A stretch of DNA of 46,387 bases from a virus: positions 1-46,387 of IMG/VR virus record IMGVR_UViG_3300024324_000889; one strand, written 5' to 3'. Positions 1 to 46,387 of this stretch are shown here, piece by piece; position 1 is the stretch's first letter; each line of letters starts with the position of its first letter. A program made the translations under genes and the position numbers. The notes beneath the pieces were generated by a model. It was not told where the DNA came from, did no database searches, and saw only the letters and a list, made by a program, of their open reading frames with translations.

Positions 1-1459
1 TTTAAGGTTGTCTGTGGCTATGTCTGATGGAGATGTATCATTGTCAGATAATACAAAATTTAGAAACTTCAATAGACCAGAACGACAGTTCCTATTGGGT
101 CTATTTGATGAATTAAAATTCTATGCAGATGACATCAAACATCGCCGTGAAATCTTTATTAGACTTGGTGAGAAACTACACCCAGGAGACTATTCAAATA
201 GATTTGCTCAAGCAGCAGACATATTTAAAAAGACATTCAACGACAACCTTGGTGCTACATTTGCTGGCAGTATTGAAACAATATTAGCTAAGGGAGAGTT
301 GAGCGATCCTGATATTAGTAATCTTTTATCAATGCTGAAGAACCGCCCAGGTGAGCTTGCAAGAAAGCTAGATGTTTTGTTAAGAAGAAACACTTATTCA
401 AATTCTCAAAGAGCAGTTTGTCAAGCCTTTGAAGGAGTTGCAAGAAAAGTATCAACTCCAGTATTACTACAAGTTCGTAATCACTTTATGAATCGATATA
501 AAGAACTACCAACCGTGATAATGCCAAAGGGTAGAACAGCTAAAACAAAAATTATGCCATTTGACAAACCAGAGATCAAAAGATCAGTATGTCAAGAAAT
601 TTCAGATATATGTTTGGTTACACTGGTAGATAGATTTTCTAAGCTTGAAACGCTGGGAAATGTATTTATTGATGAGAGCCTAAAGGGATATCTTGTACCA
701 TTCTCACAACGATCAGCATCAAAATCATTAAAAACTATTGTCCGAGGATCAAGAATCTCATTATCAGAATCTCAAGAAGCTGTCCGATTTTTCATCTATT
801 GGAAAGGTGGAAATGTTGATGTAGATTTGAGTGCTGCATTCTTAAAGCCAGACTTCAGCTATCACTCTCATGTCTCATATACAAATTTACGCAATGGAGA
901 TATGGGCTCTTGTCATAGTGGAGACATCACTTCAGCTCCAAATGGAGCAGCTGAATTTATTGATATTAACATAGAAGCTGCATTGGAGAGTGGAGCAAAA
1001 TATGTAATGATGAATGTCTATAGTTATAGTGGACAAAAATTTTCAGATATGTCAAAATGCTATGCTGGATGGATGGATAGAAGCAAAGTCAATAGTGGGG
1101 AAATATTTTCACCTCAAACGGTAGCAAATAAAATTGATGTTACTTCAGAGACAAGAGCTGTAATGCCACTGGTTATAGATCTTGAAAGCCGTGAGGTTAT
1201 ATGGCTAGATCTTGCAGGAATGTCTTCTAATGGAGGTTGGAGTTCTACTGTTGAGGCAAATATGGTTGGAATCCAAGCAACAGCATATGCGATGGTAAAT
1301 ATGGTCAAGCCTAATCTCTATGATCTATTTCTTATGCATGGTGTTGGTAGAGGATCTACATTTGTAGACACAAAAGAAGAAGCTGACACAGTATTTTCAA
1401 TAGAAGACGGCATAACACCGTTTGCCTTTGATGAAATCATTGGAAATTATTTAGTATAA
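1..1459 (+). CDS. TerD-like stress/tellurium-resistance family protein (5' end probably outside the window)
   Basis: The frame is open to the left edge of the window; the first start codon seen is TTG at 8, so the gene may begin upstream. The visible protein is about 483 aa. The C-terminal half (from about residue 260) has the TerD-like pattern FFIYWKGG followed by VDVDLSAAFL, then GDITSAPNGAAEFIDI and a YSGQKFSDM segment, resembling the calcium-binding TerD fold. The N-terminal half is helical with an LGEKLHPGDY motif, which I recall from large TerD-related proteins. TerD proteins are linked to stress and phage-related phenotypes in bacteria; the role in a phage is unknown. Ends in TAA. All Trp codons are TGG. 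The TerD assignment is from motif resemblance only. Confidence 0.6.
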   Translation, partial: LRLSVAMSDGDVSLSDNTKFRNFNRPERQFLLGLFDELKFYADDIKHRREIFIRLGEKLHPGDYSNRFAQAADIFKKTFNDNLGATFAGSIETILAKGELSDPDISNLLSMLKNRPGELARKLDVLLRRNTYSNSQRAVCQAFEGVARKVSTPVLLQVRNHFMNRYKELPTVIMPKGRTAKTKIMPFDKPEIKRSVCQEISDICLVTLVDRFSKLETLGNVFIDESLKGYLVPFSQRSASKSLKTIVRGSRISLSESQEAVRFFIYWKGGNVDVDLSAAFLKPDFSYHSHVSYTNLRNGDMGSCHSGDITSAPNGAAEFIDINIEAALESGAKYVMMNVYSYSGQKFSDMSKCYAGWMDRSKVNSGEIFSPQTVANKIDVTSETRAVMPLVIDLESREVIWLDLAGMSSNGGWSSTVEANMVGIQATAYAMVNMVKPNLYDLFLMHGVGRGSTFVDTKEEADTVFSIEDGITPFAFDEIIGNYLV

Positions 1460-1483
1460 CTGAAATATAAGAGGATATTTAAA

Positions 1484-1777
1484 ATGAAACCGACATGGAA
1501 AAATACACTTTGCATGGATCACATGAAGACTAATTATGGAAATATTTCATTAATATGGAAGAATGCACACGATTTAGAATATGAGTATTTTATTCATAAT
1601 GACATTGTTCATAAGACACATGATGGAATGCCAACTGCATTTACAAAACAAAGCTTAAATGTTACAGTTTCTGAAGATTCAGTTAGAGATAGTCTTAAGA
1701 AATTTGACACAATGCAGATGAACCTTGGTTCTGAAACAGCAATTAATACAATAGTAAAGGAAATATTTAATGGTTAA
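1484..1777 (+). CDS. hypothetical protein (97 aa)
   Basis: ATG start follows AAGAGGATATTTAAA, an acceptable ribosome binding site. The product is a 97-residue soluble protein with no membrane segment and no motif I recognise. It ends in TAA eight bases inside the next gene (start 1770), so it is translationally coupled to the deacetylase-like gene. Function unknown. Confidence 0.75.
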   Translation: MKPTWKNTLCMDHMKTNYGNISLIWKNAHDLEYEYFIHNDIVHKTHDGMPTAFTKQSLNVTVSEDSVRDSLKKFDTMQMNLGSETAINTIVKEIFNG

Positions 1778-2462
1778 GCAAACGAAATATGTGTTGTTCT
1801 CTGTTGACGATGCTCATCCAGAACAAGGGTGGTGCAATGGTCGTGATGAACAATCAGAGTATCTAAATTATTTGAACGAGGAGTTTGGAGCAAAATTTAC
1901 ATTATTTGTTCCAGCCAATTATCATTATAAGTTTCCAGTGAGTGAACATCCAGATTTTTTCAAGTATTGGAACGATCGGAAAGACTGGGCTGAACTAGCC
2001 TCTCATGGATATTCACATTTAATTGCAGGAACTTCTCGAGAAACAGAGTTTGATTCACTTCGAGAAACTGAAGAGATTAAAGAGAGGTTCAATAAGATTC
2101 TATATGAATGGAATCTAATAGGGCATAGGCCAGTTGGATTTAAAACTCCAGGTTGGTTAATTACTCGAGAATCATTGCAATGGGCCGAACACTATTTTCA
2201 ATATGTTGTCTCACACCCAAATCATAGACATGACAATACAATTAATCCACTAACTGAAATGTTTCATATCGATCTAAACGACAGAGTCATTCTTCATGCA
2301 CACGCCAACAATTCTAAAATGGCTAGAAATGCAAACAACATCAATGCTGAAAATTTCCAAGGATGGAGAGAGCAGATTGTAGAACTGAAGAGACTGTATG
2401 ATTGTAAATTTATGACATTCTCAGAATATCATAAGGAAATATACGTTGAAAACCTCAGATAA
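1770..2462 (+). CDS. NodB-like polysaccharide deacetylase-family protein
   Basis: 230 aa. It opens with a beta strand and SVDDAH (about residues 11-16), matching the first NodB motif with its catalytic and metal-binding aspartates. ASHGYSH (about 77-83) is the second motif, with the HxxxH metal ligands. KTPGW (about 130) corresponds to the RxPxG/W motif and a late ILHAHA segment supplies a His. Family members remove N- or O-acetyl groups from glycans or related substrates. In this phage it could modify a surface glycan or a sugar attached to DNA or protein, but the substrate is not evident. Overlaps both neighbours, including the SAM methyltransferase downstream, suggesting one modification unit. 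Confidence 0.75.
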   Translation: MVKQTKYVLFSVDDAHPEQGWCNGRDEQSEYLNYLNEEFGAKFTLFVPANYHYKFPVSEHPDFFKYWNDRKDWAELASHGYSHLIAGTSRETEFDSLRETEEIKERFNKILYEWNLIGHRPVGFKTPGWLITRESLQWAEHYFQYVVSHPNHRHDNTINPLTEMFHIDLNDRVILHAHANNSKMARNANNINAENFQGWREQIVELKRLYDCKFMTFSEYHKEIYVENLR

Positions 2463-3099
2463 TACTCACATCGGTGAAATAGATCGAGTAGCTACACCCA
2501 ACACGTCTACGATGATTGACAGATATGCTATCGCATCTCACTGGTGTAAAGACAAGTCCGTACTTGATGCAGCATGTGGGTATGGCTATGGATCTGGAAT
2601 ATTGCAAGCATTGGGAGCTTCAAGTGTTCATGGAATCGATTTAGATTCAGATGCATGTGATGAAGCATTTAGACGAATGACATCTAGCCGAATGAAATTT
2701 ACTGCCATTGATATATTTCAGCTAAAAGAATATTTCAAGTCTCATAAGTTTGATGTATGTACTTCAATTGAGACGTTTGAGCATCTACCACCAGAACGAA
2801 TTGGAGAATATCTTCAATCAATTAAGTCGGTTACTAAAGAGACAATTATAATTAGCACTCCAAAGAGAAAAACTCCAACATGGACATATAATGGAGGAAC
2901 ACATCTCTATGAATATGATCCGCTAGAATTTGGAACCATTCTATATGAAAATTTTCCAGATGATGAAATCAAAACATTTGGAATTATTGAAGTTCCACTA
3001 GAGCAAGGAAATATCCTTCAGTGGGGAAGTGCTTTAACAACCAACTGGAATGAAAGTTGGATTATGCTAGCAGTTATAAATCTGAAAGGAACGGAATAA
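2446..3099 (+). CDS. class I SAM-dependent methyltransferase
   Basis: 217 aa from a TTG start that overlaps the preceding gene by 17 nt. Motif I, VLDAACGYGYGS (about residues 38-49), is the glycine-rich AdoMet loop of UbiG/Methyltransf_11-type enzymes. HGIDLDSDA follows as the acidic ribose-binding motif II, and FDVCTSIETFEHL is the motif IV region. There is no DNA- or RNA-methylase NPPY/DPPY motif, so a small-molecule, sugar or protein substrate is more likely. Its overlap with the deacetylase-like gene suggests they act in the same pathway. The TAA stop overlaps the next ATG as TAATG. Confidence 0.8.
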   Translation: MKTSDNTHIGEIDRVATPNTSTMIDRYAIASHWCKDKSVLDAACGYGYGSGILQALGASSVHGIDLDSDACDEAFRRMTSSRMKFTAIDIFQLKEYFKSHKFDVCTSIETFEHLPPERIGEYLQSIKSVTKETIIISTPKRKTPTWTYNGGTHLYEYDPLEFGTILYENFPDDEIKTFGIIEVPLEQGNILQWGSALTTNWNESWIMLAVINLKGTE

Positions 3100-3353
3100 T
3101 GTTTGAGAAACAAAAGCAATGGGCAGCAAACACGATCAATAGTATGTTTGGTCAAAAGCAACACAATTTTAAGAATGTTTATTCTAAGAATGTCGACATG
3201 AGCAAGAAAAGCGATAAAGAGCTTTGCGTATCTTGTGGCGCCGAAACACCTTATAGAAGAGACACAAATGTCGCCCTAAGACTATATTATGTTGAAGGAG
3301 CTGGACAGCTTTGTGATTCATGTTGGCAACATACTTATATAGGAAACGTTTAA
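3099..3353 (+). CDS. small zinc-finger-like protein
   Basis: 84 aa. The ATG at 3099 overlaps the previous TAA (TAATG) and is preferred over an upstream in-frame TTG at 3057. Two Cys pairs, CVSCGAETPY and CDSCW, about 27 residues apart, could form one treble-clef or zinc-ribbon site. Nothing else is recognisable. Also couples by TAATG to the phosphoesterase downstream. Confidence 0.7.
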   Translation: MFEKQKQWAANTINSMFGQKQHNFKNVYSKNVDMSKKSDKELCVSCGAETPYRRDTNVALRLYYVEGAGQLCDSCWQHTYIGNV

Positions 3354-3946
3354 TGAAAACATTTGTAACATCTGATCAGCATTTTGGACACGGCAACATT
3401 ATCAAGCACTGTGAAAGGCCATTCGAGAACAAATATGAAATGGATAAGGTGCTAATAGAAAACTGGAATAGCGTTGTGGGTCCTCATGATCGAGTAATTG
3501 TTGTGGGTGATTTTGCATGGAAAAGGCCTGAAGAATATTTACAAGCACTGAATGGATCAAAAATTCTCATTCGTGGCAATCATGATTATAGAGGCCAAGT
3601 AAAGGGATATGAATTTATCAAAGATCTATGGGACACAAAAATAGAAGGCCAAAGGGCAGTATTCTGTCACTATCAATTATCAGAGTGGAATGCCTCCTAT
3701 CATGGATCATGGCATCTATATGGGCATTCACATGGAAATGCATTTGAACATCAGCATAAATTGTCATTTGATGTATGTGTTGATCTATGGGATTATAAGC
3801 CGGTCGAATGGTCTCAAGTTGTTAAGAAGATGGAAGCAAAAGAGAAGATGAAAAAAGAATACTATGAGATATCTGCATCTATTGTTAGAGATCCTCATGC
3901 AAATAGAAAAGTTATAGCAGCAATTAATAAAGAATATTGGAGATAG
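3353..3946 (+). CDS. calcineurin-like metallophosphoesterase
   Basis: 197 aa starting at the ATG within TAATG. All motifs of the dimetal phosphoesterase fold are visible in order: SDQHFGHGN (D8, H10), VVGDFAW (D53), RGNHDYRG (N76, H77, D78), FCHY, and LYGHSHG near residue 125. The short form resembles phage and bacterial phosphodiesterases of the YfcE/MJ0936 type. The substrate may be a nucleotide or an RNA end; the setting among RNA-repair genes makes an RNA-phosphate role possible but unproven. The last 45 residues are Lys/Glu-rich. Confidence 0.85.
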   Translation: MKTFVTSDQHFGHGNIIKHCERPFENKYEMDKVLIENWNSVVGPHDRVIVVGDFAWKRPEEYLQALNGSKILIRGNHDYRGQVKGYEFIKDLWDTKIEGQRAVFCHYQLSEWNASYHGSWHLYGHSHGNAFEHQHKLSFDVCVDLWDYKPVEWSQVVKKMEAKEKMKKEYYEISASIVRDPHANRKVIAAINKEYWR

Positions 3947-3949
3947 CTA

Positions 3950-4153
3950 ATGGCTAAAATTGATAAGATTATTTGGGATAGAATCAACGCACGAGTCTGT
4001 CCAATTACTGGAAGACCTTTTAAAAATGACAGAGATGAATTCGACAAAGACACGCCTATTCATCTCACATATGAAGCTGTTCTGTTCCATTTTAATAAGG
4101 TTCAGATAGCAACATGGGTCAATAGAAAATATATTCACTATGAAAATAACTAA
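3950..4153 (+). CDS. hypothetical protein (67 aa)
   Basis: Begins 3 nt after the phosphoesterase stop with an ATG. It carries a CPITGRPF element near residue 17, but no second Cys pair, so a zinc site is not complete. Ends in TAA and overlaps the next small gene by 14 nt. Function unknown. Confidence 0.65.
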   Translation: MAKIDKIIWDRINARVCPITGRPFKNDRDEFDKDTPIHLTYEAVLFHFNKVQIATWVNRKYIHYENN

Positions 4154-4310
4154 AGAAATATTGATTGAGATAGAATTAGAAGATGTCAGAGATCTAATAA
4201 TCAAAAAATTAATACAGGATCAGATTATATATTCAACCAGCAAAATTGAAATTGAAGAAATTGATCTTGGTTCTTATGTGGTAAAAGTAAATAATCGAAA
4301 GGAAACATAG
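4140..4310 (+). CDS. small hypothetical protein (56 aa)
   Basis: ATG at 4140 lies inside the end of the preceding gene. It encodes 56 aa beginning MKITKEILIEIELEDVR and ends in TAG directly before the ATG at 4311. The charged, alternating strand/helix composition and the gapless fit between neighbours support a real gene. Function unknown. Confidence 0.6.
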   Translation: MKITKEILIEIELEDVRDLIIKKLIQDQIIYSTSKIEIEEIDLGSYVVKVNNRKET

Positions 4311-4847
4311 ATGTCAGACAATCTTAAGCATTTACACGAACAGATTGAGCAGTTGAGAAATGCGTTCAATCCAAATTTATTAAGCGACGTACTTAATGGA
4401 TTTTTACAAGTATTAGATGGATCAGCCGGATCTATAACCCGACCAGAAAGTCAAATTGTCCATGGTGAGAACAAGCTTACACAAGATCAGATGGAAAAAA
4501 AGATGGCACTCGCAGGTCAGTCACAGTGGTTAGAGCCAAATTGTGTCTGTTGCGATGTTACAGAAAACACCAAAATTGATAGACTTCCAAGTAGCACTAT
4601 GGAAGAAGCAAGATGTGGCCGCTGTAATCATGAACAATGTATGCCCAAAGAATGGTATATTGATCAAGTCATTCATGGAGCTCAAATGCAAGCACTGTTC
4701 AATAGTGGATATCGAATTTGGGAACTGGGAAATTATATTCCGTTTGCCGAATGGTATCAGATGGATGGGAATCAGCAGCTAATTGAAAATGTAGTTCAGC
4801 TACAATCAGAGGTTCCGGAGGAAAACTTTAATCCCAATCAGCAATAA
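4311..4847 (+). CDS. hypothetical protein with a Cys-rich centre
   Basis: 178 aa. Begins immediately after the previous TAG. Residues 1-60 are helical (LHEQIEQLRNAF). The centre holds CVCCD and CGRCNHEQC, a possible four-Cys zinc site. The C-terminus is Asn/Gln-rich. No family recognised. It ends before the first early promoter of the window. Confidence 0.7.
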   Translation: MSDNLKHLHEQIEQLRNAFNPNLLSDVLNGFLQVLDGSAGSITRPESQIVHGENKLTQDQMEKKMALAGQSQWLEPNCVCCDVTENTKIDRLPSSTMEEARCGRCNHEQCMPKEWYIDQVIHGAQMQALFNSGYRIWELGNYIPFAEWYQMDGNQQLIENVVQLQSEVPEENFNPNQQ

Positions 4848-4851
4848 AACT

Positions 4852-4907
4852 GTTTTAGCACGGCCGTTCACGGGTTATATTCAATCAACAAACAAAAGGA
4901 GTTCCAC
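4852..4907 (+). promoter_or_regulatory. early-type promoter P1 with conserved leader
   Basis: A -35-like GTTTTA (4852-4857), an 18 bp spacer and a TATATT -10 (4876-4881) are followed by CAACAAACAAAAGGAGTT and the ATG at 4908. The same layout recurs five more times in this window, which supports it more than the match to sigma70 alone. Confidence 0.75.
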
Positions 4908-5171
4908 ATGGACGTACGCACCTTCAACAAGTCTCAGATGAATTATTCCGACAACACTTTTTCACAAACAGCTGAAAAGCTTGGCCTTGATTATAATGAT
5001 TTACCTGATGTAATTGAAGTTATTAATGACGAAACACAATTCATGGCTGAATTTAACTCAGCAACAAAAGATGGTACAAACACAATTTATACAGTTAGAA
5101 ATATTTTTAATGGCCGGAAGGTCAAGCTACCTGTAGCGGCAAACAAATTTCACTTAGTAATAGAGGGATAA
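4908..5171 (+). CDS. hypothetical early protein (87 aa)
   Basis: First gene behind early promoter P1, with a strong AAAGGAG ribosome binding site 8 nt upstream. It encodes an 87-aa acidic protein beginning MDVRTFNKSQMNY. No motif recognised. The position right after an early promoter suggests a host-takeover or early regulatory protein, but that is inference. Confidence 0.75.
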   Translation: MDVRTFNKSQMNYSDNTFSQTAEKLGLDYNDLPDVIEVINDETQFMAEFNSATKDGTNTIYTVRNIFNGRKVKLPVAANKFHLVIEG

Positions 5172-5186
5172 GAAAAGAGGTTACAG

Positions 5187-5465
5187 ATGAAACTTAAAGT
5201 TGGGCGTTGTTACTTAACGAAAAATGACGATGTTGTAATCATCACAGGGTATCAGCCACACAAAAAATTCAACAAATATATTGGGTATGCTGTCAGGAAA
5301 AGCGACATAGAGAAAACGACTTATATTCGCATGTCGCCAATTATGTCTTGGGGAGAAAACGGAGACTACTATTGGAGTGGGTGGGATTCAAAGCACGATC
5401 TTCTTGTAATCGCCCAACCTAGCTTACAGCCTCTTCTTCAACTTGACATGATCAAGATAATATAA
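5187..5465 (+). CDS. hypothetical protein (92 aa)
   Basis: 92 aa beginning MKLKVGRCYLTKNDDVVIITG, a small beta-rich protein with the look of an SH3-like or DUF-type barrel. It starts 15 nt after the previous gene with an AAGAGG site and couples by TAATG to the next small gene. Function unknown. Confidence 0.7.
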   Translation: MKLKVGRCYLTKNDDVVIITGYQPHKKFNKYIGYAVRKSDIEKTTYIRMSPIMSWGENGDYYWSGWDSKHDLLVIAQPSLQPLLQLDMIKII

Positions 5466-5605
5466 TGTTTAGAAATATGCTATGCTGGTTAGGCTTACAT
5501 AACTGGCTATACGGGAAATACAGGTGGACAAGAGTATGCTGGAACTGTAAAAGCGATCAGTATATGACGACATTAAACGGTTTTAAAATATGGAATGACA
5601 AGTAA
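5465..5605 (+). CDS. tiny Trp-rich protein (46 aa)
   Basis: ATG in TAATG with the previous gene, and its own TAA forms TAATG with the next. It encodes 46 aa with five Trp residues, all TGG, and a CWNC pair. The perfect coupling on both sides supports a genuine gene. The exclusive use of TGG in such a Trp-rich early peptide contrasts with the late genes. Confidence 0.6.
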   Translation: MFRNMLCWLGLHNWLYGKYRWTRVCWNCKSDQYMTTLNGFKIWNDK

Positions 5606-5823
5606 TGAAATTAGATCAAGCTCTTCGAATTGGAAAAGAATGTGGAATGGAAACTGTTCAGGAAGCATTGGCAAATATCCAAGGGCACGCAATGAATATG
5701 TTTCCATATAGTGAAATTGATGCCGAGCTTGTTGAATTGTATCTTGATTCAAAAGATAACTATTCTGGATCGGTTGACATGACCATCAATCAGTGCTATT
5801 ATAAATGGAAGGATCTGAAATAA
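5605..5823 (+). CDS. hypothetical protein (72 aa)
   Basis: 72 aa beginning MKLDQALRIGKECGMETVQEAL, predicted helical. TAATG-coupled at both ends. No known domain recognised. It sits directly upstream of the cREC gene. Confidence 0.65.
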   Translation: MKLDQALRIGKECGMETVQEALANIQGHAMNMFPYSEIDAELVELYLDSKDNYSGSVDMTINQCYYKWKDLK

Positions 5824-6233
5824 TGACTGATAAAAAAGACTTCAAGATATTTGTTCTTGAAGATAATCCAAAGAGAATGGAATGGTTTAACAACCATCTT
5901 GCCGATCAAATAAGAGCACACGCAAAACCATTTGAAGATTATAAGGATGTGAAAATTGAAATATTCAAAGCAAGCACAGTTCAAAATGCTGAATTGCTTT
6001 GGAATGAACACCAACCTTTTGATGCATATTTCTTAGATCATGATCTTGATGGAAAAGTAATGGTTGAAAGTACTGATCCGAATACTGGATATGCATTCAG
6101 TATGTTTCTATCTGATCAAGGAGTAAATGGTCTCAAGGAGCAGGTATTTATTCACTCACTAAATACAGTTGGTGCTGAGAATATGAAAGGTATATTCATC
6201 AAAGCCAAGCGCGTTCAAATATTTAATTTCTAG
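5823..6233 (+). CDS. cyclic-phosphate processing receiver-like (cREC) domain protein
   Basis: 136 aa from the ATG in TAATG; an upstream in-frame ATG at 5805 lies inside the previous gene. The sequence has a receiver-like fold: FKIFVLEDNPKRMEWF at the N-terminus with the acidic pair, then FDAYFLDHDLDG at the central Asp, NTGYAFSMFL, and VFIHSLNTVGAENM at the end. This matches my recollection of the cREC family, described in RNA-repair contexts and predicted to process cyclic phosphates on RNA ends. Context agrees, since a HAD phosphatase, Pnkp, RlaP and RNA ligase lie within 7 kb. The catalytic role in this phage is inferred. Confidence 0.7.
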   Translation: MTDKKDFKIFVLEDNPKRMEWFNNHLADQIRAHAKPFEDYKDVKIEIFKASTVQNAELLWNEHQPFDAYFLDHDLDGKVMVESTDPNTGYAFSMFLSDQGVNGLKEQVFIHSLNTVGAENMKGIFIKAKRVQIFNF

Positions 6234-6241
6234 GAGGAATT

Positions 6242-6580
6242 ATGTCAGTAAATAATTGTGATTGCTGTTATTGTAGAAGAGATCGCGAAGTTTCTACTCT
6301 TATAGTTCCACCAACAGATTTCAATATGAATGATCAAGCAACTGTTCAACTCACAGACTATGGAAGAAGTGTTCATAGACTTTGGTATGTAATTCTATTT
6401 GATTCTGTTGATGTGGATTTTGGTTTTGAAGAGAAATATTCTGCCTATGAAAAAGAGATCAAAGATGGATTTCTAACAACAGAGCTATGGAGAATCATGC
6501 AGATGTTTGGTACAAAGCACTATATGGGTAATAAGAATTGCTTTGTTGACAATAAAATAAGTATCAAAAAGGGTATTTAA
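6242..6580 (+). CDS. hypothetical protein with N-terminal Cys cluster
   Basis: 112 aa after a strong TAGGAGGAATT site. The N-terminus NCDCCYCRRDREV holds four Cys that could bind metal. The remainder is unrecognised. It ends in TAA directly before the HAD gene, so the two are probably translated together. Confidence 0.65.
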   Translation: MSVNNCDCCYCRRDREVSTLIVPPTDFNMNDQATVQLTDYGRSVHRLWYVILFDSVDVDFGFEEKYSAYEKEIKDGFLTTELWRIMQMFGTKHYMGNKNCFVDNKISIKKGI

Positions 6581-7087
6581 ATGAAAGTAATATTTTTAGA
6601 TATCGATGGTGTATTGACTACAGCAACCTGGGCATCAAACTATAGAGAATTTAATCCAGTTTGCACTAATGGATTATTGAAGATATTGGATGCTGATCCA
6701 GAAATTCAGCTTGTGATCTCGTCAACTTGGCGAGGTGGAAAGAAAGATAGCGTCATTGATCCTGAATCAAGATTGTATCGCGAACTTGAAAAATATGATC
6801 TCATTAAAAAGCTCCACAAGGACTGGCAAACTATACATCTCTATGATTTAAGTCGTGGACACGAAATTCAAGATTGGTTAGATCGACATCCTGAAGTAGA
6901 GAACTATGTAATTCTTGATGATGATGGTGACATGCTTGATGGTCAAAGAGAACATTTTGTTCATACAGCAACTTGGGATGGGATGCTTTTAGCACATCTT
7001 GATCATGCTATTAAAATATTTGGTATTGAGATGGATGCTGTAAAATGGAACAAAGATTTCATTGAATGTAAACTTATCAAGAAATAA
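6581..7087 (+). CDS. HAD-family phosphatase of the RNA-repair (SAK) type
   Basis: 168 aa. LDIDGVL at residues 6-12 holds the HAD nucleophile D7 and acid D9. SSTWRGG is motif II, the Lys/Arg region lies in the middle, and YVILDDDGDML is motif IV. This compact form matches the HAD domain found in 'Swiss army knife' RNA-repair proteins, which removes phosphates from RNA ends. It abuts the previous gene with no gap. The neighbourhood of cREC, Pnkp, RlaP and RNA ligase supports RNA end healing. A nucleotide phosphatase is the alternative. Confidence 0.8.
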   Translation: MKVIFLDIDGVLTTATWASNYREFNPVCTNGLLKILDADPEIQLVISSTWRGGKKDSVIDPESRLYRELEKYDLIKKLHKDWQTIHLYDLSRGHEIQDWLDRHPEVENYVILDDDGDMLDGQREHFVHTATWDGMLLAHLDHAIKIFGIEMDAVKWNKDFIECKLIKK

Positions 7088-7157
7088 AAACCGATAATCG
7101 AAGGACCTATTGCATATTTCACTATATACAATAACCCATAATCAGAGGAGAAGAAGA

Positions 7158-7478
7158 ATGCAAGACGCACAGTTCAAAATAACCGAAGTGAAAGCTTCAA
7201 AGCATGGAAATACACACCAAGCTTACCGAGTTGTGGCACCAACAAGTAAAAGTTACTACGATCGGAAAAGCATGTCAATCAGTCGTGAAGAATATCACGA
7301 ATTACAGAAGCTGGACAAAGATTCTACAAATGTAGTTGTTCAGTTTATTAATCCTGACACGGAGAAGATTGATGATAAACCGTTTTTCCATGGCAAGCTA
7401 CGAACATTCCTCCAGAAGGAAGTTAATATCACTGGAGAGTATGTAATCTTTTGGCTATATAAACCTGCCGAGAGTTAA
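7158..7478 (+). CDS. hypothetical protein (106 aa)
   Basis: The ATG at 7158 is chosen because AGAGGAGAAGAAG lies just before it; an earlier in-frame ATG at 7110 lacks such a site. 106 aa, beginning MQDAQFKITEVKASKHG, mixed alpha/beta with no motif I recognise. It ends in TAA before a regulatory gap containing early promoter P2. Confidence 0.65.
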   Translation: MQDAQFKITEVKASKHGNTHQAYRVVAPTSKSYYDRKSMSISREEYHELQKLDKDSTNVVVQFINPDTEKIDDKPFFHGKLRTFLQKEVNITGEYVIFWLYKPAES

Positions 7479-7602
7479 AGTTGTTCTATAGAGATCTTAT
7501 AGATCTGTTAAAGTGGTTCTATTTTTATTTGACTTGGACGAAATAACTGTTTCATCCAAGTCATCTCTATAGTATATTGTGGCAACAAACAAAGGAGTTG
7601 TT
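7479..7602 (+). promoter_or_regulatory. intergenic control region with early promoter P2 and an inverted repeat
   Basis: Contains -35 GTTTCA (7549-7554), an 18 bp spacer, -10 TATATT (7573-7578) and the leader CAACAAACAAAGGAGTT. An 8-bp inverted repeat, GACTTGGA (7531-7538) and TCCAAGTC (7555-7562), puts the -35 element exactly in its 16-nt loop. A shorter AGATC/GATCT palindrome lies near 7494-7507. The repeat may be an operator, or a hairpin formed in read-through RNA. Confidence 0.65.
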
Positions 7603-8130
7603 ATGCAAAAAATCACACATAAAGAGTTAGTTGAAAAGCTAAATCAATATCGTGGAGTTACATTCATTTCATGTTCAATCGAATCACCGGTCAAAATGGC
7701 CAAAGGTGGACGAGCTGGACGAGCAATAAATCCCTACCATGAACAGATTACAAAAGCTTCTTATCTCAATGGAGCTATTGGATTTGACTATGAAAAGTCA
7801 GTAAATAACCAACGTGGAAAAGAAGGCGTTGAAGAAGTTTTTGAATCCAAACCAAGGGCTTGGGGAACGGTCATGGAAGGTGGAAAATTTGTTGAGCATA
7901 AAGGTAATTTCTATCTTCAGCTCAAGGTTGAGAATGTTGGTGTTGATTCGGTTCAATATTTCAATGAAGGTCAAGCAATTGATCCAGAGCTTCTTACTGA
8001 ATGGCTTCCCAAGAAACGTGAAGGTTCAGGACGGCAAGATGTTGAAAACGAGATCATCCTTCGTGACATCAAATTGGCCAGTATTAAATCAATCAAATTT
8101 GGAAAAGAAGAATATGAGGTAACAGAATAA
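7603..8130 (+). CDS. hypothetical protein (175 aa)
   Basis: ATG at 7603 is preferred to an earlier TTG/ATG frame extension because AAAGGAG of the P2 leader lies 7 nt before it. 175 aa with KMAKGGRAGRAINPYH near residue 30 and a beta-rich centre (GNFYLQLKVENVGVDSVQYF). No family recognised. As first gene behind an early promoter it should be made early. Couples by TAATG to a membrane protein. Confidence 0.75.
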   Translation: MQKITHKELVEKLNQYRGVTFISCSIESPVKMAKGGRAGRAINPYHEQITKASYLNGAIGFDYEKSVNNQRGKEGVEEVFESKPRAWGTVMEGGKFVEHKGNFYLQLKVENVGVDSVQYFNEGQAIDPELLTEWLPKKREGSGRQDVENEIILRDIKLASIKSIKFGKEEYEVTE

Positions 8131-8330
8131 TGAAAGATACAGACATAAAATTCACAATTGGCGGGACAGAGATTAACACAGCTGACCTTACATATAGGCA
8201 AAAACAGGTCGCTCGAAACAGTTCAAAGTGGATTGGTTTTGCAATCATATGGATGGGAGCAGGATTCTGGGTTGCATTTGGTGTATTGCTTGTGGCAATC
8301 TTTGTAAATCTCGAACTTATCCCAGATTAG
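8130..8330 (+). CDS. small membrane protein (66 aa)
   Basis: 66 aa. One clear transmembrane segment near the C-terminus (about residues 35-60, FAIIWMGAGFWVAFGVLLVA), preceded by a Lys/Arg-containing region, suggesting the N-terminus is cytoplasmic. Ends in TAG two bases before early promoter P3. Function unknown. Confidence 0.7.
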   Translation: MKDTDIKFTIGGTEINTADLTYRQKQVARNSSKWIGFAIIWMGAGFWVAFGVLLVAIFVNLELIPD

Positions 8331-8332
8331 AC

Positions 8333-8387
8333 CTTTCATCTAATCGTTTTGAAGTGTATATTCAGGTAACAACAAAAGGAGTTCGCA
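8333..8387 (+). promoter_or_regulatory. early-type promoter P3 with conserved leader
   Basis: CTTTCA (8333-8338), 18 bp spacer, TATATT (8357-8362), then TAACAACAAAAGGAGTT before the ATG at 8388. Same spacing and leader as the other five copies. Confidence 0.75.
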
Positions 8388-8663
8388 ATGAATAAAGCAA
8401 CAATGATGAGAAAAGACCTCTCGAAAAATCCCAAATCTTTCACCAGTTTTGTCAAAGAAAATTATCAGAAGCTTATGACATTATCGTCAAATCCTGAAGA
8501 TCTTATTTCTTTTATTAATGAAGAAACCAAAGGCTTTAGCGTATCTGAAAAATATCGGAATGCTTTAACTGAAAAGCTTATGTCCGGCTCAGTAACTCAG
8601 AATCAGTACTACCTTACAAATGCATATTTGACCGGAAAAGGTCTGAGCGTAGCAGGTATCTAA
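8388..8663 (+). CDS. hypothetical early protein (91 aa)
   Basis: 91 aa behind promoter P3. The sequence is helical and basic at the N-terminus (MNKATMMRKDLSKNPKSF). No motif recognised. TAATG overlap with the following gene. Confidence 0.7.
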   Translation: MNKATMMRKDLSKNPKSFTSFVKENYQKLMTLSSNPEDLISFINEETKGFSVSEKYRNALTEKLMSGSVTQNQYYLTNAYLTGKGLSVAGI

Positions 8664-8854
8664 TGGACTATAATCTAGATAAACTTAAAGATGGAGTAGT
8701 AGCACTGGCAATGGATAGGATCAAAGTAATGCTAGACGCAATGGGTGAAAAAGTGGGACCTGGCAATTTGAACTTGATTAAAACTGAACTTGACAGGGCA
8801 TATTTAGATGGCAGTATTGATGTCATCAACGCAATAAAGGAGATTAAGAGATAA
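8663..8854 (+). CDS. hypothetical protein (63 aa)
   Basis: 63 aa, all-helical in appearance (YNLDKLKDGVVALAMDRIKV), TAATG-coupled to the genes on either side. No family recognised. Confidence 0.65.
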   Translation: MDYNLDKLKDGVVALAMDRIKVMLDAMGEKVGPGNLNLIKTELDRAYLDGSIDVINAIKEIKR

Positions 8855-8997
8855 TGTGTATTTGTGGTGGAGTTGTAGAGGTCTCAATCGGTGCATTTCT
8901 ATTTGGACTGATTGCAGGACTATTAAAGAAGTTTAAGAATAAAAAGAAGACATGTCATTGTCCAGAAATTGATCATCATTTCAATTTAGATGACTAA
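8854..8997 (+). CDS. tiny membrane-associated protein (47 aa)
   Basis: ATG in TAATG; 47 aa. MCICGG start, a hydrophobic stretch VEVSIGAFLFGLIAGLL (about residues 8-25), then a Lys-rich segment and a CHC-containing acidic tail. Likely a single-span inner-membrane peptide. Ends in TAA at the start of early promoter P4. Confidence 0.6.
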   Translation: MCICGGVVEVSIGAFLFGLIAGLLKKFKNKKKTCHCPEIDHHFNLDD

Positions 8998-9001
8998 AAC
9001 T

Positions 9002-9054
9002 GTTTCATTTGGCGCTGCAGGGTGTATATTATGGTAACAACAAAAGGAGTTAAC
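9002..9054 (+). promoter_or_regulatory. early-type promoter P4 with conserved leader
   Basis: GTTTCA (9002-9007), 17 bp spacer, TATATT (9025-9030), then AACAACAAAAGGAGTT before the ATG at 9055. Best match to the early promoter pattern of this window. Confidence 0.8.
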
Positions 9055-9378
9055 ATGATTACAAAGAATGAAAGAATCGCAACAAAAGCTTATGAAAGAC
9101 TCGTCAAGCCTATGATGGAGAGGTACAATGAGTCAGTTGAAATGAGTCATGCAATCGATTTTGGTGAGTTCAGCACGGTTGATTTCCCAGATGAAGAACA
9201 TGAAGCCTTGCTTCAAAAGGTTGCATCACGTTTTGGTATGACAAGTGATAGATTGTTCACGACCTCATACATGGCATCAGAAGAATATGAAGAGCATGCT
9301 CGTGAACATAGAGTTTGGATAGATCCAGCCGGCGGAACACATGTTGGCTTTGAAGATCCAGCAGCAATGTATGCTTAA
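9055..9378 (+). CDS. hypothetical early protein (107 aa)
   Basis: The ATG at 9055 sits 6 nt after AAAGGAG; an upstream in-frame ATG at 9022 would overlap the -10 box and is rejected. 107 aa, acidic, beginning MITKNERIATKAYERL. No domain recognised. Confidence 0.7.
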   Translation: MITKNERIATKAYERLVKPMMERYNESVEMSHAIDFGEFSTVDFPDEEHEALLQKVASRFGMTSDRLFTTSYMASEEYEEHAREHRVWIDPAGGTHVGFEDPAAMYA

Positions 9379-9390
9379 AGGAGATCAAAA

Positions 9391-9744
9391 ATGGGATTAA
9401 CACTGTGGCTGGCACGTAAATGTGGCTATGAACAAGAGATCAATTCGAAGCCATTCAGGAAAGAGCTGTATCAATTCTTTCATTGGAATAGAGAAGTGAA
9501 TTTTGGTTCCAATAGCTTAGGTGATCACGACTATCTCCATGATATTCATGACGTCACTGCAAAGATCAATGCCGACAATGAATATATTGTCACAATTAAG
9601 ACTACTCGACCTGGGTATATCATTGGTGCCAAGGGATGGCTTATCACTCAGATTCAGCTTTATATGCAGGCACAGTTCCCTGATAAAGTATTGAAAATAC
9701 ATATTGAAGAAACACGACTATGGGCAGAGCTCTGGAGAGATTAA
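9391..9744 (+). CDS. KH-domain RNA-binding protein (S3-like)
   Basis: 117 aa after an AAAGGAG site. Residues 70-105 read IKTTRPGYIIGAKGWLI and then LKIHIEET. The GAKG (79-82) is the GxxG loop of a type II KH domain, and RPGYIIGAKG closely resembles RPGxVIGxKG of ribosomal protein S3. The first half is not recognised. It may bind RNA or the host ribosome; its closeness to the RNA-repair genes suggests an RNA-guiding role, but that is inference. Confidence 0.7.
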   Translation: MGLTLWLARKCGYEQEINSKPFRKELYQFFHWNREVNFGSNSLGDHDYLHDIHDVTAKINADNEYIVTIKTTRPGYIIGAKGWLITQIQLYMQAQFPDKVLKIHIEETRLWAELWRD

Positions 9745-9745
9745 T

Positions 9746-9937
9746 GTGAGCATTGAAACATTAGTTGCATTAATAGAGTTCACAGGCGGTGACGCCACGG
9801 ACATCATTGAGTGGCATAAGGCTGAAATCGTTCTTGACAAAATAACTAAAATTATAACAGAGAGCAAGCACGGATTTGAAAGCCCAGTTGCAAATGTCAA
9901 TATCATAGAAGCATTATTGGAATATAAAAAGGACTAA
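9746..9937 (+). CDS. hypothetical protein (63 aa)
   Basis: The GTG at 9746 is preferred because TGGAGAG lies 8 nt upstream and it follows the preceding TAA by one base. A longer reading from 9704 would overlap the KH gene by 40 nt. 63 aa, helical, no motif recognised. Ends shortly before the Pnkp gene. Confidence 0.6.
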   Translation: MSIETLVALIEFTGGDATDIIEWHKAEIVLDKITKIITESKHGFESPVANVNIIEALLEYKKD

Positions 9938-9941
9938 TAAA

Positions 9942-10928
9942 TTGACAAAACAAAAATCTGTAAAATTAGTACTCATGAGAGGAATACCAGGGTCTGGTAA
10001 ATCTACAAAATCAAAAGCAATGGTTGCTAAAGATCCAAATAGCTGGGTTAGAATAAATCGAGATGATTTTCGATTTATGATTAACGACTATTTCTATGGC
10101 AATATGAGAGTAGAAAATTTGATTTCAAAAGCAACACACCGAATGGCTGAAGATGCTTTACGTGCAGGATTCAATGTTATATCTGACGATATGAACTTGA
10201 GACAAAAGTATGTTACTGAATGGCACAATATTGCTGAAAAAATTGGTAATATTACTGTTGTTGAAAAATACATGGACATCACTCTGAAAGAAGCGCTTAA
10301 AAGAGATTTGACTCGTGAAAAGAAAGTCGGAGCTGATGTAGTTAAGAACCAGTTTAATAAATATGTTAAGAATATGAAAATTCGTGAAGAGACATATTAC
10401 CCACCAGTTGATAGAGCTGGACAGTACATTGTTCAAGATGAATCATTACCTAGAGCAGTTATCTGTGATATTGATGGAACAGCAGCTCTTATGAATGGAA
10501 AGCGTGGACCTTTTGAATGGCACAATGTATTCAGAGATGATGTGAATAAACCTGTAGAAGAGTTGATTAAAATAATTCAAAACAGTAATGATTTCGTTGG
10601 CTATGGTTATGAGTTAGCTGGTGAGACACAAGAGTATGATGATGTAAAAATGATCTACTTATCAGGTCGTGATGGAGCAGCAAAGGATGAGACAATCCGC
10701 TGGTTCAAAGAAAAGATGAAGATCGAAGTTGTCTATGGTGACAATCTATTCATGAGAGCACCAAATGATCAACGCAAAGATTCTATCATCAAGCAAGAGC
10801 TATATGATGCTCACATCAGAGGGCAATATAATGTTCTATTTGTATTGGATGATAGAAATCAAGTAGTAGACAACTGGAGACAAGAAATTGGACTACCAAC
10901 ATTTCAAGTAGAATATGGAGATTTCTAA
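9942..10928 (+). CDS. pseT: polynucleotide 5'-kinase / 3'-phosphatase (T4 PseT-like)
   Basis: 328 aa from a TTG start; T4 Pnkp is 301 aa. The N-terminal kinase has a P-loop, RGIPGSGKST (residues 13-22), and INRDDFR, the substrate-binding Asp/Arg region. The C-terminal phosphatase has VICDIDGTAAL with the acylphosphatase motif DIDGT (about 176-180), then YLSGRDGAAKDET and a late FVLDDRNQVVDNW. The enzyme removes 3'/2',3'-cyclic phosphates and phosphorylates 5'-OH ends of broken tRNA, preparing them for the RNA ligase encoded 1.4 kb downstream. Same domain order as T4 PseT. Confidence 0.93.
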   Translation: MTKQKSVKLVLMRGIPGSGKSTKSKAMVAKDPNSWVRINRDDFRFMINDYFYGNMRVENLISKATHRMAEDALRAGFNVISDDMNLRQKYVTEWHNIAEKIGNITVVEKYMDITLKEALKRDLTREKKVGADVVKNQFNKYVKNMKIREETYYPPVDRAGQYIVQDESLPRAVICDIDGTAALMNGKRGPFEWHNVFRDDVNKPVEELIKIIQNSNDFVGYGYELAGETQEYDDVKMIYLSGRDGAAKDETIRWFKEKMKIEVVYGDNLFMRAPNDQRKDSIIKQELYDAHIRGQYNVLFVLDDRNQVVDNWRQEIGLPTFQVEYGDF

Positions 10929-10935
10929 AATAACG

Positions 10936-10990
10936 GTTTCATTTGTTAATGCAGTATAGTATATTGCAGTAACAACCAAAGGAGTACACA
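10936..10990 (+). promoter_or_regulatory. early-type promoter P5 with conserved leader
   Basis: GTTTCA (10936-10941), 18 bp spacer, TATATT (10960-10965), then TAACAACCAAAGGAGT before the ATG at 10991. Probably drives the RlaP / RNA ligase segment as well. Confidence 0.78.
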
Positions 10991-11209
10991 ATGAAATGGT
11001 TACAAAAATTCAAAAAAGGTCATCTTATTGAGCCATTCATTTATGTAGATTTTGACGATAGAATTGTCAGGGCACACAGAGGTAATAGAATCAAATGGCT
11101 TGAAAAGCATTACATCTATTCATTTACATTCCAAGGTGCTGTTCATGCGACAAAGAAATTAACCGAAAAGAAATACCCACAATATGCTGGGTCAATTTAT
11201 TATTTTTAG
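10991..11209 (+). CDS. hypothetical early protein (72 aa)
   Basis: 72 aa, basic and beta-rich (IYVDFDDRIVRAHRGNRIKW). First gene behind early promoter P5, ending in TAG 11 nt before the nucleotidyltransferase. No family recognised. Confidence 0.7.
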   Translation: MKWLQKFKKGHLIEPFIYVDFDDRIVRAHRGNRIKWLEKHYIYSFTFQGAVHATKKLTEKKYPQYAGSIYYF

Positions 11210-11220
11210 AAGGAAGCAAT

Positions 11221-12000
11221 ATGTCTGACATTGTAAAATATATCAAAGATTTTGAGAAAGAGAAATTGCTCTACCTTGTTCTTGCAGGGTCACGAGGATA
11301 TTCAACTCACACAGATGAGTCTGACTATGATTATCGTGGGGTGTTTGTGAATACTAAGGAAGAAGTAATTGGTAGCCTAACGCGAGATAAACAAAAATAC
11401 TGGCCTGACACTGAAGATGCAATGCTCCATGGTTTGCAAAAATTTGTTAAGCTGGCCTCAAATGCAAGTCCTAATGTCATTGAACTTTTATTCATGAATG
11501 GTACGGCAGAATATATTCATCCCTTGTTTGCAAAATGGTTCCTTGACAATCGTGATGACTTTTTATCTCTAAAATGCTATAATAGTTACTCAGGATATGC
11601 TTGGGGACAGGTTCAACAAAGCAAGCATAAGTCTTCTCATGGATCCTTACGTGAAAAATATAAATGTGGAGATCCTCAAGATCCATATGATTCAAAATAT
11701 GCAATGCACACAATTCGCATGATGTATAATGGATTAGAAATTATTCAGACTGGGATGTTAACTCCAAATTTCAAGGATAGCGGCCTTCTTACCGTTTTAC
11801 AAGAGATTCGGAAAGGTGATTTCTATAAAAATGCTACTGAATTTTATCAGCATGTAGAAAGCCTTGATGCTGACATTAAAAAATCACATGAGCATGCTTC
11901 AATTGGAAAGTGGCTTCGTGAAGAACCAAGTCGGGATCGGATGAATGAATTACTAATTGGATTCTATGAAGAACTTTGGTATTCAAAATGAAATATATAA
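11221..12000 (+). CDS. RlaP-like predicted nucleotidyltransferase (RNA-repair associated)
   Basis: AGAAGGAAG precedes the ATG. The N-terminus shows the polymerase-beta motif: LAGSRGYSTHTDESDYDYRG, with GS at 23-24 and DxD at 35-37. Later EKYKCGDPQDPYDSKYAMH and an 'IRMMYNGLEIIQTG' helix match the YcgL/RlaP family, described alongside RNA ligases. It probably adds nucleotides to or modifies RNA ends during repair. With the standard code it would stop at TGA 11989-11991 (256 aa). With TGA as Trp it adds W-N-I and stops at TAA 11998-12000 (259 aa). Which end is used is uncertain. Confidence 0.8.
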
Positions 12001-12326
12001 TATTATTGGCATTCATTGGTTTGGTTATTGAAGCTCGATATCAAATTGAGAAAATGAAAAACAAGCCATTCAGCGATGAAAATTCTGAATATGACCAATC
12101 GATGAAGATTAATCAATATGTTGTTTTTCTAAAAGACTATCAATCGGAAGAGCAGAAGAATATGCGACAGGAGAAATATAACAAGGGTGAAGTTGTGACT
12201 GTTCGGCATATATCAACTGGAGTTGTGGGCCCAATCCAGATTGAATACTTAAATGCTATTGATTATTCTATGATTGTTGATAATGCAGGATATACAATTA
12301 TGAGAATCATACCAATTGAAAGGTAG
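11988..12326 (+). CDS. membrane-anchored hypothetical protein (112 aa)
   Basis: ATG at 11988 forms the only ATGA overlap of the window with the upstream gene. 112 aa; MKYIILLAFIGLVIEAR is an N-terminal hydrophobic anchor, followed by a charged helix and a small beta-rich part. No family recognised. Ends in TAG just before the RNA ligase gene. Confidence 0.65.
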   Translation: MKYIILLAFIGLVIEARYQIEKMKNKPFSDENSEYDQSMKINQYVVFLKDYQSEEQKNMRQEKYNKGEVVTVRHISTGVVGPIQIEYLNAIDYSMIVDNAGYTIMRIIPIER

Positions 12327-12331
12327 ATATA

Positions 12332-13432
12332 ATGAAGATTAAAATACCACAAGAACTAATTGACGAGCGATATATCAGGTTTCAGAAGCATCCGACTCTT
12401 GATTTATACATCTACAATTATACTCACAAATGTCAGTTCGAACAGAATTGGAATGAGTGGACTATGATGTGCCGTGGTTTGATCCTTGATGGTGAAGGAA
12501 ATATTGTTTCACGCCCATTAAAGAAATTCTTCAATCTTGGCGAAGGTGAACATACTCTTGAGAATCTTCCAAAAGGTAATTATACATTGACGAAGAAAAT
12601 GGATGGATCATTCCTAGAAATTGTTAAATGGGATGGATATGTTGTTGTAGCTACTCGTGGCTCATTCGAATCTGATCAGGCTGAACATGCTATGAAAGTT
12701 CTTAACGAAAAACACCCTGACATATTTGAATTGGATAAATTTCAAGAAGGATTGACATACATCTTTGAAGTGATCTACCCAGAAAATAGAATTGTTGTTG
12801 ACTATAATGGATATGATGATCTTGTCCTATTGACTATTGTTGAGAATGAAACTGGGTATGAATATCCAAATTACAAAAACAATGCTCTTGGATTTGATGT
12901 TGTTGAAACTCTAGAAGGTAAGTGGGATTTTGATGAGATCAAAGAGCTTAATACTGAAAATGAAGAAGGATGGGTTGCACACTGGCCAGGGTCAGACAAC
13001 TATCGTGTGAAGATCAAGTTTGCCGACTATGTTGAATTGCATAGAATCGTAACTGGATTATCAGAGCTAAGCATCTGGAGACTGTTGGGTCAAGGAAATA
13101 ATATCAATGACATTATTGACAAGGTTCCTGACGAACTATTTAAATGGGCTCAAACAATTGTGACTGCTCTCTGGAAAGAATATCACGCAATTAAAAAACA
13201 AGTTGAAGATGATTATAGCAAAGCTGTTGCAAGTGTGTTTGATCTTGCATTGCATAAAGAAGGCGAACCAGTTCGAAAAGACTATGCAGTTGAATTTACT
13301 GGATATAAATATCCCGGAATGATGTTTGCAATTCTTGATGGAAAAGAATTTGAAAGCAGAATCTGGCCCTTAATCAGACCGAAAGCAAATGAAATCAAAG
13401 AAGTCTCAGAACTTCCCAAATGGAGTAACTAA
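12332..13432 (+). CDS. rnlA: T4 Rnl1-type RNA ligase
   Basis: 366 aa (T4 RnlA is 374). Nucleotidyltransferase motif I is LTKKMDGSFLE, with the adenylated Lys at about 89. Other motifs in order: CRGLILD upstream, RGSFESDQ (motif III region), YIFEVIYPENRIVVDY (IIIa), EGWVAHW (IV) and VKIKFADY (V, KxK). These place it in the T4 RNA ligase 1 family, which seals tRNA anticodon breaks made by host nucleases. It is the sealing partner of the Pnkp at 9942-10928. The C-terminal helical domain matches the family's tRNA-specific part. TAATG-coupled to a small membrane protein. Confidence 0.93.
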   Translation: MKIKIPQELIDERYIRFQKHPTLDLYIYNYTHKCQFEQNWNEWTMMCRGLILDGEGNIVSRPLKKFFNLGEGEHTLENLPKGNYTLTKKMDGSFLEIVKWDGYVVVATRGSFESDQAEHAMKVLNEKHPDIFELDKFQEGLTYIFEVIYPENRIVVDYNGYDDLVLLTIVENETGYEYPNYKNNALGFDVVETLEGKWDFDEIKELNTENEEGWVAHWPGSDNYRVKIKFADYVELHRIVTGLSELSIWRLLGQGNNINDIIDKVPDELFKWAQTIVTALWKEYHAIKKQVEDDYSKAVASVFDLALHKEGEPVRKDYAVEFTGYKYPGMMFAILDGKEFESRIWPLIRPKANEIKEVSELPKWSN

Positions 13433-13593
13433 TGTATCAAGAATTTTATCATGATGAATATGAAGATCACTTGGCAGAACGAGCTATGTGGGACTGGCTA
13501 GATAAATGGTGGTGGACACTGATCCCAATTGTTCCACTAATTCCATTTTTAGTTATAGGGATTGGTGTTTATGCACTAATTTTTGGGAGTTAA
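13432..13593 (+). CDS. small Trp-rich membrane protein (53 aa)
   Basis: ATG in TAATG with the ligase gene. 53 aa: an acidic N-terminus, MWDWLDKWWWTL near the middle, then one transmembrane segment (IPIVPLIPFLVIGIGVYALI). All five Trp codons are TGG. It could be a small host-envelope protein; function unknown. Confidence 0.65.
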   Translation: MYQEFYHDEYEDHLAERAMWDWLDKWWWTLIPIVPLIPFLVIGIGVYALIFGS

Positions 13594-13728
13594 TAAAACC
13601 GACTTTTTGCTCTTTGATATATATTTATACATAACTCGAATCCGTTTAACGTGAGGCATGAAGACCTTTAGAGTTGTTACATGATAGCAACAAAATGTTA
13701 AGTGGAGATATTAATAAGGAGACACATC
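13594..13728 (+). promoter_or_regulatory. leader region with a late-type TATATTTAT box
   Basis: A TATATTTAT box lies at 13620-13628. The next gene starts 100 nt further, much farther than the 30-34 nt typical of the other late boxes, so a long untranslated leader is implied or the match is fortuitous. A weak hairpin, GTTGTT/AGCAAC, lies near 13674-13692. AAGGAG precedes the ATG at 13729. No tRNA or ORF of note is visible in the 135 bp. Confidence 0.45.
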
Positions 13729-14541
13729 ATGAACACTACTCAAAGAGTGGGCACTCAGCCCGAAGCACACATTTCAATTGACAAAAACAGATTACAAAGA
13801 TTCCGTGGAAAAGTATATCTTTCTGACAAAGCCAAGTTTGAGATTGAACTATTCAATCCAACTCAGCGCCGTTATGGAGTCAAATTTCTATTCAATGGGG
13901 AATACATGTCTAATCGACATTTGATCATAGACCCAGGCCAACGTATTTTTCTGGACAGGTTTATTGAAACAAAGAAACGATTTGAATTTAACACATATGA
14001 AGTGGATGATTCACCAGCTGCAAAAGCAGCAATCAGTAAGAATGGATTAATAGAGGTAGAATTTCATCAAGAAAACGATCCTATTCCTCTATTGAATAAC
14101 ACAACCAACTGGCCAGCACAGTTTACATATACTGGAGATTGGTTTGGATTTCACGGCAATACATTTGATCAGTACAATACGACAATAAGCAACAGTGGTG
14201 GAATATCAGAAAATACTACTGTAAATTATTGCAGCACCAATCTCAATCAGAGTCCAAAGAAGAACGCTAGACATAAGCTGATGAGATCAATGGCAGCACC
14301 AGAGCCAATTGAGACAGGAAGGATTAATAAGTCGAATGAAAATTCTAATCAAGAATTTCAAAGTGTTGAGGCTGATTTTAACTGGATTGTAGATACAAAG
14401 GTTGTTTTGCAATTACTTCCAATTAGTCTTCAACCAGCCAATCAAAGAGACTTGGTGCAGTATTGTCCTGTTGATGGCACTAAATTCAAAAAGGGATATA
14501 ATTTCTGTCCCAAATGTGGAAAGGCTAAAGATTGAAAATAA
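13729..14541 (+). CDS. unknown protein with C-terminal zinc ribbon
   Basis: ATG at 13729 is preferred for its ATAAGGAGAC site. Residues 1-130 look like a beta-sandwich (GKVYLSDKAKFEIELFNPTQ), the middle is Asn/Ser-rich and probably disordered, and the end is a zinc ribbon with CPVDG and CPKCG. An in-frame TGA (14533-14535) would stop it at 268 aa; read as Trp it adds W-K and ends at TAA 14539-14541. Function unknown. A virion or transcription-associated role is possible but unsupported. Confidence 0.65.
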
Positions 14542-14789
14542 TCGAATTCAAAGGCACTAAGTATAGAGTGCTACATAAGATACCTGCTGATCGTGTCACT
14601 GATTCTATCGTTAAAGGGATCCAACATGATCAGCGGATATTTTCGAAACAAACAAATGAAGAATGGTTTCTGGAAGAAATTGAAGAGGCAGAGTTTAGTC
14701 CCATTAAAGCTAAATCTACAAAGAAGAAACGGACGCCCTCGATTATACTTCCAGCACACCCAGGTCAGACGATCGACATAAAGGCCTAA
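14532..14789 (+). CDS. hypothetical basic protein (85 aa)
   Basis: Starts at TTG 14532, overlapping the end of the preceding gene. 85 aa with a compact N-terminus (MKIIEFKGTKYRVLHKIP) and a Lys/Arg-rich tail containing STKKKRTPS. No strong ribosome binding site is visible, which fits coupled translation. Function unknown. Confidence 0.55.
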   Translation: MKIIEFKGTKYRVLHKIPADRVTDSIVKGIQHDQRIFSKQTNEEWFLEEIEEAEFSPIKAKSTKKKRTPSIILPAHPGQTIDIKA

Positions 14790-14818
14790 AAAGAAATCAA
14801 ACTATTGCAAATTTTATA

Positions 14819-14860
14819 TATATTTATATAAATAATGACAACTAACCAAGGAGAAAATAT
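14819..14860 (+). promoter_or_regulatory. late-type promoter L2
   Basis: TATATTTAT at 14819-14827, followed 33 nt later by the ATG at 14861, with a CCAAGGAG site between. Matches the late box seen before the tail operon and tail fibre. Confidence 0.65.
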
Positions 14861-15298
14861 ATGGAACAACTAACTGTAAATAAATTCTTCTGTGACGTAT
14901 GTGGCGGTGAAATAGAAAACAAATGTAAGATCGTAAGTGAGACATTTGTGACTAATTCTTCAGCTGGTAATGAATTACGATTTGCAGATGATGTACGGCT
15001 GGCTCACCTTGAGTGTGTTAACGACAATGAAACTGTTGTAATTGCACCCAAGCTTAATGAGTTCAAAGCATTGGAAAAGGAAGTCAAAAGACTGACTAAA
15101 GTTAATGATCTTCTCAATGATGAAAATGCTGAATTAGCTGAAGAAAATGCAGGATTGAAAGATACTCCTCCTCCAATAACTCAAGCTGATGTAGATCAGG
15201 TTCGAGAAGAAGAGGCAACTCCTCTTAAATTTGATGAGAAAGCACCGGCATTTGAAGTAAAAGATTCAAAAGGTAATAAAAAGTTGACTGTAAAATAA
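14861..15298 (+). CDS. zinc-finger / coiled-coil protein (145 aa)
   Basis: N-terminal CDVCGGEIENKC and a later HLEC could complete one zinc site. Residues 65-105 form a clear coiled coil (EFKALEKEVKRLTKVNDLL). The C-terminus is charged. It contains no Trp. First gene behind late-type box L2 and directly upstream of the tmRNA. Function unknown. Confidence 0.7.
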   Translation: MEQLTVNKFFCDVCGGEIENKCKIVSETFVTNSSAGNELRFADDVRLAHLECVNDNETVVIAPKLNEFKALEKEVKRLTKVNDLLNDENAELAEENAGLKDTPPPITQADVDQVREEEATPLKFDEKAPAFEVKDSKGNKKLTVK

Positions 15299-15304
15299 GA
15301 AACT

Positions 15305-15662
15305 GGGGCCGACCTGGATTCGACGGGATGATTTTTGACAATAAGTGCAAGTAGACAGAGTGAGTCTTAAAAACTAAACAACCAGAGATAACTGGCACAA
15401 ACTACGCAATCGCAGCCTAAGGAATTAGGCAGCCGTTAGCTCCACGACTTCGATAATGGAGGTCTAACGTCGTTTTCGAATAGGTATTTATGCAACAAGT
15501 TTCACCGAATTGAAACTGGATCACTGCGGCCATGAGTATACATGCCGATAAGATTTGTTGGAGTTCTAAATTCGTATTAATTGAAAGAAACCAACTAAAC
15601 TTGTGAACGACTTGTTGAAGGAAGCTTTGCGGACGGGAGTTCGATTCTCCCCGGCTCCACCA
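15305..15662 (+). ncRNA. ssrA: transfer-messenger RNA (tmRNA)
   Basis: The 5' end GGGGCCGACCTGGATTCGAC and 3' end with encoded CCA are diagnostic. The acceptor pairs GGGGCCG (15305-15311) with CGGCTCC (15652-15658) over 7 bp, including a G3-U70 wobble, the alanine identity element. The T arm is GGGAG/CTCCC around TTCGATT. The internal reading frame ends at TAA 15418-15420 and gives a tag ending GTNYAIAA; the full tag is probably about PEITGTNYAIAA with a little more upstream, the resume codon being uncertain. At 358 nt it is typical in length. tmRNA rescues stalled ribosomes and marks the incomplete protein for proteolysis. It ends 22 nt before the next gene and is intact, not an attachment-site remnant. 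Confidence 0.96.
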
Positions 15663-15684
15663 ATTTTTAAATAAAGGATGCATC

Positions 15685-15900
15685 ATGACAAAAGAGCGCA
15701 CAAAAGTAGTAACAGTAACTGACCTGAATAGGCCAGATCTTGATCAGCATGTTCAGTCGGTAATTGGTTACTGGGCTTCAGAAGGATATGACTATGTCAA
15801 TTCGCATAACGTAGATAAGAAATTCGTATTGTTTTTCTCATTGCGTGAGTTTGCAGACATTGAGGATCTTGGACCTAAAAAAGAATTGCTTCACGGATAG
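15685..15900 (+). CDS. hypothetical protein (71 aa)
   Basis: 71 aa beginning MTKERTKVVTVTDLNRPD, an alpha/beta-looking small protein, preceded by AAAGGA. No motif recognised. Ends in TAG 4 nt before the following ATG. Confidence 0.65.
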   Translation: MTKERTKVVTVTDLNRPDLDQHVQSVIGYWASEGYDYVNSHNVDKKFVLFFSLREFADIEDLGPKKELLHG

Positions 15901-15904
15901 TATT

Positions 15905-16405
15905 ATGAGAACCAATCTATCACACACATGGCCTGGGAAAGCAATACTTGTTAAGAGTGCCAAAGGTACATATACGATTATTCATCTAAGAGAATTGCCA
16001 TACAACAAGTTTGAGACTGAAACATATTTGGCCGATAAGAATGGCGTCGCAATTAGTATGGAGCCTACAGCAGTATTTGTGGGAGATCTATTTGATGCTA
16101 CAGTTAATAGATGCGATATTTATTACAAGCCTCGGAAACCAAAATCGGTTGCATCGGCCGTTCGGAAACCAAAATCGGTTTCCAAAAAACATGAGTTTAT
16201 AGTAGATGAAGTCAAGATTGAAGACGAGCCACTTGTAATTGTTCACCCACCACTGACAGGAAATGAGACTGGATCTGAAGGAGCTATTCATATTGATGCT
16301 AGTTCTGAAGACGCTCCCTTTAAAGAGCATGTGGGTGAGGTTGGTCCAATAACAATAACGGAAAAGGTGCTCAGCTCTGATGACATCAAATCAAGCATCA
16401 AATAA
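15905..16405 (+). CDS. hypothetical protein with a short internal repeat
   Basis: 166 aa; the ATG at 15905 is chosen because the longer frame from 15845 overlaps the preceding gene. The first 75 residues are folded-looking (GKAILVKSAKGTYTIIHLRE). Two copies of RKPKSV, from a 19-bp direct repeat, form a basic linker, followed by an acidic, probably disordered tail. Overlaps the next gene by 26 nt. Function unknown. Confidence 0.65.
   Translation: MRTNLSHTWPGKAILVKSAKGTYTIIHLRELPYNKFETETYLADKNGVAISMEPTAVFVGDLFDATVNRCDIYYKPRKPKSVASAVRKPKSVSKKHEFIVDEVKIEDEPLVIVHPPLTGNETGSEGAIHIDASSEDAPFKEHVGEVGPITITEKVLSSDDIKSSIK
16132..16180 (+). repeat. tandem 19-bp direct repeat inside a gene
   Basis: TCGGAAACCAAAATCGGTT occurs at 16132-16150 and 16162-16180 with a 30 bp period. 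It stays in frame and doubles an RKPKSV element, which points to a recent in-frame duplication. Confidence 0.85.
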
Positions 16406-16718
16406 TCTACCTTCATTAGTAGATGTGCTCAAACGAATAGTAGCAGTATCTGAAACTTGTAATGAACTCACAGGAAATCTCAATACAGTTCTAACTGACA
16501 TTCAGTATCTAGCGATATCATTATCGTTCCTTGCTGAGAATTATGGTGATAGTCCTGCCTTGGTTTCTAAACTGAGAGAAGATGTTAAATTTGCTTCATC
16601 ATTACAGCAAAATGAATTACAAGAATTAACAACAAAAATACTAGGTTATCTGGACGACTTTATTGAGTTTGCCTCAGATAATGAAGAGTTAAAAGCAATC
16701 CTTAAAAAAAGAGGCTAA
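16380..16718 (+). CDS. hypothetical helical protein (112 aa)
   Basis: ATG at 16380 within the end of the previous gene. 112 aa, almost entirely helical with heptad-like spacing (LVDVLKRIVAVSETCNELTG; later LVSKLREDVKFASSLQQNEL). It sits upstream of the HD-domain and late sigma genes. It might be a small transcription cofactor such as T4 gp33, but no sequence motif supports that. Confidence 0.6.
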   Translation: MTSNQASNNLPSLVDVLKRIVAVSETCNELTGNLNTVLTDIQYLAISLSFLAENYGDSPALVSKLREDVKFASSLQQNELQELTTKILGYLDDFIEFASDNEELKAILKKRG

Positions 16719-16719
16719 T

Positions 16720-17382
16720 ATGAAAATTGTTAGAAACGTTTACAAAATCCCAGAGAAAGATCAAATCAAAAATTATGAAGAGCTTGAAAAAATTATACAG
16801 AAGCATCTCAAATATGCTGACCGTTGGGAACAGATTGGACCCATGCTCGAGACTATTGAAGCCGATTTTGCAAGCTCGCCTGCCTCTCCCGGGGGACATG
16901 GAGCATACATTGGAGGACTGGTTGAACACATATTAGATGTAATCCCATATGTGCTGTTAATTAGAAGCGTGTATGAGCAAGAAGGATTGGACGTCCCCAC
17001 CGTGGAACAGTGCGTTTTTGTTTCTGTGTTCCATGACATAGGCAAGGTCACTGATGGTAAAGATCCCAATTATGTTCCTCAGGATTCCGACTGGCATAGG
17101 AAAAATCTTGGATTTAACTTTAAACTGAATGACGAAACTGATGCTGGGTTGGAACACTGTGACAAAAGCTTATTTCTTTTACAGAAATTTGGCATCACAA
17201 TGGACATTGAAGAATATCAAGCCATACGAATCCATGATGGATGCAACTATGGTGGAAATCAACTGAAACGTTATGGATATTCAAACGAAATCTGTCTCTT
17301 AACAGAAATACTACGAACTTCTGACATGATGGCAGCACAAAAGCGCGAGCATTTAGATATGCAAGCTGAAAAAGGAAAGTAA
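16720..17382 (+). CDS. HD-domain phosphohydrolase
   Basis: 220 aa. The HD superfamily pattern is clear: GGHGAYIGGLVEHILDV supplies the first His, VFHDIGKVTD (about residue 103) is the HD dyad with the following Lys, LEHCDKSL gives the next His, and RTSDMMAA the final Asp. Related bacterial proteins act on nucleotides or oligonucleotides. Starts one base after the previous stop and ends one base before the next gene. A nucleotide-pool or second-messenger role is possible; the substrate cannot be read from the sequence. Confidence 0.8.
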   Translation: MKIVRNVYKIPEKDQIKNYEELEKIIQKHLKYADRWEQIGPMLETIEADFASSPASPGGHGAYIGGLVEHILDVIPYVLLIRSVYEQEGLDVPTVEQCVFVSVFHDIGKVTDGKDPNYVPQDSDWHRKNLGFNFKLNDETDAGLEHCDKSLFLLQKFGITMDIEEYQAIRIHDGCNYGGNQLKRYGYSNEICLLTEILRTSDMMAAQKREHLDMQAEKGK

Positions 17383-17383
17383 G

Positions 17384-17743
17384 ATGGAATTAATAACTGT
17401 TTTTTCAATAGGTTTTTTGGTTATATTGGTAGCAACAATAGGGAGGCTTTGGTTCTTAAATTCTCTCTATCTAAATATGATTAAAGATCACGAAGCGGAA
17501 ATCGACACACTGATTACTGAGATCAATGGAAAAAATGACGTATTGGAAGACATATGGAATACACTGCAGGAGGTAAAAAAGAGTCTAACATCAAATCCTG
17601 AAATGAATTTTTATTATGAGAAAAATGCCAAGGTGGCAGAGTTTTTCAATATGATTGACTCAAGTTTAGCAGAGGTCGAAAAGGTTTACAATAAATTACG
17701 AATGGGAGTATCAACAGATGCCAAAGAAGAGCACATCAAATAA
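17384..17743 (+). CDS. membrane-anchored coiled-coil protein (119 aa)
   Basis: N-terminal hydrophobic anchor MELITVFSIGFLVILVATIG, then a long coiled coil rich in Glu/Lys/Ile. This single-span layout resembles phage spanins or other envelope-associated proteins, but there is no lipobox or partner gene to support a lysis role. Overlaps the sigma factor gene by 26 nt. Confidence 0.65.
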   Translation: MELITVFSIGFLVILVATIGRLWFLNSLYLNMIKDHEAEIDTLITEINGKNDVLEDIWNTLQEVKKSLTSNPEMNFYYEKNAKVAEFFNMIDSSLAEVEKVYNKLRMGVSTDAKEEHIK

Positions 17744-18473
17744 TTATTTTGGTTCTAAGGAAGAACAGTTTGTTAAAGAATATTTAGCAACAGAGTGGAG
17801 ATCAGTCGGAGAAAAAAATTACTTTTTTGAACAAAATCTATATCGACCATTGAGTCTATTAAGTGAAAATATTATTAACACATATGGGAACTATCATGGA
17901 TTCTTTAAAATGGGATATGAGACTCAAGAGTTGAAAGCCATTTGTCTCACATACATTCTAGAAAAATTCGACAAATTCGACCCAGAAAGACTTACATCGA
18001 CAGGACAAAAACCAAGAGCATATTCGTTCTTTGGTACAATTATCAAACGACATTTAATTAGACTATCTAAACAGGCCCAACAGAGATACAGACGCAGGTT
18101 GGATCTAAATGATGATGATACTTTCATTAATTATATTGATCATCCAGATCTTATGCATCTAGACACATATGAGAATGACGATAAGATTTTCATTGGTAAA
18201 ATGTCTAAATGGTTTGAAGACAACCATCTAAAGATTGGTATTAAAATACAGAAGGAAATTGATATTATGCATTCAATATTACAGCTGCTTGCTAATGCTC
18301 AGAATATTGAAAACACCAACAAGAAAGAATTGTATATCTATGTCCGTGAAATGACAGGACATGAGACAAAGAATATTACACCGACAATCAAGAAAATGCG
18401 AACAGCATATGTTCATCTCCGACAGAACTACGTCAACAAAGGTGAAATCATATCAGGATCAGTTACAATTTAA
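17718..18473 (+). CDS. late-transcription sigma factor, T4 gp55-like
   Basis: 251 aa (T4 gp55 is 185). The core has ELKAICLTYILEKFDKFDPE followed by AYSFFGTIIKRHLIRLSK and a basic QAQQRYRRRLDL stretch, the pattern of region 2-type phage sigma factors for late genes. The C-terminal helices may form a region 4-like part. It should direct host RNA polymerase to the late promoters, here proposed to be the TATATTTAT boxes. Placed just before a terminator and the first strong late promoter of the tail operon. Assignment rests on motif resemblance and context. Confidence 0.75.
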   Translation: MPKKSTSNNYFGSKEEQFVKEYLATEWRSVGEKNYFFEQNLYRPLSLLSENIINTYGNYHGFFKMGYETQELKAICLTYILEKFDKFDPERLTSTGQKPRAYSFFGTIIKRHLIRLSKQAQQRYRRRLDLNDDDTFINYIDHPDLMHLDTYENDDKIFIGKMSKWFEDNHLKIGIKIQKEIDIMHSILQLLANAQNIENTNKKELYIYVREMTGHETKNITPTIKKMRTAYVHLRQNYVNKGEIISGSVTI

Positions 18474-18497
18474 ACCAGCAGACAATGCTCTATCCAT

Positions 18498-18523
18498 GCC
18501 CACTTTAATCGGTGGGCTTTTTT
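18498..18523 (+). terminator. intrinsic terminator after the sigma factor gene
   Basis: Stem GCCCAC (18498-18503) / GTGGGC (18512-18517), 8-nt loop, followed by six T (18518-18523). It separates the early/middle block from the late operon. Confidence 0.9.
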
Positions 18524-18542
18524 GCGAAAAATTGTAAAATTT

Positions 18543-18582
18543 TATATTTATTACTATAACGTGCACAAAACGGAGTAATAAA
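18543..18582 (+). promoter_or_regulatory. late-type promoter L3 of the tail operon
   Basis: TATATTTAT at 18543-18551, 31 nt before the ATG at 18583, with an ACGGAG site between. Lies directly after the terminator, as expected for a new transcription unit. Confidence 0.75.
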
Positions 18583-19065
18583 ATGACCGATGACATTCTA
18601 AAAGAAGAGCTATTCGAAGGCAAAACAGTATCTGATTTGTTAAGCCATATTTTCGATGAAACAAAAAAAGAAGATGAGCTCATAAAGACGACTATCACGA
18701 ATCTTATGGAAGTGTTTGCTAACAATCCAGTGGGTGATGATGGAGAAAGTGAAAATCAGATAGACTATGAAACAATTATGGGATTTGCAGCACCATTGAT
18801 CAAGGATTTCATTGACATGTCTGTCAAGAATAAGAAGCACTATATTGATCTGGCAACAGTAAGTCAGAAATTCTTAACAACAAAGCAAGCTGCTCAAGCT
18901 GAAATTGATTCAACAAAACCGTGGGAAGTGCGGAAGGAAGAGATCATTAAAGAAGCCAAAGAGACGGCCAAACAAATTGCTAGAGAAGCTGATGTAATAA
19001 AAAATACAATAGATAGTAAAGTGGGAAAATCAAATGGATCTACAGGACAAGAACAACCAAATTAA
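18583..19065 (+). CDS. hypothetical late protein (160 aa)
   Basis: First gene of the tail operon. 160 aa, acidic and helical (DDILKEELFEGKTVSDLLSH) with a C-terminal segment rich in Lys/Glu/Ala. A small structural or chaperone-type protein is likely from the context. I do not recognise the family; a T4 small-terminase-like role was considered without support. Overlaps the next gene by 32 nt. Confidence 0.7.
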   Translation: MTDDILKEELFEGKTVSDLLSHIFDETKKEDELIKTTITNLMEVFANNPVGDDGESENQIDYETIMGFAAPLIKDFIDMSVKNKKHYIDLATVSQKFLTTKQAAQAEIDSTKPWEVRKEEIIKEAKETAKQIAREADVIKNTIDSKVGKSNGSTGQEQPN

Positions 19066-19243
19066 TAGGCTCAACGATTGCGTTGAAGAATACAAGCTGA
19101 AGTCAAAGGACCTCAACGACCTATTGTTTCAAATCTATAGAACGAGAAATGAAATTAAAGTTCTATGTAAGAATTTAGAAATTGATCTTCCTGATCTTGA
19201 GGGTGATGAAGACGAAGAAGAAAGCGGTAATGAGATCAAATAA
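19034..19243 (+). CDS. small coiled-coil protein (69 aa)
   Basis: ATG at 19034. 69 aa with a coiled coil (NNQINRLNDCVEEYKLKSKD) and a very acidic tail. It overlaps both neighbours, as is common for tail assembly factors. Function unknown. Confidence 0.6.
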   Translation: MDLQDKNNQINRLNDCVEEYKLKSKDLNDLLFQIYRTRNEIKVLCKNLEIDLPDLEGDEDEEESGNEIK

Positions 19244-20270
19244 TTCTACGTTTCAAGGTTCGTTTTCAGATTTATTTGGGAGTATAGATCGGAGTATAAA
19301 TAGCGAAAAAAATGTCATGTTCGTTGCAAAGGTTGTTTCAATACCTGAATCGAACGTTGTAGGACAGATTGAGTTTAATATCCCTGGTTTAGACAATCAA
19401 TCCACAGAGTCTGAGGTGGCAACACCAAAAGATCCCAATTCATTTAGCAAGCCAGTTGTTGGATCATATATACAAATAGAAGCTGTCCAGAGCAAGTTCT
19501 TCTATACTGGAATTATTAACTATTCAGACACGGACAATCTTGATATAATTTCTGACTTTCTATCACCAGTTGAAACACAAACAGTTGTTGATGATTCGGC
19601 TGATAGCTATGAAGATACTATGGCAGCAGGAGGCCCGATTGAAGAACCTTCAGAGACAACATTTGTAGGACCAGATTCAGAGATCATACCGATTATTGAA
19701 AAAGAGGGAGACAATATCATAAAAGGGTTTCACAATAACACTCTAATATTCTCATATGATGAAATCGGAAATTCTGTCACTTCGATCTATATAAATAGAC
19801 AAGGAGCAGAATATGATATAAATACCCATGGAATATCAGTATTTGGTGAAGCAGATGTTGACTCATCTCAGACATTTCCAGATGGATTCTCTTCAAATAA
19901 ACCAAGTGAAGATCTAGGGAGTGCAATAAATTTAAAATCAGATAAGATACGAATTTCATCTGATGCAGGATCAATATTCTTATCATCAGCTGCTACTATA
20001 GGAATTGCGGCGGCTCAAGATATTAATATCGACACACAAACAAAAACAACGATAAATAGTCCAGAGATTTATTTAGGTACTGGGGCAAGTGAGGCACTTG
20101 TTCTCGGTAATAAGTATGATGCTTTAATGAATGAGCTAGTAGATGCCATCTTAAAGATGACAGTTGGAACTGCAACAGGACCTTCTACTCCTCCAATTAA
20201 TGCAGCCATATTTACAAAGATAAAAGCAAAGATTGCAGGCACACTAAGTGCTGTAAATAAAACAAACTAA
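19230..20270 (+). CDS. baseplate central spike / hub protein, gp5-like
   Basis: 346 aa from the ATG at 19230. Residues 25-120 look like the OB-type region (VMFVAKVVSIPESNVVGQIEF), and the C-terminal half has the beta-helix-like run LKSDKIRISSDAGSIFLSSA, then INIDTQTKTTINSPEIYLGT, typical of VgrG/gp5 needles. No lysozyme domain is present between them, unlike T4 gp5. Ends with a helical YDALMNELVDAI segment. It should form the membrane-piercing spike at the baseplate centre. Starts inside the end of the previous gene. Confidence 0.8.
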   Translation: MRSNNSTFQGSFSDLFGSIDRSINSEKNVMFVAKVVSIPESNVVGQIEFNIPGLDNQSTESEVATPKDPNSFSKPVVGSYIQIEAVQSKFFYTGIINYSDTDNLDIISDFLSPVETQTVVDDSADSYEDTMAAGGPIEEPSETTFVGPDSEIIPIIEKEGDNIIKGFHNNTLIFSYDEIGNSVTSIYINRQGAEYDINTHGISVFGEADVDSSQTFPDGFSSNKPSEDLGSAINLKSDKIRISSDAGSIFLSSAATIGIAAAQDINIDTQTKTTINSPEIYLGTGASEALVLGNKYDALMNELVDAILKMTVGTATGPSTPPINAAIFTKIKAKIAGTLSAVNKTN

Positions 20271-20283
20271 CAGGAGTGACAAA

Positions 20284-20772
20284 ATGGATATTAAACAATT
20301 AGCACAGAAAATGTTAGGAATGCTTCGACCAGTATGGAAGAAAGACATGACTAAATTGCTCAAATCACAAGCTGTGCAGGAAATGATTCGTCGTCAGGTA
20401 CGTAAAGAGGTAAAGTATGCTTTATCGCTTATTAATGCACAACCTGTCGCAGAATCAATTCGCCCGGTAAAAACCATGCCGGCTGCTAGTATCAATGAGA
20501 TTGCAAATCAGTTCGTTCAAGAAGAACCTGAAACAACTAATGCACCAGTCTCGCTGAATGTTGGCGGTGTAAATATTCCCATGGATATGACAGACTTCGG
20601 GCAGGAAACTGCAGTTGATGATTTAAGTCAGAAGATTGATGTAAATAATCCAGCAGTTGTAGAATTGCACAACAAGCTATATGGGTCAGACTATTCTCGA
20701 ATAATGGCAGGAACAGCAAAAACTGAGAAGGCATCTAGAGCAACAGCTATGATGCAAAAGGGTATCATATAG
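20284..20772 (+). CDS. hypothetical baseplate-region protein (162 aa)
   Basis: 162 aa after a CAGGAGTG site. Amphipathic basic N-terminal helices (LAQKMLGMLRPVWKKDM), a Pro/Ala/Glu-rich linker and a compact C-terminus. Lies between the spike and wedge genes, so a virion or assembly role is likely. No family recognised. Confidence 0.65.
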   Translation: MDIKQLAQKMLGMLRPVWKKDMTKLLKSQAVQEMIRRQVRKEVKYALSLINAQPVAESIRPVKTMPAASINEIANQFVQEEPETTNAPVSLNVGGVNIPMDMTDFGQETAVDDLSQKIDVNNPAVVELHNKLYGSDYSRIMAGTAKTEKASRATAMMQKGII

Positions 20773-20773
20773 G

Positions 20774-21019
20774 ATGCCACTAATAAAACCTCAGTTAGTT
20801 CAGCAACTGACTGCGTATTTTAAGAGTAATAACAAGTCACCAGAAGATGCTGCATCAGAACTCGCAGATATCATTGATGCATATATAAAATCTGCTCTGG
20901 TGACAGTGAATGGAGCTGGAATTGCACCTCCCGGAATACCTACAGCAGGATCTCCGGCAGCACAAGTAACTGTGGCTCCAGTTGCAACAACCGTAACAGG
21001 GACAGGAATGATAAGCTAA
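20774..21019 (+). CDS. hypothetical baseplate-region protein (81 aa)
   Basis: 81 aa. Helical N-terminus followed by a Gly/Ala/Val/Thr/Pro-rich tail. Starts one base after the preceding TAG and ends immediately before the gp25-like gene. Position suggests a small baseplate or tail component. Confidence 0.6.
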   Translation: MPLIKPQLVQQLTAYFKSNNKSPEDAASELADIIDAYIKSALVTVNGAGIAPPGIPTAGSPAAQVTVAPVATTVTGTGMIS

Positions 21020-21454
21020 ATGCCAGTTTTATATAACTATACAGGATCAGATTCTGAAACAGTATTAATTACTGAAGAAAACATTGGGCTTGACTATCCA
21101 TTTGGATTGACTGGTGCACCGTTTGGAGCTACTACAACTTCGCTTGATAGAATTAGAGCAAACATTCGAATACTATTAAGAACAAATGTGGGTGAGAGAC
21201 CAATGAAGCCTACATTTGGCGTACGATTAAAAGAGTTTATATTTGAACAAGTTGATGATGAAGACGAACAAAGAATTAAAGACAATATTGCAACAGCTGT
21301 TGAGATATGAATACCAGAGGTAACTCTAGATTCTATAGCTCTTGATCAATCTGCAAGCGAAAAAGAGCTTCAAATACTAGGTGTTCAGATAAAATTTCAC
21401 CTTAAAGATAATATAGATGTTACCGCAGAAGAGATTGTGGTATTAACATCATAG
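21020..21454 (+). CDS. baseplate wedge protein, gp25-like (contains TGA = Trp)
   Basis: 144 aa when TGA at 21308-21310 is read as Trp97. The GPW/gp25 hallmarks are present: LDYPFGLTGAPFGA, IRILLRTNVGERPMKPTFG and LKEFIFEQVDDEDE. The TGA falls in AVEI-W-IPEVTL, where the gp25/W family has a conserved Trp (LxxWEPRI). The alternative reading would truncate the conserved C-terminal strand. The protein joins the sheath start site and wedge in the contractile baseplate. Ends in TAG. This is the first gene of the window with an internal TGA. Confidence 0.9.
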
Positions 21455-21464
21455 GAGAATATTA

Positions 21465-23366
21465 ATGGCAACGCCAGTAAAGAAAAATGTAAATTATATT
21501 GGAAGAGATTTCTCTGGTTTACGGGAAAACATTTATACATTCATTAAGTCGTACTTTGGGAACACATACAAAGACTTCACAGATTCATCTCCAGGTGAAA
21601 TGCTTATGGAAATACCTGCATACGTTGGAGATGTTCTATCGTTCTATCAAGATAGCATGTTTAATGAGCTATTTGATCCTAAGCAACGGAAGAATGTATT
21701 GGCACGAGCTAAGCTATTTGGATATAAAAGTACAGCTGCCATAAGTTCTATTACAGATGAAGATGTGTTTATCGTTGTTCCTGCAACTGGATCGACTGGA
21801 GCAAAGACTCCTGATCTCAGATACTGTCCAGTAATTAGTGCAGGTCTGCAAATTTCAACAAAGAGTCCGGCCCACATATTTGAAACTCAAGAGGATATTA
21901 ATTTTGCAATAATTGATACTGAGCTTGATAGCAACAATGTAGAGGTAGTTATATTTGCCGTTGATGGCTCTGACATTCCTACTCATTTTTTAATTAGAAA
22001 AACAGTTCGTGTATTGTCTGGCGAAACAAAAACTATGACCCAGACTGTCACATCACCACAAAAATATTTAAAAATACAGCTACCTTCAAAAACAGTTTCT
22101 GAAGTTATCTCAATTACAGATTCAGAAGGTAATAAATGGTATCAGGTCGACTCATTGGCACAGGATACAGTATTCGTTGAGCAACAAAATACATCAGCCA
22201 ATGATCCAGAATTGAGTGCGTATAGCGGTTCAGTTCCATATTTATTGAAATTGAAAAAAGTTCCTAAGAGATTTGAAACAGAGGTTGATGAAAATAACCT
22301 CACATATGTTCTATTTGGATCTGGAGTTCTTACGTCTAATGATGAAGAGATTATCCCAAATCCAAATAATGTTGGTACTCCATTTGCAAACGTTGATAAT
22401 AAATATGACTATGCAATCGATCCTGAAAATTTCTTAAAGACGACTACATTCGGTGAAGCTCCAGCAAATACAGTTTTAACAATAAGCTATAGAGACGGCG
22501 GAGGTCTAGCTACGAATGTCCCGGCAAAAGCTATTACAGAAGTTGGAAATGCTACATGAACATTTTCAGTAACCGAATCAACACTGGACAGTCTTGCTCT
22601 CTCAGATGTAAAAAATTCGATTAGAGCATCAAACCCAGGAAAATCAACAGGTGGCAGAACCGAGGAAGACATCAATAGTATTGCATTTAATGCCAAGGCA
22701 AACCTCAATGCTCAGAAGAGATGTGTAATCAAAGAGGATTATATTGTAAGATCATATTTACTACCGGCCAAGTTTGGATCGATTGCAAAAGTATATGTGG
22801 AAAAGGATGACCTAACAAGATCTGTGGGATCGGATGATATTAATCCTGCACTAGGAATTGTTCCAAGCCATGCAAATCCACTGGCAATCAATTTATTTTC
22901 ATTGAGTTATGATTCGAATAAGAATCTTCAAGCATGTTCATATGCTCTCAAAAAGAACTTGAAGACATATCTATCACAATACAGGCTTCTTACAGATACT
23001 GTTAATATTGTTGATGGGACTATTGTAAACTTTAAAGTCTTATTTGAGATCATCGTTGATCCTCATGAGAATAAGCGAGCCATTTTGATCAATTGTGTAG
23101 ACGCACTAAAGACATTTTTTAACATTGACAATTGAAGCTTCAATCAGCCAATCGTATACTCTAAAGTATATCAAGTGTTGAATGATGTAGCCGGTGTTCA
23201 ATCGGTGCCAAATGTTGATATTATTAATGTTAGCGGAGGAACACATTCATCAAAATCAGTAGATTTTCCAGCAATGACACAAAAAGGCATTATATATCCG
23301 ATTAGAGATGTAAGTATTTTTGAATTAAAATACCCAAATCAAGATATCATCGGTAGTGCAAGCTAA
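21465..23366 (+). CDS. baseplate wedge protein, gp6 / J-like (2 in-frame TGA = Trp)
   Basis: 633 aa through TGA at 22557-22559 and 23133-23135. The N-terminus NVNYIGRDFSGLRENIYTFI followed by SSPGEMLMEIPAYVGDVLSF is the classic start of T4 gp6-like wedge proteins. A middle J-like part (GGRTEEDINSIAFNAKANLN) follows. An in-frame continuation of the same fold on both sides of each TGA argues against frameshifts or separate genes. Pairs with gp25 immediately upstream. Confidence 0.9.
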
Positions 23367-23380
23367 ACGGGAGAAAATTA

Positions 23381-24391
23381 ATGTATAAAAAATTCACAGC
23401 CAATAAAGACTCTTTTATTGACAAAAAGTTGGGCGAAAATAATTTCGGGAAGGATGAGCTACTTGAGGTAGGCAGGATTATTAGCAGTAGTGCTGTATAT
23501 CCTAAGCGTTCTTTAATTTCATTTGACATTAGTGTGATTTCAGCATCTTTTGCTGCCGGATCAATTAACTCAGGAAGCAATTTCGAACTATTAGTACATT
23601 CAAATCAAGGTTCGACAATGTTACAAGATGCATTCTATATTGATGCGTACATACTGTCATCCTCTTGACAAGAGGGAACTGGTTCTGTATCAGATAATAA
23701 TGCATCAGGTTCTGTATCATGGATTTCATCATCAACAGCAGCATGAGTGACAACAGGATCAGATTATTTGGCATCGCCCACGGCTTCACAATATTTTCCA
23801 ACCTCATCAGGAGACTTAAGCCTAGATGTTACAACAATTATTAGCCAATCAATCAATTCTGAATATGACAATTATGGATTTTTGATCAGGCTACGAGACG
23901 AATCTACGGTTCAGAATCAAGATCCAAAATATTTCTATTCAAAGGATTCGTTCACAATATACGACCCAGTAATTTATGCCAAATGGAATGATGTAGCAAC
24001 GACTGGCTCGGTAGCAGATTCATCGGCATCTGTTGAGTATGTAGTTACATTAAAAAATAAACAAGAAGTATATTCAATACAAGAGCAAGTATATTGCGAG
24101 CTTCATACAAGATTACAAGATCCAACACTGACATTTGATACAAGTGTAGGATCGCTATCATCAATTCCTTTGACAAATCTGGCTTATACAATTATAGACA
24201 CTGCTACAAAAGAGACTGTAATTCCATTTAGTGCATACACAAGTTGCAGCTATGATAGTTCAAAAAATTATTTTAATATTGACATGGATGTATTACAGCC
24301 TAATCGAGCATATAGTTTAAAATTACAACATTCGCTTGCATCAAATGTTAAAAAATTCTACCATGTTCACTCATTTAGAACCACGGAGTAA
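23381..24391 (+). CDS. tail/baseplate protein with DNRLRE-like domain (2 in-frame TGA = Trp)
   Basis: 336 aa through TGA at 23666-23668 and 23744-23746. The sequence YKKFTANKDSFIDKKLGENN with NFGKDELLEVG and the later AAWVTTGSDYLAS resembles the DNRLRE beta-sandwich domain, where a Trp precedes TTGGDY; one recoded TGA gives exactly that Trp. Probably a surface-exposed baseplate component. Function in detail unknown. Confidence 0.65.
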
Positions 24392-24393
24392 TT

Positions 24394-25713
24394 ATGAATA
24401 AAATCCTTATTAATAGATCGACTGTAAATACTCAGACAGTTAGAGCTCAGACTCAGGCCTTAGATAGTGAAGCGCTCAAAAAATCAATTATCAAAAAAGC
24501 CAAACTTGATATTAGTGAACTAGTATCAAAAGATCCCATATTACCAAACAGTGGTACAGGTGGTAGAGCTCATGATGAAATTATAGCAGATCTATATGCC
24601 GAGTTTGAGGCAGATTTTGGCGAAATGTCAAATGAAGAATTAGTAGACTTTTCTACACGAGTGAGATTAGAAATTGACACAATTGTAGAAAATGAAAGAC
24701 TTGTTAAGAATAAGGGATTATTCATCGATACAGATCAGATATGTATGATCACAGGTAAGCAACCGTTTGCTGGAACTTCTTCTCCCCACAAGATCAGATT
24801 CCCAAACATATACAAAACCGTTGGCTCATATAATTTAGATCAGAATATTTTTACACTCCACTGAATGCCAACGCTGAGACCAAATAGCACATTGAGCATT
24901 GTTAGGCATAAAGTTTTACATACTCCAGGGTATATGGGATGAGATCTTGAATTGTTATCAAATATGAGATATAGATTTAATGCATGGATATGGGATAGAG
25001 ACGATCAGAAAACTGAAATTATGTCTGTTACTTCTGATGCTAATCAACTTGTACAGCTAAATGAGTGAAATCATGTTACATTTGGATTTGACATAGGTGG
25101 CATTGTTATTCGCGTAGAAGACACTGTCAATACTCAAGCTTATTCAAAGAGCATAGATCTATTCTATGGAATTAGATGAGATTTCTTAAGCGTGTGAGAC
25201 TTTGATGCTCCACTGGGACCAACAGGATATAGCGAAGAAGGTCCTATCTTAGGAGATCTATATTGAGTCTATCCTCAGCTTATTTTTGGTGGAATTAACG
25301 TGAGCGATAATACTTCCGATATTGGTCGGTTGAGAAACTCATATACGACAGATGAAAGATCTATAGAGCCTCAACATCAAGTCATTGAACTAAATTCTGC
25401 ACAAAGCCGATCAATTAAAAACGGATTAGATTCATATTACATTATAGCATTTAGAAGCTATATTGGTGTTCCATCAATAGAGGCTGCTGAAGATAGATTT
25501 GTTGACGACCTAAGTGAGAATAATTCATTAAGCATTGCAAGCGTACTAGATGTTCGCTTTGATAAAATACAAAATGGATCAATTAGAGATTATAGTGAAA
25601 GATCTAATCTAGTTGTTCTAACTGGTGACATGAAAATTAACATAGCTGCAGATCAACTAATCATTGCTGGCACGAAGAAGCCAAGTCTTGTTAGCATAGA
25701 AGGACCCTTTTAA
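24394..25713 (+). CDS. tail/baseplate structural protein (6 in-frame TGA = Trp)
   Basis: 439 aa. In-frame TGA codons at 24862, 24940, 25066, 25177, 25195 and 25264; only two Trp codons are TGG. Residues 20-110 are helical (VDFSTRVRLEIDTIVENERL), the middle is a beta-rich domain with LNEWNHVTFGFD, typical of concanavalin/LamG folds, and the end carries VVLTGDMKINIAADQLIIAG. Likely a wedge or tail-spike adaptor. Without recoding this region would be broken into short fragments. Confidence 0.75.
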
Positions 25714-25715
25714 TT

Positions 25716-28700
25716 ATGATAAATCCAAACACTGAAAATACATATGGAGTTGTTCCTGACGTAGAAGATGCTTCAACAGGAGGAACTGCAGAAGTATATA
25801 TTACAGTATTTAAGCTAGATGGAACGTTTGTATCTTCGAGAATCTTGCAGCCTGATGAATATATCTATTCTACTGGGGGTACTGGACTAGATATTAATCT
25901 AAATCTGCACATGTCTAGATATCTAAGCGTTGAGCTGCCTACTGATAACTATGATATTAAAATTTCATTTGAAAAAGAGATCAATAGTAATATTTTCATT
26001 AAAGACGTCTCACCATCAAAGACGGAAATGCGTGTCGGTCTATCGGTCGAGGAAGATACTCAGTGAGACTATTGGCTTAATTTTCCAGATAGTTTTTTAG
26101 CATCATTTGACAAGTTTGTCACTGCTAATGGCGAACACTTTAGAATCATCAATGTAACACCTGACTATTCTAAAGTTATTGAAATGCAAGGACCTATTGA
26201 GGAAAATATTTCTAATACTGAAGAATTAATTAGCTCTAAGCAGGCCCAAGTAAGTGGAGCGGCCAACATGCCTGCTGATATTGTTTTAGAATTTGTATCA
26301 TCTATAGAAAATCTACAAACAAGCTTGGCACAGTATCAGGTAGATCTTAATAACATCATGCAATATGCTACGATGATTGTTAAATTAGAAAATCCTTATA
26401 AAGGACCGACCGAAGTTCCAATCAATAATTCTCACATCTATACAGAGCAATATGTTTCAGTATCATATCAAAATGTATATGTCTATTTTGAAGAACATGG
26501 ACAGGGAGCAACAATTGAATTAACCGACAGATCTACTAGAAATGATAGTACAGGAAATACAAATTGGTTCAACTATGAAGAGCTAGTGCTCAATGACAGT
26601 GGTTCGTTTGAACAAAACATATCATCATCAAAAGTATCTGGTGTTAAAAACCTAAACATCGACTATGAGGCTTTCCAAAATCATACATACTTTGGTCTGG
26701 CACAAGATAAGTTCGTCAATGCCTACACAAAGATTAGAGATATTGAGGCATACAATGAAATCATCCAGACATTTCCTACATCTTCTGATGCACTTGTGAC
26801 AAGTCAAAGCTATTCGGATAAAATCACTGAAATCAAGAATGATTTTACTCAGTATGAAAGATATATGTATGAAAAATCAGGTAGCTATGCTTGACCAAAA
26901 TTTTCATCCGGTACTTCATCTATAAACTATTCATACTCATCATCACAGGTTCAAACATGGTACGGAATACAAGAGCTATCTGGATCTGTATTTGATAAAA
27001 ACAACAAGTATTCGTTGATTAAAAATATTCCAGAAGTTATTGCTCTAGAAGATTCGGAGAGATACTTAAGATCTCTATTAGGATCATGAGGGGATTTCTT
27101 TGATTATATTAAATCATACATAGAGCAGTTCCAATACTTGTTCACATTTGACTATGACAAGATTAATTCAGTTCCAGATGAAATTCTACATCTATACTCT
27201 TCAGTATTTAATATAGAATTATTCTCTGGATATGACGATGTAAGAGCTTCATCATATCTTCATGGTTCTAATCAAGCATCTGGATCGGCAGCTTTACGAG
27301 ATGTCACACGAGAAAAATGGATTCGCTTATTCTCTTCAATGCCATACTTGAATAAAATTCGTGGAACAAGAAGATCAATTGATGCCATTTTAAACATCTA
27401 TGGAATTCCTAGATCAATACTCACAATTAGAGAATTTGGAGGAAGCAAAACTTCTGGATCAGATTATGTTGATGAAGATGTCAACACTTATGCATTAAAT
27501 TTCTGGGGTGGTGAAAGCATTGAGGTTCAAAATGCAAACTATAGCCAGCTATCTGGATCTGACTTTACAATTGAAATGAGATATGCAACAACATCCTCTG
27601 GCGACCTACCGCTATTTGGAAATACTGGATTTAATGTAACACTTGAAGACAATGGAGATGCTGATGACTATGGATCTATAGTTTGTAACATCTCTGGATC
27701 GCCTACAATTTGAAATGCTAGTGGATCAGATGCTGTGCCATACTTCAATGGTGATTGGTTCAATATTATTCTTAGAAGATCTGGCTCTGAATTAACTCTT
27801 AAGACAAAATACTTTAAAGAGGATCAAATGTTCTACGATCTTTCTGGCTCGGCAACACTTAGTGCCGTATCTCAATCTTATTTGGATGCCGGTGTTTATG
27901 CTGGTAATGTTTTATTCTTTGGTGCTACCGGATCTGTTGGAGCATACTCTGGTGCAATGCAAGAGGTAAGATTGTGGAGCTCATCATTAAGCGAACCTGC
28001 ATTAACTCAGCATGCTTATGATTTTAGATCTGTAGCAATGATAAATCCTTTTGACATTGATGACAATCTTGTAGCACACTACAAACTAAATGATAATGTG
28101 ACCGGATCGACAGCCAATGACTATTCATATCCACCAGTTATTGATGTGACACTAAATGGATTTACTGGAAATCAATATAGCAATTTCACAAAATCTACAA
28201 AAACTAATTTGAACTATTTTATGACTAGCAAATATTCGTCAAATCAAATCAATATTGGGCACACATCTGAATCTCAGACTGAAAATACAAATGTGATTGA
28301 TATTATTTTCTCACCAGTCAAGGCAATCAATGAAGATATCATAAGCGATTTTGCCATGTATGACTTTAACGATGCCATTGGAGATCCATCTGATATGTAT
28401 AATGAAAAATATCTAGATCTAGAATCGTGACGTGAGTTTTATTTTAAGAAGCTACCTAATAATTATGATTTCTATGCTTATATGAGATTTATTAGAAATT
28501 TTGATCAAAGCATTATGAAAATTGTAGAGACGGTAGTTCCAATGAGAGCAAAATTGTGAAGTGGAATTTTAATAGAGCAGCCTATTCTAGAAAGAACAAA
28601 ATATAGATGGGAAAAGAGTTCTGTTGCAACAAATCATAATTCAAGTTCATTTGATGTCACGACTGTCACAATATTATCTGAATCAATTGCAAACAATACA

Positions 28701-28979
28701 TCACAGAGCATTGATATTACAACAACATTCCCAATTACGGGATCTGACAGATCTATGATGTCTGCCTCGGTAATTTATGAGGTAACTGGATCGCAACTAG
28801 GATCAAATAGTTTCTATTCATCGGCAGATAGCACCGTATCTAGCTCTCAATATTTAACTGTATTTGAATTATTGTCAAATGCAACATATAAAGGCACTCA
28901 GAACACAGATGCCACCAATTATGATGGAGCTGTGGTACAAGTTAGCCAAAGTTCGGGTGCAATCATTAGAGTCAAATAA
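25716..28979 (+). CDS. large baseplate/tail protein: gpI-like region plus LamG-like lectin domain (6 in-frame TGA = Trp)
   Basis: 1087 aa. TGA codons at 26064, 26892, 27087, 27711, 28428 and 28557 are read as Trp. Residues about 450-590 look like a phage tail protein I-type domain (FFDYIKSYIEQFQYLFTFDY, then LNKIRGTRRSIDAILNIYGI and REFGG). About 590-760 form a LamG/concanavalin-like domain (SDFTIEMRYATT, YSGAMQEVRLWSSSLSE, LVAHYKLND). Such a protein could join the baseplate to fibres and bind host glycans. Roughly corresponds to T4 gp7 in place, but I see no direct sequence match. Confidence 0.75.
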
Positions 28980-28994
28980 TTTTTGTAAAAAATA

Positions 28995-29037
28995 TATATT
29001 TATTATTATATGTAGAAACACACAAAGGAGATTTATA
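28995..29037 (+). promoter_or_regulatory. late-type promoter L4
   Basis: TATATTTAT at 28995-29003, 34 nt before the ATG at 29038, with CACAAAGGAG between. Confidence 0.75.
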
Positions 29038-29718
29038 ATGGGTATTTTAGATTCAAGCACAACAACAATCGATTGTGTATTAACCAAAAAGGGAAGAGAA
29101 TTGCTTTCAAAGGGCGAGTCGGAATTTAAGATTACGAAGTTTGCCGTAAGCGATGAGGGTGTTGATTATCGAATGTATAATACAAATCATCCTTCTGGCT
29201 CAACTTCTTATGGGACTGAAATTACTTCAATGCCCGTCTTAGAGGCTCCCGTTGATGAAACACTTTCTATGAAATGAAAATTAGTAACGTTTCCAAAAGG
29301 TACTTCAAAAATGCCTATTGTTGCCGTTACACCAACTGTATTATCACTAAACTTCAATCAAAAGTCTGTTGTTACTCCATCAACAACATCTTATATTGCT
29401 GGTTTTGATAATAGCACACTAGGCTACACTTGCATCCTGTCAAATTCAGATTTGGCTACATTAGAGGTTCAAGAAGTAGCAGCAGATCAAACTTCAATTG
29501 GAACATCGCCATCTTGGATGGATGATGCATCATTGCAGAAATCTACAATCCGTGTTGGTAAAACATTTAGAGTGATTGCTAAAGATGTGACAGCATTGCA
29601 GGTTGCAAATAGAGTTGGCACGATTACAGTAATTGCAAATGAGACAGGTGGACAAGCAGAGCTTAATGTAACAATTGTTCCTCCAACTGGTTCAATTTAT
29701 ACAACACCTGGCGTATAG
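29038..29718 (+). CDS. tail structural protein (1 in-frame TGA = Trp)
   Basis: 226 aa. ATG at 29038 after AAAGGAG; the TGA at 29275-29277 reads as Trp in SMK-W-KLVTF. The N-terminus ILDSSTTTIDCVLTKKGREL, then FKITKFAVSDEGVDYRMYN, matches a family I know from tail clusters of large T4-like phages, usually placed next to proteins like the two that follow. The C-terminal half is an Ig-like beta domain. Likely part of a fibre or neck attachment. Confidence 0.75.
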
Positions 29719-29729
29719 GAGAATAGATA

Positions 29730-30860
29730 ATGGCACGAGGAAATAGAAATAGCGAATTTGATAAAGAAGGTAAGGGCGGAAAAAGCAATTCAGCTCTAGT
29801 TGATTTTGAAGTAAAAGAGGCTCTTGCAAAGGGTGAAACTCTTGATGAATCTACGCTGCTTGAAATTTTAAATAAGACTACAAAGGGAGATTCTAGAATT
29901 GCAATTGTTCCAAATAAGTCTCTGCAAAATCAAGTATCAGCACCTCTTTCAAAGATCTACACCGTTTTAGACTATGCATCTGATGTTGTAATTACAGAGC
30001 AAGTTACTACTGCAGGAGTTTTCCCAGGTAATGTTGGATCAATATCTGCAGGCGCATTTTATTCTAGCTCAAATCAGGCAGCAGCTACGAAGACATATTA
30101 CATTACGGTAGCAGATGGAACAACAACTTCTTCAAATGCTTTATTTGATATTACTTGGGGATCAAACGTCTCCTCAACTCCATCAGCATCACAGGCAATG
30201 TATAAGCAATATGCAAACATATTACTTAATGCTGATGATGATACATTCACGATGAGTGGAAGTACTGACGCAAACAGTGTTATTGCTTTTAATTTCAAGA
30301 GAGCAAGAATTAAAGAGAATCTTGACCCAGGGAACTGGGAAATGCATCTCTATTCAGCATCGGCAACGAGATCTTTTATTGATAATTTTGATAATACAAA
30401 TGCCTCATCAACAATAGCAGGACAAAGAGTTACTATCGTATCTGGCTCGATTGCAAATGGTGTTTTTTCAACAGATCCATGGGGCTATATGTACCCAAAT
30501 CTTGGAATTATCCTATTTGATGGCGATAAGTTTTCTGGATCGTTTGCATATTCTTCATCATTAGATATGCTGGCAAATTTAGATTTTCTTCAAGCAAGAA
30601 ATGAAGTTCGATTAAAAGACATCAATTATTTCTGCCGCATTATGAATAAAGACTATACATATTCAAACAATCCCACTTTTGTTACAGGAAGTGATGGAAC
30701 ATATAGATTTTCAACATTTGCAAAAGATCCCAAAACGTTCATTACAGCCATTGGTTTATACAATGACTCAAACGAGCTACTGGCATCGGCGCGATTAAGT
30801 TCACCTTCAGAGAATAGCTTTGAAAAGGAAACATCAGTAACAGTCAAACTCAGCTTTTAA
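29730..30860 (+). CDS. tail structural protein (paralogue A)
   Basis: 376 aa, no internal TGA. A basic Gly/Ser/Lys-rich N-terminus is followed by beta-rich segments. The last 110 residues (CRIMNKDYTYSNNPTFVTGS, then ITAIGLYNDSNELLASARLS) form a module shared with the gene at 31146-31910 and familiar from T4-like marine phage structural proteins. Role as a fibre or collar component is inferred from context. Confidence 0.7.
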   Translation: MARGNRNSEFDKEGKGGKSNSALVDFEVKEALAKGETLDESTLLEILNKTTKGDSRIAIVPNKSLQNQVSAPLSKIYTVLDYASDVVITEQVTTAGVFPGNVGSISAGAFYSSSNQAAATKTYYITVADGTTTSSNALFDITWGSNVSSTPSASQAMYKQYANILLNADDDTFTMSGSTDANSVIAFNFKRARIKENLDPGNWEMHLYSASATRSFIDNFDNTNASSTIAGQRVTIVSGSIANGVFSTDPWGYMYPNLGIILFDGDKFSGSFAYSSSLDMLANLDFLQARNEVRLKDINYFCRIMNKDYTYSNNPTFVTGSDGTYRFSTFAKDPKTFITAIGLYNDSNELLASARLSSPSENSFEKETSVTVKLSF

Positions 30861-30882
30861 TAAGCTAAACAGGAGAAGATAA

Positions 30883-31143
30883 ATGACAACAATGAGAGAT
30901 AAAACAGCTGTTGAGAGCAATGCTAATGGCTATGAAGAACTACAGCAGGTTCTAGATTCATTACAGGGTGTGACATATTACAGCAATGTTCCATCTGGAA
31001 AAGTGTATAGAGCGTTTATGTCACAGAGTGCAGTGACCAGTTCACCAGCACAGACGACAGTATTGCAAAATACAACAGGCGCAACAGTTTCTATTAACTT
31101 TTTTGATAATAGAGATTATCGAACACGTCTAAGAAATAGCTAA
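30883..31143 (+). CDS. hypothetical late structural-region protein (86 aa)
   Basis: 86 aa after CAGGAG. Begins MTTMRDKTAVESNANGYEEL. No family recognised. Ends in TAA two bases before the next gene. Probably a small virion component. Confidence 0.6.
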   Translation: MTTMRDKTAVESNANGYEELQQVLDSLQGVTYYSNVPSGKVYRAFMSQSAVTSSPAQTTVLQNTTGATVSINFFDNRDYRTRLRNS

Positions 31144-31145
31144 CT

Positions 31146-31910
31146 ATGTATAAAGCAATCGAGAAATCAGATAGCTCGGTAAAACGATTTGATACATTTT
31201 CAAATCACACTCTTACTAACGCTTCAACTGGCGTAAATTTTCTTACCGGAGTATCTGGTTCCTCTGTTGTATCTGAGTCTGCAAATTGAAATTGAACGAA
31301 TGGACTATTCTACAATCTCAATTATGGACAATGAGGACAATACGTATCACTTAAAGCAGCCGAATGACAAGAGAGAAATCTTCAAAGCAATTGTAGAGTC
31401 ATAGCCATCCCATCATCATATATTGGTAGAGAGATCAAGCCCGGATCATTAATGATCGACGATACCCAGGGCGTTCTTAATACTGTCTATGTTGACAATG
31501 GTAGTGGATCGCTCTATGTTCAAGCATCAAGCTCTGCTGCTATTGTGGGCAACGTATTCTATAAGCAAGGTATTGCTGTATTGACAGATACTGGATCTTT
31601 TGCTCAAGCAGTTGGAACCGATACCACAACAATCACATTTAAATCGTCACACTATATTTATGAGCACAACTATTTGTGCAAAATGAATAGTGGAGATTTC
31701 AATTCCCCAACCAATCCCACAGCAGTTTATGGTTCATCATCAACAGCTACATATGCCTCAAATGAATTGCGTAATGCAGACGTGGCATATATAACTACCA
31801 TAGGACTATATGATGCTCATAACAGATTACTAGCCGTTGGCAAGATGGCAAAACCACTCTTCAATGATCCTGAGCAGAATGTTGCAATTCTTCTTCGGTT
31901 CGATATGTAG
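31146..31910 (+). CDS. tail structural protein (paralogue B; 4 in-frame TGA = Trp)
   Basis: 254 aa. TGA at 31287-31289 and 31293-31295 gives N-W-N-W-T, and two more give GQWGQY and AEWQER. The C-terminal module (YLCKMNSGDFNSPTNPTAVY, then ITTIGLYDAHNRLLAVGKMA and ILLRFDM) is homologous to that of the 29730-30860 protein, so the two are diverged duplicates. Without recoding the first 100 codons could not be read. Ends in TAG. Confidence 0.75.
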
Positions 31911-31913
31911 GAA

Positions 31914-32708
31914 ATGATCATGAAGCTAAAAGACATTGTAGCCGAACTAACTGCAGAAAAGTTGGCAGCTTATAAGTTGTATGAAGGCTTAATCTATACG
32001 CATGATATTAATCGATCAATAAATATGATTAAGAGATTTCACAAAAAGATTACTCACGTTGGTAATAGAGGTGAACGTATTGTTGTTGAATTTGATATTC
32101 TCCCCGGTGTTCATAATACTAAAACAAATATGAAAATGATCAAAAAGCTTGTAGTATTTATTAACAACTTAGGCTGGTTTGTTTCAAAAATGAATATCTA
32201 TAATGCAGAGCAAACTAGACATATGGAAAACAAGGGCTATAGCGAATATTGATTAGACTTTTTGTTAGCCGATAAAAAGGGCGAGTTTAAAGAAATTGGA
32301 TATGTACCTGAAATTGTTGAATTTATACTTGAAGCCAAATTTGATCTTGAAGTTCCTACTGATGATATTTTATATCACACACTTCCAACATCAAAAGTGG
32401 AAAAGGTGATGAAAATCGGGCTTGTTCCAAAGCATCATTCTAAATTGTCATATCATCCAGACCGAGTTTATTTAGCAATAAATCCACAAGCAGTTGATGA
32501 TATTCAAACTATGTTTAAATCGTGAATAAAAGATGTAGAATATTCTACTCTTAAAATAGATAGGTCAAAAATTGGAGGACTGAAAACATTTGTAGATCCA
32601 AATTTTGATGAAGGGGTATACACTCATCAGAACATCCCACCCAAAGCTATCACAGACATTACAAAGAAAAAGAAGGACCACGTTCACAAAGTTACCGACT
32701 GGATGTAA
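31914..32708 (+). CDS. possible ADP-ribosyltransferase-fold protein A (2 in-frame TGA = Trp)
   Basis: 264 aa. TGA at 32250-32252 and 32523-32525. The second half reads YHTLPTSKVEKVMKIGLVPK, then RVYLAINPQ and GVYTHQNIPPKAI, a spacing like the H-Y-[E/Q] triad of Tpt1/ART-type NAD-using enzymes (His near YHT, Tyr in VYL). The N-terminal half (about 115 aa) is an unrecognised alpha/beta domain. If correct it could modify host proteins or RNA; T4 packages or expresses three ARTs (Alt, ModA, ModB). The match is by eye only. Confidence 0.45.
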
Positions 32709-32723
32709 TCTAATAAAAATAAT

Positions 32724-33272
32724 ATGAAACTTGCTAAACTATTGTATGAAATCAAAATCTATCATGGCGACAATCATGGAACTCGACAGTTAAAGATTAA
32801 AATGATGATGCAAAAAAGTGCTAATAATCAAGAAGGAGTTGGTATATACTTTTCAGATCTTATTGACACGGCTGAAAAGTATGGAAAAGATGTCATTTGA
32901 GTTGACATTAATAAGAACAACTTCGTAGAAAGCAGAGATCCTGCTAGGTCGCACATTTCCAAATCAAAATTCGTTGCACTATTAAAAGAGATGATAAAAA
33001 TAGATAAAGAAGAGATGTTTTATTTTTTATCAGACTATGCATATATAGAAGATCCTGAAGACATCGATGAATATGTTCTATTAGAGGCCGCTCCTGTACT
33101 ACTAAATAATGAGATTCGTAATTTACAAGTTGAATTAGCCACGGTTATAGGTGTCGAATCGTTTGTAAAATTATGAAATAAAATAATTAGAATTGATGGA
33201 ACTTACCATAGTAATGGTCCCGACATTTGATATGCCATTATAAATCCAAAATACAAAGTAAACAAAAAATAA
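32724..33272 (+). CDS. possible ADP-ribosyltransferase-fold protein B (3 in-frame TGA = Trp)
   Basis: 182 aa. TGA codons at 32898, 33174 and 33228 are Trp. IYHGDNHGTRQLK, then QEGVGIYFSDLIDTAEKYGK and VIWVDI resemble the HG(T) and GIYF motifs of small ADP-ribosyltransferase-like proteins. A central acidic helical segment follows, and the end is YHSNGPDIWYAIINP. Tandem position after protein A suggests the pair works together. The third catalytic Glu is not obvious. Confidence 0.45.
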
Positions 33273-33273
33273 C

Positions 33274-33327
33274 GTTTTTATCATACTCATTTAGGGTTAT
33301 ATTCTACCAACAACAAAAGGAGTTTAT
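33274..33327 (+). promoter_or_regulatory. early-type promoter P6 with conserved leader
   Basis: GTTTTT (33274-33279), 18 bp spacer, TATATT (33298-33303), then CAACAACAAAAGGAGTT before the ATG at 33328. An early promoter sitting inside otherwise late sequence. Confidence 0.75.
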
Positions 33328-33657
33328 ATGTTAGTAGAAGTTTTTTATGGAAAGAATGATTTCATGAGGAATGCAGCCCTTGGTGCTAAGTGGATGAGCA
33401 AGAGAGATATGATCCCTTCAATTCTTAGCATGGAAGAGACTCATGAAAAGGTTTATGAAGTTGAGAAGCTAGTTGATGAATTCAAATTAGAAGACATCTG
33501 GATCGATCTCAATCTAAATCCCAACAAAGTTAATACAGAAAATTTTAGCACAGAAGATGATGGAGTCTGGCATCAATCTATGTCTATTGGAGATATCATA
33601 ATGTTCAATGGCAAGGCATGGATGTGTGACTATATAGGATTTAAGGAGCTTTCATAA
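33328..33657 (+). CDS. hypothetical early protein (109 aa)
   Basis: 109 aa behind early promoter P6. Begins MLVEVFYGKNDFMRNAALGA. All Trp codons are TGG although the gene lies between TGA-containing late genes. No domain recognised. TAATG coupling to the next small gene. Confidence 0.7.
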   Translation: MLVEVFYGKNDFMRNAALGAKWMSKRDMIPSILSMEETHEKVYEVEKLVDEFKLEDIWIDLNLNPNKVNTENFSTEDDGVWHQSMSIGDIIMFNGKAWMCDYIGFKELS

Positions 33658-33830
33658 TGTATCTAATAATTAAGACGAAAGACGAAAAGAAACAGAGATC
33701 GGCTAAGTATCTACAAGCACAGTTTGAAAGAAACCTCAGGGCATTGGCAACCAATGGAGCATCCGATAGAAATGGATTAGCTGCACAGCCAGAAAAGCCC
33801 AAAGTATTACAAATAAAAAAATCAAATTAA
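33657..33830 (+). CDS. small basic protein (57 aa)
   Basis: ATG in TAATG. 57 aa beginning MYLIIKTKDEKKQRSAKYLQ, helical and Lys/Arg-rich. Function unknown. Confidence 0.6.
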   Translation: MYLIIKTKDEKKQRSAKYLQAQFERNLRALATNGASDRNGLAAQPEKPKVLQIKKSN

Positions 33831-33843
33831 CGGCATGTCCGTG

Positions 33844-33882
33844 TATATTTAGATTAATATGAAAAAACGAGGAAGAGATAGA
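33844..33882 (+). promoter_or_regulatory. late-type promoter L5
   Basis: TATATTTAG at 33844-33852, 30 nt before the GTG start at 33883, with ACGAGGAAG between. The spacing matches L2-L4 and L8 and supports the GTG start. Confidence 0.65.
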
Positions 33883-34401
33883 GTGCGTAAACTAGGATTA
33901 GATATCAGTACTTCGGTGACGGGATGATCAGTTATAGAAAGCGATTTTATTCTTGACATGGGCTACATTACGTCTGCCAAAATTAAAGACCATTTTGAAA
34001 AGGCAAAATTCGTGCTTAATGAGCTTGAGCCTATCATTGAAAAATGGAAACCGGAACAGATAAATGTTGAAGATAATCTCAGCGGATTTCAATCAGGTAG
34101 AACTAGCATGCAGATCATAATCAAGCTTGCAAAGATCAATGGAATTATCACATTCTATCTGAGTCAAATTCTAAAAATACCCACAGAAAATATTAACGCC
34201 TCAACAGCTAGGAAAAAAGTACTTGGAAAAGCATACGATAGAAAGAACTTTTCCAACACAAAAGAGTTTGTACTATCTAAACTAGCAGATAAATTTGGTG
34301 ATGAGTTTATAGACAAATTACCAAGGATGAAAAGAAAGACTGAAAAGCTTGCCAAGGAAGCATTTGACATTTGCGACTCAGTCATAATGGCGCTATACTA
34401 A
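33883..34401 (+). CDS. RuvC-like Holliday junction resolvase (1 in-frame TGA = Trp)
   Basis: 172 aa from GTG 33883, chosen over ATG 33859 because GAGGAAG lies 9 nt upstream and a late box sits before it. Residues 4-15 read LGLDISTSVTGW; the W is TGA at 33925-33927 and corresponds to the conserved TGW of RuvC-family enzymes. Acidic residues D7, E63 (NVEDN), D162 and D165 (AFDICDS) form the catalytic set. It would cut branched DNA for packaging and recombination, as T4 gp49 does late in infection. This gene is one of the clearest proofs of the TGA reassignment. Confidence 0.85.
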
Positions 34402-34412
34402 AGGAGAACAGC

Positions 34413-34982
34413 TTGAAGAACACAATTACAATGAAGTTCAGCAATATGATTTTAATAATTTCAATTATGATATCGTTAAGCCTTTTTGCATACAATGGAG
34501 TTATGCAAGAGACAATTTACGAACCAATGATTTCAGAAATTGATACATTGCGAGCCGTTGAAAAGCTCAATATTGATGTCAATTATATACAAACGAAACA
34601 AATTGACTCACTAAAAAACAGATTACATGAGTTAGAAAATCCAAACTGGATACCAGTAGTTGGAACGACATACAATCCGGTTGCTTGGCAATGTGATGAT
34701 ACACCAGATGTCCTTGCTGATGGAACTAAGATAGATGTATTGAGAGCCACTGAATATAAGTATATAGCTGTTAGTCAGAATATGCTTACAAGGAATGGTG
34801 GTCATTTGAACTTTAATGATTACGTCTACATAAGTAACACCAAAAAGCATGATGGAATTTATCAAGTGAAAGATGTAATGAATAAGAGATTCACAAACCG
34901 CATAGATTTTCTACAGACTTATGGAGACAAGAACTATGTCTATCGTGATGCAAAAATGTTAAAAATTGAAATACTCGGATAA
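34413..34982 (+). CDS. membrane-anchored 3D / double-psi barrel domain protein
   Basis: 189 aa from TTG 34413, which has AAGGAG 6 nt upstream; ATG 34431 is an alternative. MILIISIMISLSLFAYNG is a signal-anchor. After a coiled segment the C-terminal domain, TTYNPVAWQCDDTPDVLADG followed by YQVKDVMNKRFTNRIDF, matches the '3D' domain seen in MltA-like and RlpA-like cell-wall proteins, including the Asp residues. It could act on peptidoglycan during lysis or entry. Trp codons are TGG. Confidence 0.7.
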   Translation: MKNTITMKFSNMILIISIMISLSLFAYNGVMQETIYEPMISEIDTLRAVEKLNIDVNYIQTKQIDSLKNRLHELENPNWIPVVGTTYNPVAWQCDDTPDVLADGTKIDVLRATEYKYIAVSQNMLTRNGGHLNFNDYVYISNTKKHDGIYQVKDVMNKRFTNRIDFLQTYGDKNYVYRDAKMLKIEILG

Positions 34983-35008
34983 AAAACCTACTTTTGAAAA
35001 ACTAACTA

Positions 35009-35036
35009 TTTATTTATAAAAAACAAAGGAGACATA
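35009..35036 (+). promoter_or_regulatory. possible late-type promoter L6 (weak)
   Basis: TTTATTTAT at 35009-35017 matches 8 of 9 bases of the late box but is only 19 nt from the ATG. An AAAGGAG site follows. Confidence 0.4.
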
Positions 35037-35357
35037 ATGGACATCAAACCAAACATCGATTACTTACAGGTCGTTCCTATCAAAGAGGAAGATCCAGAAA
35101 CAGCTTCAGGTATAATTCTAACAACTGGTGCTGAAGATATCAAACAAAAGATTGGTATTGTAGTAGCTCGTGGAGAAGGATTCCCTGAAATGCCAATGCG
35201 AACACCAATTGGTGATGTTGTATTGTACCAAGAAGGAAATCAGCTAGAGTTCTTCGTGGCAGGAGAATCTAAATATTTTGTCCGTGAGGGTGAGATTATT
35301 GCATCGCTAGGACCTTATGACAATTTGGAAGAAGCAGAAGGGACGTCAGACGTATAA
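35037..35357 (+). CDS. GroES-like co-chaperonin (gp31 analogue)
   Basis: 106 aa. Cpn10 pattern: DYLQVVPIKEEDPETASGII, IGIVVARGEG, GDVVLYQEGNQ, then KYFVREGEIIASLG. The mobile-loop region ETASGIILTT is present. Unlike distant T4 gp31, the bacterial GroES signature is easily seen, so it may derive from a host gene. It would cap host GroEL and help fold large virion proteins. Contains no Trp. Confidence 0.9.
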   Translation: MDIKPNIDYLQVVPIKEEDPETASGIILTTGAEDIKQKIGIVVARGEGFPEMPMRTPIGDVVLYQEGNQLEFFVAGESKYFVREGEIIASLGPYDNLEEAEGTSDV

Positions 35358-35361
35358 TAAC

Positions 35362-35499
35362 ATGGGATACAAAAGAGACAAAGAAGATAAAAAGCGTAAA
35401 TATCAAAAATCAAAATACGCAAAAGGTATTAAAAAAGGTTTCAAGAAAAAATCAAACAAGGGTCAGCTAAAGCGTTATATGGAAGAAGATTTAGAATAA
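35362..35499 (+). CDS. Lys-rich small basic protein (45 aa)
   Basis: ATG at 35362, 4 nt after the co-chaperonin stop. 15 of 45 residues are Lys (RDKEDKKRKYQKSKYAKG, then KKGFKKKSNKGQ), with an acidic C-terminal tip. Probably binds nucleic acid or the ribosome. It does not show the bS21 signature. Confidence 0.6.
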   Translation: MGYKRDKEDKKRKYQKSKYAKGIKKGFKKKSNKGQLKRYMEEDLE

Positions 35500-35503
35500 G
35501 CTG

Positions 35504-35516
35504 TATATTTATATAT
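35504..35516 (+). promoter_or_regulatory. late-type TATATTTAT box directly before a start codon (L7)
   Basis: TATATTTAT at 35504-35512 is only 4 nt before the ATG at 35517. If used, the transcript would be leaderless or begin within the gene; no Shine-Dalgarno site is visible. Confidence 0.4.
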
Positions 35517-36278
35517 ATGAAGGAATATCACTACACTTATATAATAAACAACATGTCTAATAAGAAGTATTATATTGGAGTTAGATCTAGCAATGATCTG
35601 CCACATAGAGATATTGGATATAGATACTTTAGTTCGAGCCACGATAAGCAATTTATGATCGAGCAAAAAGAAAACCCTGAAAATTTTTGATATTCGGTTT
35701 TAGAAATTTTCAGGACAAGGAAGCAGGCAAATAGAGCTGAAACAAATCTTCATGAAAAGCTGGATGTTCAAAATGATAAGATGTGTTATAATATTTCTAA
35801 TGCATCTGGAGACTGAGTCATGAATGATAAAGCAAAGAAAAATATTAGCATAGCACTTACCGGTCGGAAGTTATCAATTGAGCATCGAAATAATATAAGT
35901 TTGGGAAGTCTAAATCACACAGTGACAGAGCAAACTAAAAAAAAGATTAGTAATAAGAACAAAGGTCATGCCGTAACCGATGCTACAAAATTAAAAATTA
36001 GTAAATCATCAATTGGAAGAACCTTGTCAAAAGAGACAAGACGGAAAATCAGTAAGTCTCGGATAGGAATGAAGCACTCGGAAGACACAAAAGCAAAGCT
36101 TAGTACAAGTGCACAAAATCGCAAACCACCTACAGCAAATACAAAAAGTAAGATTGGTAAATCATTAGCTGGAATAAAACAAGAGTTAGCGATATGCCCT
36201 CATTGTGGTAAAGAGGGCGGAGTTAATGCAATGAAAAGATATCACTTTAATAACTGTAAGCATAAGGAAGTTAAGTAG
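35517..36278 (+). CDS. GIY-YIG homing endonuclease with NUMOD-like repeats (2 in-frame TGA = Trp)
   Basis: 253 aa with TGA at 35688-35690 (NF-W-YSV) and 35814-35816 (SGD-W-VMND) read as Trp. The N-terminal nuclease has YTYIINN and KKYYIGVRS, the GIY-YIG core, and ANRAETNLHEKL with the likely metal-binding Glu. Residues about 105-215 carry repeated SxxTKxKIS-type motifs (EQTKKKISNKNKG, KETRRKISKSRIG, EDTKAKLS), DNA-contacting NUMOD3-like elements. A CPHCGKEGG zinc motif lies near the end. It is free-standing between genes, with no intron seen, and should cut a related phage genome. The start is uncertain. Confidence 0.85.
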
Positions 36279-36518
36279 ATGAAAATTGATAAAAACGACA
36301 TGTGGTCTGTCAAGGAGCATGGATTGATCGTGGGTTTCTGTTACTATGTTGAAATAGAGGAGCTTGAAAAGAAATTACAGAAATTTAAGCCCGAATTATA
36401 CAACACTCATTATAAGCCTTTTCGTAAGAAACTCAAGCAGAAAGGTGTAACACTATTCTTCGATAAACAGCATCAGTATGATGTTGAAAAGGAAATCCGC
36501 AAGTTCAAAAATGGTTAA
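36279..36518 (+). CDS. hypothetical protein (79 aa)
   Basis: 79 aa immediately after the endonuclease TAG, overlapping the primase start by 8 nt. Basic, with an EELEKKLQKFKPELY helix. Trp codon TGG. Its coupling to the primase suggests a replication-related role, otherwise unknown. Confidence 0.65.
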   Translation: MKIDKNDMWSVKEHGLIVGFCYYVEIEELEKKLQKFKPELYNTHYKPFRKKLKQKGVTLFFDKQHQYDVEKEIRKFKNG

Positions 36519-37458
36519 CAATCCTGAAGCACTCAAACGGATACTTACATTAACATATGGAGAAAGCGATGGCATATCGAAAAACGGTGACCTCGCTTTC
36601 TTCTGTCCATTTTGTAACCATCACAAGAAGAAGCTCAATGTAAATATCAACACAGGCTTCTGGCATTGCTGGGTTTGTCAAAATGGATCCAAGTCAATAC
36701 TATCACTACTCAAGAAAACTGGCAAATCAGGAATCATTCAGGAAGTTGTAAAGCTTCTTGATAAGCGTTCTCAAAGCTTTGTCAAATATGACGATGGTAA
36801 ATCATCAGAGCAACAGATATTTCTACCCAAGGAATACAAATCCCTATCAAAACATTCACGATCACCAGAATTTAGACAAGCATGGCATTATCTGAAGTCA
36901 AGAAATTTTACTGAAACTCTTGTCAATCGATACAATATTGGTTATTGCACTGAAGGTAAATATAGGAATCGCTTGATCATCCCATCTTACAGTGAGTCTG
37001 GTGTCGTTAATTATTTCGTTGCCCGAACATATTATCTGGATGAAGAAATTAAGAAATATGACAATCCAGTAGCACCTAAGGACATTGTTCCATTTGAATT
37101 ATATACATCATGGGCATTTCCAGTGATCCTCGTTGAAGGTGTATTCGATGCAATGAAGATAGACAGGAACGCAATACCAATCTTGGGTAATTCCATTGGT
37201 GATGCAATAATTGAAAAATTACTTAATGAGGGAGTAAGGCAGGTATATTTAGCTTTAGATGCTGATGCTATGAGGTTTGTTTATCGAGAGATTATGAAGC
37301 TTATTGAGGCCGGCATACAGGTCCAGATAGTAGAACTACCTTTGGACAAAGACCCAGGTGAGATGGAGCAGCATGAATTTCTTAAATTAATTGATTCAGC
37401 TGTAGCAACGACTGACCTGAAAACAAAAATGAGATTTAAAATGATGAGCAGAGGTTAG
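36511..37458 (+). CDS. DNA primase (zinc-finger + TOPRIM)
   Basis: 315 aa; ATG 36511 is chosen since the longer frame overlaps the previous gene. N-terminal zinc finger CPFCNHH (C32, C35) and CWVC (C53, C56) is of the DnaG/gp61 type. The catalytic TOPRIM has VEGVFDAM (V208-E209-G210), a GNSIGD loop and ALDADAMR (D250, D252). It would make RNA primers with a DnaB-like helicase not in this window. All Trp codons are TGG, consistent with early expression. Confidence 0.9.
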   Translation: MVNNPEALKRILTLTYGESDGISKNGDLAFFCPFCNHHKKKLNVNINTGFWHCWVCQNGSKSILSLLKKTGKSGIIQEVVKLLDKRSQSFVKYDDGKSSEQQIFLPKEYKSLSKHSRSPEFRQAWHYLKSRNFTETLVNRYNIGYCTEGKYRNRLIIPSYSESGVVNYFVARTYYLDEEIKKYDNPVAPKDIVPFELYTSWAFPVILVEGVFDAMKIDRNAIPILGNSIGDAIIEKLLNEGVRQVYLALDADAMRFVYREIMKLIEAGIQVQIVELPLDKDPGEMEQHEFLKLIDSAVATTDLKTKMRFKMMSRG

Positions 37459-37459
37459 A

Positions 37460-40400
37460 ATGAAATCACAAAGACAATGGAAAAGGGTAGCTCATATATC
37501 CGATATTCATATTAGAACTATTGCTAGACAAGGCGAATATAAAGCTGTATTTGAAAAGCTTTTTCTATCGTTGAGGAACGAAGCAGTTGATGCCGTTATC
37601 ATTACCGGTGATACCGTCCATGGGAAGACTCAAATGTCACCAGAGCTTATAGAGATGCTATATTTCTTGTTTGAAAATCTTAATAAATTAGGCATCAAAA
37701 TCATCATAATCCCGGGCAATCATGACGCATCCTTATCAAATCTATCAAGAACTGATGCACTTTCACCAGTTCTGATGCTATCCGAGTTTAAAAACATAGA
37801 TTATTTGCGCGATACTGGAGTGTATAACTATGGAGATGTAGACATATATCACTATTCTGTATTCCAAGATAAATCTACATTCGATACAACAATACAAAAT
37901 CCTGACAACACTAATATTGCATTATACCATGGGCCGATTAATGGATCTCAAAATGAATTTCAATTCACATTTGAATCTAATATGACAGCCGGATTTTTTA
38001 GACCATTTGATTTTACAATGCTAGGTGATATTCACATGAGGCAATGTCTTCAGGAAGAGAATCCCATCTGGTATGCTGGAAGTCTTATTCAGCAGAATTA
38101 TGGTGAAGAGGTTGAGAAGGGATATCTAATTTGGGATCTCACAGACAAATCTGTAGAATTCATAAAGATTGAAAACGATAATGCCTTTCATACTCTATAT
38201 GCTAAGAATAATATTCTGGAAGATAAGATCTTTCTTGCATCCAGTCCAAGGGTGAGACTATATTTCGATAAGCTTTCAATGTCAAGGCTTGAGGAAATCA
38301 AATCAGAAGTGGTGCAAAAATATGGTGCAATAGAGATTATTCCCCATGAAGTGGAGGGGCTTCTCGAAACAGATTTGAAAGATGAATTTGAAGATTCAGA
38401 TTTCTATGATATTGCTGTGCAGAATAAGTTGATTAAAGAATACCTGCGAACTCGATATCCATCATTAACAAAAAAAGAGACTGAAAAGATTATTGAAGTC
38501 AATTCTGATATTGAGCATATTGTTAAAGAGGATCCTACATATTCAGATAAGAAATCTATGTCAAGATGGACTCTTGGACATATGCAATTTGATAACTTCT
38601 TCACATTTGGAGAAGACAATAGAATTAATTTCAAAGACCTGACTGGGATCACTGGAATCCTTGGTGCAAATGCTCAAGGAAAATCATCCATCTTAGAAAC
38701 AATTACATTTGCCATATTTGGCACAACCTCAAAGCAGTTAAGTCTTGCTCAGTTGGTTAATAACCAAAAAGATAAGGCAAAGGTCTATATTACTTTGGAA
38801 TCGGACGGTCAACTGTACGAAGTTGAACGCAAACTAAAAGTCCATGAGAAGGCAGGGAAGAGGGGAGCGTCTCAGACGCTTACATTCAACAGAATTGATA
38901 AGGATCAGGGTGCTCTGCTAGAAGAATTGAACGGTGACGATAAGAATGCGACTGAAAAGAACATTAGGGAGATATTCGGAACGTCTGACGACTTCTTAAA
39001 TACAGCAATGATAGCACAGAACAACTGGGCATCCTTCATTAAGAGCAAAGATACCAATCGGAAGAATATTTTGATGAGCTTCCTTGACCTTACAGCATTT
39101 GATAGGAAACACAAGGTTGCCAACAAGATTAATAACGACAATATAACTGTATTGAAGGAGCTAAATAAGGACGATCTATCCTCTCAACTGGCTGGGACTA
39201 ATAAGGAAATTGTTAAAGCCACAACAGGAATTAGTAATCGTAGGGGAGATGGAGCGGCATATAAAGTAATTGCTAGAGATATACAGAAGGAAAAAGATGC
39301 TCTACAGGCTCAGGTCCGTGCTGTTAAAGGGAAAGAGATTGATGTTCCCAATCAGGAAAATACAATTGAAGCCCACAAGACATCTATTAAAAAACTAGGT
39401 GTAGAAGCACAAGATCTTGATAAGCTACGTCGGACCAAACGAAGAGAATCTCTTGATATGGTAGATGAAATTTTCAATCTTGCAATCGAAAGCGAAACTG
39501 CTGCTGAGAAATTAGCAGAGGTGACCAAGACAAATGATGCTGATCGAACAAATGAATCATTGACCTGGGGCACTAAGGATATGCAATTCCGTCGGCTTGC
39601 TTCAACTCGACAAGAATCAATCATGGAATTTACATCAATCATTATGGGACTTGAGTCTAAAATAATGCTCAAAGAGCAAGAGATTAAAGTAAATAAGAAA
39701 AATCAAGAATTGATTACTGATGATTTTGTTGAACATGACGTTTGTTCTAAATGCATACTTGTAAAATTTGCCCTCGATGCTAGAGGTGGTGAAGAGAAAT
39801 TAAACAATGAATTAGTAGCACTAAACAATGAGATTATCAGCGAGACAGCTTTACGTGAGAAGGAACGATCAGCATTGGCACTAATAGAAGAAGATCATCA
39901 AAAAGCAAATGACATATTTGATGGAAGAATTGAGGAGCTTGATAAAGAAATAGAATCTGTAAGAGTCTTATCTGAATCAACTAGAAGATTGGTTGAGGAA
40001 AATCAATCCAATCAAGACACTCTCAGTGCTCAGGCAGAATTGCTCGAATCTAAGGTACAAACAAAGATTGCCGAGGCAAGAAGTATAGGTCAGCAGATCA
40101 AAGCCATACAGGCTGAAATTGCTCTATATAAAGAAAATCAAAAGACCATAGAACAGAATAAATCATTGATGTCATTGATTGAAACAAAGCAAAACAAAAT
40201 TGATGAAGCCAATAAGTTCTATGAAATTGAACATGAGAAAGAAATGGAATTCACAAACAACTTGGCCATGTATAAAGAACGAAGAGACAATATCTCTGAA
40301 AAAATGGATCAAGTCAAGGAGAAGAGGATCATTACAGATCGATATTCATATTACTTGGCAGCCGTCCATCGTAATGGAATCCCATCTGATATTATTAGTA

Positions 40401-40825
40401 ATGCCCTTCATAAGGTCAATTTTGAAATATCAAGATTGCTAGATTCAGTGGTGAATTTCCAATTGAATATTGTAGATGACAATGATAAGATTGGTGTCTA
40501 TCTGAAATATGTGGATGGAGAGTTAATTCCAGTGGAAGCAGCCTCCGGTATGGAATCTATTATGAGTGAGATTGCTATTCGTAATGCTCTGCTCAAGATA
40601 TCAATGAAACCCAAACCAACACTAATTGCTATTGATGAAGGATTCTCTGCATTGGATTCTGAAACACAAGCATCTCTACACAGCATGTTTACTGTATTAA
40701 GATCGGCATTCAGAAATACATTTATCATCAGTCATATCGAACAACTGAAAGACTATATGGATAATAATATTGATCTTAGGAAAGAAAATAACGAAACACA
40801 TATAGGAAACATCAGCACACTATAA
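37460..40825 (+). CDS. fused SbcD-SbcC (Mre11-Rad50; gp47-gp46) recombination nuclease-ATPase
   Basis: 1121 aa in one reading frame. Residues 1-340 are an Mre11/SbcD phosphoesterase: HISDIHIR (D15, H17), ITGDTVHG, IPGNHDAS, LYHGPING and MLGDIHMRQ. Residues about 370-1121 are a Rad50/SbcC ATPase: Walker A GANAQGKSS (402-410), long coiled-coil arms around a zinc hook CSKC (762-765), then AASGMESIMSEIA (signature) and LIAIDEGFSALD (Walker B/D-loop, D1059, E1060). T4 encodes these as gp47 and gp46 separately. It processes DNA ends for recombination-dependent replication and host DNA degradation. No TGA codon occurs in this long ORF; all six Trp are TGG. Confidence 0.93.
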   Translation: MKSQRQWKRVAHISDIHIRTIARQGEYKAVFEKLFLSLRNEAVDAVIITGDTVHGKTQMSPELIEMLYFLFENLNKLGIKIIIIPGNHDASLSNLSRTDALSPVLMLSEFKNIDYLRDTGVYNYGDVDIYHYSVFQDKSTFDTTIQNPDNTNIALYHGPINGSQNEFQFTFESNMTAGFFRPFDFTMLGDIHMRQCLQEENPIWYAGSLIQQNYGEEVEKGYLIWDLTDKSVEFIKIENDNAFHTLYAKNNILEDKIFLASSPRVRLYFDKLSMSRLEEIKSEVVQKYGAIEIIPHEVEGLLETDLKDEFEDSDFYDIAVQNKLIKEYLRTRYPSLTKKETEKIIEVNSDIEHIVKEDPTYSDKKSMSRWTLGHMQFDNFFTFGEDNRINFKDLTGITGILGANAQGKSSILETITFAIFGTTSKQLSLAQLVNNQKDKAKVYITLESDGQLYEVERKLKVHEKAGKRGASQTLTFNRIDKDQGALLEELNGDDKNATEKNIREIFGTSDDFLNTAMIAQNNWASFIKSKDTNRKNILMSFLDLTAFDRKHKVANKINNDNITVLKELNKDDLSSQLAGTNKEIVKATTGISNRRGDGAAYKVIARDIQKEKDALQAQVRAVKGKEIDVPNQENTIEAHKTSIKKLGVEAQDLDKLRRTKRRESLDMVDEIFNLAIESETAAEKLAEVTKTNDADRTNESLTWGTKDMQFRRLASTRQESIMEFTSIIMGLESKIMLKEQEIKVNKKNQELITDDFVEHDVCSKCILVKFALDARGGEEKLNNELVALNNEIISETALREKERSALALIEEDHQKANDIFDGRIEELDKEIESVRVLSESTRRLVEENQSNQDTLSAQAELLESKVQTKIAEARSIGQQIKAIQAEIALYKENQKTIEQNKSLMSLIETKQNKIDEANKFYEIEHEKEMEFTNNLAMYKERRDNISEKMDQVKEKRIITDRYSYYLAAVHRNGIPSDIISNALHKVNFEISRLLDSVVNFQLNIVDDNDKIGVYLKYVDGELIPVEAASGMESIMSEIAIRNALLKISMKPKPTLIAIDEGFSALDSETQASLHSMFTVLRSAFRNTFIISHIEQLKDYMDNNIDLRKENNETHIGNISTL

Positions 40826-40844
40826 TAAACTTATTTCCTTGGAT

Positions 40845-40883
40845 TATATTTATATAATATGAGTATAATCTAAGGAGATGATA
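40845..40883 (+). promoter_or_regulatory. late-type promoter L8 of the tail fibre gene
   Basis: TATATTTAT at 40845-40853, 30 nt before the GTG at 40884, with TAAGGAG between. Confidence 0.75.
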
Positions 40884-43800
40884 GTGGGTACCACATTAAC
40901 TGCATTAAACAAAGCTGATCTAAAACTAAACTTTGAAAAATCCCCCATTGATAAGATTCTTGATGAAAATCCATTTTCTAAATATTTTAGAATTTTTGGC
41001 GTCAAGGAAGAGTCATATGGTTTAGGGCGACATTCGTTCATACTTTATGGATCAGAAGGATTAGTTAGAAATTCAGACATACAAATTGAAATTCTTGATG
41101 TCAATGGACAACCAATTGTTGTTCGTGCCGTAGATGCTGCGTCTAATAGTCCAGGGTGGAGAGTTTGATTTACAATCACAGAATTGCATACCGCCGGACC
41201 TGCTACAATATCAGTTGTTGGATCAGCAGATTTAAGAGAGTTTGACATCGAATCAGGTCTTCGAGGATCTGAATACAATGTAATGTGAAACCGAATCATT
41301 GCAGTTAATCCTACCCTACCAAATAGATCTGACATTGTATTCCAAGAAGCACCAGATTTTACAGCCGTAGAAACAATCCAGACAGACGCAGATAATCCCT
41401 TAAAGAATAGAAGCTTTGCACAAATAGCATTTAATGATCTAGAGACATACTCTGGATTTGTTGAAGCCATTGATGTATTCTTACTTTCATCAGGCTCAGT
41501 GTCAGTTGACGCAGATGAGACGAAATGACAAAGTCTCGGAAAAGTTCCAGTGACAGGATCAAGCGTTGGCGTCAATCCTAATTCATTTAGTTTTAAAATT
41601 GCAGTTCCTACAGAGCGTGAAGATGACATTCTCACATTTAAGACGAGATTCTTAAATCCATTTGGCGAGTATGCTAAAGTTAATGAGTCTGGATCTGTCT
41701 ATGAGGTAACATCTTCAGAAACAAATTTTGCTGGTGCCAATACATATGCACTTTCAGCTTCTATGGTCGGAGAAGGTCTTATTACTGGATCACTATACGC
41801 ATCTAATGCTTTAGGTTCTGGAATTGAGATCGCTGGTAAAACATCAGGTTATATGCGTTCAGTTGGATATGAGGGATTCTTATCAGCCTCAATGAGCCTT
41901 GCTTCTCCCGGATTCATGATGTATTCAGGTGCTGTTTTACCAGCGTCAGGTGATTCATATGACGGAGTTGGTCTCGAACTTGTTTCAGACAATGGGTACT
42001 TAAGATTTAGTACAAATCCAAGCAGATTTGAAGTTGTGGCTGACTCATTCTTTGTTGGAGATTATGATTCTCAATATATTTCTGGATCAAGTGGTACGAT
42101 TGTAATTAGCTCATCTGGATTCTATTTGGATCCAAATGGTAATGTGTTTATCTCGGGTTCAATCTCTGCCTCTGCTGGATATATTGGTGGATGACAAATT
42201 GTTACTGGAGCACTATATAATTTAACGGCATCTGACTATGTTGGGATGTCAACCGCTGGTGATACAAGATTTTTTGCTGGTGCATCATCATTAGCAAATT
42301 CAGGCTCTGGTGTTTTCAATGTGAAATCAACTGGAGAGATAACAGGATCTGATGTACTATTTACAGGCGGAAAAATTGCATCATTTAATCTAACCAACGA
42401 TGCATTCTATACTTCAAACTTTTTCATTAGTAGTTCTGCAACAGGCAATGACTATTTTATAAGCTCGTCTAATTTTAATATAAAAGCAAGTGGAGACATC
42501 ACTGGATCATCTGCACTATTTGATGGCAGCATTTATGTAACTGGGACAGGTACAATTGGTGGATTTTCACTATTGGCTGACGAAATTAAATCTTCAAATG
42601 ACTATTTACGATTAAAGTCTAGTGGTCAGATTACTGGTTCAAATGTTCAATTCACAGGTGGAGATATCGGTGGTTGGACAATTGATTCTGGAAGTTTGTA
42701 CAATGATTCAGAAACGACTAATATATATTTAAGCAGTGAAAATACTAATTGAGCTAACATTAGTGATAATACTGTATATCTTGGAAGAATTCAAGGGAAT
42801 TATAATGCTCTTGCTATTAAAAAGGATGCTACTCATTATATTCTTATGGGTCAAAATGATGCTGGTTCTGGATTTATTCAAGGATATAGTGGTAGTGCAA
42901 TATTTGATTTACGAACAGATACTTCGTCTTCTATTGCTGGTTGGACATTTGATGATTCATCTTTAGGTGGAACAAATCTTACAATGTATTCAAGTGGACT
43001 TATTGAGACAAATGATTTTGTAAGTGGATTAAAGGGATGGAGAATTGATCAGACAGGACTTGCAGAATTTGATAATGCTGTGATTAGAGGATCTCTATCA
43101 ACCGTTTCATTCGATAAGCAAACTATCAATGCTGTTGGTGGACAATTATGAGTAGCTAACTCAACTGTAGTTAGTGGAAGTGCTGTTGGAATTTCTGATG
43201 TTACTATGAGTGTTGCAAACGCCAGTGGATTTGAGCCAACAGAATATATGATCGTCAAGAAAGTATCTGAAACTGGATTTAGTGAAGAGGTTGTAACAAT
43301 AGTTAGTGCGTCGGTTGACAATCTAACAACTGGTGCAGGTCGACTTATGGTAACAAGAGGAACCAGTGGATCGGCGGCTGCATATGAAGAGGGACAGGTT
43401 CTTGTTTCAACAGGAAAATTAAACACGGGATACATCAAGCTAAATGCAAGTCCGGCTGATACTTCAACTCCATATATAGACATTATTGAGCGAACTGGCT
43501 CTGCTTATGCTGATACAGATTTAAAAGCTAGACTTGGAGATCTAAGTGGATTAGCAGTAGGGCTTGTGGGAACCGATCCTGGGTATGGATTATATTCACA
43601 AAATGTATTTTTAACTGGAACAATCAATGCTCCTCTAGGACATATTGGAGGATGGCAAATTGGTAGTGCTTTTATAAGCTCATCTGACAATTCTGTTCTT
43701 TTAAATTCATCAACTCCCAACATTGCATTAGGAACTAATTCTCATTTAATGAATATGACAACAGGCACTGGTGTCTACATGGATGGAGCCGGTAATTTTA

Positions 43801-46387
43801 GAGCTGGAATGCCTGAGGGATATAGAATATCATTTGATGGTAGCAATTTAATATTAAGTTCATCAGACTTTTTCCTTGGTGGAGATGGACAATACATAAG
43901 TGGATCAGCTGGAACTTTAGAAATGAGTTCGAGCAAGTTTCATCTAGACACAACTGGAAATATTACAGGATCATCGGTCTATTTCACAGGAGGAGAAATA
44001 GCTGGATGGACATTTAATACTGGATCATTCTCAAAGAATGGTGTTAGACTAGAAGCTGAAACTGATGGTGGATTATATATTTCAGATGATTACAATAATG
44101 ACTTAATTGCCGTAGCATCAAAATCAATGTATATGCTTGGATCAGCTACAGACGAAATGGTTAACGATTCATTCGAATATGATGTTGGAGGTCTATGAAC
44201 AGGATCTGATGGTTATCATCTTGGAAATGCATCCTCTCCATTGAGCGTTGTTAGTTGGTCGTTGGCAACTGTAGGTCCCGTATCTCACTCAATGACAAGA
44301 CGACTTGGTGCTGGATATGAACTATATAATGCTGCTGTTGTGGGTGATAATACATTTGATATTATCTACCCAGGAACGCTTGCTCCAATTGCATCAACAA
44401 GCAGAAGTTTAGCCCAGACATCTGCATCATATTTAACATCAAATCAATATGAACTATCTCAGATCGTTAGTGCTAGTTCTCAAGCTGCTCAAACATGAGT
44501 TGAGGGAAATGTTGTTTCACTGGCGTTCGTGGCAAAAATGTCACACTCTCTTGCTGGAGCAGGATATGATAGAGGATTTGAGCAACAAAAATATCGAGTT
44601 GAATATTGGTCTGGAAGCGCTTGGAATAAACTTATTCCAACAGGGACTAGCGAGTGGTCTAAATACAATATGGCCGTCAAATATACTTCAATCAAGGCTT
44701 CGGCAAAACTACCAGCTTCAACATCTAAGTTGCGGTTAAGGCTGTCCGGATCAATCAATCCAGACGTGACTCAAACATCTGAAGAATACAAATTGGATGA
44801 ATGGTTTGCAAGCATTAGAAGCCTATTGAGCTTTGGATCTCTAACACCTGAGACTCCAATTTTATTACAAGATGGTACATCGACCGAAACTATCAAGGCA
44901 TTAAGAGTTAAAGCCGCCGTTCTTGCATGAGATAGTATTGCGAATGAAAATATTGTTGCGTACGTAGTTACAAAGACTAATCATCATGCGACATCAAGCT
45001 TATATATTAATGGTTCAGATATCATCACATCTGATACTCAGTTATTTGAAACAGTCGATAGTGGAAGTATGCTTGCATCGAGCCTGACAACTAGTGATAA
45101 ACTTATTGACAAAAATGGAGATACAGTTACAATTAGTACAATTAATGAGGTCCGTGGAGATTATCCTTTATTTAACCTCGTATTGGCACGAAGAGCAGAA
45201 GATGGCGAAATTGATGATAGCCTGTATTATTATGCAGGAGCTACAACTCCCGTAAGATCAAATCACACCGGTTCGGCATCGGCTAGATATGAAGAGGAGC
45301 CATTAGAAGTAGAAACAACTTCATCAGATGATTCTGCAAAATATCCCTATACAGAAATTTCATTTGACAACTTCAGATTAGTTCAAGATACTCCAAGAGT
45401 TGAATTATCAAAAGATGGATTTTTACTTTATCAGTCTGAAGTATCATATATTCAGATGTCACCAGACAATTTTATTATCCGTACTCCAAGTGATGGAGCT
45501 GCAGGTATTGGTAATGCTGTTTCATCAAATATGTCAACTACAAACACAGCTGTACTTGGACAATTGGCTGCTCCATCTATTCAACCTTATGAAGCAGAGC
45601 CAACTGACATTGGCCAAACACCTTTTGCTGGAGGTATCAATGAATATTCAATGGGAAATCACCGACATGATTTAAACTTTGATGTACTGAATAATGTGGC
45701 TCAATCAGGATCGTTTGGAACTATTGATATTACAAATCTTTCAGTAGGAAGCTTAAGCTTCACTGGTGGTGGTTCATTTGTTCTTACTGGATCACTTGCT
45801 GTAAGTTCTAGTAATGATTCATACTTTGTTGGTGGTGGTGGAATTGGTATTGGAACTACAACTTCAACATCAGATTTACATGTAAATGCAATAAGCAATG
45901 TTGGTTTTACATTACAACATGCATCAAGACCAACAATAGCATTGACAGACGGTACAAATTATGCGTATATAGGATTAGATAGTGGTGGACAAATTATTAC
46001 TGGTGCTGAAGATAATGATTTAGCAATCCGTTCACCTGATAAAATAAGGTTTGCAACGGGTGCATCGCTTTGAATGACAATTGATAATGTTGGTAGTGTA
46101 GGAATTGGAACAGCTACTCCTGGCAATCCTTTAGAAGTTTATCATGCAACAACAAATACAGTGACAAATTTTAAATCAGGAGATACTTTAACACAGATTA
46201 GTATTGAAGATACGAGTGATATGGCTTATTTTGGTACACAAAATAATTTAGCCTATTTTGGTTTAAGTTCTGGTGCTTCTATAAACAATGTAATTGTAAA
46301 TACTTCTGGATATGTTGGAATTGGAACTGCAAATCCATCAACGAATCTTCATGTAGAAGGTGACGCAATATTCACAGGAACAGTAAC
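40884..46387 (+). CDS. giant tail fibre protein, partial (10 in-frame TGA = Trp; 3' end outside the window)
   Basis: At least 1834 aa, still open at the window end. GTG 40884 is preferred because TAAGGAG lies 6 nt before it; an ATG at 40878 would touch that site. In-frame TGA codons begin at 41166, 41286, 41526, 42192, 42750, 43149, 44196, 44496, 44928 and 46071; about as many Trp use TGG. The middle has repeated fibre units such as SGQITGSNVQFTGGDIGGW and TGNITGSSVYFTGGEIAGW. Residues about 1319-1435 resemble a Hint domain. The distal part has GIGIGTTTS, VGIGTATPG and VGIGTANPS repeats common in phage fibres. It should bind the host surface; tip and chaperone domains lie beyond the window. 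Confidence 0.88.
44838..45189 (+). other. Hint-like (intein-related) domain inside the tail fibre
   Basis: The stretch SLTPETPILLQDG, then VLAWDSIANENI, LYINGSDIITSDTQLF and LTTSDKLIDKNGDTV ending in YPLFNLVLA follows the block order of Hint domains (first-residue nucleophile, A block, B block, terminal strand). The W of VLAWD is a TGA codon. The usual B-block His is replaced (TSDTQ) and no terminal His-Asn is visible, so it is probably non-splicing. Confidence 0.45.

Follow-up and report, generated by a model that had tools for sequence, protein, structure and literature searches.

A skew of recoded TGA or TAG codons towards late genes, together with a switch of genetic code, has already been published and is known from gut phages; in the available text of five reports, recoding of TGA or TAG is confined to late genes and a switch is proposed (PMC7886860, PMC12386605, PMC9523058, PMC10607447, PMC11210395). 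According to the accessible parts of PMC12386605 and PMC7886860, crAss-like phages that read TGA as tryptophan, such as Lera (PMC12386605), resemble the phage studied here in that TGA stands at Trp positions, the recoded genes are mostly structural or late, the terminase is also recoded and many phage tRNAs are present. Lera, as described in the accessible text, has a TCA-anticodon tRNA, whereas none was found here, and unlike the crAss-like phages ours is a tailed phage related to immuto that carries sheath and baseplate genes, and its promoters were mapped against codon use. Such a TCA suppressor tRNA is given for 11 of 73 table-4 phages in the accessible part of PMC11210395. Code 15 phages, in which TAG encodes Gln, likewise recode late and structural genes, but they differ in codon and amino acid, and TAG reading is backed by proteomics in the excerpts of PMC9523058 and PMC10607447. 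Among the literature matches listed, no title named a marine TGA-recoding myovirus, which is no proof of absence.

The window, by which we mean the whole stretch of DNA analysed, is the 46,387-base virus record IMGVR_UViG_3300024324_000889 of an uncultivated phage. It was extended by 75,813 bases upstream from a near-identical contig (G001, 105,677 bases), by 2,028 bases downstream from G002 and on the left side by 5,470 (G008), 13,654 (G011) and 953 bases (L057). Positions outside the window carry the prefix of their piece (ext3, ext2, ext, up for upstream, down for downstream; win denotes the window itself). The recovered population totals 144,305 bases. In it 198 genes were called, containing 92 in-frame TGA and 528 TGG codons, and every gene of the accepted set lies on the + strand. 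Genes were called with our own script, which missed the gene at 5465-5605 and hence leaves it outside the unit counts. Since the ends did not join in a 30-base check, the genome is taken as incomplete. Judged by homology, the phage is related to Flavobacterium phage immuto (NC_055915), whose terminase, portal, capsid, sheath, tube, hub and wedge genes are homologous and largely syntenic and whose primase is homologous too; most of these homologues are also present, in largely the same order, in Microcystis phage Mel-JY01 (PP395634). Unlike the phage described here, both relatives follow the standard code wherever pieces of them were tested. The window genes considered below, with their Trp-codon counts, are as follows.

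21020-21454, + strand: baseplate wedge subunit (PHROG); 1 TGA, 0 TGG
21465-23366, + strand: baseplate wedge subunit (PHROG); 2 TGA, 1 TGG; TGA codon 557 is W in 11 of 12 relatives
23381-24391, + strand: tail-block ORF; 2 TGA, 2 TGG; TGA codon 96 is W in 10 of 11
24394-25713, + strand: ORF; 6 TGA, 2 TGG
25716-28979, + strand: tail-block ORF of 1087 aa; 6 TGA, 8 TGG; TGA codon 393 is W in 7 of 11
29038-29718, + strand: ORF; 1 TGA, 1 TGG; the TGA column is Tyr in 6 of 7 relatives
31146-31910, + strand: ORF; 4 TGA, 0 TGG
31920-32708, + strand: ORF; 2 TGA, 2 TGG
32724-33272, + strand: ORF; 3 TGA, 0 TGG
33883-34401, + strand: RuvC-like resolvase beginning with GTG; codon 15 is TGA (Tyr in the only relative aligned there), 1 TGG
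35517-36278, + strand: homing endonuclease (PHROG); 2 TGA, 0 TGG
36511-37458, + strand: DNA primase; 0 TGA, 4 TGG
37460-40825, + strand: SbcDC-like fusion; 0 TGA, 6 TGG
40878-46387, continuing past the window, + strand: open ORF of >2500 aa, possibly fibre-like; 10 TGA, 11 TGG

The initial annotation had read internal TGA as tryptophan, and alignment with relatives supports this reading. With TGA and TGG masked, W was the most frequent residue at 30 TGA columns (33% of 163 aligned relative residues, with Tyr next at 12%), and 44 TGG columns masked as a control gave W in 49% of 195 residues. Many TGA columns are variable: W made up at least half of the residues in 13 of the 30 and less than half in 17, and two columns combined at least 75% W with at least four sequences. 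At terminase codons 117 and 297, both TGA, the two aligned relatives each carry W. In the right tail block, translation under code 4 lifted the coding fraction from 0.804 to 0.988, and in the left one from 0.874 to 0.965, compared with 0.896 to 0.905 in the middle region. The virion pieces of this phage gained 4.0 and 4.5 per kb under code 4, while none of 20 pieces of the relatives showed a clear gain, one immuto piece rising slightly (0.24 per kb). Sequencing error or pseudogenes are an unlikely source of the codons: although many TGA positions rest on a single contig, none of the 44 single-base differences between overlapping contigs touches or creates an in-frame TGA, and under code 4 the coding differences comprise 31 synonymous against 10 non-synonymous changes. 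Avoidance of TGA stops is weak proof, since immuto likewise has few; TGA ends at most 3 of about 122 genes in the middle region, 9 of 194 in immuto and 23 of 95 in Mel-JY01, the relatives being represented by pieces only. T is rarer as the base after TGA than after TGG (p=0.027, uncorrected), a difference on which we do not rely.

Two promoter motifs, both real, are present in the genome, the names 'early' and 'late' being inferred from the motifs and from gene function. The early motif consists of CTGTTTCAT, about 17 bases, TATATT, about 5 bases and AACAA; a motif scan of the 144 kb at a score of at least 17, a threshold chosen after the scores were known, found 11 sites on the + strand and none on the - strand. 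The late-type box TATATTTAT occurs in 22 copies on the + strand and 3 on the - strand against 1.7 expected per strand, and 20 of the 22 lie at least partly outside called genes, in sequence that makes up 6.8% of the total. One of the two + strand copies within called genes is found at window position 31653, inside the gene 31146-31910. Units were defined by 21 intergenic late-type sites, 13 of which had also trained the scoring matrix. All six early promoters named P1 to P6 by the initial annotation are present, with -10 boxes at 4876, 7573, 8357, 9025, 10960 and 33298.

4850-4891, + strand: early promoter P1 (motif scan), with a CTGTTTCAT-type -35, TATATT at 4876 and AACAA
7547-7588, + strand: early promoter P2 (motif scan), TATATT at 7573
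8331-8372, + strand: early promoter P3 (motif scan), TATATT at 8357
9000-9040, + strand: early promoter P4 (motif scan), TATATT at 9025
10934-10975, + strand: early promoter P5 (motif scan), TATATT at 10960
33272-33313, + strand: early promoter P6, TATATT at 33298, within the otherwise box-led right half
4908-13593, + strand: early units P1-P5, 21 called genes with 55 TGG and one TGA (11989)
11988-11991, + strand: ATGA overlap, whose TGA probably terminates the nucleotidyltransferase-like gene 11221-11991 and whose ATG opens 11988-12326
13620-13628, + strand: late-type box TATATTTAT (motif scan)
14819-14827, + strand: late-type box upstream of gene 14861-15298 and the tmRNA
18543-18551, + strand: late-type box heading the unit with the baseplate/tail block
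28995-29003, + strand: late-type box (motif scan)
33844-33851, + strand: late-type box TATATTTA, preceding the RuvC-like gene
35504-35512, + strand: late-type box preceding the homing endonuclease; no other promoter lies closer upstream of primase/SbcDC
40845-40853, + strand: late-type box heading the last ORF and the lowest-scoring site used (12.3)

Genes behind early promoters had been described as free of TGA, and across the 144 kb this very nearly holds: their 41 called genes contain 1 TGA against 99 TGG codons, and a TGA fraction as low or lower arose in 7 of 197 rotations of gene order. The single exception, TGA 11989, lies within the stop-start overlap ATGA, two codons ahead of a TAA, and is probably a true stop. 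The Trp-rich genes 5465-5605 and 13432-13593 do use TGG alone (five codons each), the SbcDC-like gene is indeed without TGA, and no convincing sense TGA was found among the units of all 11 early promoters. Early units P4 and P5 also include genes matching polynucleotide kinase (window 9942-10928) and RNA ligase (12332-13432) in PHROG, possibly an RNA repair pair.

The complementary claim, that a late-type box means TGA, did not stand when TGA and TGG were counted per gene against promoter class over the 144 kb. Box-led units as a whole (150 genes) contain 81 TGA against 408 TGG, which sets them apart from early units (Fisher 2e-6), and the seven genes ahead of the first promoter contain 10 TGA against 21 TGG. 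Yet all 83 Trp codons of the two box-led replication units (up:16311-37556) are TGG, the primase/SbcDC genes, for which box 35504 is the nearest upstream promoter, have 0 TGA against 11 TGG, and the units led by boxes 13620 and 14819 hold one TGA in total, a terminal one. Among non-virion genes, early and box-led classes differ weakly (1 TGA and 99 TGG against 16 and 274; p=0.084). Nor could we confirm that the pattern persists where the classes interleave at 33-41 kb, a region with few codons to judge by (3 TGA, 19 TGG). Promoter class is rejected as the rule because box-led replication genes lack TGA. A GroES-like gene lies in the window at 35037-35357, with GroEL about 46 kb upstream (up:62948-64582).

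Gene function predicts TGA use better than promoter class does. Virion blocks, whose boundaries were drawn by hand with the TGA map in view, contain 75 TGA against 155 TGG, and all other genes 17 against 373 (Fisher 3e-21; 2 of 197 rotations); with early units left out, the comparison is 75 and 155 against 16 and 274. Codon p-values assume independent codons, and the rotation tests are weaker. When genes were named by homologue annotation, from lists picked by annotation after the TGA map, TGA was present in 8 of 11 virion but 0 of 13 replication genes (gene-level p=2e-4), or 17 TGA and 50 TGG against 0 and 71 codons. The replication list first held 15 genes (0 of 82 codons), from which a NUDIX and a dUTPase-like gene, both TGA-free, were dropped as not belonging to replication. 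Thirteen non-virion genes carry a TGA, including a glycosyltransferase (up:41762; W in the one relative aligned at the TGA), the RuvC-like gene, the homing endonuclease and an endonuclease-like ORF (up:69217). In three genes (win:11221, win:13729, up:66354) the only TGA is terminal, one to seven codons before TAA.

Within the virion module, TGA use is heterogeneous, with none of 5,000 permutations as extreme. ORF 24394-25713 found no match in Pfam or PHROG, and a recount gave it 6 TGA and 2 TGG, exactly the six of eight Trp codons first reported. The major capsid gene (ext:1098) has 11 TGG and 0 TGA, the tail tube (6 TGG) and portal (4 TGG) likewise have no TGA, and the sheath has 1 TGA among 6 Trp codons. 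Capsid, tube and sheath together show 1 TGA and 22 TGG against 74 and 133 in the other virion genes (p=0.0016), a comparison chosen after the capsid gene had been seen. Over five other synonymous pairs, A/(A+G) is 0.71 in virion, 0.69 in replication, 0.68 in early and 0.74 in capsid/tube/sheath genes, whereas the TGA share of Trp codons is 33%, 0%, 1% and 4%, respectively. A general A/G codon bias is rejected as the cause, because it is alike across the gene classes; the like bias and unlike TGA share point to selection. TGA is thus disfavoured everywhere, and least in the lower-copy virion genes.

We consider it rather probable that TGA is read as Trp by a decoding activity that sets in late or works incompletely and has to compete with termination. 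Selection would then strip TGA from genes translated early or in bulk, while late, moderately expressed genes would tolerate it, so that it becomes enriched in the virion module. The decoder would probably be a phage RNA: the tRNA-Trp(CCA) that the phage carries, or else a suppressor tRNA encoded in sequence still missing from the recovered genome.

The initial annotation had instead proposed a timing gate, in which selection keeps internal TGA so that late proteins stay incomplete before the code switch. The near-absence of TGA from early and replication genes stood, and the gate gains from the lack of any convincing sense TGA behind early promoters, from the TGA and own late-type box of each of the RuvC-like gene, the homing endonuclease and the endonuclease-like ORF, and from proteomic support, in the available text of PMC9523058, for two other phages reading TAG late. 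A strict late gate nevertheless fits poorly with the major capsid and tail tube, which have 0 TGA in 17 Trp codons (0 in 21 with the portal), and box-led replication genes are TGA-free as well. Moreover, virion genes use TGA at 33% against the 71% predicted from A/G bias, and TGA positions are evenly spread along genes. A tolerated cost would explain the TGA-free replication, capsid, tube and portal genes and the sub-bias use in virion genes more simply, and we regard the gate as unlikely in general, though it may operate for single genes. Besides a promoter map, the genome supplies a test at the level of codons, and this favours cost over gate.

Two further readings fare worse. A host that already translates TGA as Trp, to which the phage is still adapting with its early and replication genes lagging, would suit the lack of a TCA-anticodon tRNA in the recovered phage sequence, but is very unlikely, being hard to square with TGA at 0 of 83 replication and 1 of 100 early Trp codons. 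A virion module derived from a TGA-recoding phage, combined with a replication module from a phage that uses the standard code, would account for the concentration of TGA in blocks, yet it is the least credible reading given that immuto has homologues from both modules and Mel-JY01 several, with the standard code in the tested pieces, that A/G codon bias hardly differs between gene classes and that isolated TGA genes stand in the middle of the genome.

Returning to a late or incomplete decoding of TGA, we consider which phage RNA might perform it. ARAGORN predicted 27 tRNAs, all within up:65.1-74.9 kb, and Rfam placed no tRNA outside this interval. ARAGORN and a strict pattern scan found no TCA-anticodon tRNA in the 144,305 bases of the incomplete genome, and PF00579 and PF00472 had no match in G001 and G002. 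The sole tRNA-Trp has a CCA anticodon, U8-C9 and five anticodon-stem pairs and, by our reading, C24 and a 4-base variable loop. It follows a late-type box (up:69190) and overlaps by 15 bases, stop included, the end of the ORF at up:69217 (L044:10717-11394), which has TGA at each of its three Trp codons. PHROG matches of this ORF (function not named; resolvase) span its TGA codons; Pfam gave no match, and the label endonuclease-like is our own reading.

A9C favours UGA reading by E. coli tRNA-Trp according to the accessible text of PMC5311926 and PMC13092985, and among the UGA-reading tRNA-Trp(CCA) variants given there (G24A, A9C, 4-bp anticodon stem) the phage tRNA-Trp shares C9 only. Among the bacterial tRNA-Trp genes in the matches listed (at least 119), position 9 was A in 117, G in 2 and C in none; the set was defined by a fixed pattern for the anticodon loop and T arm, one that would miss the shorter variable loop of this phage. 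Of 68 viral tRNA-Trp loci, 67 of which have a good acceptor stem, 7 carry C9, three of the seven being this population. As a sufficient mark of TGA recoding C9 is rejected: nine pieces from the four remaining virus records with C9, and two 50-kb pieces of phAss-1, which has C9 as well, score lower under code 4 and end genes with TGA. An earlier local code-4 test of tRNA loci had been insensitive, with this phage's own loci gaining just 0.37-1.05 per kb.

Since C9 alone is insufficient, a tRNA-Trp(CCA) decoder would need a second factor. One such scheme would have the tRNA, expressed from its late-type box and with its hinge loosened by C9 and the four-base variable loop, read UGA as a near-cognate without a suppressor anticodon once release factor 2 is outcompeted, while the phage tmRNA, which follows a late-type box of its own, would clear ribosomes running through host UGA stops. 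We hold this scheme to be improbable, the more so as other C9 phages use TGA stops. The tmRNA itself lies within the window.

15305-15662, + strand: tmRNA (ARAGORN; Rfam RF00023, 120.8 bits), tag GTNYAIAA, tag frame ending in TAA

It begins 7 bases after gene 14861-15298, behind a late-type box, and one may speculate that it could rescue ribosomes after UGA readthrough. Its similarity to other tmRNAs gave no informative match pointing to a host. For the two relatives ARAGORN reported no tmRNA, the sequence covered being about 148 of 160 kb in immuto and 100 of 190 kb in Mel-JY01, and tmRNA is counted in 402 of 18,146 phage genomes in the accessible text of PMC9004378.

A second virus record, G019 (IMGVR_UViG_3300035698_016860, including loci L284-L286), rises in coding fraction from 0.755 to 0.977 under code 4 in one 20-kb piece. 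Like the present phage it has a tRNA array and a CCA tRNA-Trp, with no TCA tRNA in 60 of its 60.7 kb, and it differs in having G at position 9 of the tRNA-Trp. With the same decoder gap in two records, the missing decoder becomes a concrete question. As a side observation, ARAGORN predicts a putative tmRNA with an unusual tag in LR756508 (L048:7435-7878).
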